Assembly: GCA_029964075.1 (NCBI GenBank)
Contig: CM057129.1
Coordinates: forward strand, 16,483,430 to 16,547,429
DNA length: 64,000 nucleotides
Direction: 5' to 3'
Source of the DNA: Patiria pectinifera
Lineage: Eukaryota > Echinodermata > Asteroidea > Valvatida > Asterinidae
A program made the translations under genes and the position numbers. The notes below the pieces were generated by a model. That model did not search any database. It had not been told where the DNA came from and saw only the letters and a program-made list of their open reading frames with translations. Of this stretch, positions 1 to 64,000 are shown piece after piece (the first letter of the stretch is position 1; every line of letters starts with the position of its first letter).

Positions 1-1
1 G

Positions 2-1057
2 CTCATGTATCACAAACACAGCAAAAGTAAACGATTCCCCGTGAGGCGGCATGCTTATTTACAACAGTCCTTCGGAAAGCTTGAAATCAGGGTTGACAAT
101 GGCGATGCAGAACCCTCGCTCTCTGCCAAGAAAGTCAAGGTGGACAGCAGTGTCGAGAAACTCAAAAACGGGATCTCCCAAACGTTGTTTGGCATACAAC
201 GCAATGAGGATGCGCCATCAAGCCGGCATCCTCTCCAACAGAGTAGCAAACACAAAGAAACGATACATTTTATTCTCCCACTTGCCGGAAGGCTAGAAAT
301 CTTGCAGCGCTTCATGGAAAACTTTGAGAGGATGTGCTTAATGCCAGGTGAGAACGTGCAGATGATCATAGTGCTCTTCAGACTTCCTGAAAATGACCCT
401 TCCGAGGAAATTGAAAAGTTGATTGCCAGATATTCTAGTAAATACCCACAATCCACGCTAAAGATCCTGCATGCAAACGGGGATTTCTCCCGGGGACTTG
501 CGCTGGATTTGGGTGCCTCTCAGCTCCCACCGGATGCTCTGATGTTCTTTGTGGATGTAGACATGCATATATCTCCGGGATTCCTCACCCGGTGTCGGCT
601 GAACACGATACGGGGTAGACAAGTGTACTACCCAGTTGTTTTTGGCCAGTACAGCCCCGACGTCACCTACGGGCCTGGCACCAAGCCCGAATCCAAACTG
701 GCTATCAGCAAGGAAACCGGGTTCTTCCGACACTACGGTTATGGGCTCGTCTGTCTATACAACAGCGATCTGGCCGACGTAGGTGGGCTGGACTCAACCA
801 TTATTGGCTGGGGGATGGAGGATGTGGACCTCTACCAAAAATTTGCCACCAGCAATGTGACAATCTTACGGGCCCCGGACCCCGCGCTTGTCCACATCTA
901 CCACCCAGTCGTGTGTGATTCCGAACTAGAATCCAAGCAGTACCAGATGTGTATGGGGTCAAAGGTCAACCAATATGGAAGCAGTTGGCATCTTGCCAAG
1001 CTGCTGCAGAAGGACAAGCCGAACTCTAGTGAAGAAACCGAAAGCAAAAATAGATAA
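2..1057 (+). CDS. Chondroitin sulfate synthase, C-terminal exon (CHSY1/3-like, 5' partial)
   Basis: Last coding exon of a Golgi glycosyltransferase that extends the chondroitin chain (GalNAc and GlcA transfer, CHGN family). The reading frame is open to the left edge, so the N-terminal half lies outside the window; vertebrate CHSY1 is about 800 residues and about 351 are seen here. Family landmarks counted from the methionine codon at position 5: VRRHAYLQQSF (13-23), FSRGLALDLG (161-170), the metal-binding DVD inside FFVDVDMHIS (184-186), the GFFRHYGYGLVC block (239-250), GWGMEDVDLY (268-277), HIYHPVVCD (297-305) and KQYQMCMGSK (311-320). The last block matches CHSY1/CHSY3 better than CSGALNACT. 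The lysine/serine-rich tail ends at TAA. All key motifs are intact. Assignment to CHSY1 rather than CHSY3 or a single invertebrate ancestor cannot be made here. Confidence 0.93.
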   Translation, partial: LMYHKHSKSKRFPVRRHAYLQQSFGKLEIRVDNGDAEPSLSAKKVKVDSSVEKLKNGISQTLFGIQRNEDAPSSRHPLQQSSKHKETIHFILPLAGRLEILQRFMENFERMCLMPGENVQMIIVLFRLPENDPSEEIEKLIARYSSKYPQSTLKILHANGDFSRGLALDLGASQLPPDALMFFVDVDMHISPGFLTRCRLNTIRGRQVYYPVVFGQYSPDVTYGPGTKPESKLAISKETGFFRHYGYGLVCLYNSDLADVGGLDSTIIGWGMEDVDLYQKFATSNVTILRAPDPALVHIYHPVVCDSELESKQYQMCMGSKVNQYGSSWHLAKLLQKDKPNSSEETESKNR

Positions 1058-1495
1058 CGTTGGCTAAATTATTGTAGATAGTAAAGTATTTATAATGTAG
1101 TTTTATGCAGGGTGCATTTTACAACCATTTTCAAAATGATCATGAGTAATAATCACGAGACACAAAAATAATGCAAGGAGACTTTTGAGACAAACACACT
1201 GCAAGCGCACCGGTCCTGTTTTAGTGTTTGTGCCACTTTGGACATGCGCACATTAGCTTAAACATGACCAAAACAGTTTAAAAGGACCAGTGATGTGTTT
1301 GCTGCCAGCAATCATCTCAAAAGTCACCCAGGGTATAGTTTTTACAGGTACATTTGTACCGCTGCCCTTTTGTATAGCGTGCAGAGATATTTTATATTGC
1401 ATACTTAAGGCCTGTTCGCACATCATGCAAATGCAAGCATTTTGAACATTCATTCTTGCCTCTGCTCATCCCCACTAGGAGTTAAGCACTGTGCA

Positions 1496-1815
1496 CCGGA
1501 ACCGGGTACGGAGTACCTGACCACTGATGTCAGGAATCGGTTCCAGATTATGAGATCGGGTACCCGCAACTAACTTTACAAATCAGTTAGTAACTTCTCA
1601 GACAATGAAGAAAAAAAAGGGTTGGAATGCCATTTGTGGAGAATTTTTAAGTGGAAAACCAGGCTGCATGGAAAACCAAACAAATTTCGCTTTATGTGCA
1701 TTTTTACAAGCAACAGATGACTCTCACAAATTTTCGGGTAAGTGTTTCTTTTACGGGTCCCGGTTATCTGGGTACCCGTGTTTTACTTCAATAGGGTACC
1801 CGGTTCCCGTTCTAC
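1496..1815. mobile_element. Possible MITE with GGAACCGGGTAC inverted ends
   Basis: The left end reads CCGGAACCGGGTAC and the right end GGGTACCCGGTTCCCG, which are imperfect inverted copies. Further GGGTACC motifs lie inside. No clear target duplication was seen, so this is tentative. Confidence 0.3.
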
Positions 1816-1991
1816 CAGTAAAAGCACACCAGTAATCTCCTCCCCTCCCTTAATCCAAAGGCGATGTTGACCTCATTTCTTTGAGCTTCTCATTGGAGGA
1901 ATTATGTTGACCTTGTGACCTGGGCTCAACACTCTCATCAGAGCGTGAAGCCTGTACATTGAATGAACATACATCAATCCCAGCAAGTGAC

Positions 1992-2030
1992 CTACATGTA
2001 CATGTACATGTACATGTACATTGTACATGT
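1992..2030. repeat. ACATGT microsatellite
   Basis: A run of ACATGT hexamers that is its own reverse complement. Shorter runs occur near 2927-2940 and 5013-5022. Confidence 0.85.
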
Positions 2031-2989
2031 GCCAACAACACTTTGCGAAGTTTCTGAGTGGGCTAGGGCAACCAGCACCCTTTAATTGGGCAGTGTGGAC
2101 AAGCAAAACAATCTCCAAAATTTGGTCCTCTTAAAGTCATTTTAATGGATAATCATTTGGAGCTTACAGTACATTTGTGGTCCGCTTTCTCCTTGTCCCT
2201 GTTACATCTGACTTCATTGTTTTTAGCTGCGGGGGATAGCAGCTCAACAAATCATCGTGTCTCTCCGTTAGTCCATCAGTTAGTAACAAACATTGACATT
2301 GTCTATTGCTCCGACATATTTTGACCGACTTCAACCAAACTTATCAGTAGCCCAGCCCAAACATGTCACATGACCAAACTGGGGTCAAAGGTCATTATGC
2401 GGTCACTGGGGTCAAAAACCTGATTTTTTTTAAAAGTCAAACACTACTTCCAGAAATGACATGGCGCAATGAATTAGTTGGCCCGCTAATATTCCGAGAT
2501 ATTTCCAATCCAGCTTATTTTAATTCTAATGCCCTCCATAATGCAGTCGTCCTCCCAGAGTGATTTTGAATGGCAAACTCCATACACAACAAGTAAAAGG
2601 TTGTTTGCAGTCATTCTTAATGAAACTTGAATGGCAAGCTACAAGTACCGAGGTAAAGGGAACAGAATAAATGTCACACTAAGGACCATCAATTTAATAT
2701 GGAATGGCCAGTGTGCATGCTTTAAACACAAAGAAGAAATCGTGTGTGCGGAGGATTGTTTTTTTTAAATACGTGTATATGAACAGTGTAAATCTCTATT
2801 TTTGTTTCACCTGTGCATGGTTGTGAGTAGTTGCTGCATAATGTATTCCTCTGAAGAGGAAGTTACTCTGTTCATGTGTTTACAGTTCAGGATTTGTTCT
2901 TGCATACATCACATGTACTGTGCATACGTACACGTACATGCTGCCAAATGGGTTACAGGTATGACATCTGGTGCTATTGTAAGTCAACT

Positions 2990-3540
2990 AAAACACTGCC
3001 AAAAAAAGTCCACACTCATTGGAGGGGTCGTAATTTTGAATCTGATTGTCTTATGATGACGTCATTTATATAGACCTTTGGGGAATTTTGTTAGCTACAT
3101 TTTGATACCCTGTTTGCTACCAAAGACTGTAAATCGTCTAAGATTTACAACGGTTTATGAAAAATGATGCAGTTTGAAATTTTGCAAATTTAAATTGCTA
3201 AAACAGCGCTAAAAGCACGGGTAATTCAATTCCGCGTGCTCCTGGCCCATGCATGCAAGCACTGTGCGATCGATATTCCCTGCTGTTTCAGGCTGTGTAA
3301 CATTGTCACGCAGCAATTTTCACTCGCATACTCTTTACATTTGCAACTTTTCAAACTGCATTATTTTTCCCAAACCGTTGTCAATTTGGACAATTTACAG
3401 TCTTTGGTAGCAAACAGGGTATCAAAATGTAGCCAACAACATTCCCCAAAGGTCTATATAAATGACGTTATCGTAAGACGATCAGATTGAGAATTATGAC
3501 CCCTCAAATGAGTGTGAACTTTCATTTATTGCAGTGTTTA
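2990..3540. mobile_element. Foldback element with ~145-bp terminal inverted repeats
   Basis: The left arm (about 2990-3137) begins TAAAACACTGC and runs through ATATAGACCTTTGGGGAA to GCTACCAAAGACTGTAAAT. The right arm (about 3393-3540) is its inverted copy with scattered differences and ends GCAGTGTTTA. The centre is about 250 bp with no coding capacity. The long imperfect arms indicate a non-autonomous DNA transposon of moderate age inside the likely 3'UTR. A transcript of it would form a long hairpin. Confidence 0.75.
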
Positions 3541-5367
3541 TAGGAACTCATTTGTGAGACGCTCTAGCAAAATGAGATGGAAATGGGCACAGGCCGTAGT
3601 GGAGAAAAATGAAGAAAATAAAGCAAACGGGGATGATTTCTTTTTCATTTTCAGATTTAGTGATATTTGTTATCTTTGATACATGTATGTCTATCACGCA
3701 TATGTTAAAGAAATAGTACAAAAATTGTTGGAAGAAAATTGTTTTTAAGGGAAAACAGTTGGCATCTTTCATTTTCACGACTGCAAAACTCGAATCTTTA
3801 AAGGCCTTTTTCTCAGTATTTGACATGTCGATAAATGTGAACTTTAAATGAAATATCTGATTGAAGTGCAACAAATAGTATTGTGAGGAGAATTTTATTC
3901 TCTTTCCCAATACCTGCAAACCCTCATTTTGACCTCTGCCCAGTTCCGTTTCATTTTGCCAGAACGCCTCCCATTTTAAACCTCTATCAATATACAGTTT
4001 CTGACCATGTACTTACATTGTCGTCCATAACATTCCAATTGAAGTGGCGTACATTTCAAATTGACAGTGTATGGGAGGTGCATTGTGCCAATAAGTTTTA
4101 TATAAAATTTAATTAACGGTGCATGTTTGTAAAATGAAACGTTACATATACCTTGCCATAAAATAATGGTCAGACAAGTTACAACTTTTTTATTGCAAGC
4201 TTTTAATTGATAAATATATATAAACAAAAATTGTGTAATATTTATTTATTTTGTAAGTAGAAGTTACATGTATATAGACAGTAAAATGGAGAGACACCCC
4301 CCCCCCACCCCATGTGTTCAGCTTAAACCGTCAAAGTTACATGTATTTTTGGGTCAGAAACTGCAATTATTAGCAGTTTTACTGGATTTTATTGGGAACA
4401 TTTTCTTTTTACATGCATGGAAAAGTTGGACCAAATTCTGGGGACATTTTGTTAGTGTTCCCCCAATGATGTTGTTCCTTATTATTAATAACTGATGCAA
4501 TTCAGAACTGGAAATGGCTGTACCTAAAAAAAGAGTATATAAATTTCTGTTTTTTAAATTTCGCATAGGCAATTTCCTGGGTCTGGAACAACCATAGTAT
4601 GCCGACTCCCCCAACCAAACACCCCGGTTACAAAACATGTTATCCTCACGAGTGCAACTTTTTTGTATCCACTTCTTTTGTTGTTGACTTTGAAGGTATG
4701 CCCTTAAAATAAAAATAAAGAAAAAAAAGTTATATTTGAAATGCAAGAGACAGAAACTATGCAAAAACTAAAAAGGATTTGTTAAAAGAAAGTTAAAACT
4801 CATTTTATTTTATTGAAGAGCCGCTGATGTGCACAAAGTACTTCATTATGGACTGAGCTTACAAAGAACTTATTTTTAAAACACCGCCAATATGAAACCA
4901 ACTTTTGTGATGTGTGAGTTCAAGTTTTGTATTTTTTTTATTTTAAGGTTTTTCCTGTTTTTTTAATTAAGCGGGGATTGGGAAGATGTGTTAACTCCTA
5001 ATTGTGTATGATGTACATGTACATTTATAGTACATTGGCGACTGTGCATGTACATACCCATATTTTGTTTTTAGTTGTTAATTTTTTTAAAGTTGGAAGT
5101 GACATGTGCAACAACACAGTTGAGTGCCTAGCCCAATGTAATTGTTATCAATGTATTTTCAATATTTTTAATTTTGATTTTGGATTTTTAATCAGATCCG
5201 CAACCAGCGATTGTGTGATTGTTATTGATGTGTGGTAAATTGCCTAGGCTTTCACCTGAATTGAACTCTCCTATAAAATGCTTCGTGATTTTAGTAATAA
5301 AAAATAAAAGTATTTCTGACAACTGTCATTGTCTCAACCTCCGTTTCCTTCTTATAGACCTATTGCG

Positions 5368-6185
5368 TTAAAGGGAATATACATCATTTACTTTTGCTGT
5401 AATTTTCAGAAATGGATGGAATTGGGGGGTTGGAATTATATAGCAAATATAGTTACACTGACTTTTTTGAGGTTTTGGGTTCGAAAATGCTATAAAAACC
5501 AAGAAAAACAATCATTTTCCTGTAGTCTGGTTCCCTGACTCCATATAAGAAGAAACACAGCAGTTTACATACATTGGGGAATTGTAAGGTCAGGGAACCA
5601 GTCTAGCTGGCTTGTACCCGTTCATAGGTGTGTAATCAACCTCGTCCCCAGTGCTTACTTTATTTCCAACCGCGTTTCCAATAGTAAACCCTGGATAGGA
5701 AACTTTCTTCCTGTATCCTGATTGGATACCGCAATTGGCTAGTAATGGATTTTTATTGTGTACTTGGTGCTATATATACGTGTTTTGCGATCATTAAAAT
5801 ACTCATTTCTATCCAATTTGCTCATATTAATATGAAATATGATACTGCATGTTGTCTTGATAAGATCGTAACAGTTTGATTTCAAAAATCGTGTTTCGTA
5901 ACTCACACACGTGCTCGCGCTGCTACGAATTGACTCTGTTTTACCCCAGACACCGCATACAAAATATCCAGGCACCAGACTGTTCCTCATTTGCATACGT
6001 CTGCAAAAATCTTGCACATGCAAATGATCCAATACCAGGGTGAGAGAGCAGGTAGTGGTGGCCAGTATTTGAAAAAGCCAGTTTTTTTCCATTGCTGGTC
6101 ATTTACTAACAGTCCAGCAAGGTATTTCAAAATGATTTGGTAGTTTTATTTTTTGATGTTTGCAAATGTTGTATTTTCCCTTTAA
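5368..6185. mobile_element. TTAAAGGGAA-ended MITE, interrupted copy
   Basis: Starts TTAAAGGGAATATAC and ends TGTATTTTCCCTTTAA. It shares most of its left part and its right end with the uninterrupted copy at 59490-60007. A different MITE has replaced or interrupted the middle (5637-6062). TTAA at both borders suits a TTAA-targeting superfamily such as piggyBac or Kolobok; this is inferred from the borders only. Confidence 0.65.
5637..6062. mobile_element. CAACCTCGTCCCC-type MITE, truncated at one end
   Basis: Begins CAACCTCGTCCCCAG and continues colinearly, in the opposite orientation, with the complete copies at 55411-55910 and 55989-56486. It stops at the CACCACTACCTGCTCTC segment, before the other terminal repeat. 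Confidence 0.6.
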
Positions 6186-6851
6186 GGCTGAGTCAGTGGG
6201 CAATTGTTTTGCATTGCATGGATGGGCATGACTAAACCTTGTGTGCATTCATTGTTACTAAATTCAAATAACTAAGAGCACCCTCTTAGACACCAGCAAT
6301 GGATAAGGTCTACTACAGTCAATGAATACATTGCAACTTGCCTCTGAATGCAGTAACAAAATCATATGCAGATTAGCTTTAGTTTTACCCCTACCCCACC
6401 CCACCCAGATGCTTATCTATGGTGAATTCCCCACCTGCTTGTGCTAATCAGAATTGAACGAACCTCCAAAAAAAAGTAGGTCCCCAAGTCCCCCTCCTTC
6501 TAACCTTTTGCCAAGGCCATCGTGGCATTAATCGGCATTATTTATTCTGGATGGGTGCAGAGCCCTGCAAATTTGAAAGTCCCTGCGTGCTGTGAAGCGG
6601 CTTAGCTGGGTGTTGGGGTGTACACCTACGTTCCCCAATACCGATGTTCCCCAACCTAACCCTTACCCTAATCCCCCTTGGCAGCCAAAAAAATAGGCAA
6701 ATCATCCAAAAATATGTCCACATGCCTGCACCCCCCCCCCCCCCGTGAGCGCTAATCCTCCTCCATAAGAGACCATGATGAGACAAAGCGGGATATGTTC
6801 CCCTCCCCCCCCCCCCGACTTTTATGTCCGTCAACGTCCCACGCGTACGAA

Positions 6852-7213
6852 CCAGGCGCGGTTCTAGAACCAATATTTGGGGGGGGGGGCTAGCACGGTG
6901 GATCCAGAATTTTTTCAGGGAGGCGTGCTGAAATGTTGACAGGTTATTTTTTCCAGACACTTAGGCCTCCGAAAATCAATAGGGAGGGGGGGGAGCGCCA
7001 ATAAAATCCTACAATCATTCACACTATATTAACTACTGCACCCTTGTCACGGCTATTTCTTCTTTAGGGGGAGACCGTTCGCATGTACATCACAATCCTT
7101 CTTTTTGCTAATGCAAATTTGTTTTTACGGAATTTATTTTGGGGGGGCTAGACAAAATTTTGGGGGGCTACAGCCCCCCTAGCTCCCCCCCCCCCCCGTA
7201 GAACCGCGCCTGG
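6852..7213. mobile_element. CCAGGCGCGGTTCTA-ended MITE
   Basis: Inverted ends CCAGGCGCGGTTCTA and TAGAACCGCGCCTGG flank a body with long G and C runs. It contains a nested segment beginning GCTAGCACGGTGGATCC. No coding capacity. A related element lies at 17886-18383. Confidence 0.7.
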
Positions 7214-7248
7214 CCTATACTACGAACCCATTCGCGCGTACGAACCCA

Positions 7249-7301
7249 TTCGCTCGTACCCCCCCGCCCTGCAAACCTGTTTGCAGGGGGGTACGAGCGA
7301 A
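7249..7301. repeat. Near-perfect hairpin next to the MITE
   Basis: TTCGCTCGTACCCCC and its inverted copy enclose a second pair (CCTGCAAAC / TTTGCAGG) around a three-base loop. It is preceded by two TACGAACCCATTCG direct repeats. Confidence 0.7.
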
Positions 7302-10300
7302 ACGAACCCAGTGCTAAGAAGCCCAATAGACATGTAAATGACGAAAGAGGGCGGTATATTGGTTATGTACGACTCCATTATTTGGACTTCATTTCCGATC
7401 CTATCCTTGGCATGGATGTTATTTTTCTGCAAGCGCTACCACTCATTGCTTTGTGTATCGGGGTTTTTTTTGTTCAGGTTGATTTCTACAAGCGGGGCGT
7501 GGTTCCGAGTGTGGAATTGCCAAAGCGCCAAGAAACTGTACAAAATGTCTTTTCGGAATTCTTTTTTATCTTAAAATAATGGTGTTTTGTTTGGCGGATA
7601 GTATTCGGAAGTGGTATGGTTTATCCATGGTTCAACGGATGCTCATTAATACAGACAAACGAGATGTTCCGGTGTGAAAGTCATGTTGTGGTCAGATTTA
7701 ATTCGTTCCCGTGTGTTGCCTTGCTGTCCGTGTGATTTTGTGACTTACTTCCGCATTTTCTGATCAGAATCTGGCTTACTTTAAAGCATCGTTGAAGAAG
7801 TAGAGTGGATAAAGTGGGCTTCGCCAGCAGGAAAGGGTGGGGAGAGTGGGAGACAGAACAATAAGTGTCACCAGTTTGCATCCTTCTCACGCCTCACCGC
7901 ACCCATCCTTATAACATCGCATCATCGTTGGAATCCCTCATTCTCCTGACGACGGCCAGAGCATACTGTTCGGAACGTTGAGTCCCGCCGGTTCTTTTCA
8001 GAACCACACATACTCCGAGTCACAAAAGAGATTTATTCACATGGTGTTACCGCAAACTTATCTTGTCTTAGTATCTTTCCACCATGCAAACCTTAAAATC
8101 TCAAGGTTTATACTATTTGCTGGGTATTACGGGGGACATCACCATTGGCGTCATCCACCCATCCCCCACCACTTACCCCAACCACCCCTCCCCCCTAAAA
8201 AAAATATGGACGGGGTGTCGGGCCCTTGCCCCCTTCGCGATGCCCAGGGTTCATCCTCGCACAATATTATGCAAGATGCATTTCAGAGTTCTGCTAGATC
8301 TAACAAAAATCTGGTAAATCACCTAGAATTATACGAAACACATTACAAACACTTATACTCACATAATTATAGATGTTAGGCCTATATATACATTTCTCTT
8401 CAAAGAGAGAATCCTTTAAAAAACCAAGAACAAATAAAATGTAAATAATATAACATTTCCTTTAAAAAACTAAGTAGGTTAATATTTTTTAATCGGCGCG
8501 TGTCTAGCCTCGCTGTCATGCCTATAAATTGCATTGCTGAAGTCGTACACGTCAGGGAATCTATTACACTTACTAGGACTCAGGCCTGCCTATTACCCGC
8601 TATTCAAGGGTTTGTTTGAAGTGATTGAAGCCTGTTCAAAACAAAATCTATTATTTTTTTGACTTCGACTAGGATCACCGATTTTACGTTCTGCTAGAAA
8701 TCTGCTAAAACTATCCTTTGCTAGATTTTCTGCTAGATTGCCCAAACGGTCTGTCAAATCTAGCCGAAAATCGGCTAAAATTAATGTCATCCTGTACGGT
8801 ACCAATGTACAGCATTGTTCGTCTGCTAATTTTCTTTACGAAACTCCTTCGTCCAATTAAATTGTCTAGATTGACGAGAAGATGCTTCTGACCAATGAGA
8901 GACAAGCCACGCGAGCACGCGTGGCATGCTACGTCACTGATACTGCCTCGAGTGTCCTCCCGTCTTAAACAAAAAATAGGGCATTTTCCCCCGAAATTGA
9001 TGCTACTCCATCTGGAAATGAAGACTATTCCTTCCTATTTGTTTCTTTTTCTTTAGTTGACAATTTCCATTCACGTTGATATTTTTGGCATTATGCTTAA
9101 ATATGTTCAAGTGGAGAAAATTAGTATGCGGAGAAATACACAGTGAGTACTTTGACCCATGGCAGCGCAAAGACCCCGGTACGGGGCAATAGCCAGCGAT
9201 ATAAAAATGACACTTTTCACCTCCATATCATTACGCCATGGAAAATTACCGAGAACGGGGTCAACGGACACTGGGAGGCAGCACGTTGTCTTCCCGCTAT
9301 TTTTGGTCAGTCACCAAAAATTTGCCTCAAATTTCACAAGCAAAACTTGAGATTGTAACCTCCGAGTCTGCCGTCCAGTTTCAACCTCCAACGTGGAAAC
9401 TTGTACATCATACCCTGGAGTCGTCAAGGGCGCGAAAAACATCAAATTCGGACGCTTGGAGTCTTGCAGTTCGACCAGAAAAACCGGCCTCATGTACGGG
9501 GTCACTGCAACATTTTGACATGTTGCGTCGTCGTAACCCTAACTGACTTGAACTTGGTTGTAGGCCTACAGAACTTGTCATGACTTTTGTTTTACAGAAA
9601 TGAATTGGACGTCGCAACTGCATTCCCGTGAATGCTCATTTTTGTGCTGAACTGAACTGAATGGACACCTGGAATTTGTGTGAACTCATATTTTGTCGAA
9701 TGATCTGAATGACGTTTTTGGATAATACTGAAGTCAAGCTTTTGGAGTTCGTAAGTTCAACTTTAAATAAGGAACTATCGAGGTGAGTTAAAATTTATCT
9801 TCTTCTCCGGTCACACAGAACCAAAAGAGGAAAAGCGTCTCAATATTCCGCATTTTTAGCAATGCGGCACCAGATAATCTCTGCCTGCATTTCAAACCTC
9901 ACTTCGAAGTAAAGTGGAGCCAGAAAAATTACTCTCTCTGACTTTGGTCCTTAAATCGCATTTAATGCAAACATTTTTAATGTTATTTTCACACTCATAA
10001 TGTATTGCATTTTGTACATGAGGTTGTATTTTGCATTGTTAAAAATTGTGCGATAAAATTATGCAATTCTTCTCTGAATCTCATTTTTAGTATATATCTA
10101 GATATAGAATAAGCATGATACATTGTGTGTTTGTTGTCAACAAAATGGCGTCCATTTGAGTCTCCTATACACTGAGTTTGTCTTTTGCATTGCTGAATAC
10201 TGTACATTGAAATGCCATGTAGGACGAAAGCTCTTTTGATTTAGATTAATTTGCATATGAATACCTGCCAATTTGTTCAACACATGTATACATGCCTTTT

Positions 10301-11580
10301 GGTGCATTGCGCATTTTACGCATTGCTTCAAAAGCGAATCGAGAGCGAGTGGTGCGATTTGTGCACGTGAGCATCTCGTGGCCGGCGCAGTGTGGGCGTG
10401 TTCATAGACTCCGGTGATTCTTATTGGTCAAAAAGTTGAAAAGGCCGCGCGCGCGGTATGCGGCCAGGTGCACCGTCTCTGCTACACTTTCAAAGACATT
10501 CCAGCAAGGCAGGGGCTTTTAGGGTTTTACTCAAAAATTGGAGCAATTTTGTTTAGATTTTCGTTAAGAATGGAGAGGGTTCCTTGGAATTTGGATTGCC
10601 TTTTGTTATAATTGTATTAAAATTACTGGTTTCTTACCGGAACTCTAAATAGTTTCGAACTTTTATTTAATTATATATTTAAAGATGAAATGAAAATCCT
10701 GAACACCATGGATGCGAGGAGTTAACAACGGAGCTAACGGATTTTATCTTAAAACCTGAAATTATTTAATGCAAGCACACTATCTAAAGTGTAGGGCGGC
10801 ATTCCAATGGATCAAAATCGTTTTATGGACAATGTATCCACGGATCTCAAATTTGTATAAATTGCTCAAAATAATGACCTTTACACCATTATAGCTTTAG
10901 GGTAACTTGCATAATTATTATAAATGCTGCTGTGAGTTCAAGAGGACAGCAGAAGAAAAAAATATTGAGAACTGATTTATTTTGATTATGATTGTATAAA
11001 TTTAAATTTTAAAAGATAGCCGACGGAATGATTTGAAGCTCAAGAAGTGGAGAAGACCTGCTGTTGAGATTGAGACCAGCAAAATTCGACGTTTGGAAGA
11101 AGGCAAATAAGACAAAGTTGTGATTGTATTAAATGAACGATTAGGATTCAGGTTAAGGCGTAGGATTAAGACGGGGTGGATGGGGGTATAGGCACATGGC
11201 GCACGTAGGCAGCCGAGCACACGGCAGCAGCTTAAGCCAATGGTGTAAAAATAACTTACACAAATCTTTTAACAAAACAATTACAAACTTACAAAAATTA
11301 CCTTTTCAATGCACAGTAAAAAAAAATTGGGGCAAATCGTAGATTGATCCTTTAAAAAATAATATACTGTAGTCAATTAAAAATCTGTATCGAGGTAGTG
11401 CATTCTAATGGAAACAAAATACAATGTTAACAATATCAGAAAATTTCTTTTTAAAATCAATTTTGGTTTTTGAAATAAGTAGACGCACGTTACCGAGCTC
11501 TAAGGTATGATGGATTGATAAACAGCCGTCATTTATAAAATAGGAGGACATCCTTGGGGTAGTTTTCGCTATGTTATGAT
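7302..11580. other. Intergenic, no gene supported
   Basis: I see no open frame with protein-like composition or plausible splice pairs. There is a retroelement-like GACGACGGCCAGAGC / GGAACGTTGAG motif near 7948-7982, a pyrimidine-rich stretch at 8150-8220, and a short GC-rich patch at 10440-10490. The rest is AT-rich, with nothing recognisable. Confidence 0.5.
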
Positions 11581-11589
11581 GGTAGGTAT

Positions 11590-12130
11590 GATATCGTCTT
11601 CCCGAGAAAATTTTCACGGGTGGGTGATATCTCGTAGGTGAAATGCCGTCTTCCCGAGAAAAAAATATTTCCCGGGTTGGTGATATCTTGTAAATAAGAC
11701 ATCGTCTTCCCGGGATAATGCGTCATCACGGGTTGGTGATATCTTGTTTGAAGGGTGAGATGTTGTCTTCTCGAGAAAATATTCTCTGGTCGATGATATC
11801 TTGTAGGTGAAATATCCTCTTCCCAAGAAAGAAAGCATTTCTCGGGTTGAAGATATCGTGTCGGTCAGATGTCATCTTCTCGAGAAAAAGTATATCTCGA
11901 GTGGATGATGTCTTATAGGGTAGATATCGTCTTTTCGAGATAATTCATCACGGATTGGTGATATCTTTTAGGTGAGATGTTGTCTTCTCGAGGAAAAATA
12001 ATATTTCTCGGGTTGACTATATCTTGTGGGTGAGATGTTATCTTCTCGAAAAAGTAAAATGTTTCTCGGGTTGATAATATCTTGTAGGATATCGTCATCC
12101 AGAGATGATTATTCACTGGTTGACGATATC
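11590..12130 (+). ncRNA. Tandem array of ten ~45-nt hairpins (candidate structured RNA)
   Basis: Ten inverted repeats start at 11590, 11643, 11698, 11759, 11811, 11868, 11923, 11976, 12034 and 12088. Spacing is 52-61 nt, with linkers of about 8-14 nt such as TTGTAGGTGA. The consensus arms are GATATCGTCTTCCCG and CGGGTTGGTGATATC. Mismatches in the DNA palindrome are mostly G-U pairs when read as + strand RNA. Some units show compensatory changes: CCAG/CTGG with GTCA/TGAC in the last, TCTCG/CGAG in the sixth. Stems are about 15-19 bp, short for canonical microRNA precursors. It may be an RNA gene or an unusual minisatellite; transcription is not demonstrated. Confidence 0.5.
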
Positions 12131-12949
12131 TTGATATTTATATTTCCCGATACCAGATCAGTAAGTTCATTAAAAACGGATGATAGATTGTCTACCTTCC
12201 GCGGAATAAAATGATTTCATCAACTCATAGCTACTACGGAGCTCTCTAAAATATAACTATTGTAAACAGACAAAATACATATCTTTCAGTGAATAAAACT
12301 CATAAAAACATAAAAAATGAAAGGGTAAAACAGAATTTCTAAATCTGAAGTTCAGAAAAAACAAACTCGATGAGGTTTTCCTTTAAAAAAAAAGATTAAG
12401 GCAAAACTAGCTATGTAGTCAAATAAAATATAAACATGAAAGTGTATATAAAGAGCAGATGTAATAAAAATAATAATAAAGTTTAGGGAGCCATAGCGTA
12501 CTGCAAAAAGCGAGGAAATAGCAGCTTGCAAGACAATTAGGAACTTTGGGAATTGGGGAGGGAACGAAAGTTATTAATTTTTACCAACGTCATTCTGACA
12601 ATGCCTTATGCATTGGCAACAATAACTCCAGTTGAAGTATGAAAAAAAAGTTAAGTTGTAACGTTTTGAATTTTATTTGAATAATACAAACTGAAGAATC
12701 AGCGATGAAGACGGACCCTCGGAGATGTCATCATATCAACAGAAATCAATATCAAATCAATTGCATTGCCTTCAGCTTTGCCGCATCACAACCATATTAT
12801 GTTTTTTTTAAAGACAAAGCAATTACCTTAAAGAATTAATGGTGTAAAGATGTTCATTATGCACTCCTTTAAAACGTTTGCCATAATTCTGTAAACTGTT
12901 GTGTTGGATAATGTCCATTGGAATGCCGTTAAAGTATATGATTGAGAAA
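12131..12949. other. AT-rich spacer between repeat arrays
   Basis: No coding frame, hairpin train or transposon ends were recognised. Confidence 0.5.
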
Positions 12950-13604
12950 GACGACGCCCTTGATGGGTGCTACATTTGAGAAGGACGACACCCTTGATGG
13001 GTGCTACATTTGAGAAGGACGACACCCTTGATGGGTGCTATACTATTGACGACACCCTTGATGGGTGCTACTACTGTATTGATTAACACTATACCCTTGA
13101 TGGGTGCTATATTGAGAAATACGACACCCTTAATGCTACTATTGAGAAGGACGACACCCTTGATGGGTGCTACTATTGAGAAACCGACACCCTTGATGGG
13201 TGCTGCATCAACAACAGATTTATAATGTATAAGAATTATATTGAGTAACACGACACCCTTGATGGGTGCTACTATTGACAAAGACAACACCCTTGATGGG
13301 TGCTTCTTTTGAGAAACACGACACCCTTGACGGGTGCTGCATCAACAACAGAATTATAATGTATAAGAATTATATTGAGTAACACGACACCCTTGATGGG
13401 TGCTACTATTGACAAAGACAACACCCTTGATGGGTGCTACTATTGAGAAACCGACACCCTTGATGGGTGCTACTACTGTATTGATTAACACGACACCCTT
13501 GATGGGTGCTACTATTGATTAACACGACGCCCTTGATGGGTGATACTATAGAGAAAGACCTCACCCTTGATGGGTGCTTCTATACGACACCCTTGATGGG
13601 TGCC
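12950..13604. repeat. 18-unit minisatellite with CACCCTTGATGGGTG core
   Basis: About 18 copies of CGACACCCTTGATGGGTGCT are separated by short variable spacers, mostly ACTATTGAGAAA-like. The period is mostly 30-40 bp. Two longer units carry the same insert (GCATCAACAACAGA then TTATAATGTATAAG), at about 13202-13250 and 13337-13385, which marks an internal duplication. The core is a 5-bp stem hairpin. One unit is degenerate (about 13125-13138) and one has a T-to-C change in the loop. Confidence 0.88.
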
Positions 13605-14099
13605 AACGAATTAATTCAATATAGAATTACTTATGTATACAGTTGTAAAACCAGCATGAGATTATTTTTGTAAGGAAAACAAAGAGTTAAGGATATTTTT
13701 TTCACAATTCTTTCCAAGGAACCTCTCTACACGGTACTTAATTATGACACAAATCTTACCAAGCACCAGATGGGAAAGGAATGAAAATCCCACCGCTTGG
13801 ATGTGCAATTAAAACAGCAAAAGAAATTGAGATCATTGTTTTTATTAATGCCAACGTTTTTGTGTGTCAGTTATGCACGATTCCGAAAATAATCATGTAT
13901 TCGAAATGAGCAGTAGCGTGCTTTCGATTCGATTAAAATGACTTTCAAAAAGATAGCACGGATAAATCAAAGGCTGAAATCCTCAAGGGTAAAATAAATC
14001 AATGAGGAGAAATTGTCAGAGCCGAACCGCTAATTGTCGGAGCCGAAAAAAAAAACAACTGATTGCCAATCATCTTTCTTCTCGATAAGACGATGGCTA

Positions 14100-14760
14100 T
14101 CGACCGTCGGGTATATTAAAACAGCAAATGTATCGTTCGTTAACAATAACGAGTTCGTGTTGAGTTCGAGTGCGAACAAAGTTAGTGTCGATCATTAAAT
14201 TTTGTCAATCATTTGTCTGATTTGTGTATAGGAATCAAATAAGACGATGTCGATCTGCATGACTTGTATGGATTAAAACAACAAATGCATCGTTCGTTCA
14301 CTATTATGAGTTCGTGTTGATTTCGTTTGCGAACACTAAAAGTGTCAATCATTAAATTTTGTCAACAACAGACAATCATTTTGTCCGATTTGTGTATAGG
14401 AAGAAAATAAGAAGATGTATGCTAAATCGACCTGCATGTATGGATTAAAAACAACAAATTTATCGTTCGTTCACGATTACGAGTTGTGTTGAGTTCGAGT
14501 GCGAACAGAGTTAGTATCAATCATTAAATGTTCTCAATCATTTGTCCGATTTGTGTAAAGGAAGAAAATAAGACATGTATGCTAAATCGACCTGCATGTA
14601 TGGATCAAAACAACATATTTATCGTTCGTTCACGATTACGAGTTCGTGTTGAGTTCGAGTGCGAACAAAGTTAGTGTCAATCATTAAATTGTGTCAATCA
14701 ATTGTCAATCATTATTTTGTCCGATTTGTGTATAGGAAGTAAATAAGAATTTGTTTTCAG
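14100..14760. repeat. ~160-bp tandem repeat, four to five units
   Basis: Units begin with ATCGTTCGTTCACGATTACG near 14131, 14288, 14461 and 14621. Each continues with GTTCGTGTTGAGTTCGAGTG, then TCAATCATTAAATT, then GTCCGATTTGTGTATAGGAA. A weaker fifth piece trails to 14760. Copies differ by small indels. No coding capacity. Confidence 0.85.
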
Positions 14761-14884
14761 TTCGATTGCAAAAAAAAAAGCTACACGAGTACAAGTTGAA
14801 AGACGATTATGTACACGGGTACAGGTATACTTAAAACTGCTGAAGCACGTAGCACCTGCTATCTGGGAAGAATTTTTATGTCGA

Positions 14885-16410
14885 AATCATGGTGGGGCCA
14901 TGTGTAGTAAATCGTTCTGCTCCTCTTCCAATTTGCAACATTTGCATATTTTTGTTCACTCTGGCACAATAATATCTCCTGCTTGGCTTTTAAAGACACT
15001 GATTGTGAGATGTATAGGGTCATGTTTGTACGGAATATTTTTTTCGTTTGTAACAAATCGTGTTTGATAATTAGGGCCATGTGTACCGTTGAAACCTTTT
15101 GAAATTCCAGTCGGGTCTATCATGCGCGGTCGTTCTACATTGATTCTCATTGTGAAACAAATCATCGGGCCATGCATGTGTACAAAACTTTCATGGCCGT
15201 TTTGAAGAGATTTCTGCAAAACCCAATTTTTCTTGCGTTATCTTTTGTACTGAGGCCTATTATGACGTATCAACAGAATTCCAGGGCCATATGAACATGT
15301 CTTACTTTGTTTTTGTAAAAACATCTTTCTACTTCATTATGCACAATTATTTTAGGAACATGTGGTGCAGTGTAGAGATCTTACGTTCGTCCGTTCTGGA
15401 TAAATTTCTCCAATAGCCGGATACGGTGTATTTTCTTGAAAATTGCTTGTGCATTCATATGGAAATGAGTGTGACATGTATAGGGTCATGTTTGTACGGA
15501 ATACTTTTTCGTTTGTAACAAATCATGTTAGATAATTAGGGCCATTGTGTACCATTGGAACCTTTTGAAATTCCAGTTGCGTCTATCATGCATTTTCTCG
15601 TCGTTCTGCATTGATTCTCATTGTGAAAAAAATCCTAGGGCCATGTGTACAAAACTTTCATCGCCGTTTTGTAGAGATTTCTGCAAAACCCAATTTTTCT
15701 TGCGTTATCTTTTGTAATCAAGCCCGATTATAACAGATTATTTACATGATTCCAGGGCCATCTGAACGTTTCTTACTTTGTTTTTGTAAAAAAAAAATCT
15801 TAGTTTCTAATTTGTTGTGCAAAATTATTTCATAGGGCCATGTGGTGCAGTATAATCCTCCGTTCTGTATACATTTCTCCAATAGCCGAACGTGTATTTT
15901 CTTGAAAATTGCTTGTGCATTCATATTATCCCTCTTGAGTGCGATTCGTTGTGTAAATACTCTAGAGACATGTGTTAAGTATCAATAGCTCTAACTAGAA
16001 AAAGCTCTAATGTTGGATCTATGTTTTCTTGTATACTTTGTATTCCTCACCTGTATATACTTCATAGTGGTTCATGAAGTGAAATACTCTATATAGGACC
16101 ATATTTTTTTTTAAAAATTCGAAATCATTGTCTGTGTGACTGACAAAAATCTTGGAGATGCATTGTAAAAAAAAAGAAGCCATCTACATGTATAGGGCCA
16201 TGTGCAGATCTTACATATTCCTTGAAACATGTAACGGTCGTGAAACGTAATAAGAACTATGGTTTCATCGATTCCACAATTATTTTATGACACTCTGATC
16301 CTTGTCGAAAATTACGTCTTATGGACGTACATTATTGTTTGTGATTTGTTCTTTCATAATATCCGATTCGCAAAGATCGATAATTGCCTTTTGTGTTAGG
16401 GCCATTGTGT
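14885..16410 (+). repeat. Repeated-motif field: ~15 AGGGCCATGTG-like motifs on a duplicated ~467-bp unit
   Basis: A TAGGGCCATGTG-like motif recurs near 14893, 15014, 15072, 15166, 15282, 15352, 15484, 15538, 15637, 15754, 15834, 15962, 16096, 16193 and 16398, always in the same orientation. A larger direct duplication underlies part of it: 15010-15476 and 15477-15930 both start TGTATAGGGTCATGTTTGT. Motif copies extend beyond the duplication, so it does not explain all of them. Stops occur in every frame, so it is not coding. Confidence 0.7.
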
Positions 16411-16999
16411 CAATTTTGTTTATTGTAAATCAGGTGTAATGACACCTGTTTCGTCGGATACACCTTGTAATCGCTCTGTAAAGTGGAAAGCCTGAATTTA
16501 CAGGTTGAAATAATGTGCATCAATTGATATTTTTTTGCCAGCCACGACACCAGTGATGGTACGTTTCAATTCTGATAAGTCCGATCACAGCTCGTCGGCA
16601 ATGTGAATGTTGTTTCCCTTTACCAATGCGCGTTGCTTTGTCCATACTGGGGTTATCATCTTCGCGACCATTAGGCCAAATTAGAATAGGCCTAAACTAA
16701 ATTTTCTTTCTCAACGGTTGAATCCTTTACAGTGGTCAGGTGAGGGCCACCGATTTGATTATCTTCACCGTCTGTATGTAAGATACTTTGCACCCAATTA
16801 GGCCTAGAGATCTATAACGGCGTAGAACAAAAGTAAGTTTCCCTTTTTCTATATCTTTATAGTGGTCAGGTAAGGACCATTAATATAAAATTTCCTTCTC
16901 TTTATACCACAGTAGCGATCACAATTTCCGATCGGGAAACCACTGTACATTGTATTAAACATAACCTAGCTCCGCTAGGAAGACTTCTTTTATTTTCAG
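16411..16999 (+). other. Non-coding stretch with a repeated TAGTGGTCAGGT(A/G)AG motif
   Basis: CTTTACAGTGGTCAGGTGAGG (from about 16725) and CTTTATAGTGGTCAGGTAAGG (from about 16854) resemble repeated exon-donor borders. Each is followed by another AGGGCCA/AGGACCA-like motif. No open reading frame of note. Confidence 0.35.
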
Positions 17000-17750
17000 C
17001 AAATTTCAATTAGATTAGGAGGACCAGTATTGGCCAGAGTCCTCATGTCATGCAGTAGCTGATGACACAGAGGAACCGGAAGCAGGGAGGAGGAACACCG
17101 GATGACTGATGGCCCTGCTTGCCGGGCATCCCATTACTGATTTCCCAGGTAAAAACATTAATGTTATTTTTCTTTTATAAAATTTCTTGGGATGTTCTTC
17201 TTCTTGTGTCTGCTATTAATGACACCTTATGTTTTTCTTATTATAAATACAATAAATCTGGAGGAAAATAAATTAAATGTAAACTAATAATCACTTAACA
17301 ACTTCACAAACCCACCATGTGTTCCTTCTAATCTTCTGGCAGAGATGGCGGTCTGCAAGATGAGATATCATTCGGGACGAAGATACGATCACTTCTGAAT
17401 CCCAAGGAACTGGAAGCAGGGAGGATGACCGACGGAAGGACTGAAGACCCTGCTTGTAGAGCAAGTCTTCACCAATTCTTTAGGTAATTTAGCAACAGGG
17501 ATTTCGATGTATTCACTTATTCTCAATCCGATAGTTGGGTTGTGCTTCGAATGAGAACAAAAATGAAATAAATTAGATATATTTCTTTTATCTTTGCAGA
17601 TTCCTCTTGCTTCGTTTAAGCAGAAGAGATGATGACAAAACATAACAGAGTGCAGTTCTTCACTGGTGCGGGAACACGAATTTTAGCAACACTCGACTAA
17701 AAGTTTTTACAACAGCTTGCTCCTGAAAGTTTCCATTTTGCGTTTCTCTT
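17000..17750 (+). ncRNA. Candidate multi-exon non-coding transcript (+ strand)
   Basis: Three intervals have good splice borders: 17000-17148 (after TATTTTCAG, before GTAAAAAC), 17343-17483 (after TTCTGGCAG, before GTAATTTA), and one starting at 17600 after ATCTTTGCAG. The first two share a diverged segment (GGAAGCAGGGAGGA...GACTGA...CCCTGCTTG), as if one exon had been duplicated. The first has stops in all frames. The second is open in one frame but lacks protein-like composition. Inferred only; expression data are needed to call a gene. Confidence 0.3.
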
Positions 17751-17885
17751 AAACGTCAAGGACACCATCCCATTTCAAAATTCCTCGGAGTTCAGCAGGA
17801 ATAAAAAAGATGTATATGTCAACTTATATAATCAGTTGGTTTAAGTGTAGCATAAGTGGTCATAGTCACTTTGTGAATATAGAGG

Positions 17886-18383
17886 CCAGGTGCGGTGCTA
17901 CGGCGGGCTAGGAGGCTTTAGCCCCCCCCCCCCCAATTTTGTTTGGCCTTCCCGCCCCCCCCCACCCCGCCAAAATAAAATAGAAAAAAAAAATAGAAGT
18001 AGCGAATGTTAGAAGGTGACGTCACATGCAAGTGGTCTGCCCCCCCCAAAAAAAATATTCACTATATAGCCGGCCAGGCGCGGATCCAGGGGGGGGGGGA
18101 TTGTTTTTGTGTCAAACCCTCCCCTTCCCTGTTGAAAACAGTAGGCCTATTGACAATGAAAGCTTACATGTCCGCCACAGGCGTAGCCAATGGTAAGAAT
18201 GGGGCATTTGCACACTGTTATGTAGTATAGTTGAAAATATGGTACGAGCCGAGCCCCCTATTGATTTTGGAGGGCAAATGTCCGAAAAAACCCGCTCAAC
18301 ATTTCAGCAAGCCTCCCTGCAAATATTTCTGGATCCACCCCTGCTATACCCCCTAAAATATAGGCTCTAGAACTGCGCCCGGT
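17886..18383. mobile_element. CCAGGTGCGGTGCTA-ended MITE with nested copy
   Basis: The ends CCAGGTGCGGTGCTA and TAGAACTGCGCCCGG relate it to the element at 6852-7213. A second start (GGCCAGGCGCGGATCCAGG) lies inside at about 18070, so one copy probably inserted into another. Poly-C and poly-G tracts fill the interior. Confidence 0.6.
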
Positions 18384-18389
18384 CCTACC

Positions 18390-19771
18390 ACTAAATGTTG
18401 ATGTTCCTCGGAGGTCGATCTCATAGGTCCACTTTTATTTATTTATTATGCGATCTGCCAGTTTATGTATATGTAGATTACTCCACTCTAACGTGTATAA
18501 CTCCTTCAGTGTTAACCAAATAGAAAGGAACTGGAGTAGGAACTGAGCTCTCAGCTCAAAAAAAATCATGCCAGAATTCACAGCAATAAATAACAAACAA
18601 TCTTAAATAGCAGAAAAACTATGTAATAGTATATATATATATCATTTTTCATTGTCAGAAAATCCCAATCCACCATACATTTGTACATGTACTGACCTCA
18701 CATGGGTTGTTGATAGCTAATAAATAATAAATATCTCTTAAATGTGGATGTGTCTTGTCTCCCAGTGTGTGAAATATGTAATGGTGGTGTTCTCCGAAAG
18801 AGAAAAACCCTTTTTCTCAATAAAAAAAAATGGAGCCAAACTTTGGGGCAAGAAAAAGCTATTCTGAAACCTAATGACACTTTTACTTCAATTCAATCGG
18901 TGATTTATTTCAACAATATGGCAGATTAACTTTAACATCAGAAATTTGTGATACATTATCTAGGGTTTTTTTGGTGGGGGGGAATCAACACCACAAATCA
19001 CTGCAATACTATACTAAACAAGTTTACTGAAGTCAAGTAATAATTATTATCTTATAATATAAATTCAGTCAGTGATACCCTTGCAAAACATATTTCCTGA
19101 CCCGAGCTTTCCTGACTTTTTAGCCTTGAGTCTTGCGCATCTTTTGATACCAAAAAAAACATGAAATTTTGACCATTGGGTGCCGCTGAATTACCCTACA
19201 CAAAGCAGAATTTCCATTTGTCCACTTGAATAATTAATCAGCCAAAATCCAAACCCTTAACCAATGGTAATTCAATTTCTTAAGTATGTTCATATGAAGT
19301 TGTTCTATGCATCCACTAAGTTTCATAATTTTTCAACACTCAAGATCTGAGGTGAGGGGAGAGATGGTTAAAATAACCCTGCCCCTTTAGGGTTGAACAA
19401 CAGAAAATTCTGGCAATATATTATTGGGTTTTTTTTTGGGGGGGGGGGAATTAAAAAACACAAATCACTGCTATATAATAAAGTACAAGGGTGTATATGT
19501 ACGTAAACAAGTCACTCGTACAGAACCAGTTGCTCATGGAAATTAGGATGCTATGGCTGATTGCCAGCATATCAGGTGATTCCCAATGAAATGGGCCACT
19601 CATGATAATTATTTTGTGCACTCATATCATACAAGGCTAACACAAACTGAATACTTTCTCTACAATATATGTTAATTCTACAGCTGTATAGACTTAAAAA
19701 TCAGTATCAGTATAAAACAAAGTTTCCCCAAGTTTCCAAGCTTGGCATGGGCAAATCATCACGAGGCTTGC
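18390..19771 (-). other. Possible 3'UTR and downstream flank of the Fz/Ig gene
   Basis: AT-rich, with G runs at 18972-18982 and 19428-19449. I searched the minus strand for a transmembrane or kinase exon and found none. If the terminal exon at 19781 is used, the 3'UTR would run through this interval to the AATAAA at 18904-18909. Confidence 0.3.
18904..18909 (-). promoter_or_regulatory. Candidate polyadenylation signal (AATAAA, minus strand)
   Basis: TTTATT on the + strand reads AATAAA on the minus strand, about 870 nt after the candidate stop codon of the Fz/Ig gene. It is the first canonical signal I noticed downstream. Weak, position-based evidence. Confidence 0.25.
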
Positions 19772-19781
19772 TCAGCTGAAT
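19772..19781 (-). CDS. Candidate terminal coding exon of the Fz/Ig gene
   Basis: An acceptor with a strong pyrimidine tract (CTCTGTTTTCTGCCCAG, minus strand) precedes 19781. Joined in phase 2 to the IgO exon it adds Leu-Phe-Ser and a TGA at 19772-19774, giving a protein ending ...VTVDLFS. If the preceding donor is not used, the unspliced frame ends VTVDL then TAA at 20095-20097. Either way the product would lack a membrane anchor. An unseen phase-2 exon further downstream remains possible. Confidence 0.4.
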
Positions 19782-22700
19782 CTGGGCAGAAAACAGAGAA
19801 ATACAATACCAATTTCGGTATTAGTTACTCTCAATGTCACAATAATAAAGATGTTCTTTCCATGGTCTCCAATTGTTCATTTACTTTCCTCCTAACAAAT
19901 TTGACTTTTGAGTGTTAAAGGGGTACACTTTTTTGGCGGGCTGTCTGCAACAGGCTTACAAAAAGTTTATCCATTTCCAAAGGTCTTTTTGAGGGTGAAC
20001 TTGAAAAAACAACGGGCAGTACATCTTTAATCAAGTCTCTTCTTATCCCTTACTATTTAACTACAAATCCCTTACCATCCATTTCTTGAGGTTCTTACAG
20101 GTCCACGGTAACACGCTGAATGGGACCAGCACAGGTGTAAGTGCCTTCATCTATGTGTGGCGCATAGTTCTTAATTTCCAGCACGGTGATGGAATCTGTG
20201 ATTTCAATCACTCGAACCCGCCTCCAGGAACCTATCAAAGAAAAGCTGAGTTGTATAATTTAAATCTGGAACTCAAGACTCGAGTCCACAATATCTTGCA
20301 ATTTCAGTGACTCAGACGTGACTCGAGTCACATTGATAAAAGATTCAGCAGAATAGAATAGCCAAGTTGTATGACTAAAGCCCTGAACTTGAGACTCGAG
20401 CCCACAAAATATTGTAATTTCAGTGACTCGGATGTGACTCAAGTCACACTGCTATTCTCTTCTTCTGAGTTTTTGTCAGAGTTGTATGACTGAAGTCCAG
20501 AACTCAGATTTGAGCCCACGTTATCTTGTAATTTCAGTGACTCAGATGTGACTCGAGTCACATTGATAAAAGATTCAGCAGAATAGAATAGCCAAGTTGT
20601 ATGACTAAAGCCCTGAACTTGAGACTCGAGCCCACAAAATATTGTAATTTCAGTGACTCGGATGTGACTCAAGTCACACTGCTATTCTCTTCTTCTGAGT
20701 TTTTGTCAGAGTTGTATGACTGAAGTCCAGAACTCAGATTTGAGCCCACGTTATCTTGTAATTTCAGTGACTCAGACGTGACTCGAGTCACATTGATAAA
20801 AGATTCAGCAGAATAGAATAGCCAAGTTGTATGACTAAAGCCCTGAACTTGAGACTCGAGCCCACAAAATATTGTAATTTCAGTGACTCGGATGTGACTC
20901 AAGTCACACTGCTATTCTCTTCTTCTGAGTTTTTGTCAGAGTTGTATGACTGAAGCCCAGAACTCAGATTTGAGCCCACGTTATCTTGTAATTTCAGCGA
21001 CTCGGATGTGACTTGAGTCACAAGGACAGAAGACTTAGAAGAATAGAAAAGCGGAGTTGGATGACTGTTGCCAAGAAATCAGATTCCAGCTCACAGTATC
21101 TTGCAATTTCAGTGACTCGAATGTGACTCGAGTAACACTGACAACAGACTCGGAAGAATAAAATAGCGGAATTGTATGACAAAGTCCTAGTAAAGTATCT
21201 AGTAAATTTCAGTGACCCGGACTTGACAGCAGTCACATTGACAAAAGACTCAGACTATCATTACTTGGACCTAACGCTGAGGACTTGTGACCCAAACTTC
21301 TTTAATCGGTTCAATTCAAAACTCATTACTCAGACTCGAACTCGTAATTGAGCCAAGTGTCTTGTGACTCAAGACTTGTGATTCATCGGCAACCAGATAG
21401 GCCTTACCGCTGAGGATTTCTCGTCCACTTGGGGAGAACCATCTCGGCTGGACGGGAGGCAGAAGATTGTAGGTGCACTCCACAGTCACCCTCCGTGTTC
21501 CTGCGCCTGCAACTGCGCCTATTTCAACCTCCTTCACTGTTAATGCAATCAATGTCAAAACACTATCAGAATCAGAAGGGAGAAAATTGTTAAAAATGAA
21601 CAAAATTCTGGTAAATTGATTCAGAATGGCTATTCACAGAAAGTCTTTTCATGCATCTGATGTACACGGGGTAATCGAACATATACAATAACACGTGCCA
21701 GTTCACAAGTGAAAGCCAGTGAGTGAGTGAGTGAGTCAGGGAGTGAGTCAGTCGGTCAGTCATCAGTCAGGCGCAATAGGACACTTGAGGCTTACCCTCT
21801 GAGACCAGAGTGTCAGGAAACATATTTTCATTTGTCCTCATACAGTGCCATGACAGCTCTGGTGCAAGTTCGAGCAAGGACCAGTGGTTAACTAGTGGTT
21901 GGTTCGTGACGTACCTAGCACATGAGCAATGAAGTTGAAGTGCGAACGACTCTATAGTCAAACAACTGTCATGTCAACGACCGTCAGAAAATGGCGGTCG
22001 CACAATTATTCAACACTTGTTTTATATTTACACAATATTAGTGATTGTGGAAGTTTAGGACATCTTACATAATCACCACTATTATTGTTTAATGGTGACA
22101 AAAGTGACATAATCGTAAACTAACATGGAAAACTGTGCAATGAAAATGAAACTTAGCGCCACAGTTTAGTTTTTGGCCATTTTTGTTGATAGTTGGTCCC
22201 TTCTGCACTATGCTATGGAAATAGCAATTGATAGCCAGCTATAAATTGTTGCGCGACCAGCCGCAGTAGGCTGGTTGCAAATAGTGGACTGGCGTAGTCA
22301 ACCATCGTCGACTAGACAGAGTTCAGGCTAACTTTAACCATTTATCAACACTAGTGCTAAAACTGCTAAAACTTGTGAAGGGTGTTTTTTCGATAAAACA
22401 TTGTGGGTATGTCATTTGCCATATACAATGTACGTCTGTTTTGTTGGCGAACTGGTACAACCAGTTCGCCAACACAGATGAGTGATGACCATAGTTGGAA
22501 CAAGCAAAAGATAATGTGAAAAGCAAACTCCCACTCCCACTGTTTTCATATGATTTTGAGCACATCTATGCAACAGAACGTGTAAGTCTCACCAGTCCAC
22601 GTTCACTTTAAAAAAAAAAAGAAGTTTTTATACCAAACACTGACTAGTCTAGTCACAGACTCTCGTGTTTGAATTTACCCACTCGTCATTCGTGTGATGG

Positions 22701-25700
22701 ATTGAACAGAAGTTGACATCGCTAAAATTAATTTTATAACACATATGTAGTCGTAAATTTAAAAATGTTCAGTACGTTGCAAATGGTAATGTTTTTTTTT
22801 CCTTTAAAAATACCCATCTATGCCCTTGATTAAAATGGCTCCAGTCAGGACACAAAATAAATGCAAAAAAATAGGATGTTGCACATGTTGTAGATCCTAC
22901 ACATAGTGTCCAGATGTGCTGTATTCTCATACAATCTTGCAGGTTTGTGAGGTCAACTTATTTAATGTATTGGTTGAAATATCTCTGGACTGCAATATTT
23001 TGGTACACACCATTATGGCACTTGGCACCGGGCTCATTCTCGCTGGGCATGGAGGCACAACTCTCCCTCATACCCGCGAGCTCCTCCACCGAGAATGTGA
23101 TCCTCAAAGTCTCTGCGCATTGGTCGACGGCAGTCAAGCACAGCTCCTTGCAAGGCAGCACGGCCCTCTCGCGGCAAGGCGGCAGGTAGAGGGCACACAT
23201 GTAGGGGCGGAAGTACGGGCTGCAAGGGTTGGCGAAGACGGGCTCCAGACCGCGGAAGACATCACCCAGCTCATTTTGGCCCAACCCGACTAGGCTAGGG
23301 ACGTAGGTTGATGAGTAGCCGATGCCAACAGTGCAGGCAGGAATTCGAATCTCCTCACAGGCTTAAATAATAACAAACATAATAAATGTGGAATGTGGAG
23401 GTAACATTATAGAATGGGGGAGTGTGGGCTTGTGATTAGGATTTGTGACTCATGGTGAGAGGATCTGGGGTTCCAATCCAGCTGCTGGCCATATGTTGTG
23501 TCCTTGGCAATCCACTTCACCCCCAATTGCCTCTCTCGTAACAGGAGTAAAAATGGGTGCCGGCATTAGCTGGGGAGTAACCTGTGATGGACTAGCATCC
23601 TGTCAAAGGGGAATAGAAATATTCTCTGCTCAGAGTGGTGGCTATATTATACAAATATTGACTGCTCCATTGCAAGTGCATTGTAACACAAGCCTTCTGA
23701 CAGAATTGTTTTTCCCCTAGGCACAGTCAAAGAAAAATGGAATCCTCCATCAATCACCAAGGAAGTCTAGTTTTACTTTACCACGTGTAAAAGCCTCAAC
23801 CACCGATTCTAATTCTTTCTTCTTTTTTTTTTTTTTGAGAGAGAGAGAGATTCGGATTAATTGATCCAACTTCCAATTTATAGGTTCTTCCAGTACATTA
23901 CAATATTTACTGAAAATTTACCATCACTTGTCCTGCTCCATCCCTTCACAAAATGTATGAATCCAACTCTGTAGCATGTGAGAATAATATGTACAATGCG
24001 CAAACCCATATTTTTTTTTTTACTTACGAGGTTGCTCTGATGGGTTAGCCAGTGGCCCCTGAGTGATGTCCCCAATGACTATGGTCTGGGCAGAGTCCGG
24101 GCCTTGACCAAGGCAAGTGTAGACACCAGCATCCGTGGAATCCGCAAAGTCTTTAATGACCAGCTCTGTTACACTGTCTGATGTGTTCACACCAAAGTGG
24201 CGACTAAATGGATTTCTTACAATGTCTGAAAGACAAGAGCATTAAAAGCCTCGGTTAAAAAAATATGTAAGGATGTAGGCTACATGCACTTAAGTGATAC
24301 CATAGCAATTTAATGGAAAACACCCCAGACAATTTAGATATCAAGCAAAAATCAGTTCAAAGAGCCAGTCCCTGTTTACGTACTTAAAGTTGTAACCCAA
24401 ACAGCCTTGTAGTCTATTAGATGTAGGCCATTTAAAAGTGCACCTTTAATGTGATGTCAAATGATATGTGATTATGTCATCATGACGTTTATCTCTAGCA
24501 CACCCCTGTCTAGGGACACACCTGGGCCCAATTTCACGGCGCTGCTAAGCACACATTTTTCTGCTAACAGAGCCTCCGTCTATTTCATGGAGACGGTAAG
24601 CATATAATAGCACATCCAAAGGCATGCTTACTTCAGAGGAAAAATTTGCTTAACTAAGTGACAAAACAATAGAAATCTCCATGCACGCGCGACCGTTAGC
24701 ACATCCACGCCGTGAAATAGTGCTTAAGGTTAGCACATTTTTCTGCTATGCTGAGCACAATTTTTCTGCTAACCGTTAAGCAGTACCCAGGTATCGACCC
24801 AATCGAACATGTACTTCTGTAGACATGGGCCTTTTAATAATTCACCTTAAATGTGATGTCACATGACATGAGGTGACGTCATCATGACGTCATCTCAAAT
24901 TTCATCTATCACACAACCTTGTCTAGGTATATACCAAGATTCAGCCCAATCAGACATGCACTTCTGTAGATGTAGGACTTTGAAAAAGCACTTTTAACAT
25001 GCTGTCACATGACACATGACAAGATCATGATGACATCAATTTTATTTGGCACACATCTACAGTAGTTGGTTCATGACTGTGCCAAGTTTAACGTCAATGG
25101 GGTGAGAAACAAACATGTAAAAATGCTATGGACTAAAACAAATTCGGGGGGGGGGGATTTCTTGTTGGGATACACCCAATAGAATGATTTTCCGAAGCCT
25201 ACCTCTGGGCACCACTGCACCATACAAGTCCAGCCAGATGGGTTGAAATGGCGGGCTAGACTGGGAAGTGCACGAAACTGATGCATACACTGAACCGGCG
25301 ATATTTATGGTGCTCACTTCACCAATCACAATCTCATCTGCTGGCAGGGAGAGAAGAGAATGAGGATTGATAATAAAAACTTTAAAAAAAAACTAAATGC
25401 AAATCGAAACAAAATACTTGAAATACAAATTGTGAATACAGCAAAGAGATGATGCTGAACAATCATCATCATCATCACCAAGTTGGCCACAGCCCCACTC
25501 CCTCCGATCCGCCATAAGGGTGGCAAGCTCGCCGCCCGTCTCCACACCAGTGTCTTTCTTCAGCATCCCCACATAGGACATAGCTTGTTGAATAATGAAA
25601 AATAACAATGAATGTGAAGCCATTCAGCTGACTGTTTCGTGGACTATTTGTGTGGCATCCGGCTTAATAAGCAACCCAGCTTGGATGTCTCCCAACACCT

Positions 25701-28700
25701 CCATTTTCCCGCGCTGATGATAGGAATGTGTGCTTCTTGGCAATGACTGGCTCAAATGTGTAATGCAAGATGCTGGAACAATGAAACTGTCTTTCATCTG
25801 AGCACACGGTTGCTTAAATTGAAGAACGGATGGCAATTTTCTGCATTCCAGTCATAGCAGCCCTAAAACAGGTACAGTGAGCACCGAAAGCTTGGTTCTA
25901 GAAATCCCATCAGCAATGGCTATTTCACTTTTGCCAGTTCACGTTGTTAAAATGAAATTAAAAGAAAAATGTTGCAGCACCTCAGCTCCTTCAGTTGTTT
26001 TTTTATTGAAGGCAACAAACATGGGCCAAGTTGATGCATTTTCATTTGGGATTATTTCACTTACTAGATTGCTCTGATGGTTCTGCGACAGAGGGCAATG
26101 TGGTAGGGTTAGCCAGTGGCCCCTGAGTGATGTCCCCAATGACTATGGTCTGGGCAGAGTCCGGGCCTTGACCAAGGCAAGTGTAGACACCAGCATCGGT
26201 GGAATCCTTGAAATCGCTAATGACCAGCCCTGTTACACCATCTGATGATCTCACAGCAAGGATGCGACTAGATGGATTTGTTGGAATGTCTGAAAGATAA
26301 CAAAATTAAGAGACTGAGTAAAAAAAGGAGCACAAGGATGTAACTGCACTAAAGCCATACTTAATTGAAGGACATTTTCAGGGATTACCTTAATTTTTTT
26401 TGGACAAACATTTAATAATTTCTCTTCATTCTGAGGCCTACCTTCGGCTATGGGCACCACTGCGCCATACAAGTCAAGCCAGATGGGCTGAAATGGTGGG
26501 CTGGATTTGGAGATACACGCAACTGATGTATAAATTGAACCGATGATGTCCACAGTAACCACTTCACTAATCTCAATCTCATCTGCTGGCAGGTAGAAAA
26601 GAGAATGAGGAATCAAAATGAAAACGTTGAAACGGTCTTAGCTGCAAATCAAAACAAAATATTTGAAATCCTCATTGTTAATATTGCAAAAGACACGATG
26701 CTCTGTAACAATGGAAATGTAAGAATGTGACTTGAAAAAGTAAACCAAGTGCCGTTAAGCTGTCTGTTTTAACAGAACGTATGGCCGTGCAATGTCCAGC
26801 AAAAGTAATCTTGCCTGGCTGTCGATCACCCCAATTCTCCTGCACACTCTACTGATCATATAAATGTGGTGTCTTGGCAATGGCTAGCTTCGACGTGAAA
26901 TGCAAAATGATAGAACATTACTTTCGATCCAAGCCCACACTTGCTACATTGGATGAACCCAGGAATTTACTGTCTTCAGTCAGTACAGCTCTACAGGTTT
27001 TTACTAGCATTAAACGGCAAAAAAATTGTGTCAACTTGATGCATATTTATTTTTACTTAATAACTTACGAGGTTGCTTTGAGAGTTCTGTAGTGTTAACC
27101 TGGGGACCGAGAGTGATGTCCCCAATGACTACGGTCTGGGCAGAGTCTGGGCCTTGACCAAGGCAAGTGTAGACACCAGCATCGGTGGAATCCTTGAAAT
27201 CTCTAATGATCAGCCCTGTTACACCGTCTGAAGTGTTCACAGCAAAGTGGCGACTAAATGGATTCGCTGAAACGTCTGAGAGATAACATTAATCTTAACA
27301 TTAACCTTTGTACAAAAAGGGGATGAATCAAAGCATATAAAATCATGCGAAAGCAATGCCTCTATTATTCGACACATTTTCACACACCACTTTTATGAAG
27401 AAAAAAAAACCATTGGACATCGCATTTCACTGATCAGAATCAGCCCAACTTGGAGAAGAGATGGTTTTCAACTACGTACTGATTACAAATCAATGGTGTA
27501 TGACGGTTGGGATGCTAGCAATAAGGTATCAATGGAAAGCTGATACACCACCCTTTAAGATAAAACCCCATTGGACACTTCAAGTCCACAATTTTGAAGC
27601 ACTGACCCATATATGAGCTCCGTGCATGAAGGAAAGAGGGCGCCCTTTTACCAAGCAACGACGTCCCATGGGCGGGACATTTAGCTGGTTGACGCGCACC
27701 GTTCCTTGTACTTTTGTGTGACCATTGATCTCCATTAGCTAATCTTACTAATGGAGTTCAATATGTGTGTCGCATGTACACAGGGGATTTATACTATGTA
27801 CAACCAGTCGTATGGCCGCGCGTCGCGGCAAAATTGCAGTCAGGCAAGATGGCGTCGTTCGGTCACCCCCAACTGTACTCTGTTTGCCGGTGAGGGGGGT
27901 ACTTGTGAACGGAGCAGATAGGGGGATTGTTTTGCTAGGATTCACCCTGAAGAATAACTATTATTTCTGAGGCCTACCGCTTGACACCACTGCGCCATAG
28001 ATGTCCAGCCAGATGGGTTGAAATGGCGGGGTGGATGTGGAAGTACACGCAACTGATGCATAAACTGAACCCCCGATATCCAAAGTGGCCAGGTCACCAA
28101 TCACAATCTCATCTTCTGGGAGGGAGAAAAGAGAATGAGGAATCAAAATGAAAATGTAGAAACAGAATTAACTGCAAATCAAAATAGTTGAAATCCAAAT
28201 GGTTAATATTACACAAGACAGGATGCTGAGTAACAATGGCAATAATCAGAATGTGAACTGGAAAAAGTAAACAAAGTGCCATTAAACTGTCTTTTTCACG
28301 GAACGTCTGCGCAATGTCCAGTTAAAGCAACTTGCCTGGCTGTCTCAAATTGCCCCAATTCTCCTGCACGCTCTACTGATGATAAATTGTGTGTTTTGGC
28401 AATGGTTAGTTCCAGTACGAAATCCAAGATGACAGAAAAATAAGTCCAGTTTTCTTATCAGAGCACATGCTGGCTTCATTGCATGAACCTAGGAATTTAC
28501 TGCCTTCCAGTCATTACAGCTCTACAGGTTTTTACTAGCATTAAAAGGACACTGTGTCCTGAACGAAATACTGTAAATCGGAAAGAACATTAAGTAAGAT
28601 ACAAAACATCGGCACAATTATCCTTTAAAAACTGGGCGTTTTTGTTATATTCTTGTGTTGTGCGTGCAAGAATGACTTTCGGGGTCCACTTTTGCGACCC

Positions 28701-31700
28701 CTAAAAGTCAGGCTGTTCATGCTAGTTGTGATTCCAGCCATAAAGTGTTTGCCTTTTGCAGACGTGTAAGAAACCACATATGTGCGATGGTGCTGTGTGC
28801 AATTTATGTGACATACCCAAAGTGTATTGTACATTGACAGGAAAAACGTATGCGTACTCCGTCGTGTTTGATGTAAACAACCAGGGTTTTTCGTCTTTTC
28901 TCGAGAACGGTAAGGTTGGTTTTCTTTCAACCAGATGTTTGAAATAGGATAAGCAAACAATTAAAAACATGAACATTTGGTTGATTTCAGGACGCATGTG
29001 CCCCTTTCAAAAAGCAACACAATTATTGGCAATGTCCAGCAAAAGTAACCTTGCCTGGCAGTCTCCCATATTGCCATAATTCTCCCGCACGTTCTACTGA
29101 TGATATAAATGTGTGTGTCTTGGCAATGGCTAGCCGCAATGTGAAATGCATGATGATAGAACAGTGTGTTATTTTCTATCTGAGCACACGCTTGCTTCAT
29201 TGGATGAACCTGGGAATTTTCTGCCTTCCAGTCATAGCAGCTCTGCAAATTTTTTACTAGCATTAAAAGGCAACAAAATTGTGCCAATTTGATGCCTTTT
29301 TATTTTTGCTTAACTTACGAGGTTTCTTTGACGGATCTGTAAGATTAACCTGGGGACCCAGAGTGATGTCCCCAATGACAATGGTCTGGGCAGAGTCTGG
29401 GCCTTGACCAAGGCAAGTGTAGACACCAGCATCGGTGGAATCCTTGAAATCTCTAATGATCAGCCCTGTTACACCGTCTGAAGTGTTCACAGCAAAGTGG
29501 CGACCAAATGGATTCGCTGAAACGTCTGAAAGATAACAGCATTAAAAGTCTTTATAAAAAAAGGAATGAAAGGATACAATGCCAATGCAATGCCTCTATT
29601 ATTCCACATGTTTTCAACTTTTATGAAAAAAACAAAACTAGTGCTTGTGCATTGTTTGGACATCACAGTTCACTGATCAGAATCAGCCCAACTTGTTGGT
29701 CAGTCCTCCATGACTTCTGGGTTGCTATTAATGGAAAGCTGATACATCACCCTTTAAGATAAAACCCCATTGAACAGTATACAAATATAACATGGTTAGA
29801 GGGTGGACAGTCGATATTCGCTCCCCGAGGTATTGGAAGTTGACAAACTAGTTCCCGAGGCGAAGCCGAGGGAACTAGTTTGTCAACTTCCAATACCGAG
29901 GGGAGCTAATATCGACTGTCCACCCGAAATAAACCATGTTATATTTGTTTTACTATACCTCATACATATTCAGTTGCCGAATTTTGTTTTATTATTATGC
30001 ACCTAAAACAAAATTCGGGGAAACTTGTACAGCTCACCACAAAATTCAACTTCAATTACTAGTTCGGTTCGTTTGCAATATAATACAGTTACAGTTGTAA
30101 ATACAAATGTTTGCAATGTGTACAACTTTCTTTTGTACAGGAGACATCTTTACACGGTCTATAAATTTTCTCCAGTACGGCATCGTTGAGCTCTGGAAAT
30201 TAACATTTACGCGAACCATGCAACCATGCATCTCTCCTGGGCGATGTTCGCGCGTGCGTACTGCACCCGTGCGACAGTTCCTCGATTGCTCTGTAAAGCG
30301 CATGCGTAGTAGACTGTCGCACGGGTAACCCATGCGACAGTCTACTACGCATGCGTATTTACAATGTGCGTGAATCCTCGCGCGCGCGTTTGGTAAACAG
30401 CAAGAATAACATCTGGCACGTGATGGTGAATTGACCAGTGAACGTTCGGCTCTCGATCATGAATATGTATGAGGTATAGTAATTAAGGCCATAACTTTGA
30501 AGTACTGACCCATATAGGGGCATTTTTCTGTTTGGATTCACCCTGAAGAATCACTATTAATTCTGAGGCCTACCTCTGGGCACCACTGCGCCATAGATGT
30601 CCAGCCAGATGGGTTGAAATGGTGGGATGGATGTGGAAGTACACCCAACTGATGTCATCATGAAACCACCGATATCCAAGGTGGTCACCTCACCAATCAC
30701 AATCTCACCTTCTGGCAGGGAGAAAAGAGAATGAGGAATCAAAATGAAAATGTAGAAACAGAATTAACTGCAAATCAAAATAGTTGAAATCCAAATGGTT
30801 AATATTGGAAAAGAAAGGATGCCGAGTAACAACGGAAATATAAGAATGTGAACTGGAAAAAGTAAACAAAGTGGCATTAAACTGTCTTTTTCACGGAACA
30901 TCTGCGCAATGTCCAGCTAAAGCAACCTTGCCTGGCTGTCTCAAATTGCACCAATTCTCCTGCACACTTTACTGATGATATAACTGTATGTGTCTTTGCA
31001 ATGGCTACATGTAGCTCAAATACGAAATCTAAGATGACAAAAAAATAAGTTAACTTTTTGATCAGAGCACACGCTGGCTTCATTGCATGAACCTAGGAAG
31101 TTACTGCCTTGCAGTCACTACAGCTCTACAGTTTTTACTTGCATTAAAAGGCAACAAAATTGTGCCAATTTGATGCCCTTTTTATTTTTGCCTAACTTAC
31201 GAGGTTGCTTTACGGGTTCTGTAGTGTTAACCTGGGGACCGAGAGTGATATCCCCAATGACTATGGTCTGGGCAGAGTCCGGACCTTGACCAAGGCAAGT
31301 GTAGACACCAGCATCGGTGGAATCCTTGAAATCTCTAATGACCAGCGCTGTTACACTGTCAGAAGTGTTCCCAGCAAAGTGGCGACCAAATGGATTTGCT
31401 GAAACGTCTGAAAGATAACAACATTAAAAGTCTTTGTAAAAAAGGGGATTGAAAGTGTACAATGCCATGCCAAAGCAATGCCTCTATTATTCCACACATT
31501 TTCACACACCATTTTTATGAAAATAAAACAGGGGTTGTGCGTTGTTTGAACATTGCATTTCACTGATCAGAATCAGCCCAACGTGGACAAGAGATTGTTT
31601 TGAACTACGCACTGATTACAAATCAATGTTGTACAACTGTTGGGATGCTAGCAATAAGGTTTCAATGGAAAACCGATAATTCATCCTTTGAGATAAACCC

Positions 31701-34700
31701 CCATTGGACAGTTCAAGTCCACAATTTTGAAGTACTGACCCATATATGAGCTCCGTGCATGAAGGAAAGAGGGCGCCCTTTTACCAAGCAACGACGTCCC
31801 ATGGGCAGGACATTTAGCTGGTTGACGCGCACCGTTCCTTGTACTTTTGTGTGACCATTGATCTCCATTAGCTAATCTTACTAATGGAGTTCAATATGTG
31901 TGTCGCATGTACACAGGGGATTTATACTATGTACAACCAGTCGTACGGCCGCGCGTCGCGGCAAAATTGCAGTCAGGTAAGATGGCATCGTTCGGTCACC
32001 CCCAACTGTACTCTGTTTGCCGGTGAGGGGGGTACTTGTGAACGGAGCGGATAGGGGGATTGTTTTGCTAGGATTCACCCTGAAGAATAACTATTATTTC
32101 TGAGGCCTACCGCTTGACACCACTGCGCCATAGATGTCCAGCCAGATGGGTTGAAATGGCGGGGTAGATGTGGAAGTACACGCAACTGATGCATAAACTG
32201 AACCCCCGATATCCAAAGTGGTCAGGTCACCAATCACAATCTCATCTTCTGGGAGGGAGAAAAGAGAATGAGGAATCAAAATGAAAATGTAGAAACAGAA
32301 TTAACTGCAAATCAAAATAGTTGAAATCCAAATGGTTAATATTGGAAAAGAAAGGATGCCGAGTAACAACGGAAATATAAGAATGTGAACTGGAAAAAGT
32401 AAACAAAGTGGCATTAAACTGTCTTTTTCACGGAATATCTGCGCAATGTCCAGCTAAAGCAACCTTGCCTGGCTGTCTCAAATTGCCCCAATTCTCCTGC
32501 ACACTTTACTGATGATATAACTGTATGTGTCTTTGCAATGGCTACGTGTAGCTCAAATATGAAATCTAAGATGACAGGAAAATAAGTTATAACTTTTTGA
32601 TCAGAGCACACGCTGGCTTCATTGCATGAACCTAGGAAGTTACTGCCTTGCAGTCACTACAGCTCTACAGTTTTTACTTGCATTAAAAGGCAACAAAATT
32701 GTGCCAATTTGATGCCCTTTTTATTTTTGCCTAACTTACGAGGTTGCTTTACGGGTTCTGTAGTGTTAACCTGGGGACCGAGAGTGATATCCCCAATGAC
32801 TATGGTCTGGGCAGAGTCCGGACCTTGACCAAGGCAAGTGTAGACACCAGCATCGGTGGAATCCTTGAAATCTCTAATGACCAGCGCTGTTACACCGTCA
32901 GAAGTGTTCCCAGCAAAGTGGCGACCAAATGGATTCGCTGAAATGTCTGAAAGATAACAACATTAAAAGTCTTTGTGAAAAAGGGGATTGAAAGTGTACA
33001 ATGCCATGCCAAAGCAATGCCTCTATTATTCCACACATTTTCACACACCATTTTTATGAAAATAAAACAGGGGTTGTGCGTTGTTTGAACATTGCATTTC
33101 ACTGATCAGAATCAGCCCAACTTGGACAAGAGATTGTTTTGAACTACGCACTGATTACAAATCAATGTTGTACGACTGTTGGGATGCTAGCAATAAGGTT
33201 TCAATGGAAAACCGATAATTCATCCTTTGAGATAAACCCCATTGGACAGTTCAAGTCCACAATTTTGAAGTACTGACCCATATATGAGCTCCGTGCATGA
33301 AGGAAAGAGGGCGCCCTTTTACCAAGCAACGACGTCCCATGGGCAGGACATTTAGCTGGTTGACGCGCACCGTTCCTTGTACTTTTGTGTGACCATTGAT
33401 CTCCATTAGCTAATCTTACTAATGGAGTTCAATATGTGTGTCGCATGTACACAGGGGATTTATACTATGTACAACCAGTCGTACGGCCGCGCGTCGCGGC
33501 AAAATTGCAGTCAGGTAAGATGGCATCGTTCGGTCACCCCCAACTGTACTCTGTTTGCCGGTGAGGGGGGTACTTGTGAACGGAGCGGATAGGGGGATTG
33601 TTTTGCTAGGATTCACCCTGAAGAATAACTATTATTTCTGAGGCCTACCGCTTGACACCACTGCGCCATAGATGTCCAGCCAGATGGGTTGAAATGGCGG
33701 GGTAGATGTGGAAGTACACGCAACTGATGCATAAACTGAACCCCCGATATCCAAAGTGGTCAGGTCACCAATCACAATCTCATCTTCTGGGAGGGAGAAA
33801 AGAGAATGAGGAATCAAAATGAAAATGTAGAAACAGAATTAACTGCAAATCAAAATAGTTGAAATCCAAATGGTTAATATTGGAAAAGAAAGGATGCCGA
33901 GTAACAACGGAAATATAAGAATGTGAACTGGAAAAAGTAAACAAAGTGGCATTAAACTGTCTTTTTCACGGAACATCTGCGCAATGTCCAGCTAAAGCAA
34001 CCTTGCCTGGCTGTCTCAAATTGCACCAATTCTCCTGCACACTTTACTGATGATATAACTGTATGTGTCTTTGCAATGGCTACATGTAGCTCAAATACGA
34101 AATCTAAGATGACAAAAAAATAAGTTAACTTTTTGATCAGAGCACACGCTGGCTTCATTGCATGAACCTAGGAAGTTACTGCCTTGCAGTCACTACAGCT
34201 CTACAGTTTTTACTTGCATTAAAAGGCAACAAAATTGTGCCAATTTGATGCCCTTTTTATTTTTGCCTAACTTACGAGGTTGCTTTACGGGTTCTGTAGT
34301 GTTAACCTGGGGACCGAGAGTGATATCCCCAATGACTATGGTCTGGGCAGAGTCCGGACCTTGACCAAGGCAAGTGTAGACACCAGCATCGGTGGAATCC
34401 TTGAAATCTCTAATGACCAGCGCTGTTACACTGTCAGAAGTGTTCCCAGCAAAGTGGCGACCAAATGGATTTGCTGAAACGTCTGAAAGATAACAACATT
34501 AAAAGTCTTTGTAAAAAAGGGGATTGAAAGTGTACAATGCCATGCCAAAGCAATGCCTCTATTATTCCACACATTTTCACACACCATTTTTATGAAAATA
34601 AAACAGGGGTTGTGCGTTGTTTGAACATTGCATTTCACTGATCAGAATCAGCCCAACGTGGACAAGAGATTGTTTTGAACTACGCACTGATTACAAATCA

Positions 34701-37700
34701 ATGTTGTACAACTGTTGGGATGCTAGCAATAAGGTTTCAATGGAAAACCGATAATTCATCCTTTGAGATAAACCCCCATTGGACAGTTCAAGTCCACAAT
34801 TTTGAAGTACTGACCCATATATGAGCTCCGTGCATGAAGGAAAGAGGGCGCCCTTTTACCAAGCAACGACGTCCCATGGGCAGGACATTTAGCTGGTTGA
34901 CGCGCACCGTTCCTTGTACTTTTGTGTGACCATTGATCTCCATTAGCTTATCTTACTAATGGAGTTCAATATGTGTGTCGCATGTACACAGGGGATTTAT
35001 ACTATGTACAACCAGTCGTACGGCCGCGCGTCGCGGCAAAATTGCAGTCAGGTAAGATGGCATCGTTCGGTCACCCCCAACTGTACTCTGTTTGCCGGTG
35101 AGGGGGGTACTTGTGAACGGAGCGGATAGGGGGATTGTTTTGCTAGGATTCACCCTGAAGAATAACTATTATTTCTGAGGCCTACCGCTTGACACCACTG
35201 CGCCATAGATGTCCAGCCAGATGGGTTGAAATGGCGGGGTAGATGTGGAAGTACACGCAACTGATGCATAAACTGAACCCCCGATATCCAAAGTGGTCAG
35301 GTCACCAATCACAATCTCATCTTCTGGGAGGGAGAAAAGAGAATGAGGAATCAAAATGAAAATATAGAAACAGAATTAACTGCAAATCAAAATAGTTGAA
35401 ATCCAAATGGTTAATATTACAAAAGAGACGATGTTGAGTAACAATGGCAATAATCAGAATGTGAACTGGAAAAAGTAAACAAAGTGCAATTAAACTGTCT
35501 TTTTCACGGAACGTCTGCGCAATGTCCAGTTAAAGCAACTTGCCTGGCTGTCTCAAATTGCACCAATTCTCCTGCACGCTCTACTGATGATAAATTGGGT
35601 GTTTGGCAATGGTTAGTTCCAATACGAAATCCAAGATGATAGAAAAATAAGTTCAGTTTTTTTTATCAGAGCACACGCTTGCTTCATTGCATGAAACTAG
35701 GAATTTACTGCCTTCCAGTCATTACAGCTCTACAGGTTTTTACTAGCATTAAAAGGACACTGCGTCCTGAACAAAATGCTGTAAATTGGAAAGAACATTA
35801 GTAAGATATAAAACATCGACACAACTATCCTTTAAAAACTGGGCGTTTTTGTTATATTCTTGTATTGTGCGTGCAAGAATGACTTTCGGGGTCCACTCTT
35901 GGCGACCCCAATAAGTTGGGCTGTTCATGCTAGTTGTGATTCCAGCCATAAACTGTTTGCCTTTTGCAGACGTGTAAGAAACCACATATGTGCAATGGTG
36001 CTGTGTGCAATTTATGTGACATACCCAATGTGTATTGTACATTGACAGGAAAAACGTATGCGTACTCCGTCGTGTTTGATGTAAACAACCAGGGTTTTTC
36101 GTCTTTTCTCGAGAACGGTAAGGTTGGTTTTCTTTCAACCAGATGTTTGAAATAGGATAAGCAAACAATTGAAAACATGAAAATTTGGTTGATTTCAGGA
36201 CGCATGTGCCCCTTTCAAAAAGCAACACAATTATTTGCAACCTTGCCTGGCTGTCTCCCATATTGCCATAATTCTCCCGCACGTTCTACTGATGATATAA
36301 ATGTGTGTGTCTTGGCAATGGCTAGCCGCAATGTGAAATGCATGATGATAGAACAGTGTGTTATTTTCTATCTGAGCTCAGGCTTGCTTTATTGGATGAA
36401 GCTAGGGGATGTCCTACCTTTTATCAGTCATACAGAAGTTTAATAGCATCAATAAAAGGCAACAAAATTGTGCCAATTTGATGCATTTCTATTTTTGCTT
36501 AACTTACTGGGTTGCTTCGACGGATCTGTAAGATTAACCTGGGGACCGAGAGTGATGTCCCCAATGACTATGGTCTGGGCAGAGTCTGGGCCTTGACCAA
36601 GGCAAGTGTAGACACCAGCATCGGTGGAATCCTTGAAATCTCTAATGATCAGCCCTGTTGCACTGTCTGAAGTGTTCACAGCAAAGTGGCGAATAAATGG
36701 ATTCGCTGAAACGTCTGAAAGATAACAGCATTAAAAGTCTTTGTGAAAAAGGGAATGAAAGGATACAATGCCAATGCAATGCCTCTATTATTCCACGTTT
36801 TCAACTTTGATGAAAAAAACGAAACTAGTGCTTGTGCATTGTTTGGACATCACAGTTCACTGATCAGAATCAGCCCAACTTGTTGGTCAGTCCTCCATGA
36901 CTTCTGCGTGGCTATTAATGGAAAGCTGATACACCACCCTTTAAGATAAAACCCCATTGAACAGTTAAGGCCATAACTTTGAAGTACTGACCCATATAGG
37001 GAGATTGTTCTGTTTGGATTCACCCTGAAGAATCACTGTTAATTCTGAGGCCTACCTCTGGGCACCACTGCGCCATAGATGTCCAGCCAGATGGGTTGAA
37101 ATGGTGGGATGGATGTGGAAGTACACCCAACTGATGTCATCATGAAACCACCGATATCCAAGGTGGTCACCTCACCAATCACAATCTCACCTTCTGGCAG
37201 GGAGAAAAGAGAATGAGGAATCAAAATGAAAATGTAGAAACAGAATTAACTGCAAATCAAAATAGTTGAAATCCAAATGGTTAATATTGGAAAAGAAAGG
37301 ATGCCGAGTAACAACGGAAATATAAGAATGTGAACTGGAAAAAGTAAACAAAGTGGCATTAAACTGTCTTTTTCACGGAACATCTGCGCAATGTCCAGCT
37401 AAAGCAATCTTGCCTGGCTGTCTCTAATTACCTTAATTCGCCTGCACACTTTACTGATGATATAACTGTATGTGTCTTTGTAATGGCTACATTGTAGCTC
37501 AAATACGAAATCTAAGATGACAAAAAAATAAGTTAACTTTTTGATCAGAGCACACGCTGGCTTCATTGCATGAACCTAGGAAGTTACTGCCTTGCAGTCA
37601 CTACAGCTCTACAGTTTTTACTTGCATTAAAAAAGGCAACCAAATTGTGCCAATTTGATGCCCTTTTTATTTTTGCCTAACTTACGAGGTTGCTTTACGG

Positions 37701-40700
37701 GTTCTGTAGTGTTAACCTGGGGACCGAGAGTGATATCCCCAATGACTATGGTCTGAGCAGAGTCCGGACCTCGACCAAGGCAAGTGTAGACACCAGCATC
37801 GGTGGAATCCTTGAAATCTCTAATGACCAGCGCTGTTACACCGTCAGAAGTGTTCCCAGCAAAGTGGCGACCAAATGGATTTGCTGAAACGTCTGAAAGA
37901 TAACAACATTAAAAGTCTTTGTAAAAAAGGGGATTGAAAGTGTACAATGCCATGCCAAAGCAATGCCTCTATTATTCCACACATTTTCACATACCATTTT
38001 TATGAAAATAAAACAGGGGTTGTGCGTTGTTTGGACATTGCATTTCACTGATCAAAATCAGCCCAACTTGGAGAAGAGATTGTTTTGAACTACGCACTGA
38101 TTACAAATCAATGTTGTACGACTGTTGGGATGCTAGCAATAAGGTTTCAATGGAAAACCGATAATTCATCCTTTGAGATAAAACCCCATTGGACAGTTCA
38201 AGTCCACAATTTTGAAGTACTGACCCATATATGAGCTCCGTGCATGAAGGAAAGAGGGTGCCCTTTTACCTAGCAACGACGTCCCATGGGCGGGACATTT
38301 AGCTGGTTGACGCACACCGTTCCTTGTACTTGTGTGTGACCATTGATCTCCATTAGCTAATCTTACTAATGGAGTTCAATATGTGTGTCGCATGTACACA
38401 GGGGATTTATACTATGTACAACCAGTCGTACGGCCGCGCGTCGCGGCAAAATTGCAGTCAGGCAAGATGGCGTCGTTTGGTCACCCCCAACTGTACTCTG
38501 TTTGCCGGTGAGAGGGGTGCTTGTGAACGGAGCGGATAGGGGGATTGTTTTGCTAGGATTCACCCTGAAGAATAACTATTATTTCTGAGGCCTACCGCTT
38601 GACACCACTGCGCCATAGATGTCCAGCCAGATGGGTTGAAATGGCGGGGTGGATGTGGAAGTACACCCAACTGATGCATAAACTGAACCCCCGATATCCA
38701 AAGTGGTCAGGTCACCAATCACAATCTCACCTTCTGGCAGGGAGAAAAGAGAATGAGGAATCAAAATGAAAATGTAGAAACGAATTAACTGCAAATCAAA
38801 ATAGTTGAAATCCAAATGGTTAATATTACAAAAGAGACGATGCTGAGTAACAATGGCAATAATCAGAATGTGAACTGGAAAAAGTAAACAAAGTGGCATT
38901 AAACTGTCTTTTTCACGGAACGTCTGCGCAATGTCCAGCTAAAGCAACCTTGCCTGGCTGTCTCAAATTGCCCCAATTCTCCTGCACACTCTACTGATGA
39001 TAAATTGGGTGTTTTGGCAATGGTTAGTTCCAATACGAAATCCAAGATGATAGAAAAATAAGTTCAGTTTTTTTTATCAGAGCACATGCTGGCTTCATTG
39101 CATGAAACTAGGAATTTACTGCCTTCCAGTCATTACAGCTCTACAGGTTTTTACTAGCATTAAAAGGACACTGCGTCCTGAACGAAATGCTGTAAATTGG
39201 AAAGAACATTAGTAAGATATAAAACATCGGCACAACTATCCTTTAAAAACTGGGCGTTTTTGTTATATTCTTGTGTTGTGCGTGCAATAATGACTTTCGG
39301 GGTCCACTCTTGGTGACCCCAATAAGTTGGGCTGTTCATGCTAGTTGTGATTCCAGCCATAAACTGTTTGCCTTTTGCAGACGTGTAAGAAACCAAATAT
39401 GTGCAATGGTGCTGTGTGCAATTGATGTGACATTCCCAATGTGTATTGTACATTGACAGAAAAAACGTATGCGTACTCCGTCGTGTTTGATGTAAACAAC
39501 CAGGGTTTTTCTTCTTTTCTCGAGAACGGTAAGGTTGGTTTTTTTTCAACCAGATGTTTGAAATAGGATTTAAGTAAACAATCGAAAACATGAAAATTTG
39601 TTGATTTCAGGATGCATGTGCCCCTTTCAAAAAGCAACAAAATTATTTGCAATGTCCAGCAAAAGTAACCTTGCCTGGCTGTCTCCCATATTGCCATAAT
39701 TCTCCCGCACGTTCTACTGATGATATAAATGTGTGTGTCTTGGCAATGGTTGCCACAATGTGAAATGCATGATGATAGAACAGTGCGTTATTTTCTATCT
39801 GAGCACACGCTTGCTTCATTGGATGAACCTGGGAATTTTCTGCCTTCCAGTCATAGCAGCTCTGCAATTTTTTTACTAGCGTTAAAAGGCAACAAAATTG
39901 TGCCAATTTGATGCTTTTTTCAAAATTTTTGCTTAACTTACGAGGTTGCTTTGACGGATCTGAAAGATTAACCTGGGGACCGAGAGTGATGTCCCCAATG
40001 ACTATGGTCTGGGCAGAGTCTGGGCCTTGACCAAGGCAAGTGTAGACACCAGCATCGGCGGAATCCTTGAAATCTCTAATGATCAGCCCTGTTACACTGT
40101 CTGAAGTGTTCACAGCAAAGTGGCGACTAAATCGATTCGCTGAAATGTCTGGAAGATAAAAACATTAAAAGTCTTTGTGAAAAAGTGAATGAAAGGATAC
40201 CATGCCAATGCAATGCCTCTATTATTCCACATGTTTTCAACTTTGATGAAAAAAATGAAACTAGTGCTTGTGCATTGTTTGGACATCACAGTTCACTGAT
40301 CAGAATCAGCCCAACTTGTTGGTCAGTCCTCCATGACTTCTGGGTTGCTATTAATGGAAAGCTGATACACCACCCTTTAAGATAAAACCCCATTGGACAG
40401 TTAAGGCCATTACTTTGAAGTACTGACCCATATAGGGGCATTTTTCTGTTTGGATTCACCCTGAAGAATCACTGCTAATTCTGAGGCCTACCTCTGGGCA
40501 CCACTGCGCCATAGATGTCCAGCCAGATGGGTTGAAATGGCGGGGTGGATGTGGAAGTACACGCAACTGATGCATAAACTGAACCCCCGATATCCAAAGT
40601 GGTCAGGTCACCAATCACTATCTCACCTTCTGGGAGGGAGAAAAGAGAATGAGGAATTAAAATGAAAATGTACTAACAGAATTAACTGCAAATCAAAAAT

Positions 40701-42324
40701 TTGAAATCCAAATGGTTAATATATTGGAAAAGAAAGGATACAGAGTAACAATGGAAATATAAGAACGTGAACTGGAAAAAGTAAACAAAGTGCCATTTAA
40801 CTGTCTTTTTCAAGGAACATCTGTGCAATGTCCAGCTAAAGCAACCTTGCCTGGCTGTCTCAAATTGCACCAGTTCTCCTGCACACTCTACTGATGATAT
40901 AACTGTATGGTCTTTGCAATGGCTACATGTAGCTTAAATATGAAATCCAAGATGACAGGAAAATAAGTTAACTTACAGCTCTACAGTTTATTTACTAGCA
41001 TTAAAAGGCAACAAAATTGTGTCAACTTGATGCGTTTTTATTTTTCTTAACTTACGAGGTTGCTTTGAGGGTTCTGTAAGATTAACCTGGGGACCGAGAG
41101 TGATGTCCCCAATGACTATGGTCTGGGCAGAGTCCGGGCCTTGACCAAGGCAAGTGTAGACACCAGCATCGGTGGAATCCTTGAAATCTCTAATGACCAG
41201 CCCTGTTACACCGTCAGAAGTGTTCACAGCAAAGTTGCGACGAAATGGATTCGCTGAAATGTCTGAAAGATAACAACATTAAAAGGGTACAATACCATGC
41301 CAAAGCAACGCCTCCATTGGGCCACACATTTTCACACACAACTTTTATGAAAAAACAACCTAGTGGTTGTGCATTGTTTGGACATTGCCGTTCACTGATA
41401 AGAATCAGCCCAACTTGGAGAAAAGATGGTTTCAACAACGTATTCAGTACAAATCAATGGTGTTCAGTCCTCCATGACTTCTGGGTTGCTATTAATGGAA
41501 AGCCGGAAAAAAAAACCTTGAAGATAAGTTCCTTTATTTGCCAAAGCTTGTTCGGAGTTCAGCATGAAGATCAGCCTGGGTAAGACAGTTGCTCTCTCAC
41601 ACGGTTCTCTAGTTCCTCCCAACATCTCCTTCAATGGGACAACTCTAGAGCCTAGTTGATGACTTTAAGTACCTAATTGGTTCTACCATCACCAAAACCA
41701 ACTCCCTCGATGCTGAACTCGACTCCCGCATTGGCAAGGCCGCAACCACATTCTGCCGACTTCGCCACCGTGTTTGGAGCAACAGAGACCTCTCCATCAA
41801 GTTGATGATCCGCATTTACATGGCTTGTGTACTAAGCATCCTGCTGTACTGTAGTGAGTCATGGACCACGCACCGCCGCCAAAAGCGTCACCTCAACTCC
41901 TTCCACTTCCGATGCCTGCGCTCCATCCTGGGTGTCTCCTAGCGTGACCACATCCCAAATGCTTCCATCCTGCGGCTCACCGGAGCTACAGACATGTTCC
42001 CTCTGCTGAGTCAGCGCCGCCTTCGGTAGGCCGGTCGCGTGCACAGGCAGGTCAATGACAGTATCCCTAAGGATATCCTCCATGGGGAACTTGCCAGTGC
42101 TCCTCGCCCTCGCGGCCAACCAAGACTGCGATACAAAGATGTCCTGAAATGTGATCTCGCTGCTTTTAGAATACCGGGATACCAAACACTACTTGGGAGT
42201 CAACTGCTACCAACCGTTCCCATTGGCGCTCTGCTGTCTACAAAACTTGCTCTACCTCGACACAGCTGTACATTGATGACTGTGAGAGTCGCCGTCTCCA
42301 TCGTTGTTTACGACGAGATGGGCC

Positions 42325-42356
<32 letters not shown>

Positions 42357-45300
42357 AAACCACCCTTTAAGATAAAACCCCATTGGACAGTTTTCAACTG
42401 AAAGTTCACAATTTTGAGGTACTGACCCATATAGGGGATTTCTTGTTTGGAAATACCCTGAAGAATAACTGTTAATTCTGAGGCCTACCTCTGGGCACCA
42501 CTGCGCCATAGATGTCCAGCCAGATGGGTTGAAATGGCGGGGTGGATGTGGAAGTACATGAAACTGTTACAAACACTGAACCGATATCCAAAGTGGTCAC
42601 TTCACCAATCACTATCTCATCTTCTGGGAGGGAGAAAAGAGAATGAGGAATCAAAATGAAAACGTAGTAATGGAAATAACTGCAAATCAAAAAAGTTGAA
42701 ATCCAAATGGTTAATATTGGAAAAGAAAGGATGCCGAGTAACAACGGAAATATAAGAATGTGAACTGGAAAAAGTAAACAAAGTGGCATTAAACTGTCTT
42801 TTTCACGGAACATCTGCGCAATGTCCAGCTAAAGCAACCTTGCCTGGCTGTCTCTAATTACCCTAATTCTCCTGCACACTTTACTGATGATATAACTGTA
42901 TGTGTCTTTGCAATGGCTACATGTAGCTCAAATATGAAATCTAAGATGACAGGAAAATAAGTTATAAATTTTTGATCAGAGCTCACGCTTTCTTCATTGC
43001 ATGAACCTAGGAATTAAGTTACTGCCTTCCAGTCACTACAGCCCTACCGTTTTTGACTAGCATTAAAAGGCAACAAAATTGTATGAATAATGTCCAGGTA
43101 AAGCAACCTAGCCTGGCTGTCTCCCATCGCCCCAATTCTGCTGCACATTCCACTGATGATATAAATGTGTGTGCCTTGGCAATGGCTAGCTCCAATGTGA
43201 AATGCACGATGAGAACAGTGTGTTATTTTCTATCCGAGCTCAGGCTTGCCTCATTGGATGAAGCTAGGGAATGTTCTGACTTCAGTCATACAGTTGTTAA
43301 CTAGCATTAATAAAAGGCAACAAAATTGTGCCAATTTGATGCATTTTTATTTTTGCTTAACTTACGAGGTACTGTAAGATTAATCTGGGGACCAAGAGTG
43401 ATGTCCCCAATGACTATGGTCTGGGCAGAGTCCGGGCCTTGACCAAGGCAAGTGTAGACACCAGCATCGGTGGAATCGTCGAAGTCTCGAATGAAAAGCA
43501 TTGCTTCACTTTCGGATACTTTTGATGCTATTAAGCGACTCAACGGATTTCCTTCAGAATCTAAAAGATAATATGAAAAGTTGGGGTTGGAAGAGAAAAA
43601 AAACCAGTAGACTGTACTGACTGTGTTGTTATTAAGACCTCAATAGTGCATCACAAGTCCAGCACAAGCCATTCAGTCTCATGTTAAGTCATAGGCTTCT
43701 TAAATGAACTGTTCATAATGAATTGTTCACAATATCGTGTTCCTTGTGACCAGAATCAGGACCTACAGTAGAGTTGTGATGGACTTGTGATGGACATGTG
43801 ATGGACTTGTGGTGGACATGTGATGAACTTGTGATGGACTTGTGAGAAACATGTGATGGACTTGTGATGAGCATGTGATGGACTTGAATGTGATGGACAT
43901 GTGATGGACATGTGATGTCCTTGGATTGGACTAGTAATGGACATGTGTTGGACGTGAGATGAGCATGTGATGGACTTGTGATGAGCATGTGATGGGTTTG
44001 CATCACATGATGGCCATGTGGTGGACTTGTGATGGACAAGTGGACTTGTGATTGACATCTGATTGACTTTTGATAGACTCAACTACAACACCAGATACCA
44101 ACATCTATATAGGCGTGCAAACGGCAATGACCTCCAATGCTACTCAAATTTTCACAGCGCAGTTTGAAGAGAAATAAGGTTAAAGATTTCAGTCAAAAGT
44201 CATTCTTTGAAGCAGACCCATGCTATGTGCCACCAGCAAGGACAGCTACCGAATCAGTACCCTTAAACAGCCTAGGGAAAGGGGAAACACCAAATTGCAC
44301 CCACAGATTGGTTCTTATTACACAAGTACCTGTGTACTAGTTCCCTTCTTATTTTTCTCTTGTTTGGACTTTAACCTCTTCTTCACATGTCCCATATGGT
44401 TTGCACACATATGCTACTGAGAACTTGGGCTCTAGTCCTGACAGTAATTCTTACAGGGGTGTAGCACGGTCATTTTTATTGGGGGGGGGGGTAAATTTTT
44501 TAGAAAAGGGCCCTTGCACATCCGTTGTGAAATGAAGACAGGTTTCTTTCTCCGCACGCTTGGCCTCCGACTACAATAAAAAAGCAGGGGCGGGGAGCTG
44601 TTATGATCTGTCGATGGGGGTGCTGTTCAACACTGACAATTATGCACACAAAGGAATATGTGGTGCTTTTCAGGGCGATACAGGTGCGAAATTCAGAAAA
44701 AGGCACCCAAAACGGCATATGCCACAAAAAAAAGGGCATTTGAATGGAAAAAGGCAGTCTTTACAAAATATTTGGGGGGTAAATACCCCCCCCCCCCCCG
44801 GTGGCTACGCCTATTTCTTATCTCACGTATGTCAACCTTTGTTTCAAGTCCTCAATTGTAGAGAATAACATGTCACTTTGGTTTGCATACTTATGTGAAA
44901 CAGTCATTACTACCTTTTCATTGATGAATGTTGATACATAGACTGAAATATAAAGAGTCAGTACTGGTTTCTGAGGCCTACCTAGGGGTACCACTGCGCC
45001 GTACAGATCTAACCAGATGGGCAGGAATGGGGGCTGAGATGTGGAAACGCACGCAACAGATGTATATCTTAGGCCAAGAACATCGACCTGGTTCACTTCA
45101 CCAATCTCAATCTCAGGACGGGAGGGAGCTGGAACAAATAAAGGTACGGATCAACACACCGCAGAATGTAGACGCACTTTCCATGCATTTCGACAAATTC
45201 AATTGTTTTTTTCTTCAAAAAGTTTTTCAACCTGTACGATATTATTTAATTGTATTATTTTTTTTTTTTATTTTTTTTTTTTTCAATTTGAGATGTTCAA

Positions 45301-48300
45301 CAACTCTCTCTCAATTTCACGGCTCTGCTTACAGTTAGCGAAAAAGCCCCACTTTGCAGCAGTAAATTCCGTGCTTATGGTAAGTGTATCTCACGGGTTA
45401 GCGAGGAATTTCAGCTTCTACGCCTGCGTACATCCCGTAACTAATGTTCTGCTCGCATCGTTAGCGCAAAATGGTTATCATAAGCGCGGAATTCTGTAGT
45501 TGGCAGAGCCATGAAATTGGGCCCAATCTGTCTTGTGAGTATTCCGGTTCCGAGTCCCTACATTATTCATTTCGACATGCTAAGGAACCAGTTTACTCTG
45601 TGAGAACTGGATTATTGTCAACCTGTTGTCTGTCAACTGTTTACAGATTGTGATTTAAAGCGGTCGATAGTTATTTCAGATTGGGCAGATATAAATATCA
45701 AGAAAATAGGAAGAGTTCATAAAAGCACCCATTCTTTTAAAGTAAGTCAATACAAAAAAATGACAGCACATAGACCGTAACACAAGTCGCATCTCTGAAT
45801 CCTCTATAATCCACCACTGCAAGCACGTTCTCTGTCCTAAAACTTTCAAGACAAGTCCCATGAAAAGCTCTACCTCCATCAATCCTGCCAAAAAGGCTAA
45901 CAAGCCATTAAGTTCAGTTGATTTTGGAGGATCTGTCATATTTGGTAATAACCAAAACTCTGTAACAATAACTTAGTTATTTCCAGGATGTAAATTCAAT
46001 TTTGGGTTTGTTTGTGGAACCCACTACTACATCAGATTCGAACCAGTCAGCCTACACCGTGGCAAGCTCGGTGATTGAATGGTAAGACGCCTCCACTAGT
46101 AAAGCAGGAGGTCGTGGGTTCTAATTTCTTCCAAATAAGCTTGTAAAAAAATTTTTCGCAGTACCTCGGAGAATACTGAGTAAAGAGTGTTTATAAAGTA
46201 TGTTGATGAAAGGGAACCAATGCCATTATATTAACTTACTTGTCACATTAGGTTGGTAGATGTTGTCAATGGTGATGGTTCGGTTGAATGTGTCCCAATC
46301 GCTACAGGTGTAGCGGCCGGCATCCTTGAAATCCACAAAGTCGTTGATGACCAGACGGAGAATATTTCTGCCTTCCACTTCCACCGTGATGCGGGATTCT
46401 GGGTCTGTCACCACCACAGCAAGTAATAAATTAGGCAAATTCATGGTGAATTTGTAAAATTATAGTCAACCTGTGGTTAATAATGCGTGGTACCATGCAT
46501 CAAAGCCCTTCCACTTCATACTATCAAAACATCTCTGCAATTGGACCCAGTTTGAATGGAAACCCTGTCAACACTAGCGAGAATACAACACGGCTTTCAA
46601 ACAGGCTCGGTGCTCAACATGGGTAAAATTCATCCCTTGTCGGGACTAGGGTTGAGAGATTGTACTCGGGTACAATATCCAAAATCGACTTGACTAGTTT
46701 TCAATGGGGCCATGGTTCCACTCACAGTCAGTGTGCCAGTGTTGTGGACAAGAAAATCCCCAGAAGGCTTTATTTGAAAGCCTTGTGAATATATCCAGAG
46801 ACCAAATGTCCAATTATGACAGGGATAATGATATTCCACTTACCACCAGGGATACGCAATGAGGTTCCATCTGGGGTGACCCAGACAGCCCTGACTATGG
46901 GCGCATGGTAACACTCCACCTCTACTCGTTTTCCTGTGGCCGTGTCGAAACTCTCTGCAGGACTAATCTCGATTCCTGACCAGAAATAGCAAAGAGATTA
47001 GGTAAGGAAATAAGATTTAAACGTTAGACAAGAATCTTTGGTACAAGATTGTGCTAAATTTTTAAGGTTTATCTTTGATTCAAGTGTTGTGAAGGAGCCA
47101 TCTTCTCAAGTGAAATGTGAACATTGATGCAAACCACTCTGTTCTTACTTTTTATTACCATCAAATGTCATATTTCTTGTTTCAAGAATATAAACAGGCT
47201 TCCGACATTATGTAAATGAGTCTATTTTCTTCACACCGAGAATATTAATGGGAATGAAGAGTACTGTTTGCAATGCATAACAATGAAAATGCTAATTTAA
47301 ATCAGTGATATACTACAATAAATGTATAAGAAGTTGCCAGTTTTGAGGTACGAATCGAACGAACATGCATAAAATATGTGAAAGGTGAAACTGAATTGTC
47401 TCCTCTTGTAAGATGGGCTGATCAAAATAAGCATGACAAGGAACAGTTCTGTAGACCTATTAATTTCAAAGGTCCGTTCACAAAATGTTCTGAATTGCGA
47501 GCATACCATTGTAGCAGTCGCCGTCTGTGTGCCACACCGCTCCGTCGCAGGACAGGGGTTCAACGCCACCCTCTCGGAACGCCTCCGCGCACTCCCGATC
47601 CACCTTCTCGCACAGGTCACGGCAGAGCACGGGTCGATGGGCATCCCTGCTGGAGTCACACTCCGTCAGGTACGTTGCGCAGAGCGCCGCGCCTATGTAT
47701 TGAGAGCAGCCCGAGCGGGCCACCTCGCTGTAACGCTCCAGCTTGTGGCGGATCTCGTCTTTCGTTCTCATCCCGTAGGTGTTTGGCAGCTGGATCTCGG
47801 CATAGTTGACGTTGCTCCGGCACCACCAAAAATCAGGGATGGGCTCACAGGTGGTTTGTTCTAAATGTAATAAGGCAGTAATAAAAAAGCTCAGTCATCA
47901 CAATTCATCACAGGTCAATCACAAGTCATCACAGGTCAATCACAAGTCATCACAGGTCAATCACAAGTCATCACAGGTCAATCACAAGTCATCACAGGTC
48001 CATCACAAGTCATCACAAGTCATCACAGATACAGAATCTGCAACAGATGTGTTTTGGAGTCCGTACACTCCCTCTGGTACGCAAAGGTGTATATGCCTCA
48101 GTATGTTGGCTCGAAAATCACAGTACATTTTTTTATAATGCTGTCTGATTACAGCAATTAATTCCGTTCTCAAAGAGTTAATACGCAATAAGTCATTTAA
48201 GCAAACCTTCTTCGGGTTCATAGATGTTGGCGAGCGTCACAGAGCGGGTGAACTCGCTGTCCCCCACAATGCAAGTGTAATTGCCGCTATCGAAGGAATC

Positions 48301-51300
48301 TGTGTATCGGAGTATCACGAGGTTTGTAGTGTGCTTGTTTACTCTCTGTGCAAAGATGCGTTCCATCTCGTCATCTGAGCATAACAAAACAACAGGATGC
48401 AAAAAATGATGACACTAAGAGAATCACAGTTGAGTCCTCATCTGAGTCTGACAAGTATAATGAAATATCAGTTATAGTAGAAAATTTACCACAATAAACG
48501 AGACAAGTTTCATGTGAGTACATAGAAATTTGGATACAAATTCAAGTGGGTATGAACAAAAAGTATATGAGTGTTGAAAACATGGAATACTTGTAAAAAG
48601 TACCCAGACCCAAGTTAAAAGTCCTTTTGACATTTTTTTTTTACATTTCTAGCACACCCATGTCAAGTCGTTTGCCCCAAAACTCATATTTGTACTTATT
48701 CAGTGTACAAACTAATTCATTTAATTTATTCCAATAATGAACACTATAACCGTGTATTTCAGAATATTTAGGGACTCATATAAGGACACAAATAAAACAC
48801 AGCAGCAAAACTTTTGACATCCAATAAATCTCATACACAATGGATCGCACACCTAGACTGGTGGTCATCACAAGGTTGTTTCTGTAGAAGGCTGAGGTGG
48901 TGACAGAGAGGATATAAATGCTGGATCTGCTAGGGTTGCAATTTGTTTTCAAAATCAACATCCCCAAGCATCTTAATTAGATGCAGAAGAAGGCCAGGGC
49001 CTGGGGGAAGGGACCTATACTGCCATCCCAAACAGCAAACAATTTATTTATGTTGATGGTTCATTCTGTGGTTAAAAATATCTCATCCTGTAAGCACAGA
49101 ATACCTGTGCTAGTGCAGTAAGAATGGAATGATCAGATGGTGATCAAACATGAAGGATTCTGCCATGTAGTATAGAGGCATGAAATTGGGCCTTGGTTTT
49201 GCCACCCATTGGAGATATACTTGCTGAGCAGAATTCTGTAGAGCATCATCTTCAATCCAAGTTGCCTTAAACTTTTTGACTAAGCACTTTATGTTGATGT
49301 TCTAAGTAGGTCCGTCGCCAGCCCTGAGCGTCAGGGGGGCCACAGTACCAACTAAAGGGGCCCGCTATCATAAAAATACAAAAATACACATGCATTGCTT
49401 TTGCTGTTGGGGGGGGGGGTATTGGTCGCCATGGGGGCCCAGCCCCCCCAGGGCCCCCCCCCCCCCCCTTGGCGACGGGCCTGGTTCTAAGCCTTTTATG
49501 TGTTATACCAGTTATCAGGTTGCCATCCGGAGTGAACCACTGCGGCTGAATCTTAGGCGAAAGGTCATAGCTACAGGTCACTCGCACCTCAACCATCGGC
49601 ACGTTGTCAGCGCTGTCTCTTACTTCTTCAACTGCGCCAACGTTTAATGCTGTTAGAAGAAACAAAGAACACTTAGAATATTCTACAGCATATCGTTACT
49701 TAACCCCAACCCTCCTATATGTCCTTAAAATTCACCAGATGATTTGAGTAGATTTTCAAATCACAAGTCTATCTATTTATTATTCATTAATTGAAATGTT
49801 GAACGAAGAAATAGACTGGAGCGGGGTTTGAACCTGCAACCTCCGGATTACTGTTCCAGTCCTCTACCAACTGAGCTGTCCTTGTTGGCGGTGTACCAAT
49901 ACGTCAATATCTTTATCTTGAACAAAGACATTGACGTATCGGGGAACTTCGGTCTGGATAACTCCGTTGGAAGAGCACCGGAACGGTTTATCTGGAGGTC
50001 GCAGGTGCAAACCCCGCTCCAGTCAATTTCTTTGTTCAACTTTTCAAAAAATTGTTATAATTCACCGAGTCAGTTTCCCTTTGTAGTTCATTTGCGAAAT
50101 ATTTATTTATTTATTTATGATTAAGCTTTATGCAGGGACGGCAAACCTAATCCACACTTTGGCCAAGGTAGAATTTGAACCTTGGTGACAGCAGCGGAAG
50201 GCGAGGAAAAACTTGTGACTTAACATGTGATTAAACTTGATTAGAACTTTGCTTGACAGATCAGATTCGAACCAGCCAACTGATCATGCAAGCTCGGTGG
50301 CCGAGTGGCAAGATGTCTGCACTAGAAAGCAGGAGGTCATGGATTTGAGTCCCAACCGAGTGATTTTTTTCTCAACTTTTACTCGGGAGGTAACACACTG
50401 AGCATACAGTGTTTATACATCGGCGAAGGGCAAAACGTAATGTTGTTGGACAGAGTAAGTATAAAAAATATAAATTGAAAATCGTACCTGACATACAGGT
50501 GCTGTACTGTGTTGCGCTGGGGAACCTAGTACAGTCCAGCTGCGGCGGCCAGTCCAATCCTACGTGACGCATGGTGCGTTTACAGCTGGCCTGCGCTTTC
50601 TCACACAGGTCACGGCACGGCAGCGACGCACCATTGGACTCGTGGTCACAAGGCGGCAGGTAGACGGCACAAAGCAAGGGCTTGAGGTACTCCCGACATC
50701 CCCTAGCCTTGCTCATGATGGGTAGATAGGGTTGGAGCTGACCAACAGCTTCATGTTGGGTCATGAAATGCTGATGGTCCATCGGTCCGGGACCAGGTAC
50801 CTCAACCGGCATCCTTGTATACCGGTGGAGGACCCCTGACCCACGGCACGTGCTGACTGTGATTGGTTCGCATTTTCCTATTAAATCAAAACAGGAGATA
50901 CAATGATGTGTTTATTGTGTAAATGTTGTAGCACTTGACATTATTATTATTCATGAAAACTGGGCCTTTACAATTCCTTATTTATACCATCCAATCTCCC
51001 TGGGGAATATATTCAGCTCGATGCAGCATTTTTTGAGGAACAAACAGCTACTCCAAGATCGATCTCTATCTCTGCCCTCACAGGTATCCATTTACTCCTG
51101 GGTGGAGAGAAGCAATGACCAAGTGTTTTGCCCAAAGGACACACGCACTGCAATCCGAAAGGGTGGACTCCAAACCACAACCTGCTGAGCTGATTCAATG
51201 CTCCAGGCAATTAAGAGGCACAATATGACTGGCATGATGATATGAATCCAATAACCACTACCTCACGACTCCTAAAAGAGCAATAAGTTTGTAAACAAAT

Positions 51301-54300
51301 AATTTTCCAAGACACCCTTCCTTGGTACTTTGTAGAAAATCCTCCTAAATTCCTGAATAAGGAGATTAAAAAGAGGCGTCTAGAAGAGTGGAATCTACTT
51401 TGATTGTAATCACACTGTATAGTTGCCTAAATGTATAGCTGTCACTAAAAACCAGGGGTGTGAGTGACCACTGATAAAAATAGCTGAAAACAGCTGAAAA
51501 AGGTGTAAAAAAGCTGAACTTTTGAAATCTCCAATACTTTTGTACACAGCAAGTGAGGGAAAAAAGCTGAAATCCAAAACAAAAAAAGCTGAAATCAGCT
51601 TTAAAGCTGAGATTTCACACCCCTGAAAAACGTCTGGTGAAGGCGAGTCAATAACAGTCTGATGAAGATCGTTCCATACCTTGATGGTTTTCGGAAAGAA
51701 ATTGAGTGTTCAAATGTTGATGTTGAGATATAGGTTCTCTCAAATTGTATGGTGTTGCCTTTCCTGGATCCCCCAGTTTTTGGCTTCAGGATGTGACTAG
51801 AATCTATTGTGATGATTCGATGGGTGATTTTAATAGGGCTGTAATCTGGCGGCAGGGCTTCTGATGAGAGATGACATCAGATGCTTCAGCAAAGCCAAGA
51901 ACGCTATATCTGGAGTGACATTATTGTTGTTATGATTCCTGGCTAAATAAATCATGTATGGTTACAATGAGACTGAGTTGGCTCTCGTTTGATTTGCCCT
52001 TACAAAAAGTGTGTTGGTTATTGACAAGGATCTGATGATGTTCCATGAGATGACTGTCTATAATGTGTTCCCATAATTTGCAGCAGGTAGTTGTCAAACT
52101 ATTAAAGAAATTGGTCTGTAATTTGCTGAGGCAAGATTACCATATGCGAAGTTCACTAATTTTCCTCTGTATTGACTAACAAGCCCACAGATAGCAATTT
52201 CATGTCATCAAAGTCAATTTGAGCAGTGAGAAAATACAAGCATTTGCTTAGAAAACACTTAGAATTTTTCAGTCCACTCTCATAGGGTTTGTACACAGAG
52301 TGTTGAGTGAACTTCGTTTATGGAAATCTTTCCATTGCGGAGTTCAAGAGAACCTTTTTTGAATAATGGGGTAATATTAGCTCATTTCAAATCTGATGGT
52401 AATATCCCAGTACCATCATGACCAAGTGATTGTTGGAAGATAAATGTAAGAACCGACGCAATCGCATACATCTTAAGCGCTCTGTGCCGGTATCTCATCT
52501 GGACCCGGTGATTTTGAGATGTTGATGAGGGTTTTAAATAGTTTTAGAAAAACGTGCAACGTGCGCGTACCTAGCGTACGTTGCAATGGTTCAACACTGT
52601 TAAAAGGAAAGCGGTAGACTGGCGCTATCATCATGACCATGCCGTGGGGTGACCGCTCCAATTTAACCATGCTCTATGATTTAACGCAGTTTATTATTAG
52701 TGCAAAATTACAGGGCCTACTTAACTTACAAAACATGCAAAACGAACCTCGGCAAAGTGGGCATAAAACCATACATATTAACTCCAAAAATCTCCATCAT
52801 CCATCGTGAGAATACATCACTTTGGTCCATCACTCGCCCATCAGTGCAGTTTCTACTACATGAACTACTTTGGTTTGAACACGTGCGCGCGGCAAATGTT
52901 TTGATAGTGCGCCACCAAGAGTGGCCATGGTGCCATCTCAAGTTAAAGGAACACTCTGTTTGACCATGGAGCTATATACATGTATAGCTCCATGGACCTT
53001 TTTATATAGTCGTGTTCCCTAACGTGGCGCACTTCGAAGCTTACCCAAATTTCCTCGTGTAGTGTTGCCAAACCTCATTGTTGACAAACCTCAAATTCAT
53101 GCAGTGAAATATTGGTACTTTTACCTTATTAATGCTTGCTGTTTAACCTCTGTGAACAATTTCGGTTTCATAAAATTTAAGCCGAAATTAAAAAACGGTG
53201 GCGTCCGGAAATTGGGCACAATTTGGTGGAGTGTTCCCTAACGTGGCGCACTTAAATAAATCTCGGAAAATTCCACATTAACATTTAAGAATTTCTGTAA
53301 ACTTGATAAGTTCTGATAAATCATTATTATCTCTACTTACATACCCAGCCAGATGTTTGTCACAAAATTATTTTCTTATTTTTCGGGGCATTTTCAAAGG
53401 GTTCACTTTGCACTTGAAAATAAAATCGGAAAATCACGCCAAAATAATTTTTTCTTTTAACTTTGTAGCGGGTAAATAAACTCGCGATTTATGAACGGGA
53501 GTGTTTATAACTTGATGAAATTTCTGTGAAATTTCAGTTAAAACTTTTGCTCTAGCTAGGGGCTACAGGCGAAAAATCAAAGTGCGCCACGTTAGGGGCC
53601 GCGCCACGTTAGGGTACATCAACAATAGCTCCATGGTTTGACTCGACAAAATAACTTGGGCTGAGTTTGGGCGGTGTGTTCTTGACACTGGTATTTATAT
53701 TTGTATTTTCGTGCAAAACCCGGGGTGGGAGGGGTGGGTGGGGGTCAGTGGTGTGTGTGTGATTCAGTTCCGAGTTCAGTGTACGTGGGTCGTTTTCCCG
53801 CGCGCCGTTCCGAAGCGCCAATTATCGGCTCTGCGGGCCTCGCCACGCCCCTTAGACAATTACCCTATGGAATTTTGTACGTTAAAGTCCATGCACGTTC
53901 TGCGTCTATTTTTTTTTTAAGATTTAATTATTATGGTTTATTTATTTGAATTAAAAGCAGCCCACAGGCTGAAAACATTCAAATTTACAACGGGTATTAT
54001 TCATTATCATTAACAGACTTCTAAAGACTTGTTAAGACAAGACATAGCTGATTAAAACTGGGGTGTCAAATTATTTAAAATTATCATTAAAAAAAGAGAG
54101 TGGATCACAGAGGCTATACTAATCATTAACGATTATTTTGCTAAGCTAGACAAGACATTGCTGATTAAAACTGGAGTGAAAAATCGCGAACAGACCACCC
54201 GACCGCGATTTTCTTCCACTGAAGGTGGGTTACTCAAATGTCGTGCATTATTCAGTTCTCGTTTTCCTTAACACTTAGAGAACAAAAAATAATTCAGAGA

Positions 54301-57300
54301 AGAAAAATAGTCTATGAATGAGAGCAGCGACAACGTGGTTTCGAACTGGGGGCGCGGACGCCTCATAAGTTCGACGTATGAAAAACGAAGGCGTACGAGG
54401 CGTCAGAGCTATGAGGCGTCGGACGGTCGGAGCTAGTATGAGGTGTCGGACTTATGGGCCTTTATTTGGACTTATGAGCGGACCCCTTCGAACCAGGGAT
54501 CGACCTTTGTATCCATATAGCTCATATGGAATCGCTCACATCTATATCTCGCTATCGACTAGTTAGCTCGATGACGTCCGTAGTACTTTAAAATAATGGA
54601 TTTGGGGGATTATTTTGTTGTAGGAAATAATGTTAAACTGACTTGTTTCACGTTTAGGGCAGATGCTGGGAAAAACCACGAAAACCAATCATGTTTCTGT
54701 AGTCTGGTTCCCCTGACCCCACTTAAGATGAATCGTCAGAGATTAGTCTGGTTCCCAGACCAAAAGATTCTGACTATTCCTGATGAATCTTAGGTCAGGC
54801 AGCCTCCGTGGCTAAATATAAACATGACGACATTGATGGCCCTTTTTCAAAGCTCGGCTTCGTTTCCGATTTCGCTTTATCACTTTTAGCTTTAAATGTT
54901 CTGATCAAATTTTTAAGTAAATCACTTGCTTCGTAATATCATACAGTTATGATAATACAGTTTGATGTTTCTGTAAGATAACATTGACTAATGTTGATCT
55001 GGAATCTTCAAAATGAGGCACCCAAATAGCACTGTTAGCAGGCGGACCGAATGAAGACCGAGTTTTGGAAAATCTCGGTAACGGTCGTCAAATTCAAAAA
55101 TGTACATGACGCAGCAAAAAGTTCGCCCATACGATTCGAGTACATTTGATGCACAAAATCGTCGTTGAATTTTTAGGTTTTCTATATGAAAGCAATGAAT
55201 ATTAATTATCAACTCATTTCAAAAAAAATTAATAAGCAATTAGCAGTTAATGAAACCTATATTATATTCGGAAATACTCGGGTGCTATCCGATTGTCGAC
55301 GAAACGAATTCGGCAAACTTCGGAAAGTTTCGGAAAAAGGAGGAATTCCTCCCGTTTTAGTCACGTGACGTAAATTGTAATACAATGTATTACCGGAGGC
55401 TACCGGACCTCAACCTCGTCCCCAGGGTGTCGAACAGTACACGCCCACCACTACCTGCTCTCTCACCCTGGTATTGGATCATTTGTGCAAGATTTTTGAA
55501 CACGTATGCAAATGAGGAACAGTCTGGTGCCTGGATATGCGTTACACATTAGCGTTTGTTTTTGTATGCGGTGTCTGGGGTAAAAACAGAGTCAATTCGT
55601 AGCAGTGCGAGCACGGCGTGAGTTACGAAAACACGATTTTTGAAATCAAACTGTTACGATCTTATCGAGACAACATGCAGTATCATATTTCATATTAGTA
55701 TGAGTAAATTGGAAAGGAAATTAGTATTTTCGAGAAGGCGTGGACGAATGATCGCGAAAGCACGTACTGCACGTTGTGAATAATAGCACCAAGTACACGA
55801 TAAAAATCCATTACTAGCCAATTGCGGTATCCAATCAGGATACAGGAAGAAAGTTTCCTATACTATTGGAAACGCGGTTGGAAATAAAGTAAGCACTGGG
55901 GACGAGGTTGACCGGACCTAAGATTCATTAGGAATAGTCAGAATCTTTTGGTCTGGGAACCAGACTAGGTCAGAGATCAGTCTAGCAGCAACCTCGTCCC
56001 CAGGGTGTCGAGCAGTACGCGCCCACCACTACCTGCTCTCTCACCCTGGTATTAGATCATTGATTGCATGTGCAAGATTTTTGAACACGTATGCAAATGA
56101 GGAATAGTCTGCCTGTGCGGAGTTAATTGCGTTTGTTTTGAGGGTATAAACACAAATTAATTCGTTGCAGCGCAAGCACGGCGTGAGTTACGAAAACACG
56201 GATTAATCTTAATTAAACTGTTACTATCTTAACGAAACAATATGTAGTTTCACACTTTATATTAATATGAACAAATTGGAAAGGAAACGAATATTTTCGG
56301 GAAGGCGTGGACGAGTGATCGCGAAAACACGTACTGCACGTTGTGAATAACTACACCAAGTACACGATATAAATCTATTTCGAGCCAATTTCGGTATCGA
56401 ATCAGGATACAGGAAGGAAGTTTCCTATCCAGGGCTTACTATTGAAAACGAGGTTGGAAATAAAGTTAGCACTGGGGACGAGGCTGGTCTAGCAAGCCTG
56501 TACCCCTTTCGCAGGCGTGTACCGGTAATCAATTGCAAAGAAAATGCAGAAAATATGAAAAAAGCCAGTTTTCTCCAACGCTGGTCGGCCGACCAGCGTT
56601 GGAAAATACAAGTTGGAAAATACAAGCTTTCTTGAGAACGTCAGCACGCTACGATTTTACAGGATGCTTTTAACTGTCATTCCTAACAATCCAGTAAGTT
56701 ATTTCGTAAATTTATGTAAATTTTTAAGTGACTAAATATATGTATATTGTTTTTATGTGCACATTGGGAAGAAGAATTTCACTTTTAAAGTCTTTTAATT
56801 GTGATGAAATAAAATATTGTATTGTATTGTATTGTATTGTGATAATTCAAACATTTCGTTTATTTGATGTTTGCAAATGTTGTATCTTCTCTTTAAGGGT
56901 GCAGACCTGTAAATAGGCCCGAAATTGCCTGCGCCTGCCAAATCACGATTTGCATGCCCTCAAACCTTTTTGGGCCGGAACAAAAAAGACGGGTGGAAGC
57001 CGTGCACGGGGCAGGGGCTGTGAGCTTGTATTTCTGAGAAATTTGGATGACATTGGGCCCTATACTAGTAAAAGTGCTCTCTTTTTTGCAATGGAGCGTA
57101 GTCATTGTTTTTCAAAAATGGCGATGGACGTTAGGACTTTTCTAAGGGGTGATCATCTTCGGATGGAAATTTCTCCCAAAAGTTATTTGTTTACCAAAAA
57201 AATATTGAACAGAAAATAAAAGATAATGAAATAAGCTTTGTCTCGAACACCTCAGAGAGTTGTGAGTATTTTTCTTAAGTGGGAACATTTATTATTGGGG

Positions 57301-58361
57301 TCTGTGGCAGTTTATTACTGGCCTGTATCCTTAGTATAGCTGGTTGACTAAATAACAACTCTGCTCTTGATATCATTGTGGAGGAATAAACATATTGGCG
57401 CGGTCGAGACTATGAAATTATTTATGACCTTGGAGCATCCCACCTACTGACGGAAAAGACTTTCGCTACCCGGACTACGGCCGGTGTAGACTTGGCCAAG
57501 TCTGGGTTGCGCTCGGTCTGTATCACATTCAATTACAAACTGCCCCGTGAATTATTATCTGAAAAAAGCGGCTTGTACAAGGTTGCTTTCGCCATTGAAC
57601 TTGAGGCCAATGAACTTCGGGATATAGCGTGCCATTAATTTGGGTACGTATAACAAGTCTATATCCCGATTTTTTTGTCCAAAATTTTGAACGGATCTGT
57701 ACCTCAGCTTCATGGACATGAGGTAGGCTAGCTTGGAAACTACTCGGTTCTTAAGGCTCATGACACGATGACACTAAAATTCGCCATTTAAAGCAGGTAG
57801 AATATTGGTTTTATGGAGCTATATGCCCCCAAACATATGCCTATACCCAAACTACAGGGTGAGTAAAAAAAAACGAAACTCAAATTTCAGGACTATTGTT
57901 TTAGTGAAGTTCTGCACATGCACTTTAAAAATCTAGGATATGAACGCCAAATTCATAAGCTTTTTTTTAGTACAAAAATCATTCAAATCACTCATGTACT
58001 TTTCAAGTCATTTCGATTTTTTTCCAAAATTTTTGAACGAATCTGTACCGTACATGGACAGTGAGGTAGTAGGCTAGCCTGCTTGGAAACTACTCGGTAT
58101 GATGCTCATATGACACTGAACTTATCGCCATTTAAAGCAGGGAGAATGCTGATTTTAACATGGGCTATGCTACAAAACATATGCCTACCCAAACTGTACC
58201 CCACCATGTTCCACTTCAAGTTCCCGCCTGCACAGAGCATAGAAGTAGACCGTGCAATGAGGTACGTGTGTAAACTAACCTGATACCTGGCCGGCTTCAA
58301 TGAAGTTCTGGCGAGCCGTCAGGAAGATGGCCAACACAAGTCGCCAAATCAAAGAAGGCAT
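19772..58361 (-). CDS. Giant multi-exon Frizzled-CRD/Ig-domain protein gene
   Basis: A single transcription unit read right to left. Exons: signal peptide 58280-58361; Fz1 50488-50877; IgA 49509-49649 and 48207-48374; Fz2 47507-47860; IgB 46844-46975 and 46240-46404; then twelve array Ig domains C to N between 45128 and 24028; Fz3 23011-23361; IgO 21408-21536 and 20099-20231; possible terminal exon from 19781. The sum is about 6.2 kb of coding sequence, about 2,065 residues. All internal junctions I could phase are phase 1 except the last donor (phase 2). Fz CRDs bind Wnt or lipids in known families; Ig domains mediate recognition. ROR and MuSK also join Ig and Fz domains but have one Fz, few Ig, a membrane span and a kinase, none of which is seen here. 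I know no named family with this order. Exon chaining is inferred; it could in principle be more than one transcript. Confidence 0.8.
20099..21536 (-). CDS. IgO: last Ig domain (two exons)
   Basis: The first half is at 21408-21536 (phase 1-1, 43 codons) and carries VTVECTYNL and the core PRWFSPSG. The second half is at 20099-20231 (phase 1 to phase 2) and ends in DEGTYTCAG. The first Cys, the Trp and the DxGxYxC motif are all present, so the Ig fold is complete. It follows Fz3 and most resembles IgA (QPQWFTPDG in IgA, QPRWFSPSG here), supporting an ancestral Fz-Ig module. The intervening intron is filled by a 230-bp tandem repeat. Its donor CT/GTAAGA changes phase, marking the end of the symmetric exon series. 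Confidence 0.82.
20240..21260. repeat. 230-bp tandem repeat in the IgO intron
   Basis: Three nearly identical 230-bp units (phase points near 20310, 20540, 20770), each made of two ~115-bp half-units, with degenerate copies up to about 21260. Each half carries TTTCAGTGACTC(A/G)GA(T/C)GTGACTC and a GACTCGAGTC-like palindrome. Recent amplification in the centre, older copies at the edges. Confidence 0.9.
21408..21536 (-). CDS. IgO first-half exon
   Basis: 43 codons. The acceptor follows CACTAACAG-type sequence (minus strand ...ACAG before 21536) and the donor is AGCG/GTAAGG. Its start joins in phase 1 to the end of Fz3, giving Val-Lys-Glu-Val at the boundary. Confidence 0.82.
21715..21775. repeat. 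GTGA/GTCA microsatellite
   Basis: Run of GTGA tetramers grading into GTCA, in the intron between Fz3 and IgO. Confidence 0.75.
23011..23361 (-). CDS. Fz3: third Frizzled-type cysteine-rich domain
   Basis: One exon of 117 codons, phase 1-1. It opens CEEIRIPAC and holds the family spacing NPCSPYF, YMCALYLPPC, LPCKELC, DQC, ESC and AKC, ten cysteines in all. The YxCxxYxPxC and PCxxLC cores are diagnostic of the Fz fold seen in Frizzled, ROR, MuSK and collagen XVIII. The donor lies at CATAATG/GTGTGT and the acceptor ends TTTAAG. It separates the twelve-domain Ig array from the last Ig. The linker between cysteines 2 and 3 is longer than the Fz minimum and lacks the usual CEPI start. Confidence 0.92.
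23445..23625 (+). mobile_element. SINE fragment
   Basis: Contains a B-box-like GGGTTCCAATCCAGC followed by TTGTGTCCTTGGCAATCCACTTCACCC, the body typical of tRNA-derived SINEs in several deuterostomes. It lies in the intron between Fz3 and IgN. Confidence 0.6.
24028..25340 (-). CDS. IgN: array Ig domain nearest Fz3 (two exons)
   Basis: First half 25203-25340; the acceptor is ambiguous by one codon, with 25337 the alternative (NAGNAG). It carries the ACTSQSSPPFQPIWLDLYG-like core. Second half 24028-24225 (66 codons), with TDAGVYTCLGQGPDSAQ. Both are phase 1-1. It is diverged from the central units in introns and first half, yet its second-half core is almost identical to theirs at the DNA level. 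It ends in the TQGPLANPSEQ tail shared with IgM rather than the TLGPQVN tail of the others. Confidence 0.86.
24400..25070. repeat. Diverged direct repeats in the IgN intron
   Basis: A segment containing GATGTAGG(C/A)C(A/T)TT...GCAC(C/T)TTTAA...TGATGTCA...TCATGACGT recurs near 24420, 24830 and 24965. The second and third also share CCCAATC...CACTTCTGTAGA. Old, non-coding. Confidence 0.5.
24527..24800. mobile_element. GGGCCCAATTTCACGG-type MITE
   Basis: Begins GGGCCCAATTTCACGGCGCTGC and has internal inverted GTGAAATAG...TTTCTGCTAACCGTTAAGCAG segments. Related copies lie at 45300-45525 and, as a fragment, near 49185-49196. Confidence 0.5.
26065..26585 (-). CDS. IgM: array Ig domain (two exons, shortest intron)
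   Basis: First half 26442-26585 (48 codons; NAGNAG acceptor, alternative start 26582) with VACISKSSPPFQPIWLD and a variant end, VVPIAEG. Second half 26065-26289 (75 codons, the longest of the array) because of an extended tail (NPTTLPSVAEPSEQS). Phase 1-1 throughout. The intron within the domain is only about 150 bp, compared with 360-1,560 bp for the other array units; the array's transposon insertions are missing from it. Confidence 0.87.
27069..28115 (-). CDS. IgL: array Ig domain, type B (two exons)
   Basis: First half 27978-28115 with DLATLDIGGSVYASVACTS and the type-B ending VVSSG. Second half 27069-27275 with NTSDGVTGLIIRDF and TDAGVYTCLG. Sequons at NTS and NTT. Phase 1-1. The internal intron carries the 304-bp MITE that marks type-B units. 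Partner of IgK in the third AB dimer. Confidence 0.88.
27614..27917. mobile_element. Type-B MITE, copy in IgL
   Basis: About 304 bp, flanked by ATA duplications. Ends GAGCTCCGT and ACGGAGC are inverted. Sister introns that lack it read CCCATATAGGGG, the empty site. Contains ATTAGCTAATCTTACTAAT and CCGCGCGTCGCGGC palindromes. Copies are at the same site in IgJ, I, H and F, so it spread by unit duplication, not by new insertion. Confidence 0.75.
28560..29050. repeat. Dimer-junction intron block, copy 3
   Basis: A ~480-bp intron segment (from TTAAAAGGACACTG to GGACGCATGTGCCCCTTTC) found only between an A and a B unit: here, at 35750-36235 and at 39160-39645. It shows that three AB dimers descend from one. 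Confidence 0.85.
29319..30711 (-). CDS. IgK: array Ig domain, type A (two exons)
   Basis: First half 30574-30711 with EVTTLDIGGFMMTSVGCTS and the type-A ending VVPRG; nearly identical to IgG. Second half 29319-29525 with NTSDGVTGLIIRDFKD, TDAGVYTCLGQGPDSAQ and tail VNLTDPSKKP. Phase 1-1. Its intron holds a private 0.7-kb multi-hairpin insertion absent from sisters. Confidence 0.88.
29778..30482. mobile_element. Multi-hairpin foldback element private to IgK
   Basis: Interrupts the site that reads TTGAACAGTTAAGGCC in IgG. It holds a near-perfect 125-bp palindrome (29801-29925), a second (about 29975-30018, CCGAATTTTGTTTTA / AAAACAAAATTCGGG), and a third (30299-30356, ATGCGTAGTAGACTGTCGC and inverse). 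A 23-bp inverted pair (TTACTATACCTCATACATAT near 29949, inverse ending 30482) brackets the right part. No coding capacity. Probably one composite element, or two nested. Confidence 0.7.
31201..32248 (-). CDS. IgJ: array Ig domain, type B (two exons)
   Basis: First half 32111-32248 (DLTTLDIGGSVYASVACTS ... VVSSG). Second half 31201-31407 (GNTSDSVTALVIRDFKD ... TDAGVYTCLG ... VNTTEPVKQP). Both phase 1-1. Second-half protein identical to IgH and IgI. Carries the type-B MITE. Confidence 0.88.
31747..32050. mobile_element. Type-B MITE, copy in IgJ
   Basis: Same insertion site and ATA borders as in IgL; an inherited copy. Confidence 0.75.
32740..33786 (-). CDS. IgI: array Ig domain, type B (two exons)
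   Basis: First half 33649-33786, second half 32740-32946; phase 1-1. Encoded protein matches IgH and IgJ. A few silent and intron differences (e.g. ATTCGC instead of ATTTGC early in the second half) identify it as the odd unit of the triplet. Confidence 0.88.
33285..33588. mobile_element. Type-B MITE, copy in IgI
   Basis: Inherited copy at the shared site, ATA on both sides. Confidence 0.75.
34276..35323 (-). CDS. IgH: array Ig domain, type B (two exons)
   Basis: First half 35186-35323, second half 34276-34482; phase 1-1. First of the triplicated B units in protein order. It follows type-A IgG across the dimer-junction intron. Confidence 0.88.
34822..35125. mobile_element. Type-B MITE, copy in IgH
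   Basis: Inherited copy. It has a private change in its palindrome (ATTAGCTTATC). Confidence 0.75.
35750..36235. repeat. Dimer-junction intron block, copy 2
   Basis: Between IgG and IgH. Homologous to 28560-29050 and 39160-39645. Confidence 0.85.
36508..37193 (-). CDS. IgG: array Ig domain, type A (two exons)
   Basis: First half 37056-37193 (EVTTLDIGGFMMTSVGCTS ... VVPRG). Second half 36508-36714 (NTSDSATGLIIRDFKD ... VNLTDPSKQP) with donor CCCA/GTAAGT instead of the usual CCTC/GTAAGT. Phase 1-1. The intron lacks both the MITE and the IgK insertion, so it preserves the empty sites used to date them. Confidence 0.88.
37686..38733 (-). CDS. IgF: array Ig domain, type B (two exons)
   Basis: First half 38596-38733 (DLTTLDIGGSVYASVGCTS ... 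VVSSG). Second half 37686-37892 has the type-B tail and one substitution in the otherwise fixed LGQGPDSAQ core: CTCGACC on the + strand makes it LGRGPDSAQ. Phase 1-1. Confidence 0.87.
38232..38535. mobile_element. Type-B MITE, copy in IgF
   Basis: The fifth copy at the homologous site, slightly more diverged (e.g. GAGAGGGGTGC in place of GAGGGGGGTAC). Confidence 0.75.
39160..39645. repeat. Dimer-junction intron block, copy 1
   Basis: Between IgE and IgF. Homologous to the blocks at 35750 and 28560. Confidence 0.85.
39942..40629 (-). CDS. IgE: array Ig domain, type A (two exons)
   Basis: First half 40492-40629 combines a type-A ending (VVPRG) with a type-B-like body (DLTTLDIGGSVYASVACTS), a mosaic. 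Second half 39942-40148 with NTSDSVTGLIIRDFKDSADAG and tail VNLSDPSKQP (NLS sequon). Phase 1-1. Confidence 0.87.
41056..42623 (-). CDS. IgD: array Ig domain (two exons) with LINE in its intron
   Basis: First half 42489-42623 (45 codons, one fewer than most: DIGSVFVTVSCTS). Second half 41056-41262 (NTSDGVTGLVIRDFKD ... VNLTEPSKQP), starting with RNFAVNTSD where others have RHFA. Phase 1-1. The intron is the longest within an array Ig except IgC because of the LINE fragment. Confidence 0.87.
41504..42355 (+). mobile_element. 3' fragment of a LINE reverse transcriptase, in the IgD intron
   Basis: The + strand frame encodes the C-terminal RT region common to many non-LTR elements: DDFKYLIGSTITK, SRIGKAATTFCRLRHRVW, YCSESWTTHRR, LNSFHFRCLRSILGVS, then RGQPRLRYKDVLKCDL. 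Stop codons after ILGVS and before AGRVHRQVN show it is dead. It ends in a (GAT)n tail (about 42325-42355). Sister introns show the uninterrupted site GGAAAGCTGATACACCACCC, which fixes both borders. 5'-truncated, antisense to the host gene. Confidence 0.88.
43366..45128 (-). CDS. IgC: first Ig of the array (two exons)
   Basis: First half 44982-45128 (PEIEIGEVNQVDVLGLRYTS, ACVSTS, LPIWLDLYG, VVPLG). Second half 43366-43560 (65 codons), starting with a private sequence (NPLSRLIASKVSESEAMLF). After the DDSTDAG point it becomes nearly identical in DNA to all later units. Phase 1-1. The most diverged array member in its introns and first half, so probably the oldest. Confidence 0.87.
43775..44080. 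repeat. GATGGAC(A/T)TGTGAT minisatellite in the IgC intron
   Basis: Irregular ~11-21-bp units of TGTGATGGACTTGTGATGGA type, strongly biased between strands (almost no C on the + strand). Confidence 0.85.
44457..44812. mobile_element. hAT-like MITE in the IgC intron
   Basis: Inverted ends CAGGGGTGTAGC and GTGGCTACGCCT enclose poly-G and poly-C tracts. The flanks AATTCTTA and ATTTCTTA form an approximate 8-bp target duplication. Confidence 0.6.
45300..45525. mobile_element. GGGCCCAATTTCATGGCTCTGC MITE
   Basis: The left border TCAATTTCACGGCTCTGCTTAC and the right border GGCAGAGCCATGAAATTGGG are inverted copies. Sits just upstream of the IgC first half in the gene's sense. Confidence 0.6.
46025..46140 (+). 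mobile_element. tRNA-derived SINE copy 1
   Basis: GGCAAGCTCGGTGATTGAATGG resembles a tRNA D-arm/A box, and AGGAGGTCGTGGGTTCTAAT a B box. The preceding CAGATTCGAACCAGTCAGCC is shared with the copy at 50263. Confidence 0.55.
46240..46975 (-). CDS. IgB: Ig domain after Fz2 (two exons)
   Basis: First half 46844-46975 (44 codons) with KRVEVECYHAP and RAVWVTPDG. Second half 46240-46404 (55 codons) with ILRLVINDFVDFKDAGRYTC. Conserved Cys, Trp and DAGRYTC make a complete V/I-type Ig. Phase 1-1. One sequon at NRT and one at NVT. More like IgA and IgO than the array; it closes the second Fz-Ig module. Confidence 0.88.
47507..47860 (-). CDS. Fz2: second Frizzled-type cysteine-rich domain
   Basis: One exon of 118 codons, phase 1-1. 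Starts QTTCEPIPDFWWC, the canonical CEPI opening, then SGCSQYIGAALCATYLTEC, PVLCRDLCEKVDREC, LSCD and DGDC: ten cysteines in family spacing. The GC-rich codon choice contrasts with the AT-rich introns. Acceptor TTACATTTAG, donor AATG/GTATGC. Confidence 0.94.
47893..48030. repeat. 20-bp CATCACAGGTCAATCACAAGT repeats
   Basis: Six to seven nearly perfect units in the short intron between IgA and Fz2. Confidence 0.9.
48207..49649 (-). CDS. IgA: Ig domain after Fz1 (two exons)
   Basis: First half 49509-49649 (47 codons) with VEVRVTCSYDLSPKIQPQWF. Second half 48207-48374 (56 codons) with TTNLVILRYTDSFDSGNYTC. Complete Ig hallmarks (Cys, Trp, DSGNYTC). Phase 1-1; donors ACTG/GTATAA and GAAG/GTTTGC. 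A 177-bp MITE sits just 3' of the first-half donor. Confidence 0.88.
49307..49483. mobile_element. 177-bp hAT-type MITE with perfect 8-bp duplication
   Basis: Ends TAGGTCCGTCGCCA and TGGCGACGGGCCTG are inverted, with two differences in 14 bp. The identical octamer GTTCTAAG flanks it (49299-49306 and 49484-49491). Long G and C tracts inside. An 8-bp duplication is typical of hAT elements. Confidence 0.85.
49798..50040. mobile_element. V-shaped element: two inverted tRNA-like ends
   Basis: The left arm (minus strand) reads AGCTCAGTTGGTAGAGGACT then GGTTGCAGGTTCAAACCCCG, a full A-box/B-box tRNA-like unit. The right arm (+) carries GGTCGCAGGTGCAAACCCCG and the same CTCCAGTC...TTTCTTTGTTCAAC end. 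Arms of about 50 bp are inverted. Resembles a tRNA-SINE pair joined head to head. Confidence 0.65.
50263..50360 (+). mobile_element. tRNA-derived SINE copy 2
   Basis: AGCTCGGTGGCCGAGTGGCA, then AAGCAGGAGGTCATGGATTT and GAGTCCCAACCGAG, similar to a Ser/Leu-type tRNA. Shares AGATTCGAACCAGCCA with copy 1. Confidence 0.6.
50488..50877 (-). CDS. Fz1: first Frizzled-type cysteine-rich domain
   Basis: One exon of 130 codons, phase 1-1. Starts KCEPITVSTCRG, then ARGCREYLKPLLCAVYLPPC, SLPCRDLCEKAQASC, LDCTRFP and STCMS: ten cysteines and an excellent match to the Fz pattern (CAVYLPPC, PCRDLCE). It joins in phase 1 to the signal-peptide exon more than 7 kb upstream. An extra 15-20 residues (VPGPGPMDHQHFM region) lie between cysteines 2 and 3. 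Confidence 0.95.
51240..51629. other. Intron 1, non-repetitive part
   Basis: No exon found. AGCTGAAA-rich simple sequence near 51480-51615. Confidence 0.4.
51630..52560 (-). mobile_element. Degenerate LINE reverse transcriptase in intron 1
   Basis: Minus-strand pieces read in order from the right: SPGPDEIPAQ (RT motif), NITPLFKKGSLELRNGKI, then KLWEHIIDSHLMEHHQILVN followed by NNQHTFCKGKSNESQLSLI, and a C-terminal block with ISFRKPSRYGTIF-type sequence in another frame. This order is that of CR1/Jockey-like non-LTR elements. Frames shift between blocks, so it is an old, inactive copy in the same sense as the host gene. Confidence 0.75.
52960..53640. mobile_element. Inverted-repeat element with CCCTAACGTGGCGCACTT motifs
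   Basis: The left side has GTTTGACCATGGAGCTAT and two CCCTAACGTGGCGCACTT copies (53018 and 53234 regions). The right side has AAGTGCGCCACGTTAGGG, a second GCCACGTTAGGG and ATAGCTCCATGGTTTGAC inverted. Non-coding middle, GC-poor. Probably a non-autonomous DNA element of about 680 bp in intron 1. Confidence 0.5.
53641..54576. other. Intron 1, nothing recognised
   Basis: Contains a GTGGG-rich stretch at 53720-53760, diverged repeats around 54030-54180 (AGACAAGACAT(A/T)GCTGATTAAAACTGG twice) and GTACGAGGCGTC-like repeats at 54355-54470. No exon signals found. Confidence 0.4.
55411..55910. mobile_element. 500-bp MITE with perfect 15-bp ends and 9-bp duplication
   Basis: Ends CAACCTCGTCCCCAG and CTGGGGACGAGGTTG. 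Flanked by ACCGGACCT on both sides (55402-55410, 55911-55919). A 9-bp duplication fits Mutator-like elements; superfamily inferred. Confidence 0.88.
55989..56486. mobile_element. Second copy of the 500-bp MITE
   Basis: Same ends with one change at the right (GAGGCTG). Flanks GTCTAGCAG and GTCTAGCAA. Same orientation as its neighbour 79 bp away; an independent insertion, since the duplications differ. Confidence 0.85.
57670..58200. repeat. Duplicated ~190-bp segment just inside intron 1
   Basis: Two diverged copies, at about 57670-57865 and 58015-58200, share TTTTGAACG(G/A)ATCTGTACC, GGAAACTACTCGGT, CGCCATTTAAAGCAGG and AAACATATGCCTA. They lie within 600 bp of the first coding exon. Non-coding; possible regulatory duplication. 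Confidence 0.7.
58280..58361 (-). CDS. Signal-peptide exon of the Fz/Ig gene
   Basis: Minus-strand ATG at 58359-58361 opens MPSLIWRLVLAIFLTA, a short basic start and a hydrophobic core, then RQNFIEAGQVS. Two donors are possible: CAG/GTATCA at 58287 (phase 0) and CAG/GTTAGT at 58280 (phase 1). Only the second fits the phase-1 start of Fz1, so I chose it. No other exon was recognised between here and Fz1, leaving a first intron of about 7.4 kb. Confidence 0.72.
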
Positions 58362-61069
58362 CCTGGCCTCGGGTTCCTGGCCACTTTTGAGAAGCAGTCG
58401 AAACTGAGGAGGGAAAACGTTCGGATCGGCTCTTCTCTGCACATACACGGAAGAATGAAATCCTGAAACCAGTCAGTGCCACCGGTTCCTCTTCTCACCA
58501 GCGCCAGCCCTGCCTAATGCCATATACGCGCCGGCACCAAGGTCGACAGGTTCGGTTTATTTATTGTGCAGACGCGGCCACCCTGGAGGTACGCCCAAAA
58601 GTTGCGCAACTGAATTAATCGGACCCCGGAACTTGTCAGATATCCTTGGATGAGCCATAAACCATGTTCAAAACTACAATCACAGATCTAAGAACAAGTA
58701 AAGATGGCAGCCAGGCAATGTAGCATTTTAATACCATGGAGCATGCAAGGAAATTGGGAGCGTACTGAATCATATATACGCTGCGATACCCCTCCAAGAG
58801 TAGGCATGCGGACACTTGAAAACTTGTGAAGACTTTCAAAATGTTGAGATCTAATGCATATCGCTATTGGGGTTACTATTAGACCACTTCATAGGATTAA
58901 ACTTACTATCCCTAAATAATCGGGATCTGCACTTTTTAACGAACAACAGAAAAAAATCACATTGAGAAAGTCATCATTTCCGTTATGTTCGTCGTCAAAT
59001 GAGGTAATAAGGCAAGCGGAAGAAGCTCCCGTTTGGAAAAAAAAGAAGTGAACTGAACATCTGCATTTTATGCATACAGAGTACGGACGTAAATAATACC
59101 ATGGCAACCTACTGTACCACCTCGTACCATGGAGGTATCCTTTTTATAGCTCGCTATTAACCTGAGTAACCTCTAGAAGTCACCGGGCTGCTTTCGTAGT
59201 TGCACGACTCATTGTGCCACTCAGCTAAGTTCTACGTCAGGATAGAACGAGCAAGTTGGCGCGCGGGTGGGTGTTGTTGTTATAGATCCTGGCGTCCTAG
59301 CTTGGGTGAATAACACTGAACATGCAGTGTCAATTCACTTCACGCAACATTTTTTCACCATCTCTCATCTGGGGGGGGGGGCGGATTCCGCCCCCCCCCC
59401 CTAAGATCTCGGCCATCGAGTGACGAAACATTTTGAAACTCGGTACATGCACAGGTTAATTTCCTTGAGGGGCACATGGGTTTCAATCATTAAAGGGAAT
59501 ATACATCATTTGCTTTTGCTGTAATTTTCAGAAATGGATGGAATTGGGGGGTTGGAAATATATAGCAAATATAGTTACACTGACTTTTTTGAGGTTTTGG
59601 GTTCGAAAATGCTATAAAAACCAAGAAAAACAATCATCTCCTGTAGTCTGGTTCCCTGACTCCATATAAGAAGAAACAGAGCAGTTTACATACATTGGGG
59701 AATTGTAAGGTCAGGGAACCAGTCTAGCTGGCTCGTACCCGTTCATAGGTTTGTAATCGATTGCAAACAAGTGCGATGGTCAATTGGGGCCAGTATTTAA
59801 AAAAAAAGCCAGTTTTTCCAACGCTGATCGGCCGATCAGCGTTGGAAATTGATACAAAAATACCACTTTTCTTGAAAATGACAGTATACCAGGTGCCATG
59901 ATTTTACAGGATGCTTTACACTGTCATTCACTAACAGTCCAGCAAGGTATTTCAAAATGATTTGGTAGTTTTTTTTGATGTTTGCAAATGTTGTATTTTC
60001 CCTTTAACAATGGACAATTTTAATTTTGACTTCCCCCTATATTTCTGGGCGGGAGTTTCCAAGGTAGTTGGGGGAGGCGGGGGACTCGTGAGTTAGTCAT
60101 TACAAAGAGACAACATTTTGAGCAGGACCGGGTGGGGCATGAACCAATCTGACGATGGATCTGGAAAAAAAACGGTCATGTTGAACTGAGAGATTTCCTT
60201 TAAACGACTACGGAGTAAAGACTAGACCTTCGATGATCTTTTTAGGCAATAAAAATGAAATGTTAAAAAAGCGTTTTCACAAAATAGATCGTTTTTGTGC
60301 CGGTATTATAGGGGCGTCAATGACGGCGCTACTACACGGTAAGTGCATTCGATCACGTTGTCGCGTGCAGGATTCACTGCATATAGACAAACGCGAAACA
60401 GATTGTTTTCTAGAATTGGTCTTTCGATACTGAACTATATATACACGTTTGGTATAGAACAAAAGCTTAAATAATGTCTGTGGAAACCAAAAAGCATTAA
60501 AATTAAGACTTGGAAAGCGGATGTTTATTTTCCAACATTTTTAACACCCCTATTTTTTCGAATGGAAGAGGCACGCAGAAGGCCGTTCGCACTCGGCTGT
60601 GACCCCCAGCATCCTCCCTCCCCTGTATTAAACCATGTTAAACCATCGAAACAAACAAGGTGTTGGAATGTCATTGTTTGTTTACACAAGATGCCTTAAA
60701 GGTCTCAGCCATAATAACAAACAGGACTTTGTTTACAAGTTTGTAAACAACATAGATCCCTGGGCCAGGCAGCTCAGGGGTAAATAACTTGCAACCCAAG
60801 CTATTGGACAATTGTGACTGATTGGCCCCATGGTACGGGTCGCGCTCCTCGGAGTTTTATTGCCTCACGCCTGAACTTGTAAGAACTTGTCAAGACTGCG
60901 ACGGCGGCATTCTACAAGTGAGCTATATTGTACTCCAGTAGAATTCAGTGACATTTACATGCTTGGCAGCGGCTTAACGGTAACAAACCCCAGGCCGTGA
61001 TACCAAATTTGACATCGCTAGGTTTATTTTGCGGCGTTTCGTACTACATTCGTGCGTGCTTTCATCAAG
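58362..61069. other. Divergent intergenic region between the Fz/Ig gene and the next gene
   Basis: About 2.7 kb between two outward-pointing start codons. Holds one MITE (59490-60007) and G/C runs near 59371-59400. Promoters are presumably here, but no TATA or initiator could be assigned with confidence. Confidence 0.5.
59490..60007. mobile_element. TTAAAGGGAA MITE, complete copy
   Basis: Runs from TTAAAGGGAATATACATC to GTTGTATTTTCCCTTTAA. Internal inverted repeats: GTCTGGTTCCCTGAC / GTCAGGGAACCAGTC and CCAACGCTGATCGGCCGATCAGCGTTGG. TTAA at both borders. Reference copy for the family. Confidence 0.8.
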
Positions 61070-62313
61070 ATGGGGCGATTGTTCGTGATTCTTCTTGAAC
61101 TCTGTATGATAGGTAAGTTCTCCACGTCATGGAGTCACGGAGCATAACAAATAATCATGGAGGTAGAATTAGATGCACCCGGCGACAGAACACACTCGCC
61201 GATAAACATACTTTCTCTTCACCTTGGTTGTCTATATGTAAAATAATAAAAATATATGTAAGGTATTTTTGTACTATGATTGCCATTACGATTGTCTCAT
61301 CTTATCTACTGCACTGAAAAAATAGATGCTTTTGCTATGTGCAGGGATGTATGCATCCTTAATAGTTTCATTATTTGCGCGCACTGCTGCAATCCTATCA
61401 TAATGTGGATGAGAGCACATTTGCGCCCCAAAGGTTGTTTCAAATCGGGGCATAGGGACGGGTCTTGGCTGATAAGAATTTAAATATTCATGAGCAAAAT
61501 AGAAATACCGTCTTAGGGAGAAATTAAGCTTGTGTCCCAGGTTGTGTCAAATCAGGGAATGGGGACGGTTATTGGCTGATAAGAATTGTAATATTCATGA
61601 GCAAAATAGAAATGCCATCTTAGGGAGAAATTAAGCTCAAATGAAAGGGGCTTCCGTGCTAGAATTGATAGCGTGCTCGGATTGGTCAGTATATTCAGTG
61701 TTGTCCGAGGACTTGCCAAAAACAAACCAACACACAAGCCTACTTCGCTTCGGGGTGGGACTCGAACGCACGACCTTCTGCTTACTAGTTACTCGTGGCT
61801 ACCAAGCTTTCCGATGCTGACTGGTTTGAATCTGTTATAGAGGCAAGTATCCCAGCCAAACTGTTTACTGAAGGGCACAAAATCTTCCCGACGCAAATTC
61901 TGTCCTACAAATAATGTTGTTTTAATTACTTATCACTGTCGGTAAAGAATAATGTCCCGGTGCACAATCTAACATTTCCCACTTTGCAATACATTTCGAT
62001 TGTTTAAAAAAAAAAACCTAAGAGAGTAAGCCTGCCGGATGAATACAGCATAAAACGGTGACCCAAATCCCGGGGCATTGGGGGATGGGCAGGGCATTAT
62101 CACCCGCCTTGGTGGGGATACCCAAGTCTTCAAAAACAACTTTATCTCTTATTACTGTTTGATTTCAAGTCATTACCTACGTGGACGGTACTCCTATCCT
62201 ATCGTTGTCTGGCGTGCCTCAACTGTGCCACAATGAGGGTATTCTGGCTTACGAGGATGCCCCGCCGAGCGGATTCAGTGTGAACCTACGCGACAGCATC
62301 GAGCAGTTGCAAG
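61070..62313 (+). CDS. 5' exons of an unrecognised secreted or membrane protein gene
   Basis: Exon 1 (61070-61112) encodes MGRLFVILLELCMI, a compact signal peptide, and splices in phase 1 at G/GTAAGT. Exon 2 (62170-62313, 48 codons, phase 1-1) follows a TTTCAAG acceptor and encodes VITYVDGTPILSLSGVPQLC, then HNEGILAYEDAPPSGFSVNL and ends RDSIEQLQ before G/GTAAAC. The frame is open across the junction, and the composition is protein-like. I do not recognise the domain. The gene runs head to head with the Fz/Ig gene and uses the same phase-1 secretion-exon layout. Later exons are uncertain or lie beyond the window. Confidence 0.55.
61435..61640. repeat. Tandem duplication, ~105-bp unit
   Basis: Two copies share GGCTGATAAGAATT(T/G)(A/T)AATATTCATGAGCAAAATAG and CTTAGGGAGAAATTAAGCT. 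They lie in intron 1 of the + strand gene. Confidence 0.8.
61738..61845 (-). mobile_element. tRNA-derived SINE copy 3 (minus strand)
   Basis: The reverse complement contains AGCTTGGTAGCCACGAGTAA and AAGGTCGTGCGTTCGAGTCC with CACCCCGAAGC, preceded by AGATTCAAACCAGTCAGC as in copies 1 and 2. Confidence 0.6.
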
Positions 62314-63677
62314 GTAAACCCGATTGCTATTTATTTCCATTTTTAATGAGCATGAGATACACAATCTGAATACATGTATTATAAAATAGGTAAATAATAA
62401 TCCGTAAATAAGTAAATAATAATAAGACGGAGATACGGCCTTACAATAAAATAACAATGCAGACTTAGGCCCAATCTAGCATAAAAATAACTCGATAAAT
62501 TTGAGGTTGTCATCCGTAAGAAGGAATAGCTTACTGTAGAAGGGGCACAGTAACTGCTGCTCCATGCTTAAACTATCAGACCTATTTTTCGCATTTATGA
62601 ATACATGTTTTTATACAGAAAGTAATGCACTGCATTTATAAAGTTTGCTCATATTTTGTCACAGTTTTTTTTCGGGTGGGGGGGGGGGGGGGTAGCATGC
62701 ACTCACACATACAAAAAAAATCGAAAGCGGGATGTGGGGTGGACCCTTTTGACGTTATTTTGTCGCAAGTGCACCCACTCCCCTTTAAGCCAATACCTAT
62801 ATGGCCCTTAAGTTATTATAATTAAATTGCATTGTTGGTTTTTTTTGTAAGAAAGACATTTACTGGAAGTAGGCCTAAGCCTATTAGGCCTAAAACAAGT
62901 TTTAAAGTGGGTTAAAGATGATCGCCGGTTCCTTTTTTTCATATTTAATTTAATTATTACTCTGGCCTTCGGCGTTTGGTATGGAGAGATCGTAGTCGCA
63001 GCTTTTGGGGCATTATTAATTATTATTAGTCATTTTTGGTAATGAAACCAAGGGTTCCTCAAAAGCGCCCTATAGGCACTTGCAAGCCTGAAGAAACCTG
63101 TAGAGAGAAGACAACGAGAAGAAGTTACAGTTAAGTTTCAGAGGTGGGAGGAAAAGCCCAGAAGAATATTTTTGGAAAAACCCTCGGAATCAGATAGGGA
63201 CTGAAAACCAAATCAACATACATATTGGCCCAAGCGGGATACTGGGTCACTAGAGTGGAAGGCGAGGAAAGTACCGCTACGCCAACCTGACTCCCAAATT
63301 CATTTTATTTCAGATGGAAATTTGTATATACTGTCAGGCGTGGATTAATTAAAACCATGCCGGGATTCAGAAGGGAATATGGAATCTTCACATTTTTATG
63401 TTTTATATTGTCCTGGCCACGTGGTAAACACACCCGGGGCCATCTATCACCAGATCCTAGTATGGACCATAGTACGTCCTTCAGAGGGGGTGTCAGTCTT
63501 GTGATCCTACTGGAGGGGTTGGAATTGGCGGGAAAACCCTGTGTGCTTGTGCACATTTACATAGGCTTGTGTATAAACATTGGGATTACTTCGATCACCC
63601 CTGTGACCAAAATGGAATGTCTGATGGGGTTATGTCTGTGGTTTTAACGGCTGTTTGGGGCCTGAGAGATACTCCAG
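62314..63677. other. Intron or flank of the + strand gene
   Basis: AT-rich, with a G run at 62680-62692. Near 63080-63300 a segment with GTGGAAGGCGAGGAAAG resembles the SINE surroundings at about 50190. An acceptor-like TTTATTTCAG ends at 63312 but leads to a stop after eleven codons in the expected phase. Confidence 0.4.
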
Positions 63678-63861
63678 ACATGCCAGGGGTGAATGGGCTG
63701 GTTGTGAGGGTCGGGTGGCTCAAATTACATGTGGTGAAGTTGACATTCCATACAATCACTGCATAGTAAACATTAAAGGTGCTCGCTCCAGCAAGAGTTG
63801 CCGCGTCCAACAGTTTCTGGACGAGGAATGGGCATTTCACAATGCACAGCTGCAAGAATGA
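63678..63861 (+). CDS. Possible terminal exon of unknown identity
   Basis: A frame open from about 63618 to TGA at 63861 has protein-like composition with regularly placed cysteines: WAGCEGRVAQITCGEVD, then NHCIVNI, SSKSC, and ends EEWAFHNAQLQE. A plausible acceptor (ACTCCAG) precedes 63678, giving a phase-2 start. That does not match the phase-1 end of exon 2 at 62313, so another exon would have to lie between. CEGRVAQITC faintly recalls the CEG..L.I.C start of SUEL-type lectin domains, but the YGR signature is absent. Low confidence. Confidence 0.25.
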
Positions 63862-64000
63862 GAACATGTCTAAGAAATAGCAGTGACATTATTTGGACGT
63901 TTAATATGAAATCTTCGATTTATTATAATATTTTTCCCCGCCATATTAGAGCAAAGACAGAGATATGGCCTAAAATAAAATACCGGGGTCCATAGATTTC

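Follow-up and report, generated by a model that had tools for sequence, protein, structure and literature searches.

A minus-strand gene model from Patiria pectinifera combining three Frizzled-type domains with a recently expanded immunoglobulin array

On the minus strand of a Patiria pectinifera contig, within the 64-kb stretch of DNA that was analysed as a whole (hereafter the window), 34 exons join into one open frame of 2065 codons with no internal stop. The encoded order is a signal-peptide candidate, Fz1, Ig1, Fz2, Ig2–Ig14, Fz3, Ig15 and a stop, and the domain order and counts given in a preliminary description of this DNA hold in that frame. From the frame, the splice phase and the short gaps before Fz2 and Fz3, we infer a single gene reaching from 58361 to about 20095. 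By analogy with known proteins we think it rather probable that its product is a secreted, multivalent extracellular Wnt-binding protein or modulator. What is new here is the recently amplified array of immunoglobulin (Ig) domains and, within it, an 81-bp stretch that is near-identical in 12 Igs.

Results

Exon modules

The features are listed from the 5' end of the gene model. Ig exons come from the HMM search and splice sites unless other evidence is named.

58280..58361, minus: exon 1, candidate signal peptide MPSLIWRLVLAIFLTARQNFIEAGQVS, phase-1 donor; not above other-strand background
50488..50877, minus: Fz1 cysteine-rich domain (CRD), single exon, phase 1-1; Pfam E 5.7e-22, AlphaFold2, Foldseek
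49509..49649, minus: Ig1 first half, weak donor (2.5); HMM search, splice sites, Pfam
48207..48374, minus: Ig1 second half; HMM search, splice sites, Pfam
47507..47860, minus: Fz2 CRD, single exon, two prolines of Fz1/Fz3 replaced; Pfam E 1.9e-16
46844..46975, minus: Ig2 first half, least certain exon; HMM E 0.61, splice sites, alignment
46240..46404, minus: Ig2 second half, weak acceptor (2.1)
44982..45128, minus: Ig3 first half
43366..43560, minus: Ig3 second half
42489..42623, minus: Ig4 first half
41056..41262, minus: Ig4 second half
40492..40629, minus: Ig5 first half
39942..40148, minus: Ig5 second half
38596..38733, minus: Ig6 first half
37686..37892, minus: Ig6 second half
37056..37193, minus: Ig7 first half
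36508..36714, minus: Ig7 second half
35186..35323, minus: Ig8 first half
34276..34482, minus: Ig8 second half
33649..33786, minus: Ig9 first half
32740..32946, minus: Ig9 second half
32111..32248, minus: Ig10 first half
31201..31407, minus: Ig10 second half
30574..30711, minus: Ig11 first half
29319..29525, minus: Ig11 second half
27978..28115, minus: Ig12 first half
27069..27275, minus: Ig12 second half
26442..26585, minus: Ig13 first half
26065..26289, minus: Ig13 second half
25203..25340, minus: Ig14 first half
24028..24225, minus: Ig14 second half
23011..23361, minus: Fz3 CRD, single exon; Pfam E 1.6e-14
21408..21536, minus: Ig15 first half, weak acceptor (2.1) taken to keep phase 1; HMM search
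20095..20231, minus: Ig15 second half and stop TAA, with an alternative splice at 20099 to an exon ending at 19772; HMM search
24028..45128, minus: array of twelve related Igs (Ig3-Ig14), an 81-bp F-G stretch in each second-half exon
30514..35756, minus: units of about 1.54 kb, the youngest in tandem, 97% identical over exons and introns; self-comparison

Frizzled domains

Three ten-cysteine Fz domains had been placed at 50488-50877, 47507-47860 and 23011-23361, and Pfam finds them at the same coordinates with 78.8, 61.0 and 54.8 bits for Fz1, Fz2 and Fz3 (cut-off 32.1); their ten cysteines are invariant in the alignment of the three. Searched against PDB sequences, the Fz profile gave 59 matches at E <= 0.01, ranked as 40 Frizzled receptors, with FZD8/FZD4 as the top solved relatives, then Sizzled, SFRP3 and Smoothened, and ROR2 last. 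Queried alone, Fz1 and Fz3 both found FZD3 first (E 1.4e-14 and 8e-11) and Fz2 found FZD5 first (E 3.4e-6). The Fz1 query also gave Sizzled at 1.2e-7 and SFRP3 at 2.2e-6, while ROR2 reached E 0.12 with Fz3 and was not listed at E <= 10 with Fz1 or Fz2. The best of five AlphaFold2 models of Fz1, based on a three-row alignment, had a mean pLDDT of 73.8 and a pTM of 0.70 (the worst mean was 41.6), and Foldseek matched it best to FZD5/FZD8 (E 2.6e-8, TM 0.74). Judged by sequence similarity, all three CRDs are of the Frizzled-receptor type, unlike the ROR/MuSK type. The preliminary description had drawn its comparison with the ROR and MuSK kinases; membership in that group was rejected, the CRD profile scoring ROR2 at 0.0049 against 2.6e-20 for FZD8, with MuSK absent from the list and no kinase or kringle in the protein.

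Two prolines of FZD3, one before the third cysteine and one in the YxPxC motif (here YLPPC), are kept by Fz1 and Fz3. At the same positions Fz2 has SE and YLTEC, both prolines being replaced. We take the segments that hold these prolines to border the Wnt-lipid groove.

Immunoglobulin domains

An iterative HMM search that started from a single Ig unit and took in all stop-to-stop frames of at least 20 aa, on both strands of the 64-kb window, found first-half and second-half Ig exons, 15 of each, alternating along the minus strand; among plus-strand frames of that length there was no hit under E 1. The fifteen two-exon Igs of the preliminary description are borne out at E <= 1e-12 for 29 of the 30 exons (14 of 15 first-half, all 15 second-half). 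The exception, the first half of Ig2 (E 0.61), scores no better than minus-strand strays at 4763 (0.41) and 19524 (0.58), and is placed by its position, its splice sites (7.0 and 9.7) and a C and a W in register.

In the eight of the 15 Igs that were aligned, C26, W38, R53, L66, D76, G78, Y80 and C82 are invariant, and the Cys, Trp and DxGxYxC pattern of the Ig superfamily is present; on this sequence pattern the Igs are taken as being of the I/V-set kind. An eight-row Ig profile matched titin (E 1.5e-17), DSCAM (1.3e-8) and contactin (4.7e-8), values that add up several domains per protein; taken singly, no titin stretch scores better than E 0.019. A Pfam check of the spliced protein, which the preliminary description had proposed, recovered the three Fz domains but was weak for the Igs: among five scanned singly only Ig1 exceeded its cut-off (ig, 26.1 vs 21.8), Ig3 had no match, and the common array-type Ig reached Ig_3 at E 0.053. 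Since a tree of the 15 Igs has one well-supported inner branch among 12 and very long branches for Ig1, Ig2 and Ig15, we claim no history of Fz-Ig pairs.

Some Pfam matches in the spliced protein were taken as artefacts: Csm1 (36.8 bits vs a cut-off of 22.6), in which no single stretch passes and the score is a sum over repeats; MRP-S23 (23.8 vs 22, residues 1640-1683); and FZ_RECK (22.9 vs 27), which lies across the Fz domains.

Proposed function and a structural alternative

As had been stated earlier from the sequence, Pfam and hydropathy find no kinase, kringle or membrane span in the spliced protein. Pfam likewise matches no netrin or 7TM domain there (netrin-like: none at E <= 10), and hydropathy, the sole measure used for membrane spans, peaks at 1.56 for any 19-residue window. 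The protein would be secreted, and it carries 23 N-glycosylation sequons.

In the reading that we favour, the gene would have arisen as phase 1-1 exon modules were shuffled and duplicated in tandem. The CRDs near the two ends of the protein, Fz1 on the N-terminal and Fz3 on the C-terminal side, would have a Frizzled-like core that binds the lipidated tip of a Wnt, and Fz2, in which the two prolines are lost, may be a spacer or may bind something else. The Ig array may form a long rod or adhesive stalk that holds the CRDs apart, so that the protein could trap Wnts at two sites or retain them in the matrix, acting in the manner of sFRP-1, a secreted sea urchin protein with both Fz and Ig domains. 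Among the three functions that the preliminary description had considered, a Wnt-binding decoy gains most support.

Possible, though clearly less probable, is a structural or matrix protein, in which the Ig array does the work, as a long and perhaps length-variable tether, and the CRDs serve as protein or lipid docking sites and are no longer Wnt receptors. Such a protein would suit the 15 Igs against 3 CRDs, the fact that the recently amplified part is the Ig array, the lack in Fz2 of the prolines that Fz1 and Fz3 retain, the number of sequons, and an Ig profile whose best solved relatives are titin, DSCAM and contactin. However, Fz1 and Fz3 are still Frizzled-like at the E-values given above, and the sea urchin Fz/Ig protein that has been studied works on Wnt signalling, according to the available text of PMC5778778.

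Gene model

All 33 introns of the spliced model are GT/AG and of phase 1, which agrees with the compatible phase claimed earlier throughout (33 of 33 junctions). With the reading frame of each hit fixed and the phase left free, phase 1/1 gave the top-scoring splice sites for 28 of the 30 Ig exons; the exceptions are the two exons of Ig15, the first of which was then given a weaker phase-1 acceptor (2.1), while the second reads into the stop. The three Fz exons run from phase 1 to phase 1 as well. The splice-site scores come from generic matrices, and the weak sites on this scale are the donor of the first Ig1 exon (2.5) and the acceptors of the second Ig2 exon and the first Ig15 exon (2.1 each). 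At the 3' end, the frame either closes at TAA (20097-20095), within Ig15, or is spliced at 20099 to the short exon ending at 19772, which adds two residues, leaves the architecture unchanged and matches the end given in the preliminary description.

The exon at 58361-58280 is the top signal-peptide candidate, with a donor of 8.8 and a hydrophobic core. Across the window there are 19 signal-peptide-like exons on the minus strand (4 with a donor >= 7) and 26 on the plus strand (2 with such a donor); because the opposite strand is no poorer in exons of this type, the signal peptide is a candidate and, together with the first exon of Ig2, the least certain part of the model.

Two or three adjoining genes, made up of [Fz-Ig] units and the Ig array, might have been read as one. 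Signal-peptide-like first exons with phase-1 donors do occur inside the gene model, for example at 46444-46240 (donor 9.0), at 38899-38731 (10.6) and at 24009-23922, directly before Fz3. We nevertheless consider several genes unlikely: the gaps before Fz2 and Fz3 are just 346 and 666 bp, no intron after the first exceeds 1474 bp, and frame and phase 1 continue unbroken over the 33 junctions.

Flanks and other features of the window

G+C content is 36-43% per 4-kb window, and scans for tRNA genes and Rfam families gave 0 of each. Pfam frame scans of the flanks covered minus 1-10001, 10100-20094 and 50900-60890 and plus 1-9990, 10001-19990 and 54010-64000, and gave only the end of a chondroitin GalNAc-transferase and a sub-threshold DUF7380 (E 0.046); no exon for a kinase, a membrane span or any further domain showed up in these flanks, although such scans miss domains that are divided among short exons. 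Intron scans covered minus 20098-30087, where they found Fz3, and minus 40080-50069, where they found Fz2 and one weak Ig_5. Scans of genomic frames by Pfam thus caught Fz2 and Fz3, each a single exon, and practically none of the half-Ig exons.

A chondroitin N-acetylgalactosaminyltransferase gene, convergent with the Fz-Ig gene, has its 3' end at 2-1057 on the plus strand (Pfam CHGN, E 1.7e-102), and an open frame of tandem repeats with 'APIKGVVLLN' words lies outside the gene on the minus strand at 12973-13341. Within the gene, a minus-strand frame at 46444-46240 starts with ATG and a hydrophobic stretch, MNLPNLLLAVVV, and reads on into the second-half exon of Ig2 as far as that exon's donor, forming a possible alternative first exon. 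The introns of the gene hold several repeats: a sequence of about 0.5 kb in two copies, 83% identical, in the first intron (55411-56483); short tandem repeats at 47897-48027 (21-bp units) and 43774-44079 (11/92/114-bp units); and a 230-bp (2 x 115) repeat, in about four tandem copies, at 20248-21180, within the intron that splits Ig15.

Expansion of the Ig array

Self-comparison of the array finds consecutive units of about 1.54 kb that are 97% identical at 30.5-35.8 kb, longer blocks that are 94-96% identical, and other pieces of at least 400 bp down to 77%; Ig8 and Ig10 have identical in-frame codons. The expansion of Ig3-Ig14 is recent. Over all pairs of Ig4-Ig12, pN is 0.062 and pS 0.095, and their ratio of 0.65 is high, which also fits weak constraint and in that respect tells against the Wnt-binding reading.

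There is a small chance that the near-identical units are an assembly artefact and that the true array is shorter or longer, an explanation that is compatible with the other readings. The 97% identity of consecutive units and the identical codons of Ig8 and Ig10 would suit it, but other unit pairs are only 77-96% identical and the introns within domains vary in length (for example about 342, 703, 1048 and 1226 bp).

A near-identical 81-bp stretch

The second-half exons of Ig3-Ig14 (24028-43560) each hold a copy of an 81-bp stretch that spans the F strand, the FG loop (the CDR3 position) and the G strand. The 12 copies show 0-2 mismatches in 65 bp, and the 64-kb window has no further copy at <= 3 mismatches. 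Whereas codons 1-27 of these exons have a pN of 0.165 and a pS of 0.164 (pN/pS about 1.0), the next 27 codons, DSTDAGVYTCLGQGPDSAQTIVIGDIT, have 0.008 and 0.094. In pairs with the divergent Ig3, Ig13 and Ig14, pN and pS are 0.005 and 0.085 in the stretch against 0.279 and 0.301 in the adjoining codons. Among 98 windows the stretch has the lowest pS and the lowest pN, and none of 5000 random column sets was as low, a figure that is a guide only, columns and pairs being non-independent. When Ig3, Ig4, Ig13 and Ig14 are compared, six 20-column windows at the core of the stretch have an identity of 1.0; the value drops to 0.6-0.8 immediately outside and is back at 0.84-0.88 by the donor site.

Protein selection alone explains this stretch poorly, because synonymous change is low too, and an RNA structure behind the conservation was unsupported (fold z -0.75). 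Short-tract gene conversion or constraint at the nucleotide level would explain it, and the data fit both. Tentatively, a nucleotide-level process, such as repeated gene conversion over short tracts or a hot spot of recombination, may copy the stretch among the twelve tandem Igs and keep one face and the domain joints alike while the rest diverges. If that were true, the gene would encode a Wnt-binding protein of evolving length, perhaps differing among individuals, whose array tunes the distance between two Wnt-binding CRDs. An immune-type recognition protein with diversified Igs, the remaining function suggested earlier, is disfavoured because the FG loop is the array's most uniform part, and it seems very improbable: many young Ig copies and the pN/pS of about 1.0 over codons 1-27 of the second Ig exon would suit it, but that ratio is not clearly above 1 and we know of no immune-recognition role of Frizzled CRDs.

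Discussion

Secreted proteins with several Fz domains and Igs form a little-studied layer of Wnt control, and one that carries fifteen Igs would illustrate the reach of exon shuffling and tandem duplication in proteins of this kind. It would also offer a natural test of whether Wnt capture is tuned by the number and spacing of CRDs. The uniform 81-bp stretch is, in addition, a compact case for gene conversion or nucleotide-level constraint inside one gene.

The closest comparison is with sea urchin sFRP-1, reportedly first described by Illies in 2002. It shares with the present protein several Frizzled-type ten-cysteine CRDs together with Ig, and no netrin domain or membrane span was found in either. 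They differ in that sFRP-1 has four tandem CRDs and one Ig, while here three CRDs stand apart with Igs between all of them, and twelve of the fifteen Igs form a recent array. The available text of PMC5778778 describes sFRP-1 as a protein that has a signal sequence and four CRDs, with its single Ig placed between CRD3 and CRD4, and that lacks a netrin domain and a membrane span, and as an antagonist of Wnt1/Wnt8–Fzl5/8-JNK signalling that helps to set the anterior territory of the sea urchin embryo (Khadka 2018). The same text counts at least 15 novel Fz-CRD genes in the sea urchin and at least four genes related to sFRP-1, of similar architecture, in a sea star; hemichordates appear to be without sFRP-1. 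The name has since become sFRP-like, as the accessible part of PMC12550998 has it. The CRDs of sFRP-1 are reported as related to sFRP3/4 (PMC5778778, available text), and FZD3 as first match of Fz1 and Fz3 agrees loosely, at the sequence level, with that kinship. We draw no descent from sFRP3/4, because SFRP3 scores below FZD8 or FZD4.

The claim that no described family has this order needs to be divided. For the exact order of three Fz and fifteen Ig domains, no description was found in a literature search that took in few subscription papers, and the available parts of PMC12549020, PMC7308585, PMC12419801 and PMC5460417 hold nothing on it; secreted echinoderm proteins with several Fz domains and Ig, however, have been described (PMC5778778, in the text available).

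Other known systems share single aspects. Frizzled receptors (FZD3, FZD5, FZD8, FZD4) are the nearest solved relatives of all three CRDs, but have a 7TM domain, which was not found here. Canonical sFRPs (SFRP3, Sizzled and others) are secreted Fz proteins, as the present one would be; they carry a C-terminal netrin-like domain, whereas here none matched and there are several CRDs and an Ig array, and the present CRDs are less like theirs than like those of Frizzled receptors (for Fz1, SFRP3 at 2.2e-6 vs FZD3 at 1.4e-14). ROR1/2 and MuSK combine Ig and Fz in one protein, as here, MuSK with three I-set domains, one Fz and a kinase (PMC3927609, available text). Unlike them, the present protein has no kinase, kringle or membrane span that we found, the domain proportions are reversed, and the CRDs are not of the ROR type. 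Human proteins with Fz-type CRDs are named in the available part of PMC6747125, corin among them with two. Titin, DSCAM and contactin also have tandem Igs and are the best solved relatives of the Ig profile; here, by contrast, Fz domains are inserted among the Igs, and no other domain type or membrane anchor was found. Splice phase does not settle the affiliation, because lancelets have also spread Ig domains via phase 1-1 exons (PMC4284660, available text). Taken together, the kind already in print is that of secreted echinoderm proteins with several Fz domains and Ig, of which the present gene, far larger, appears to be an extreme variant.
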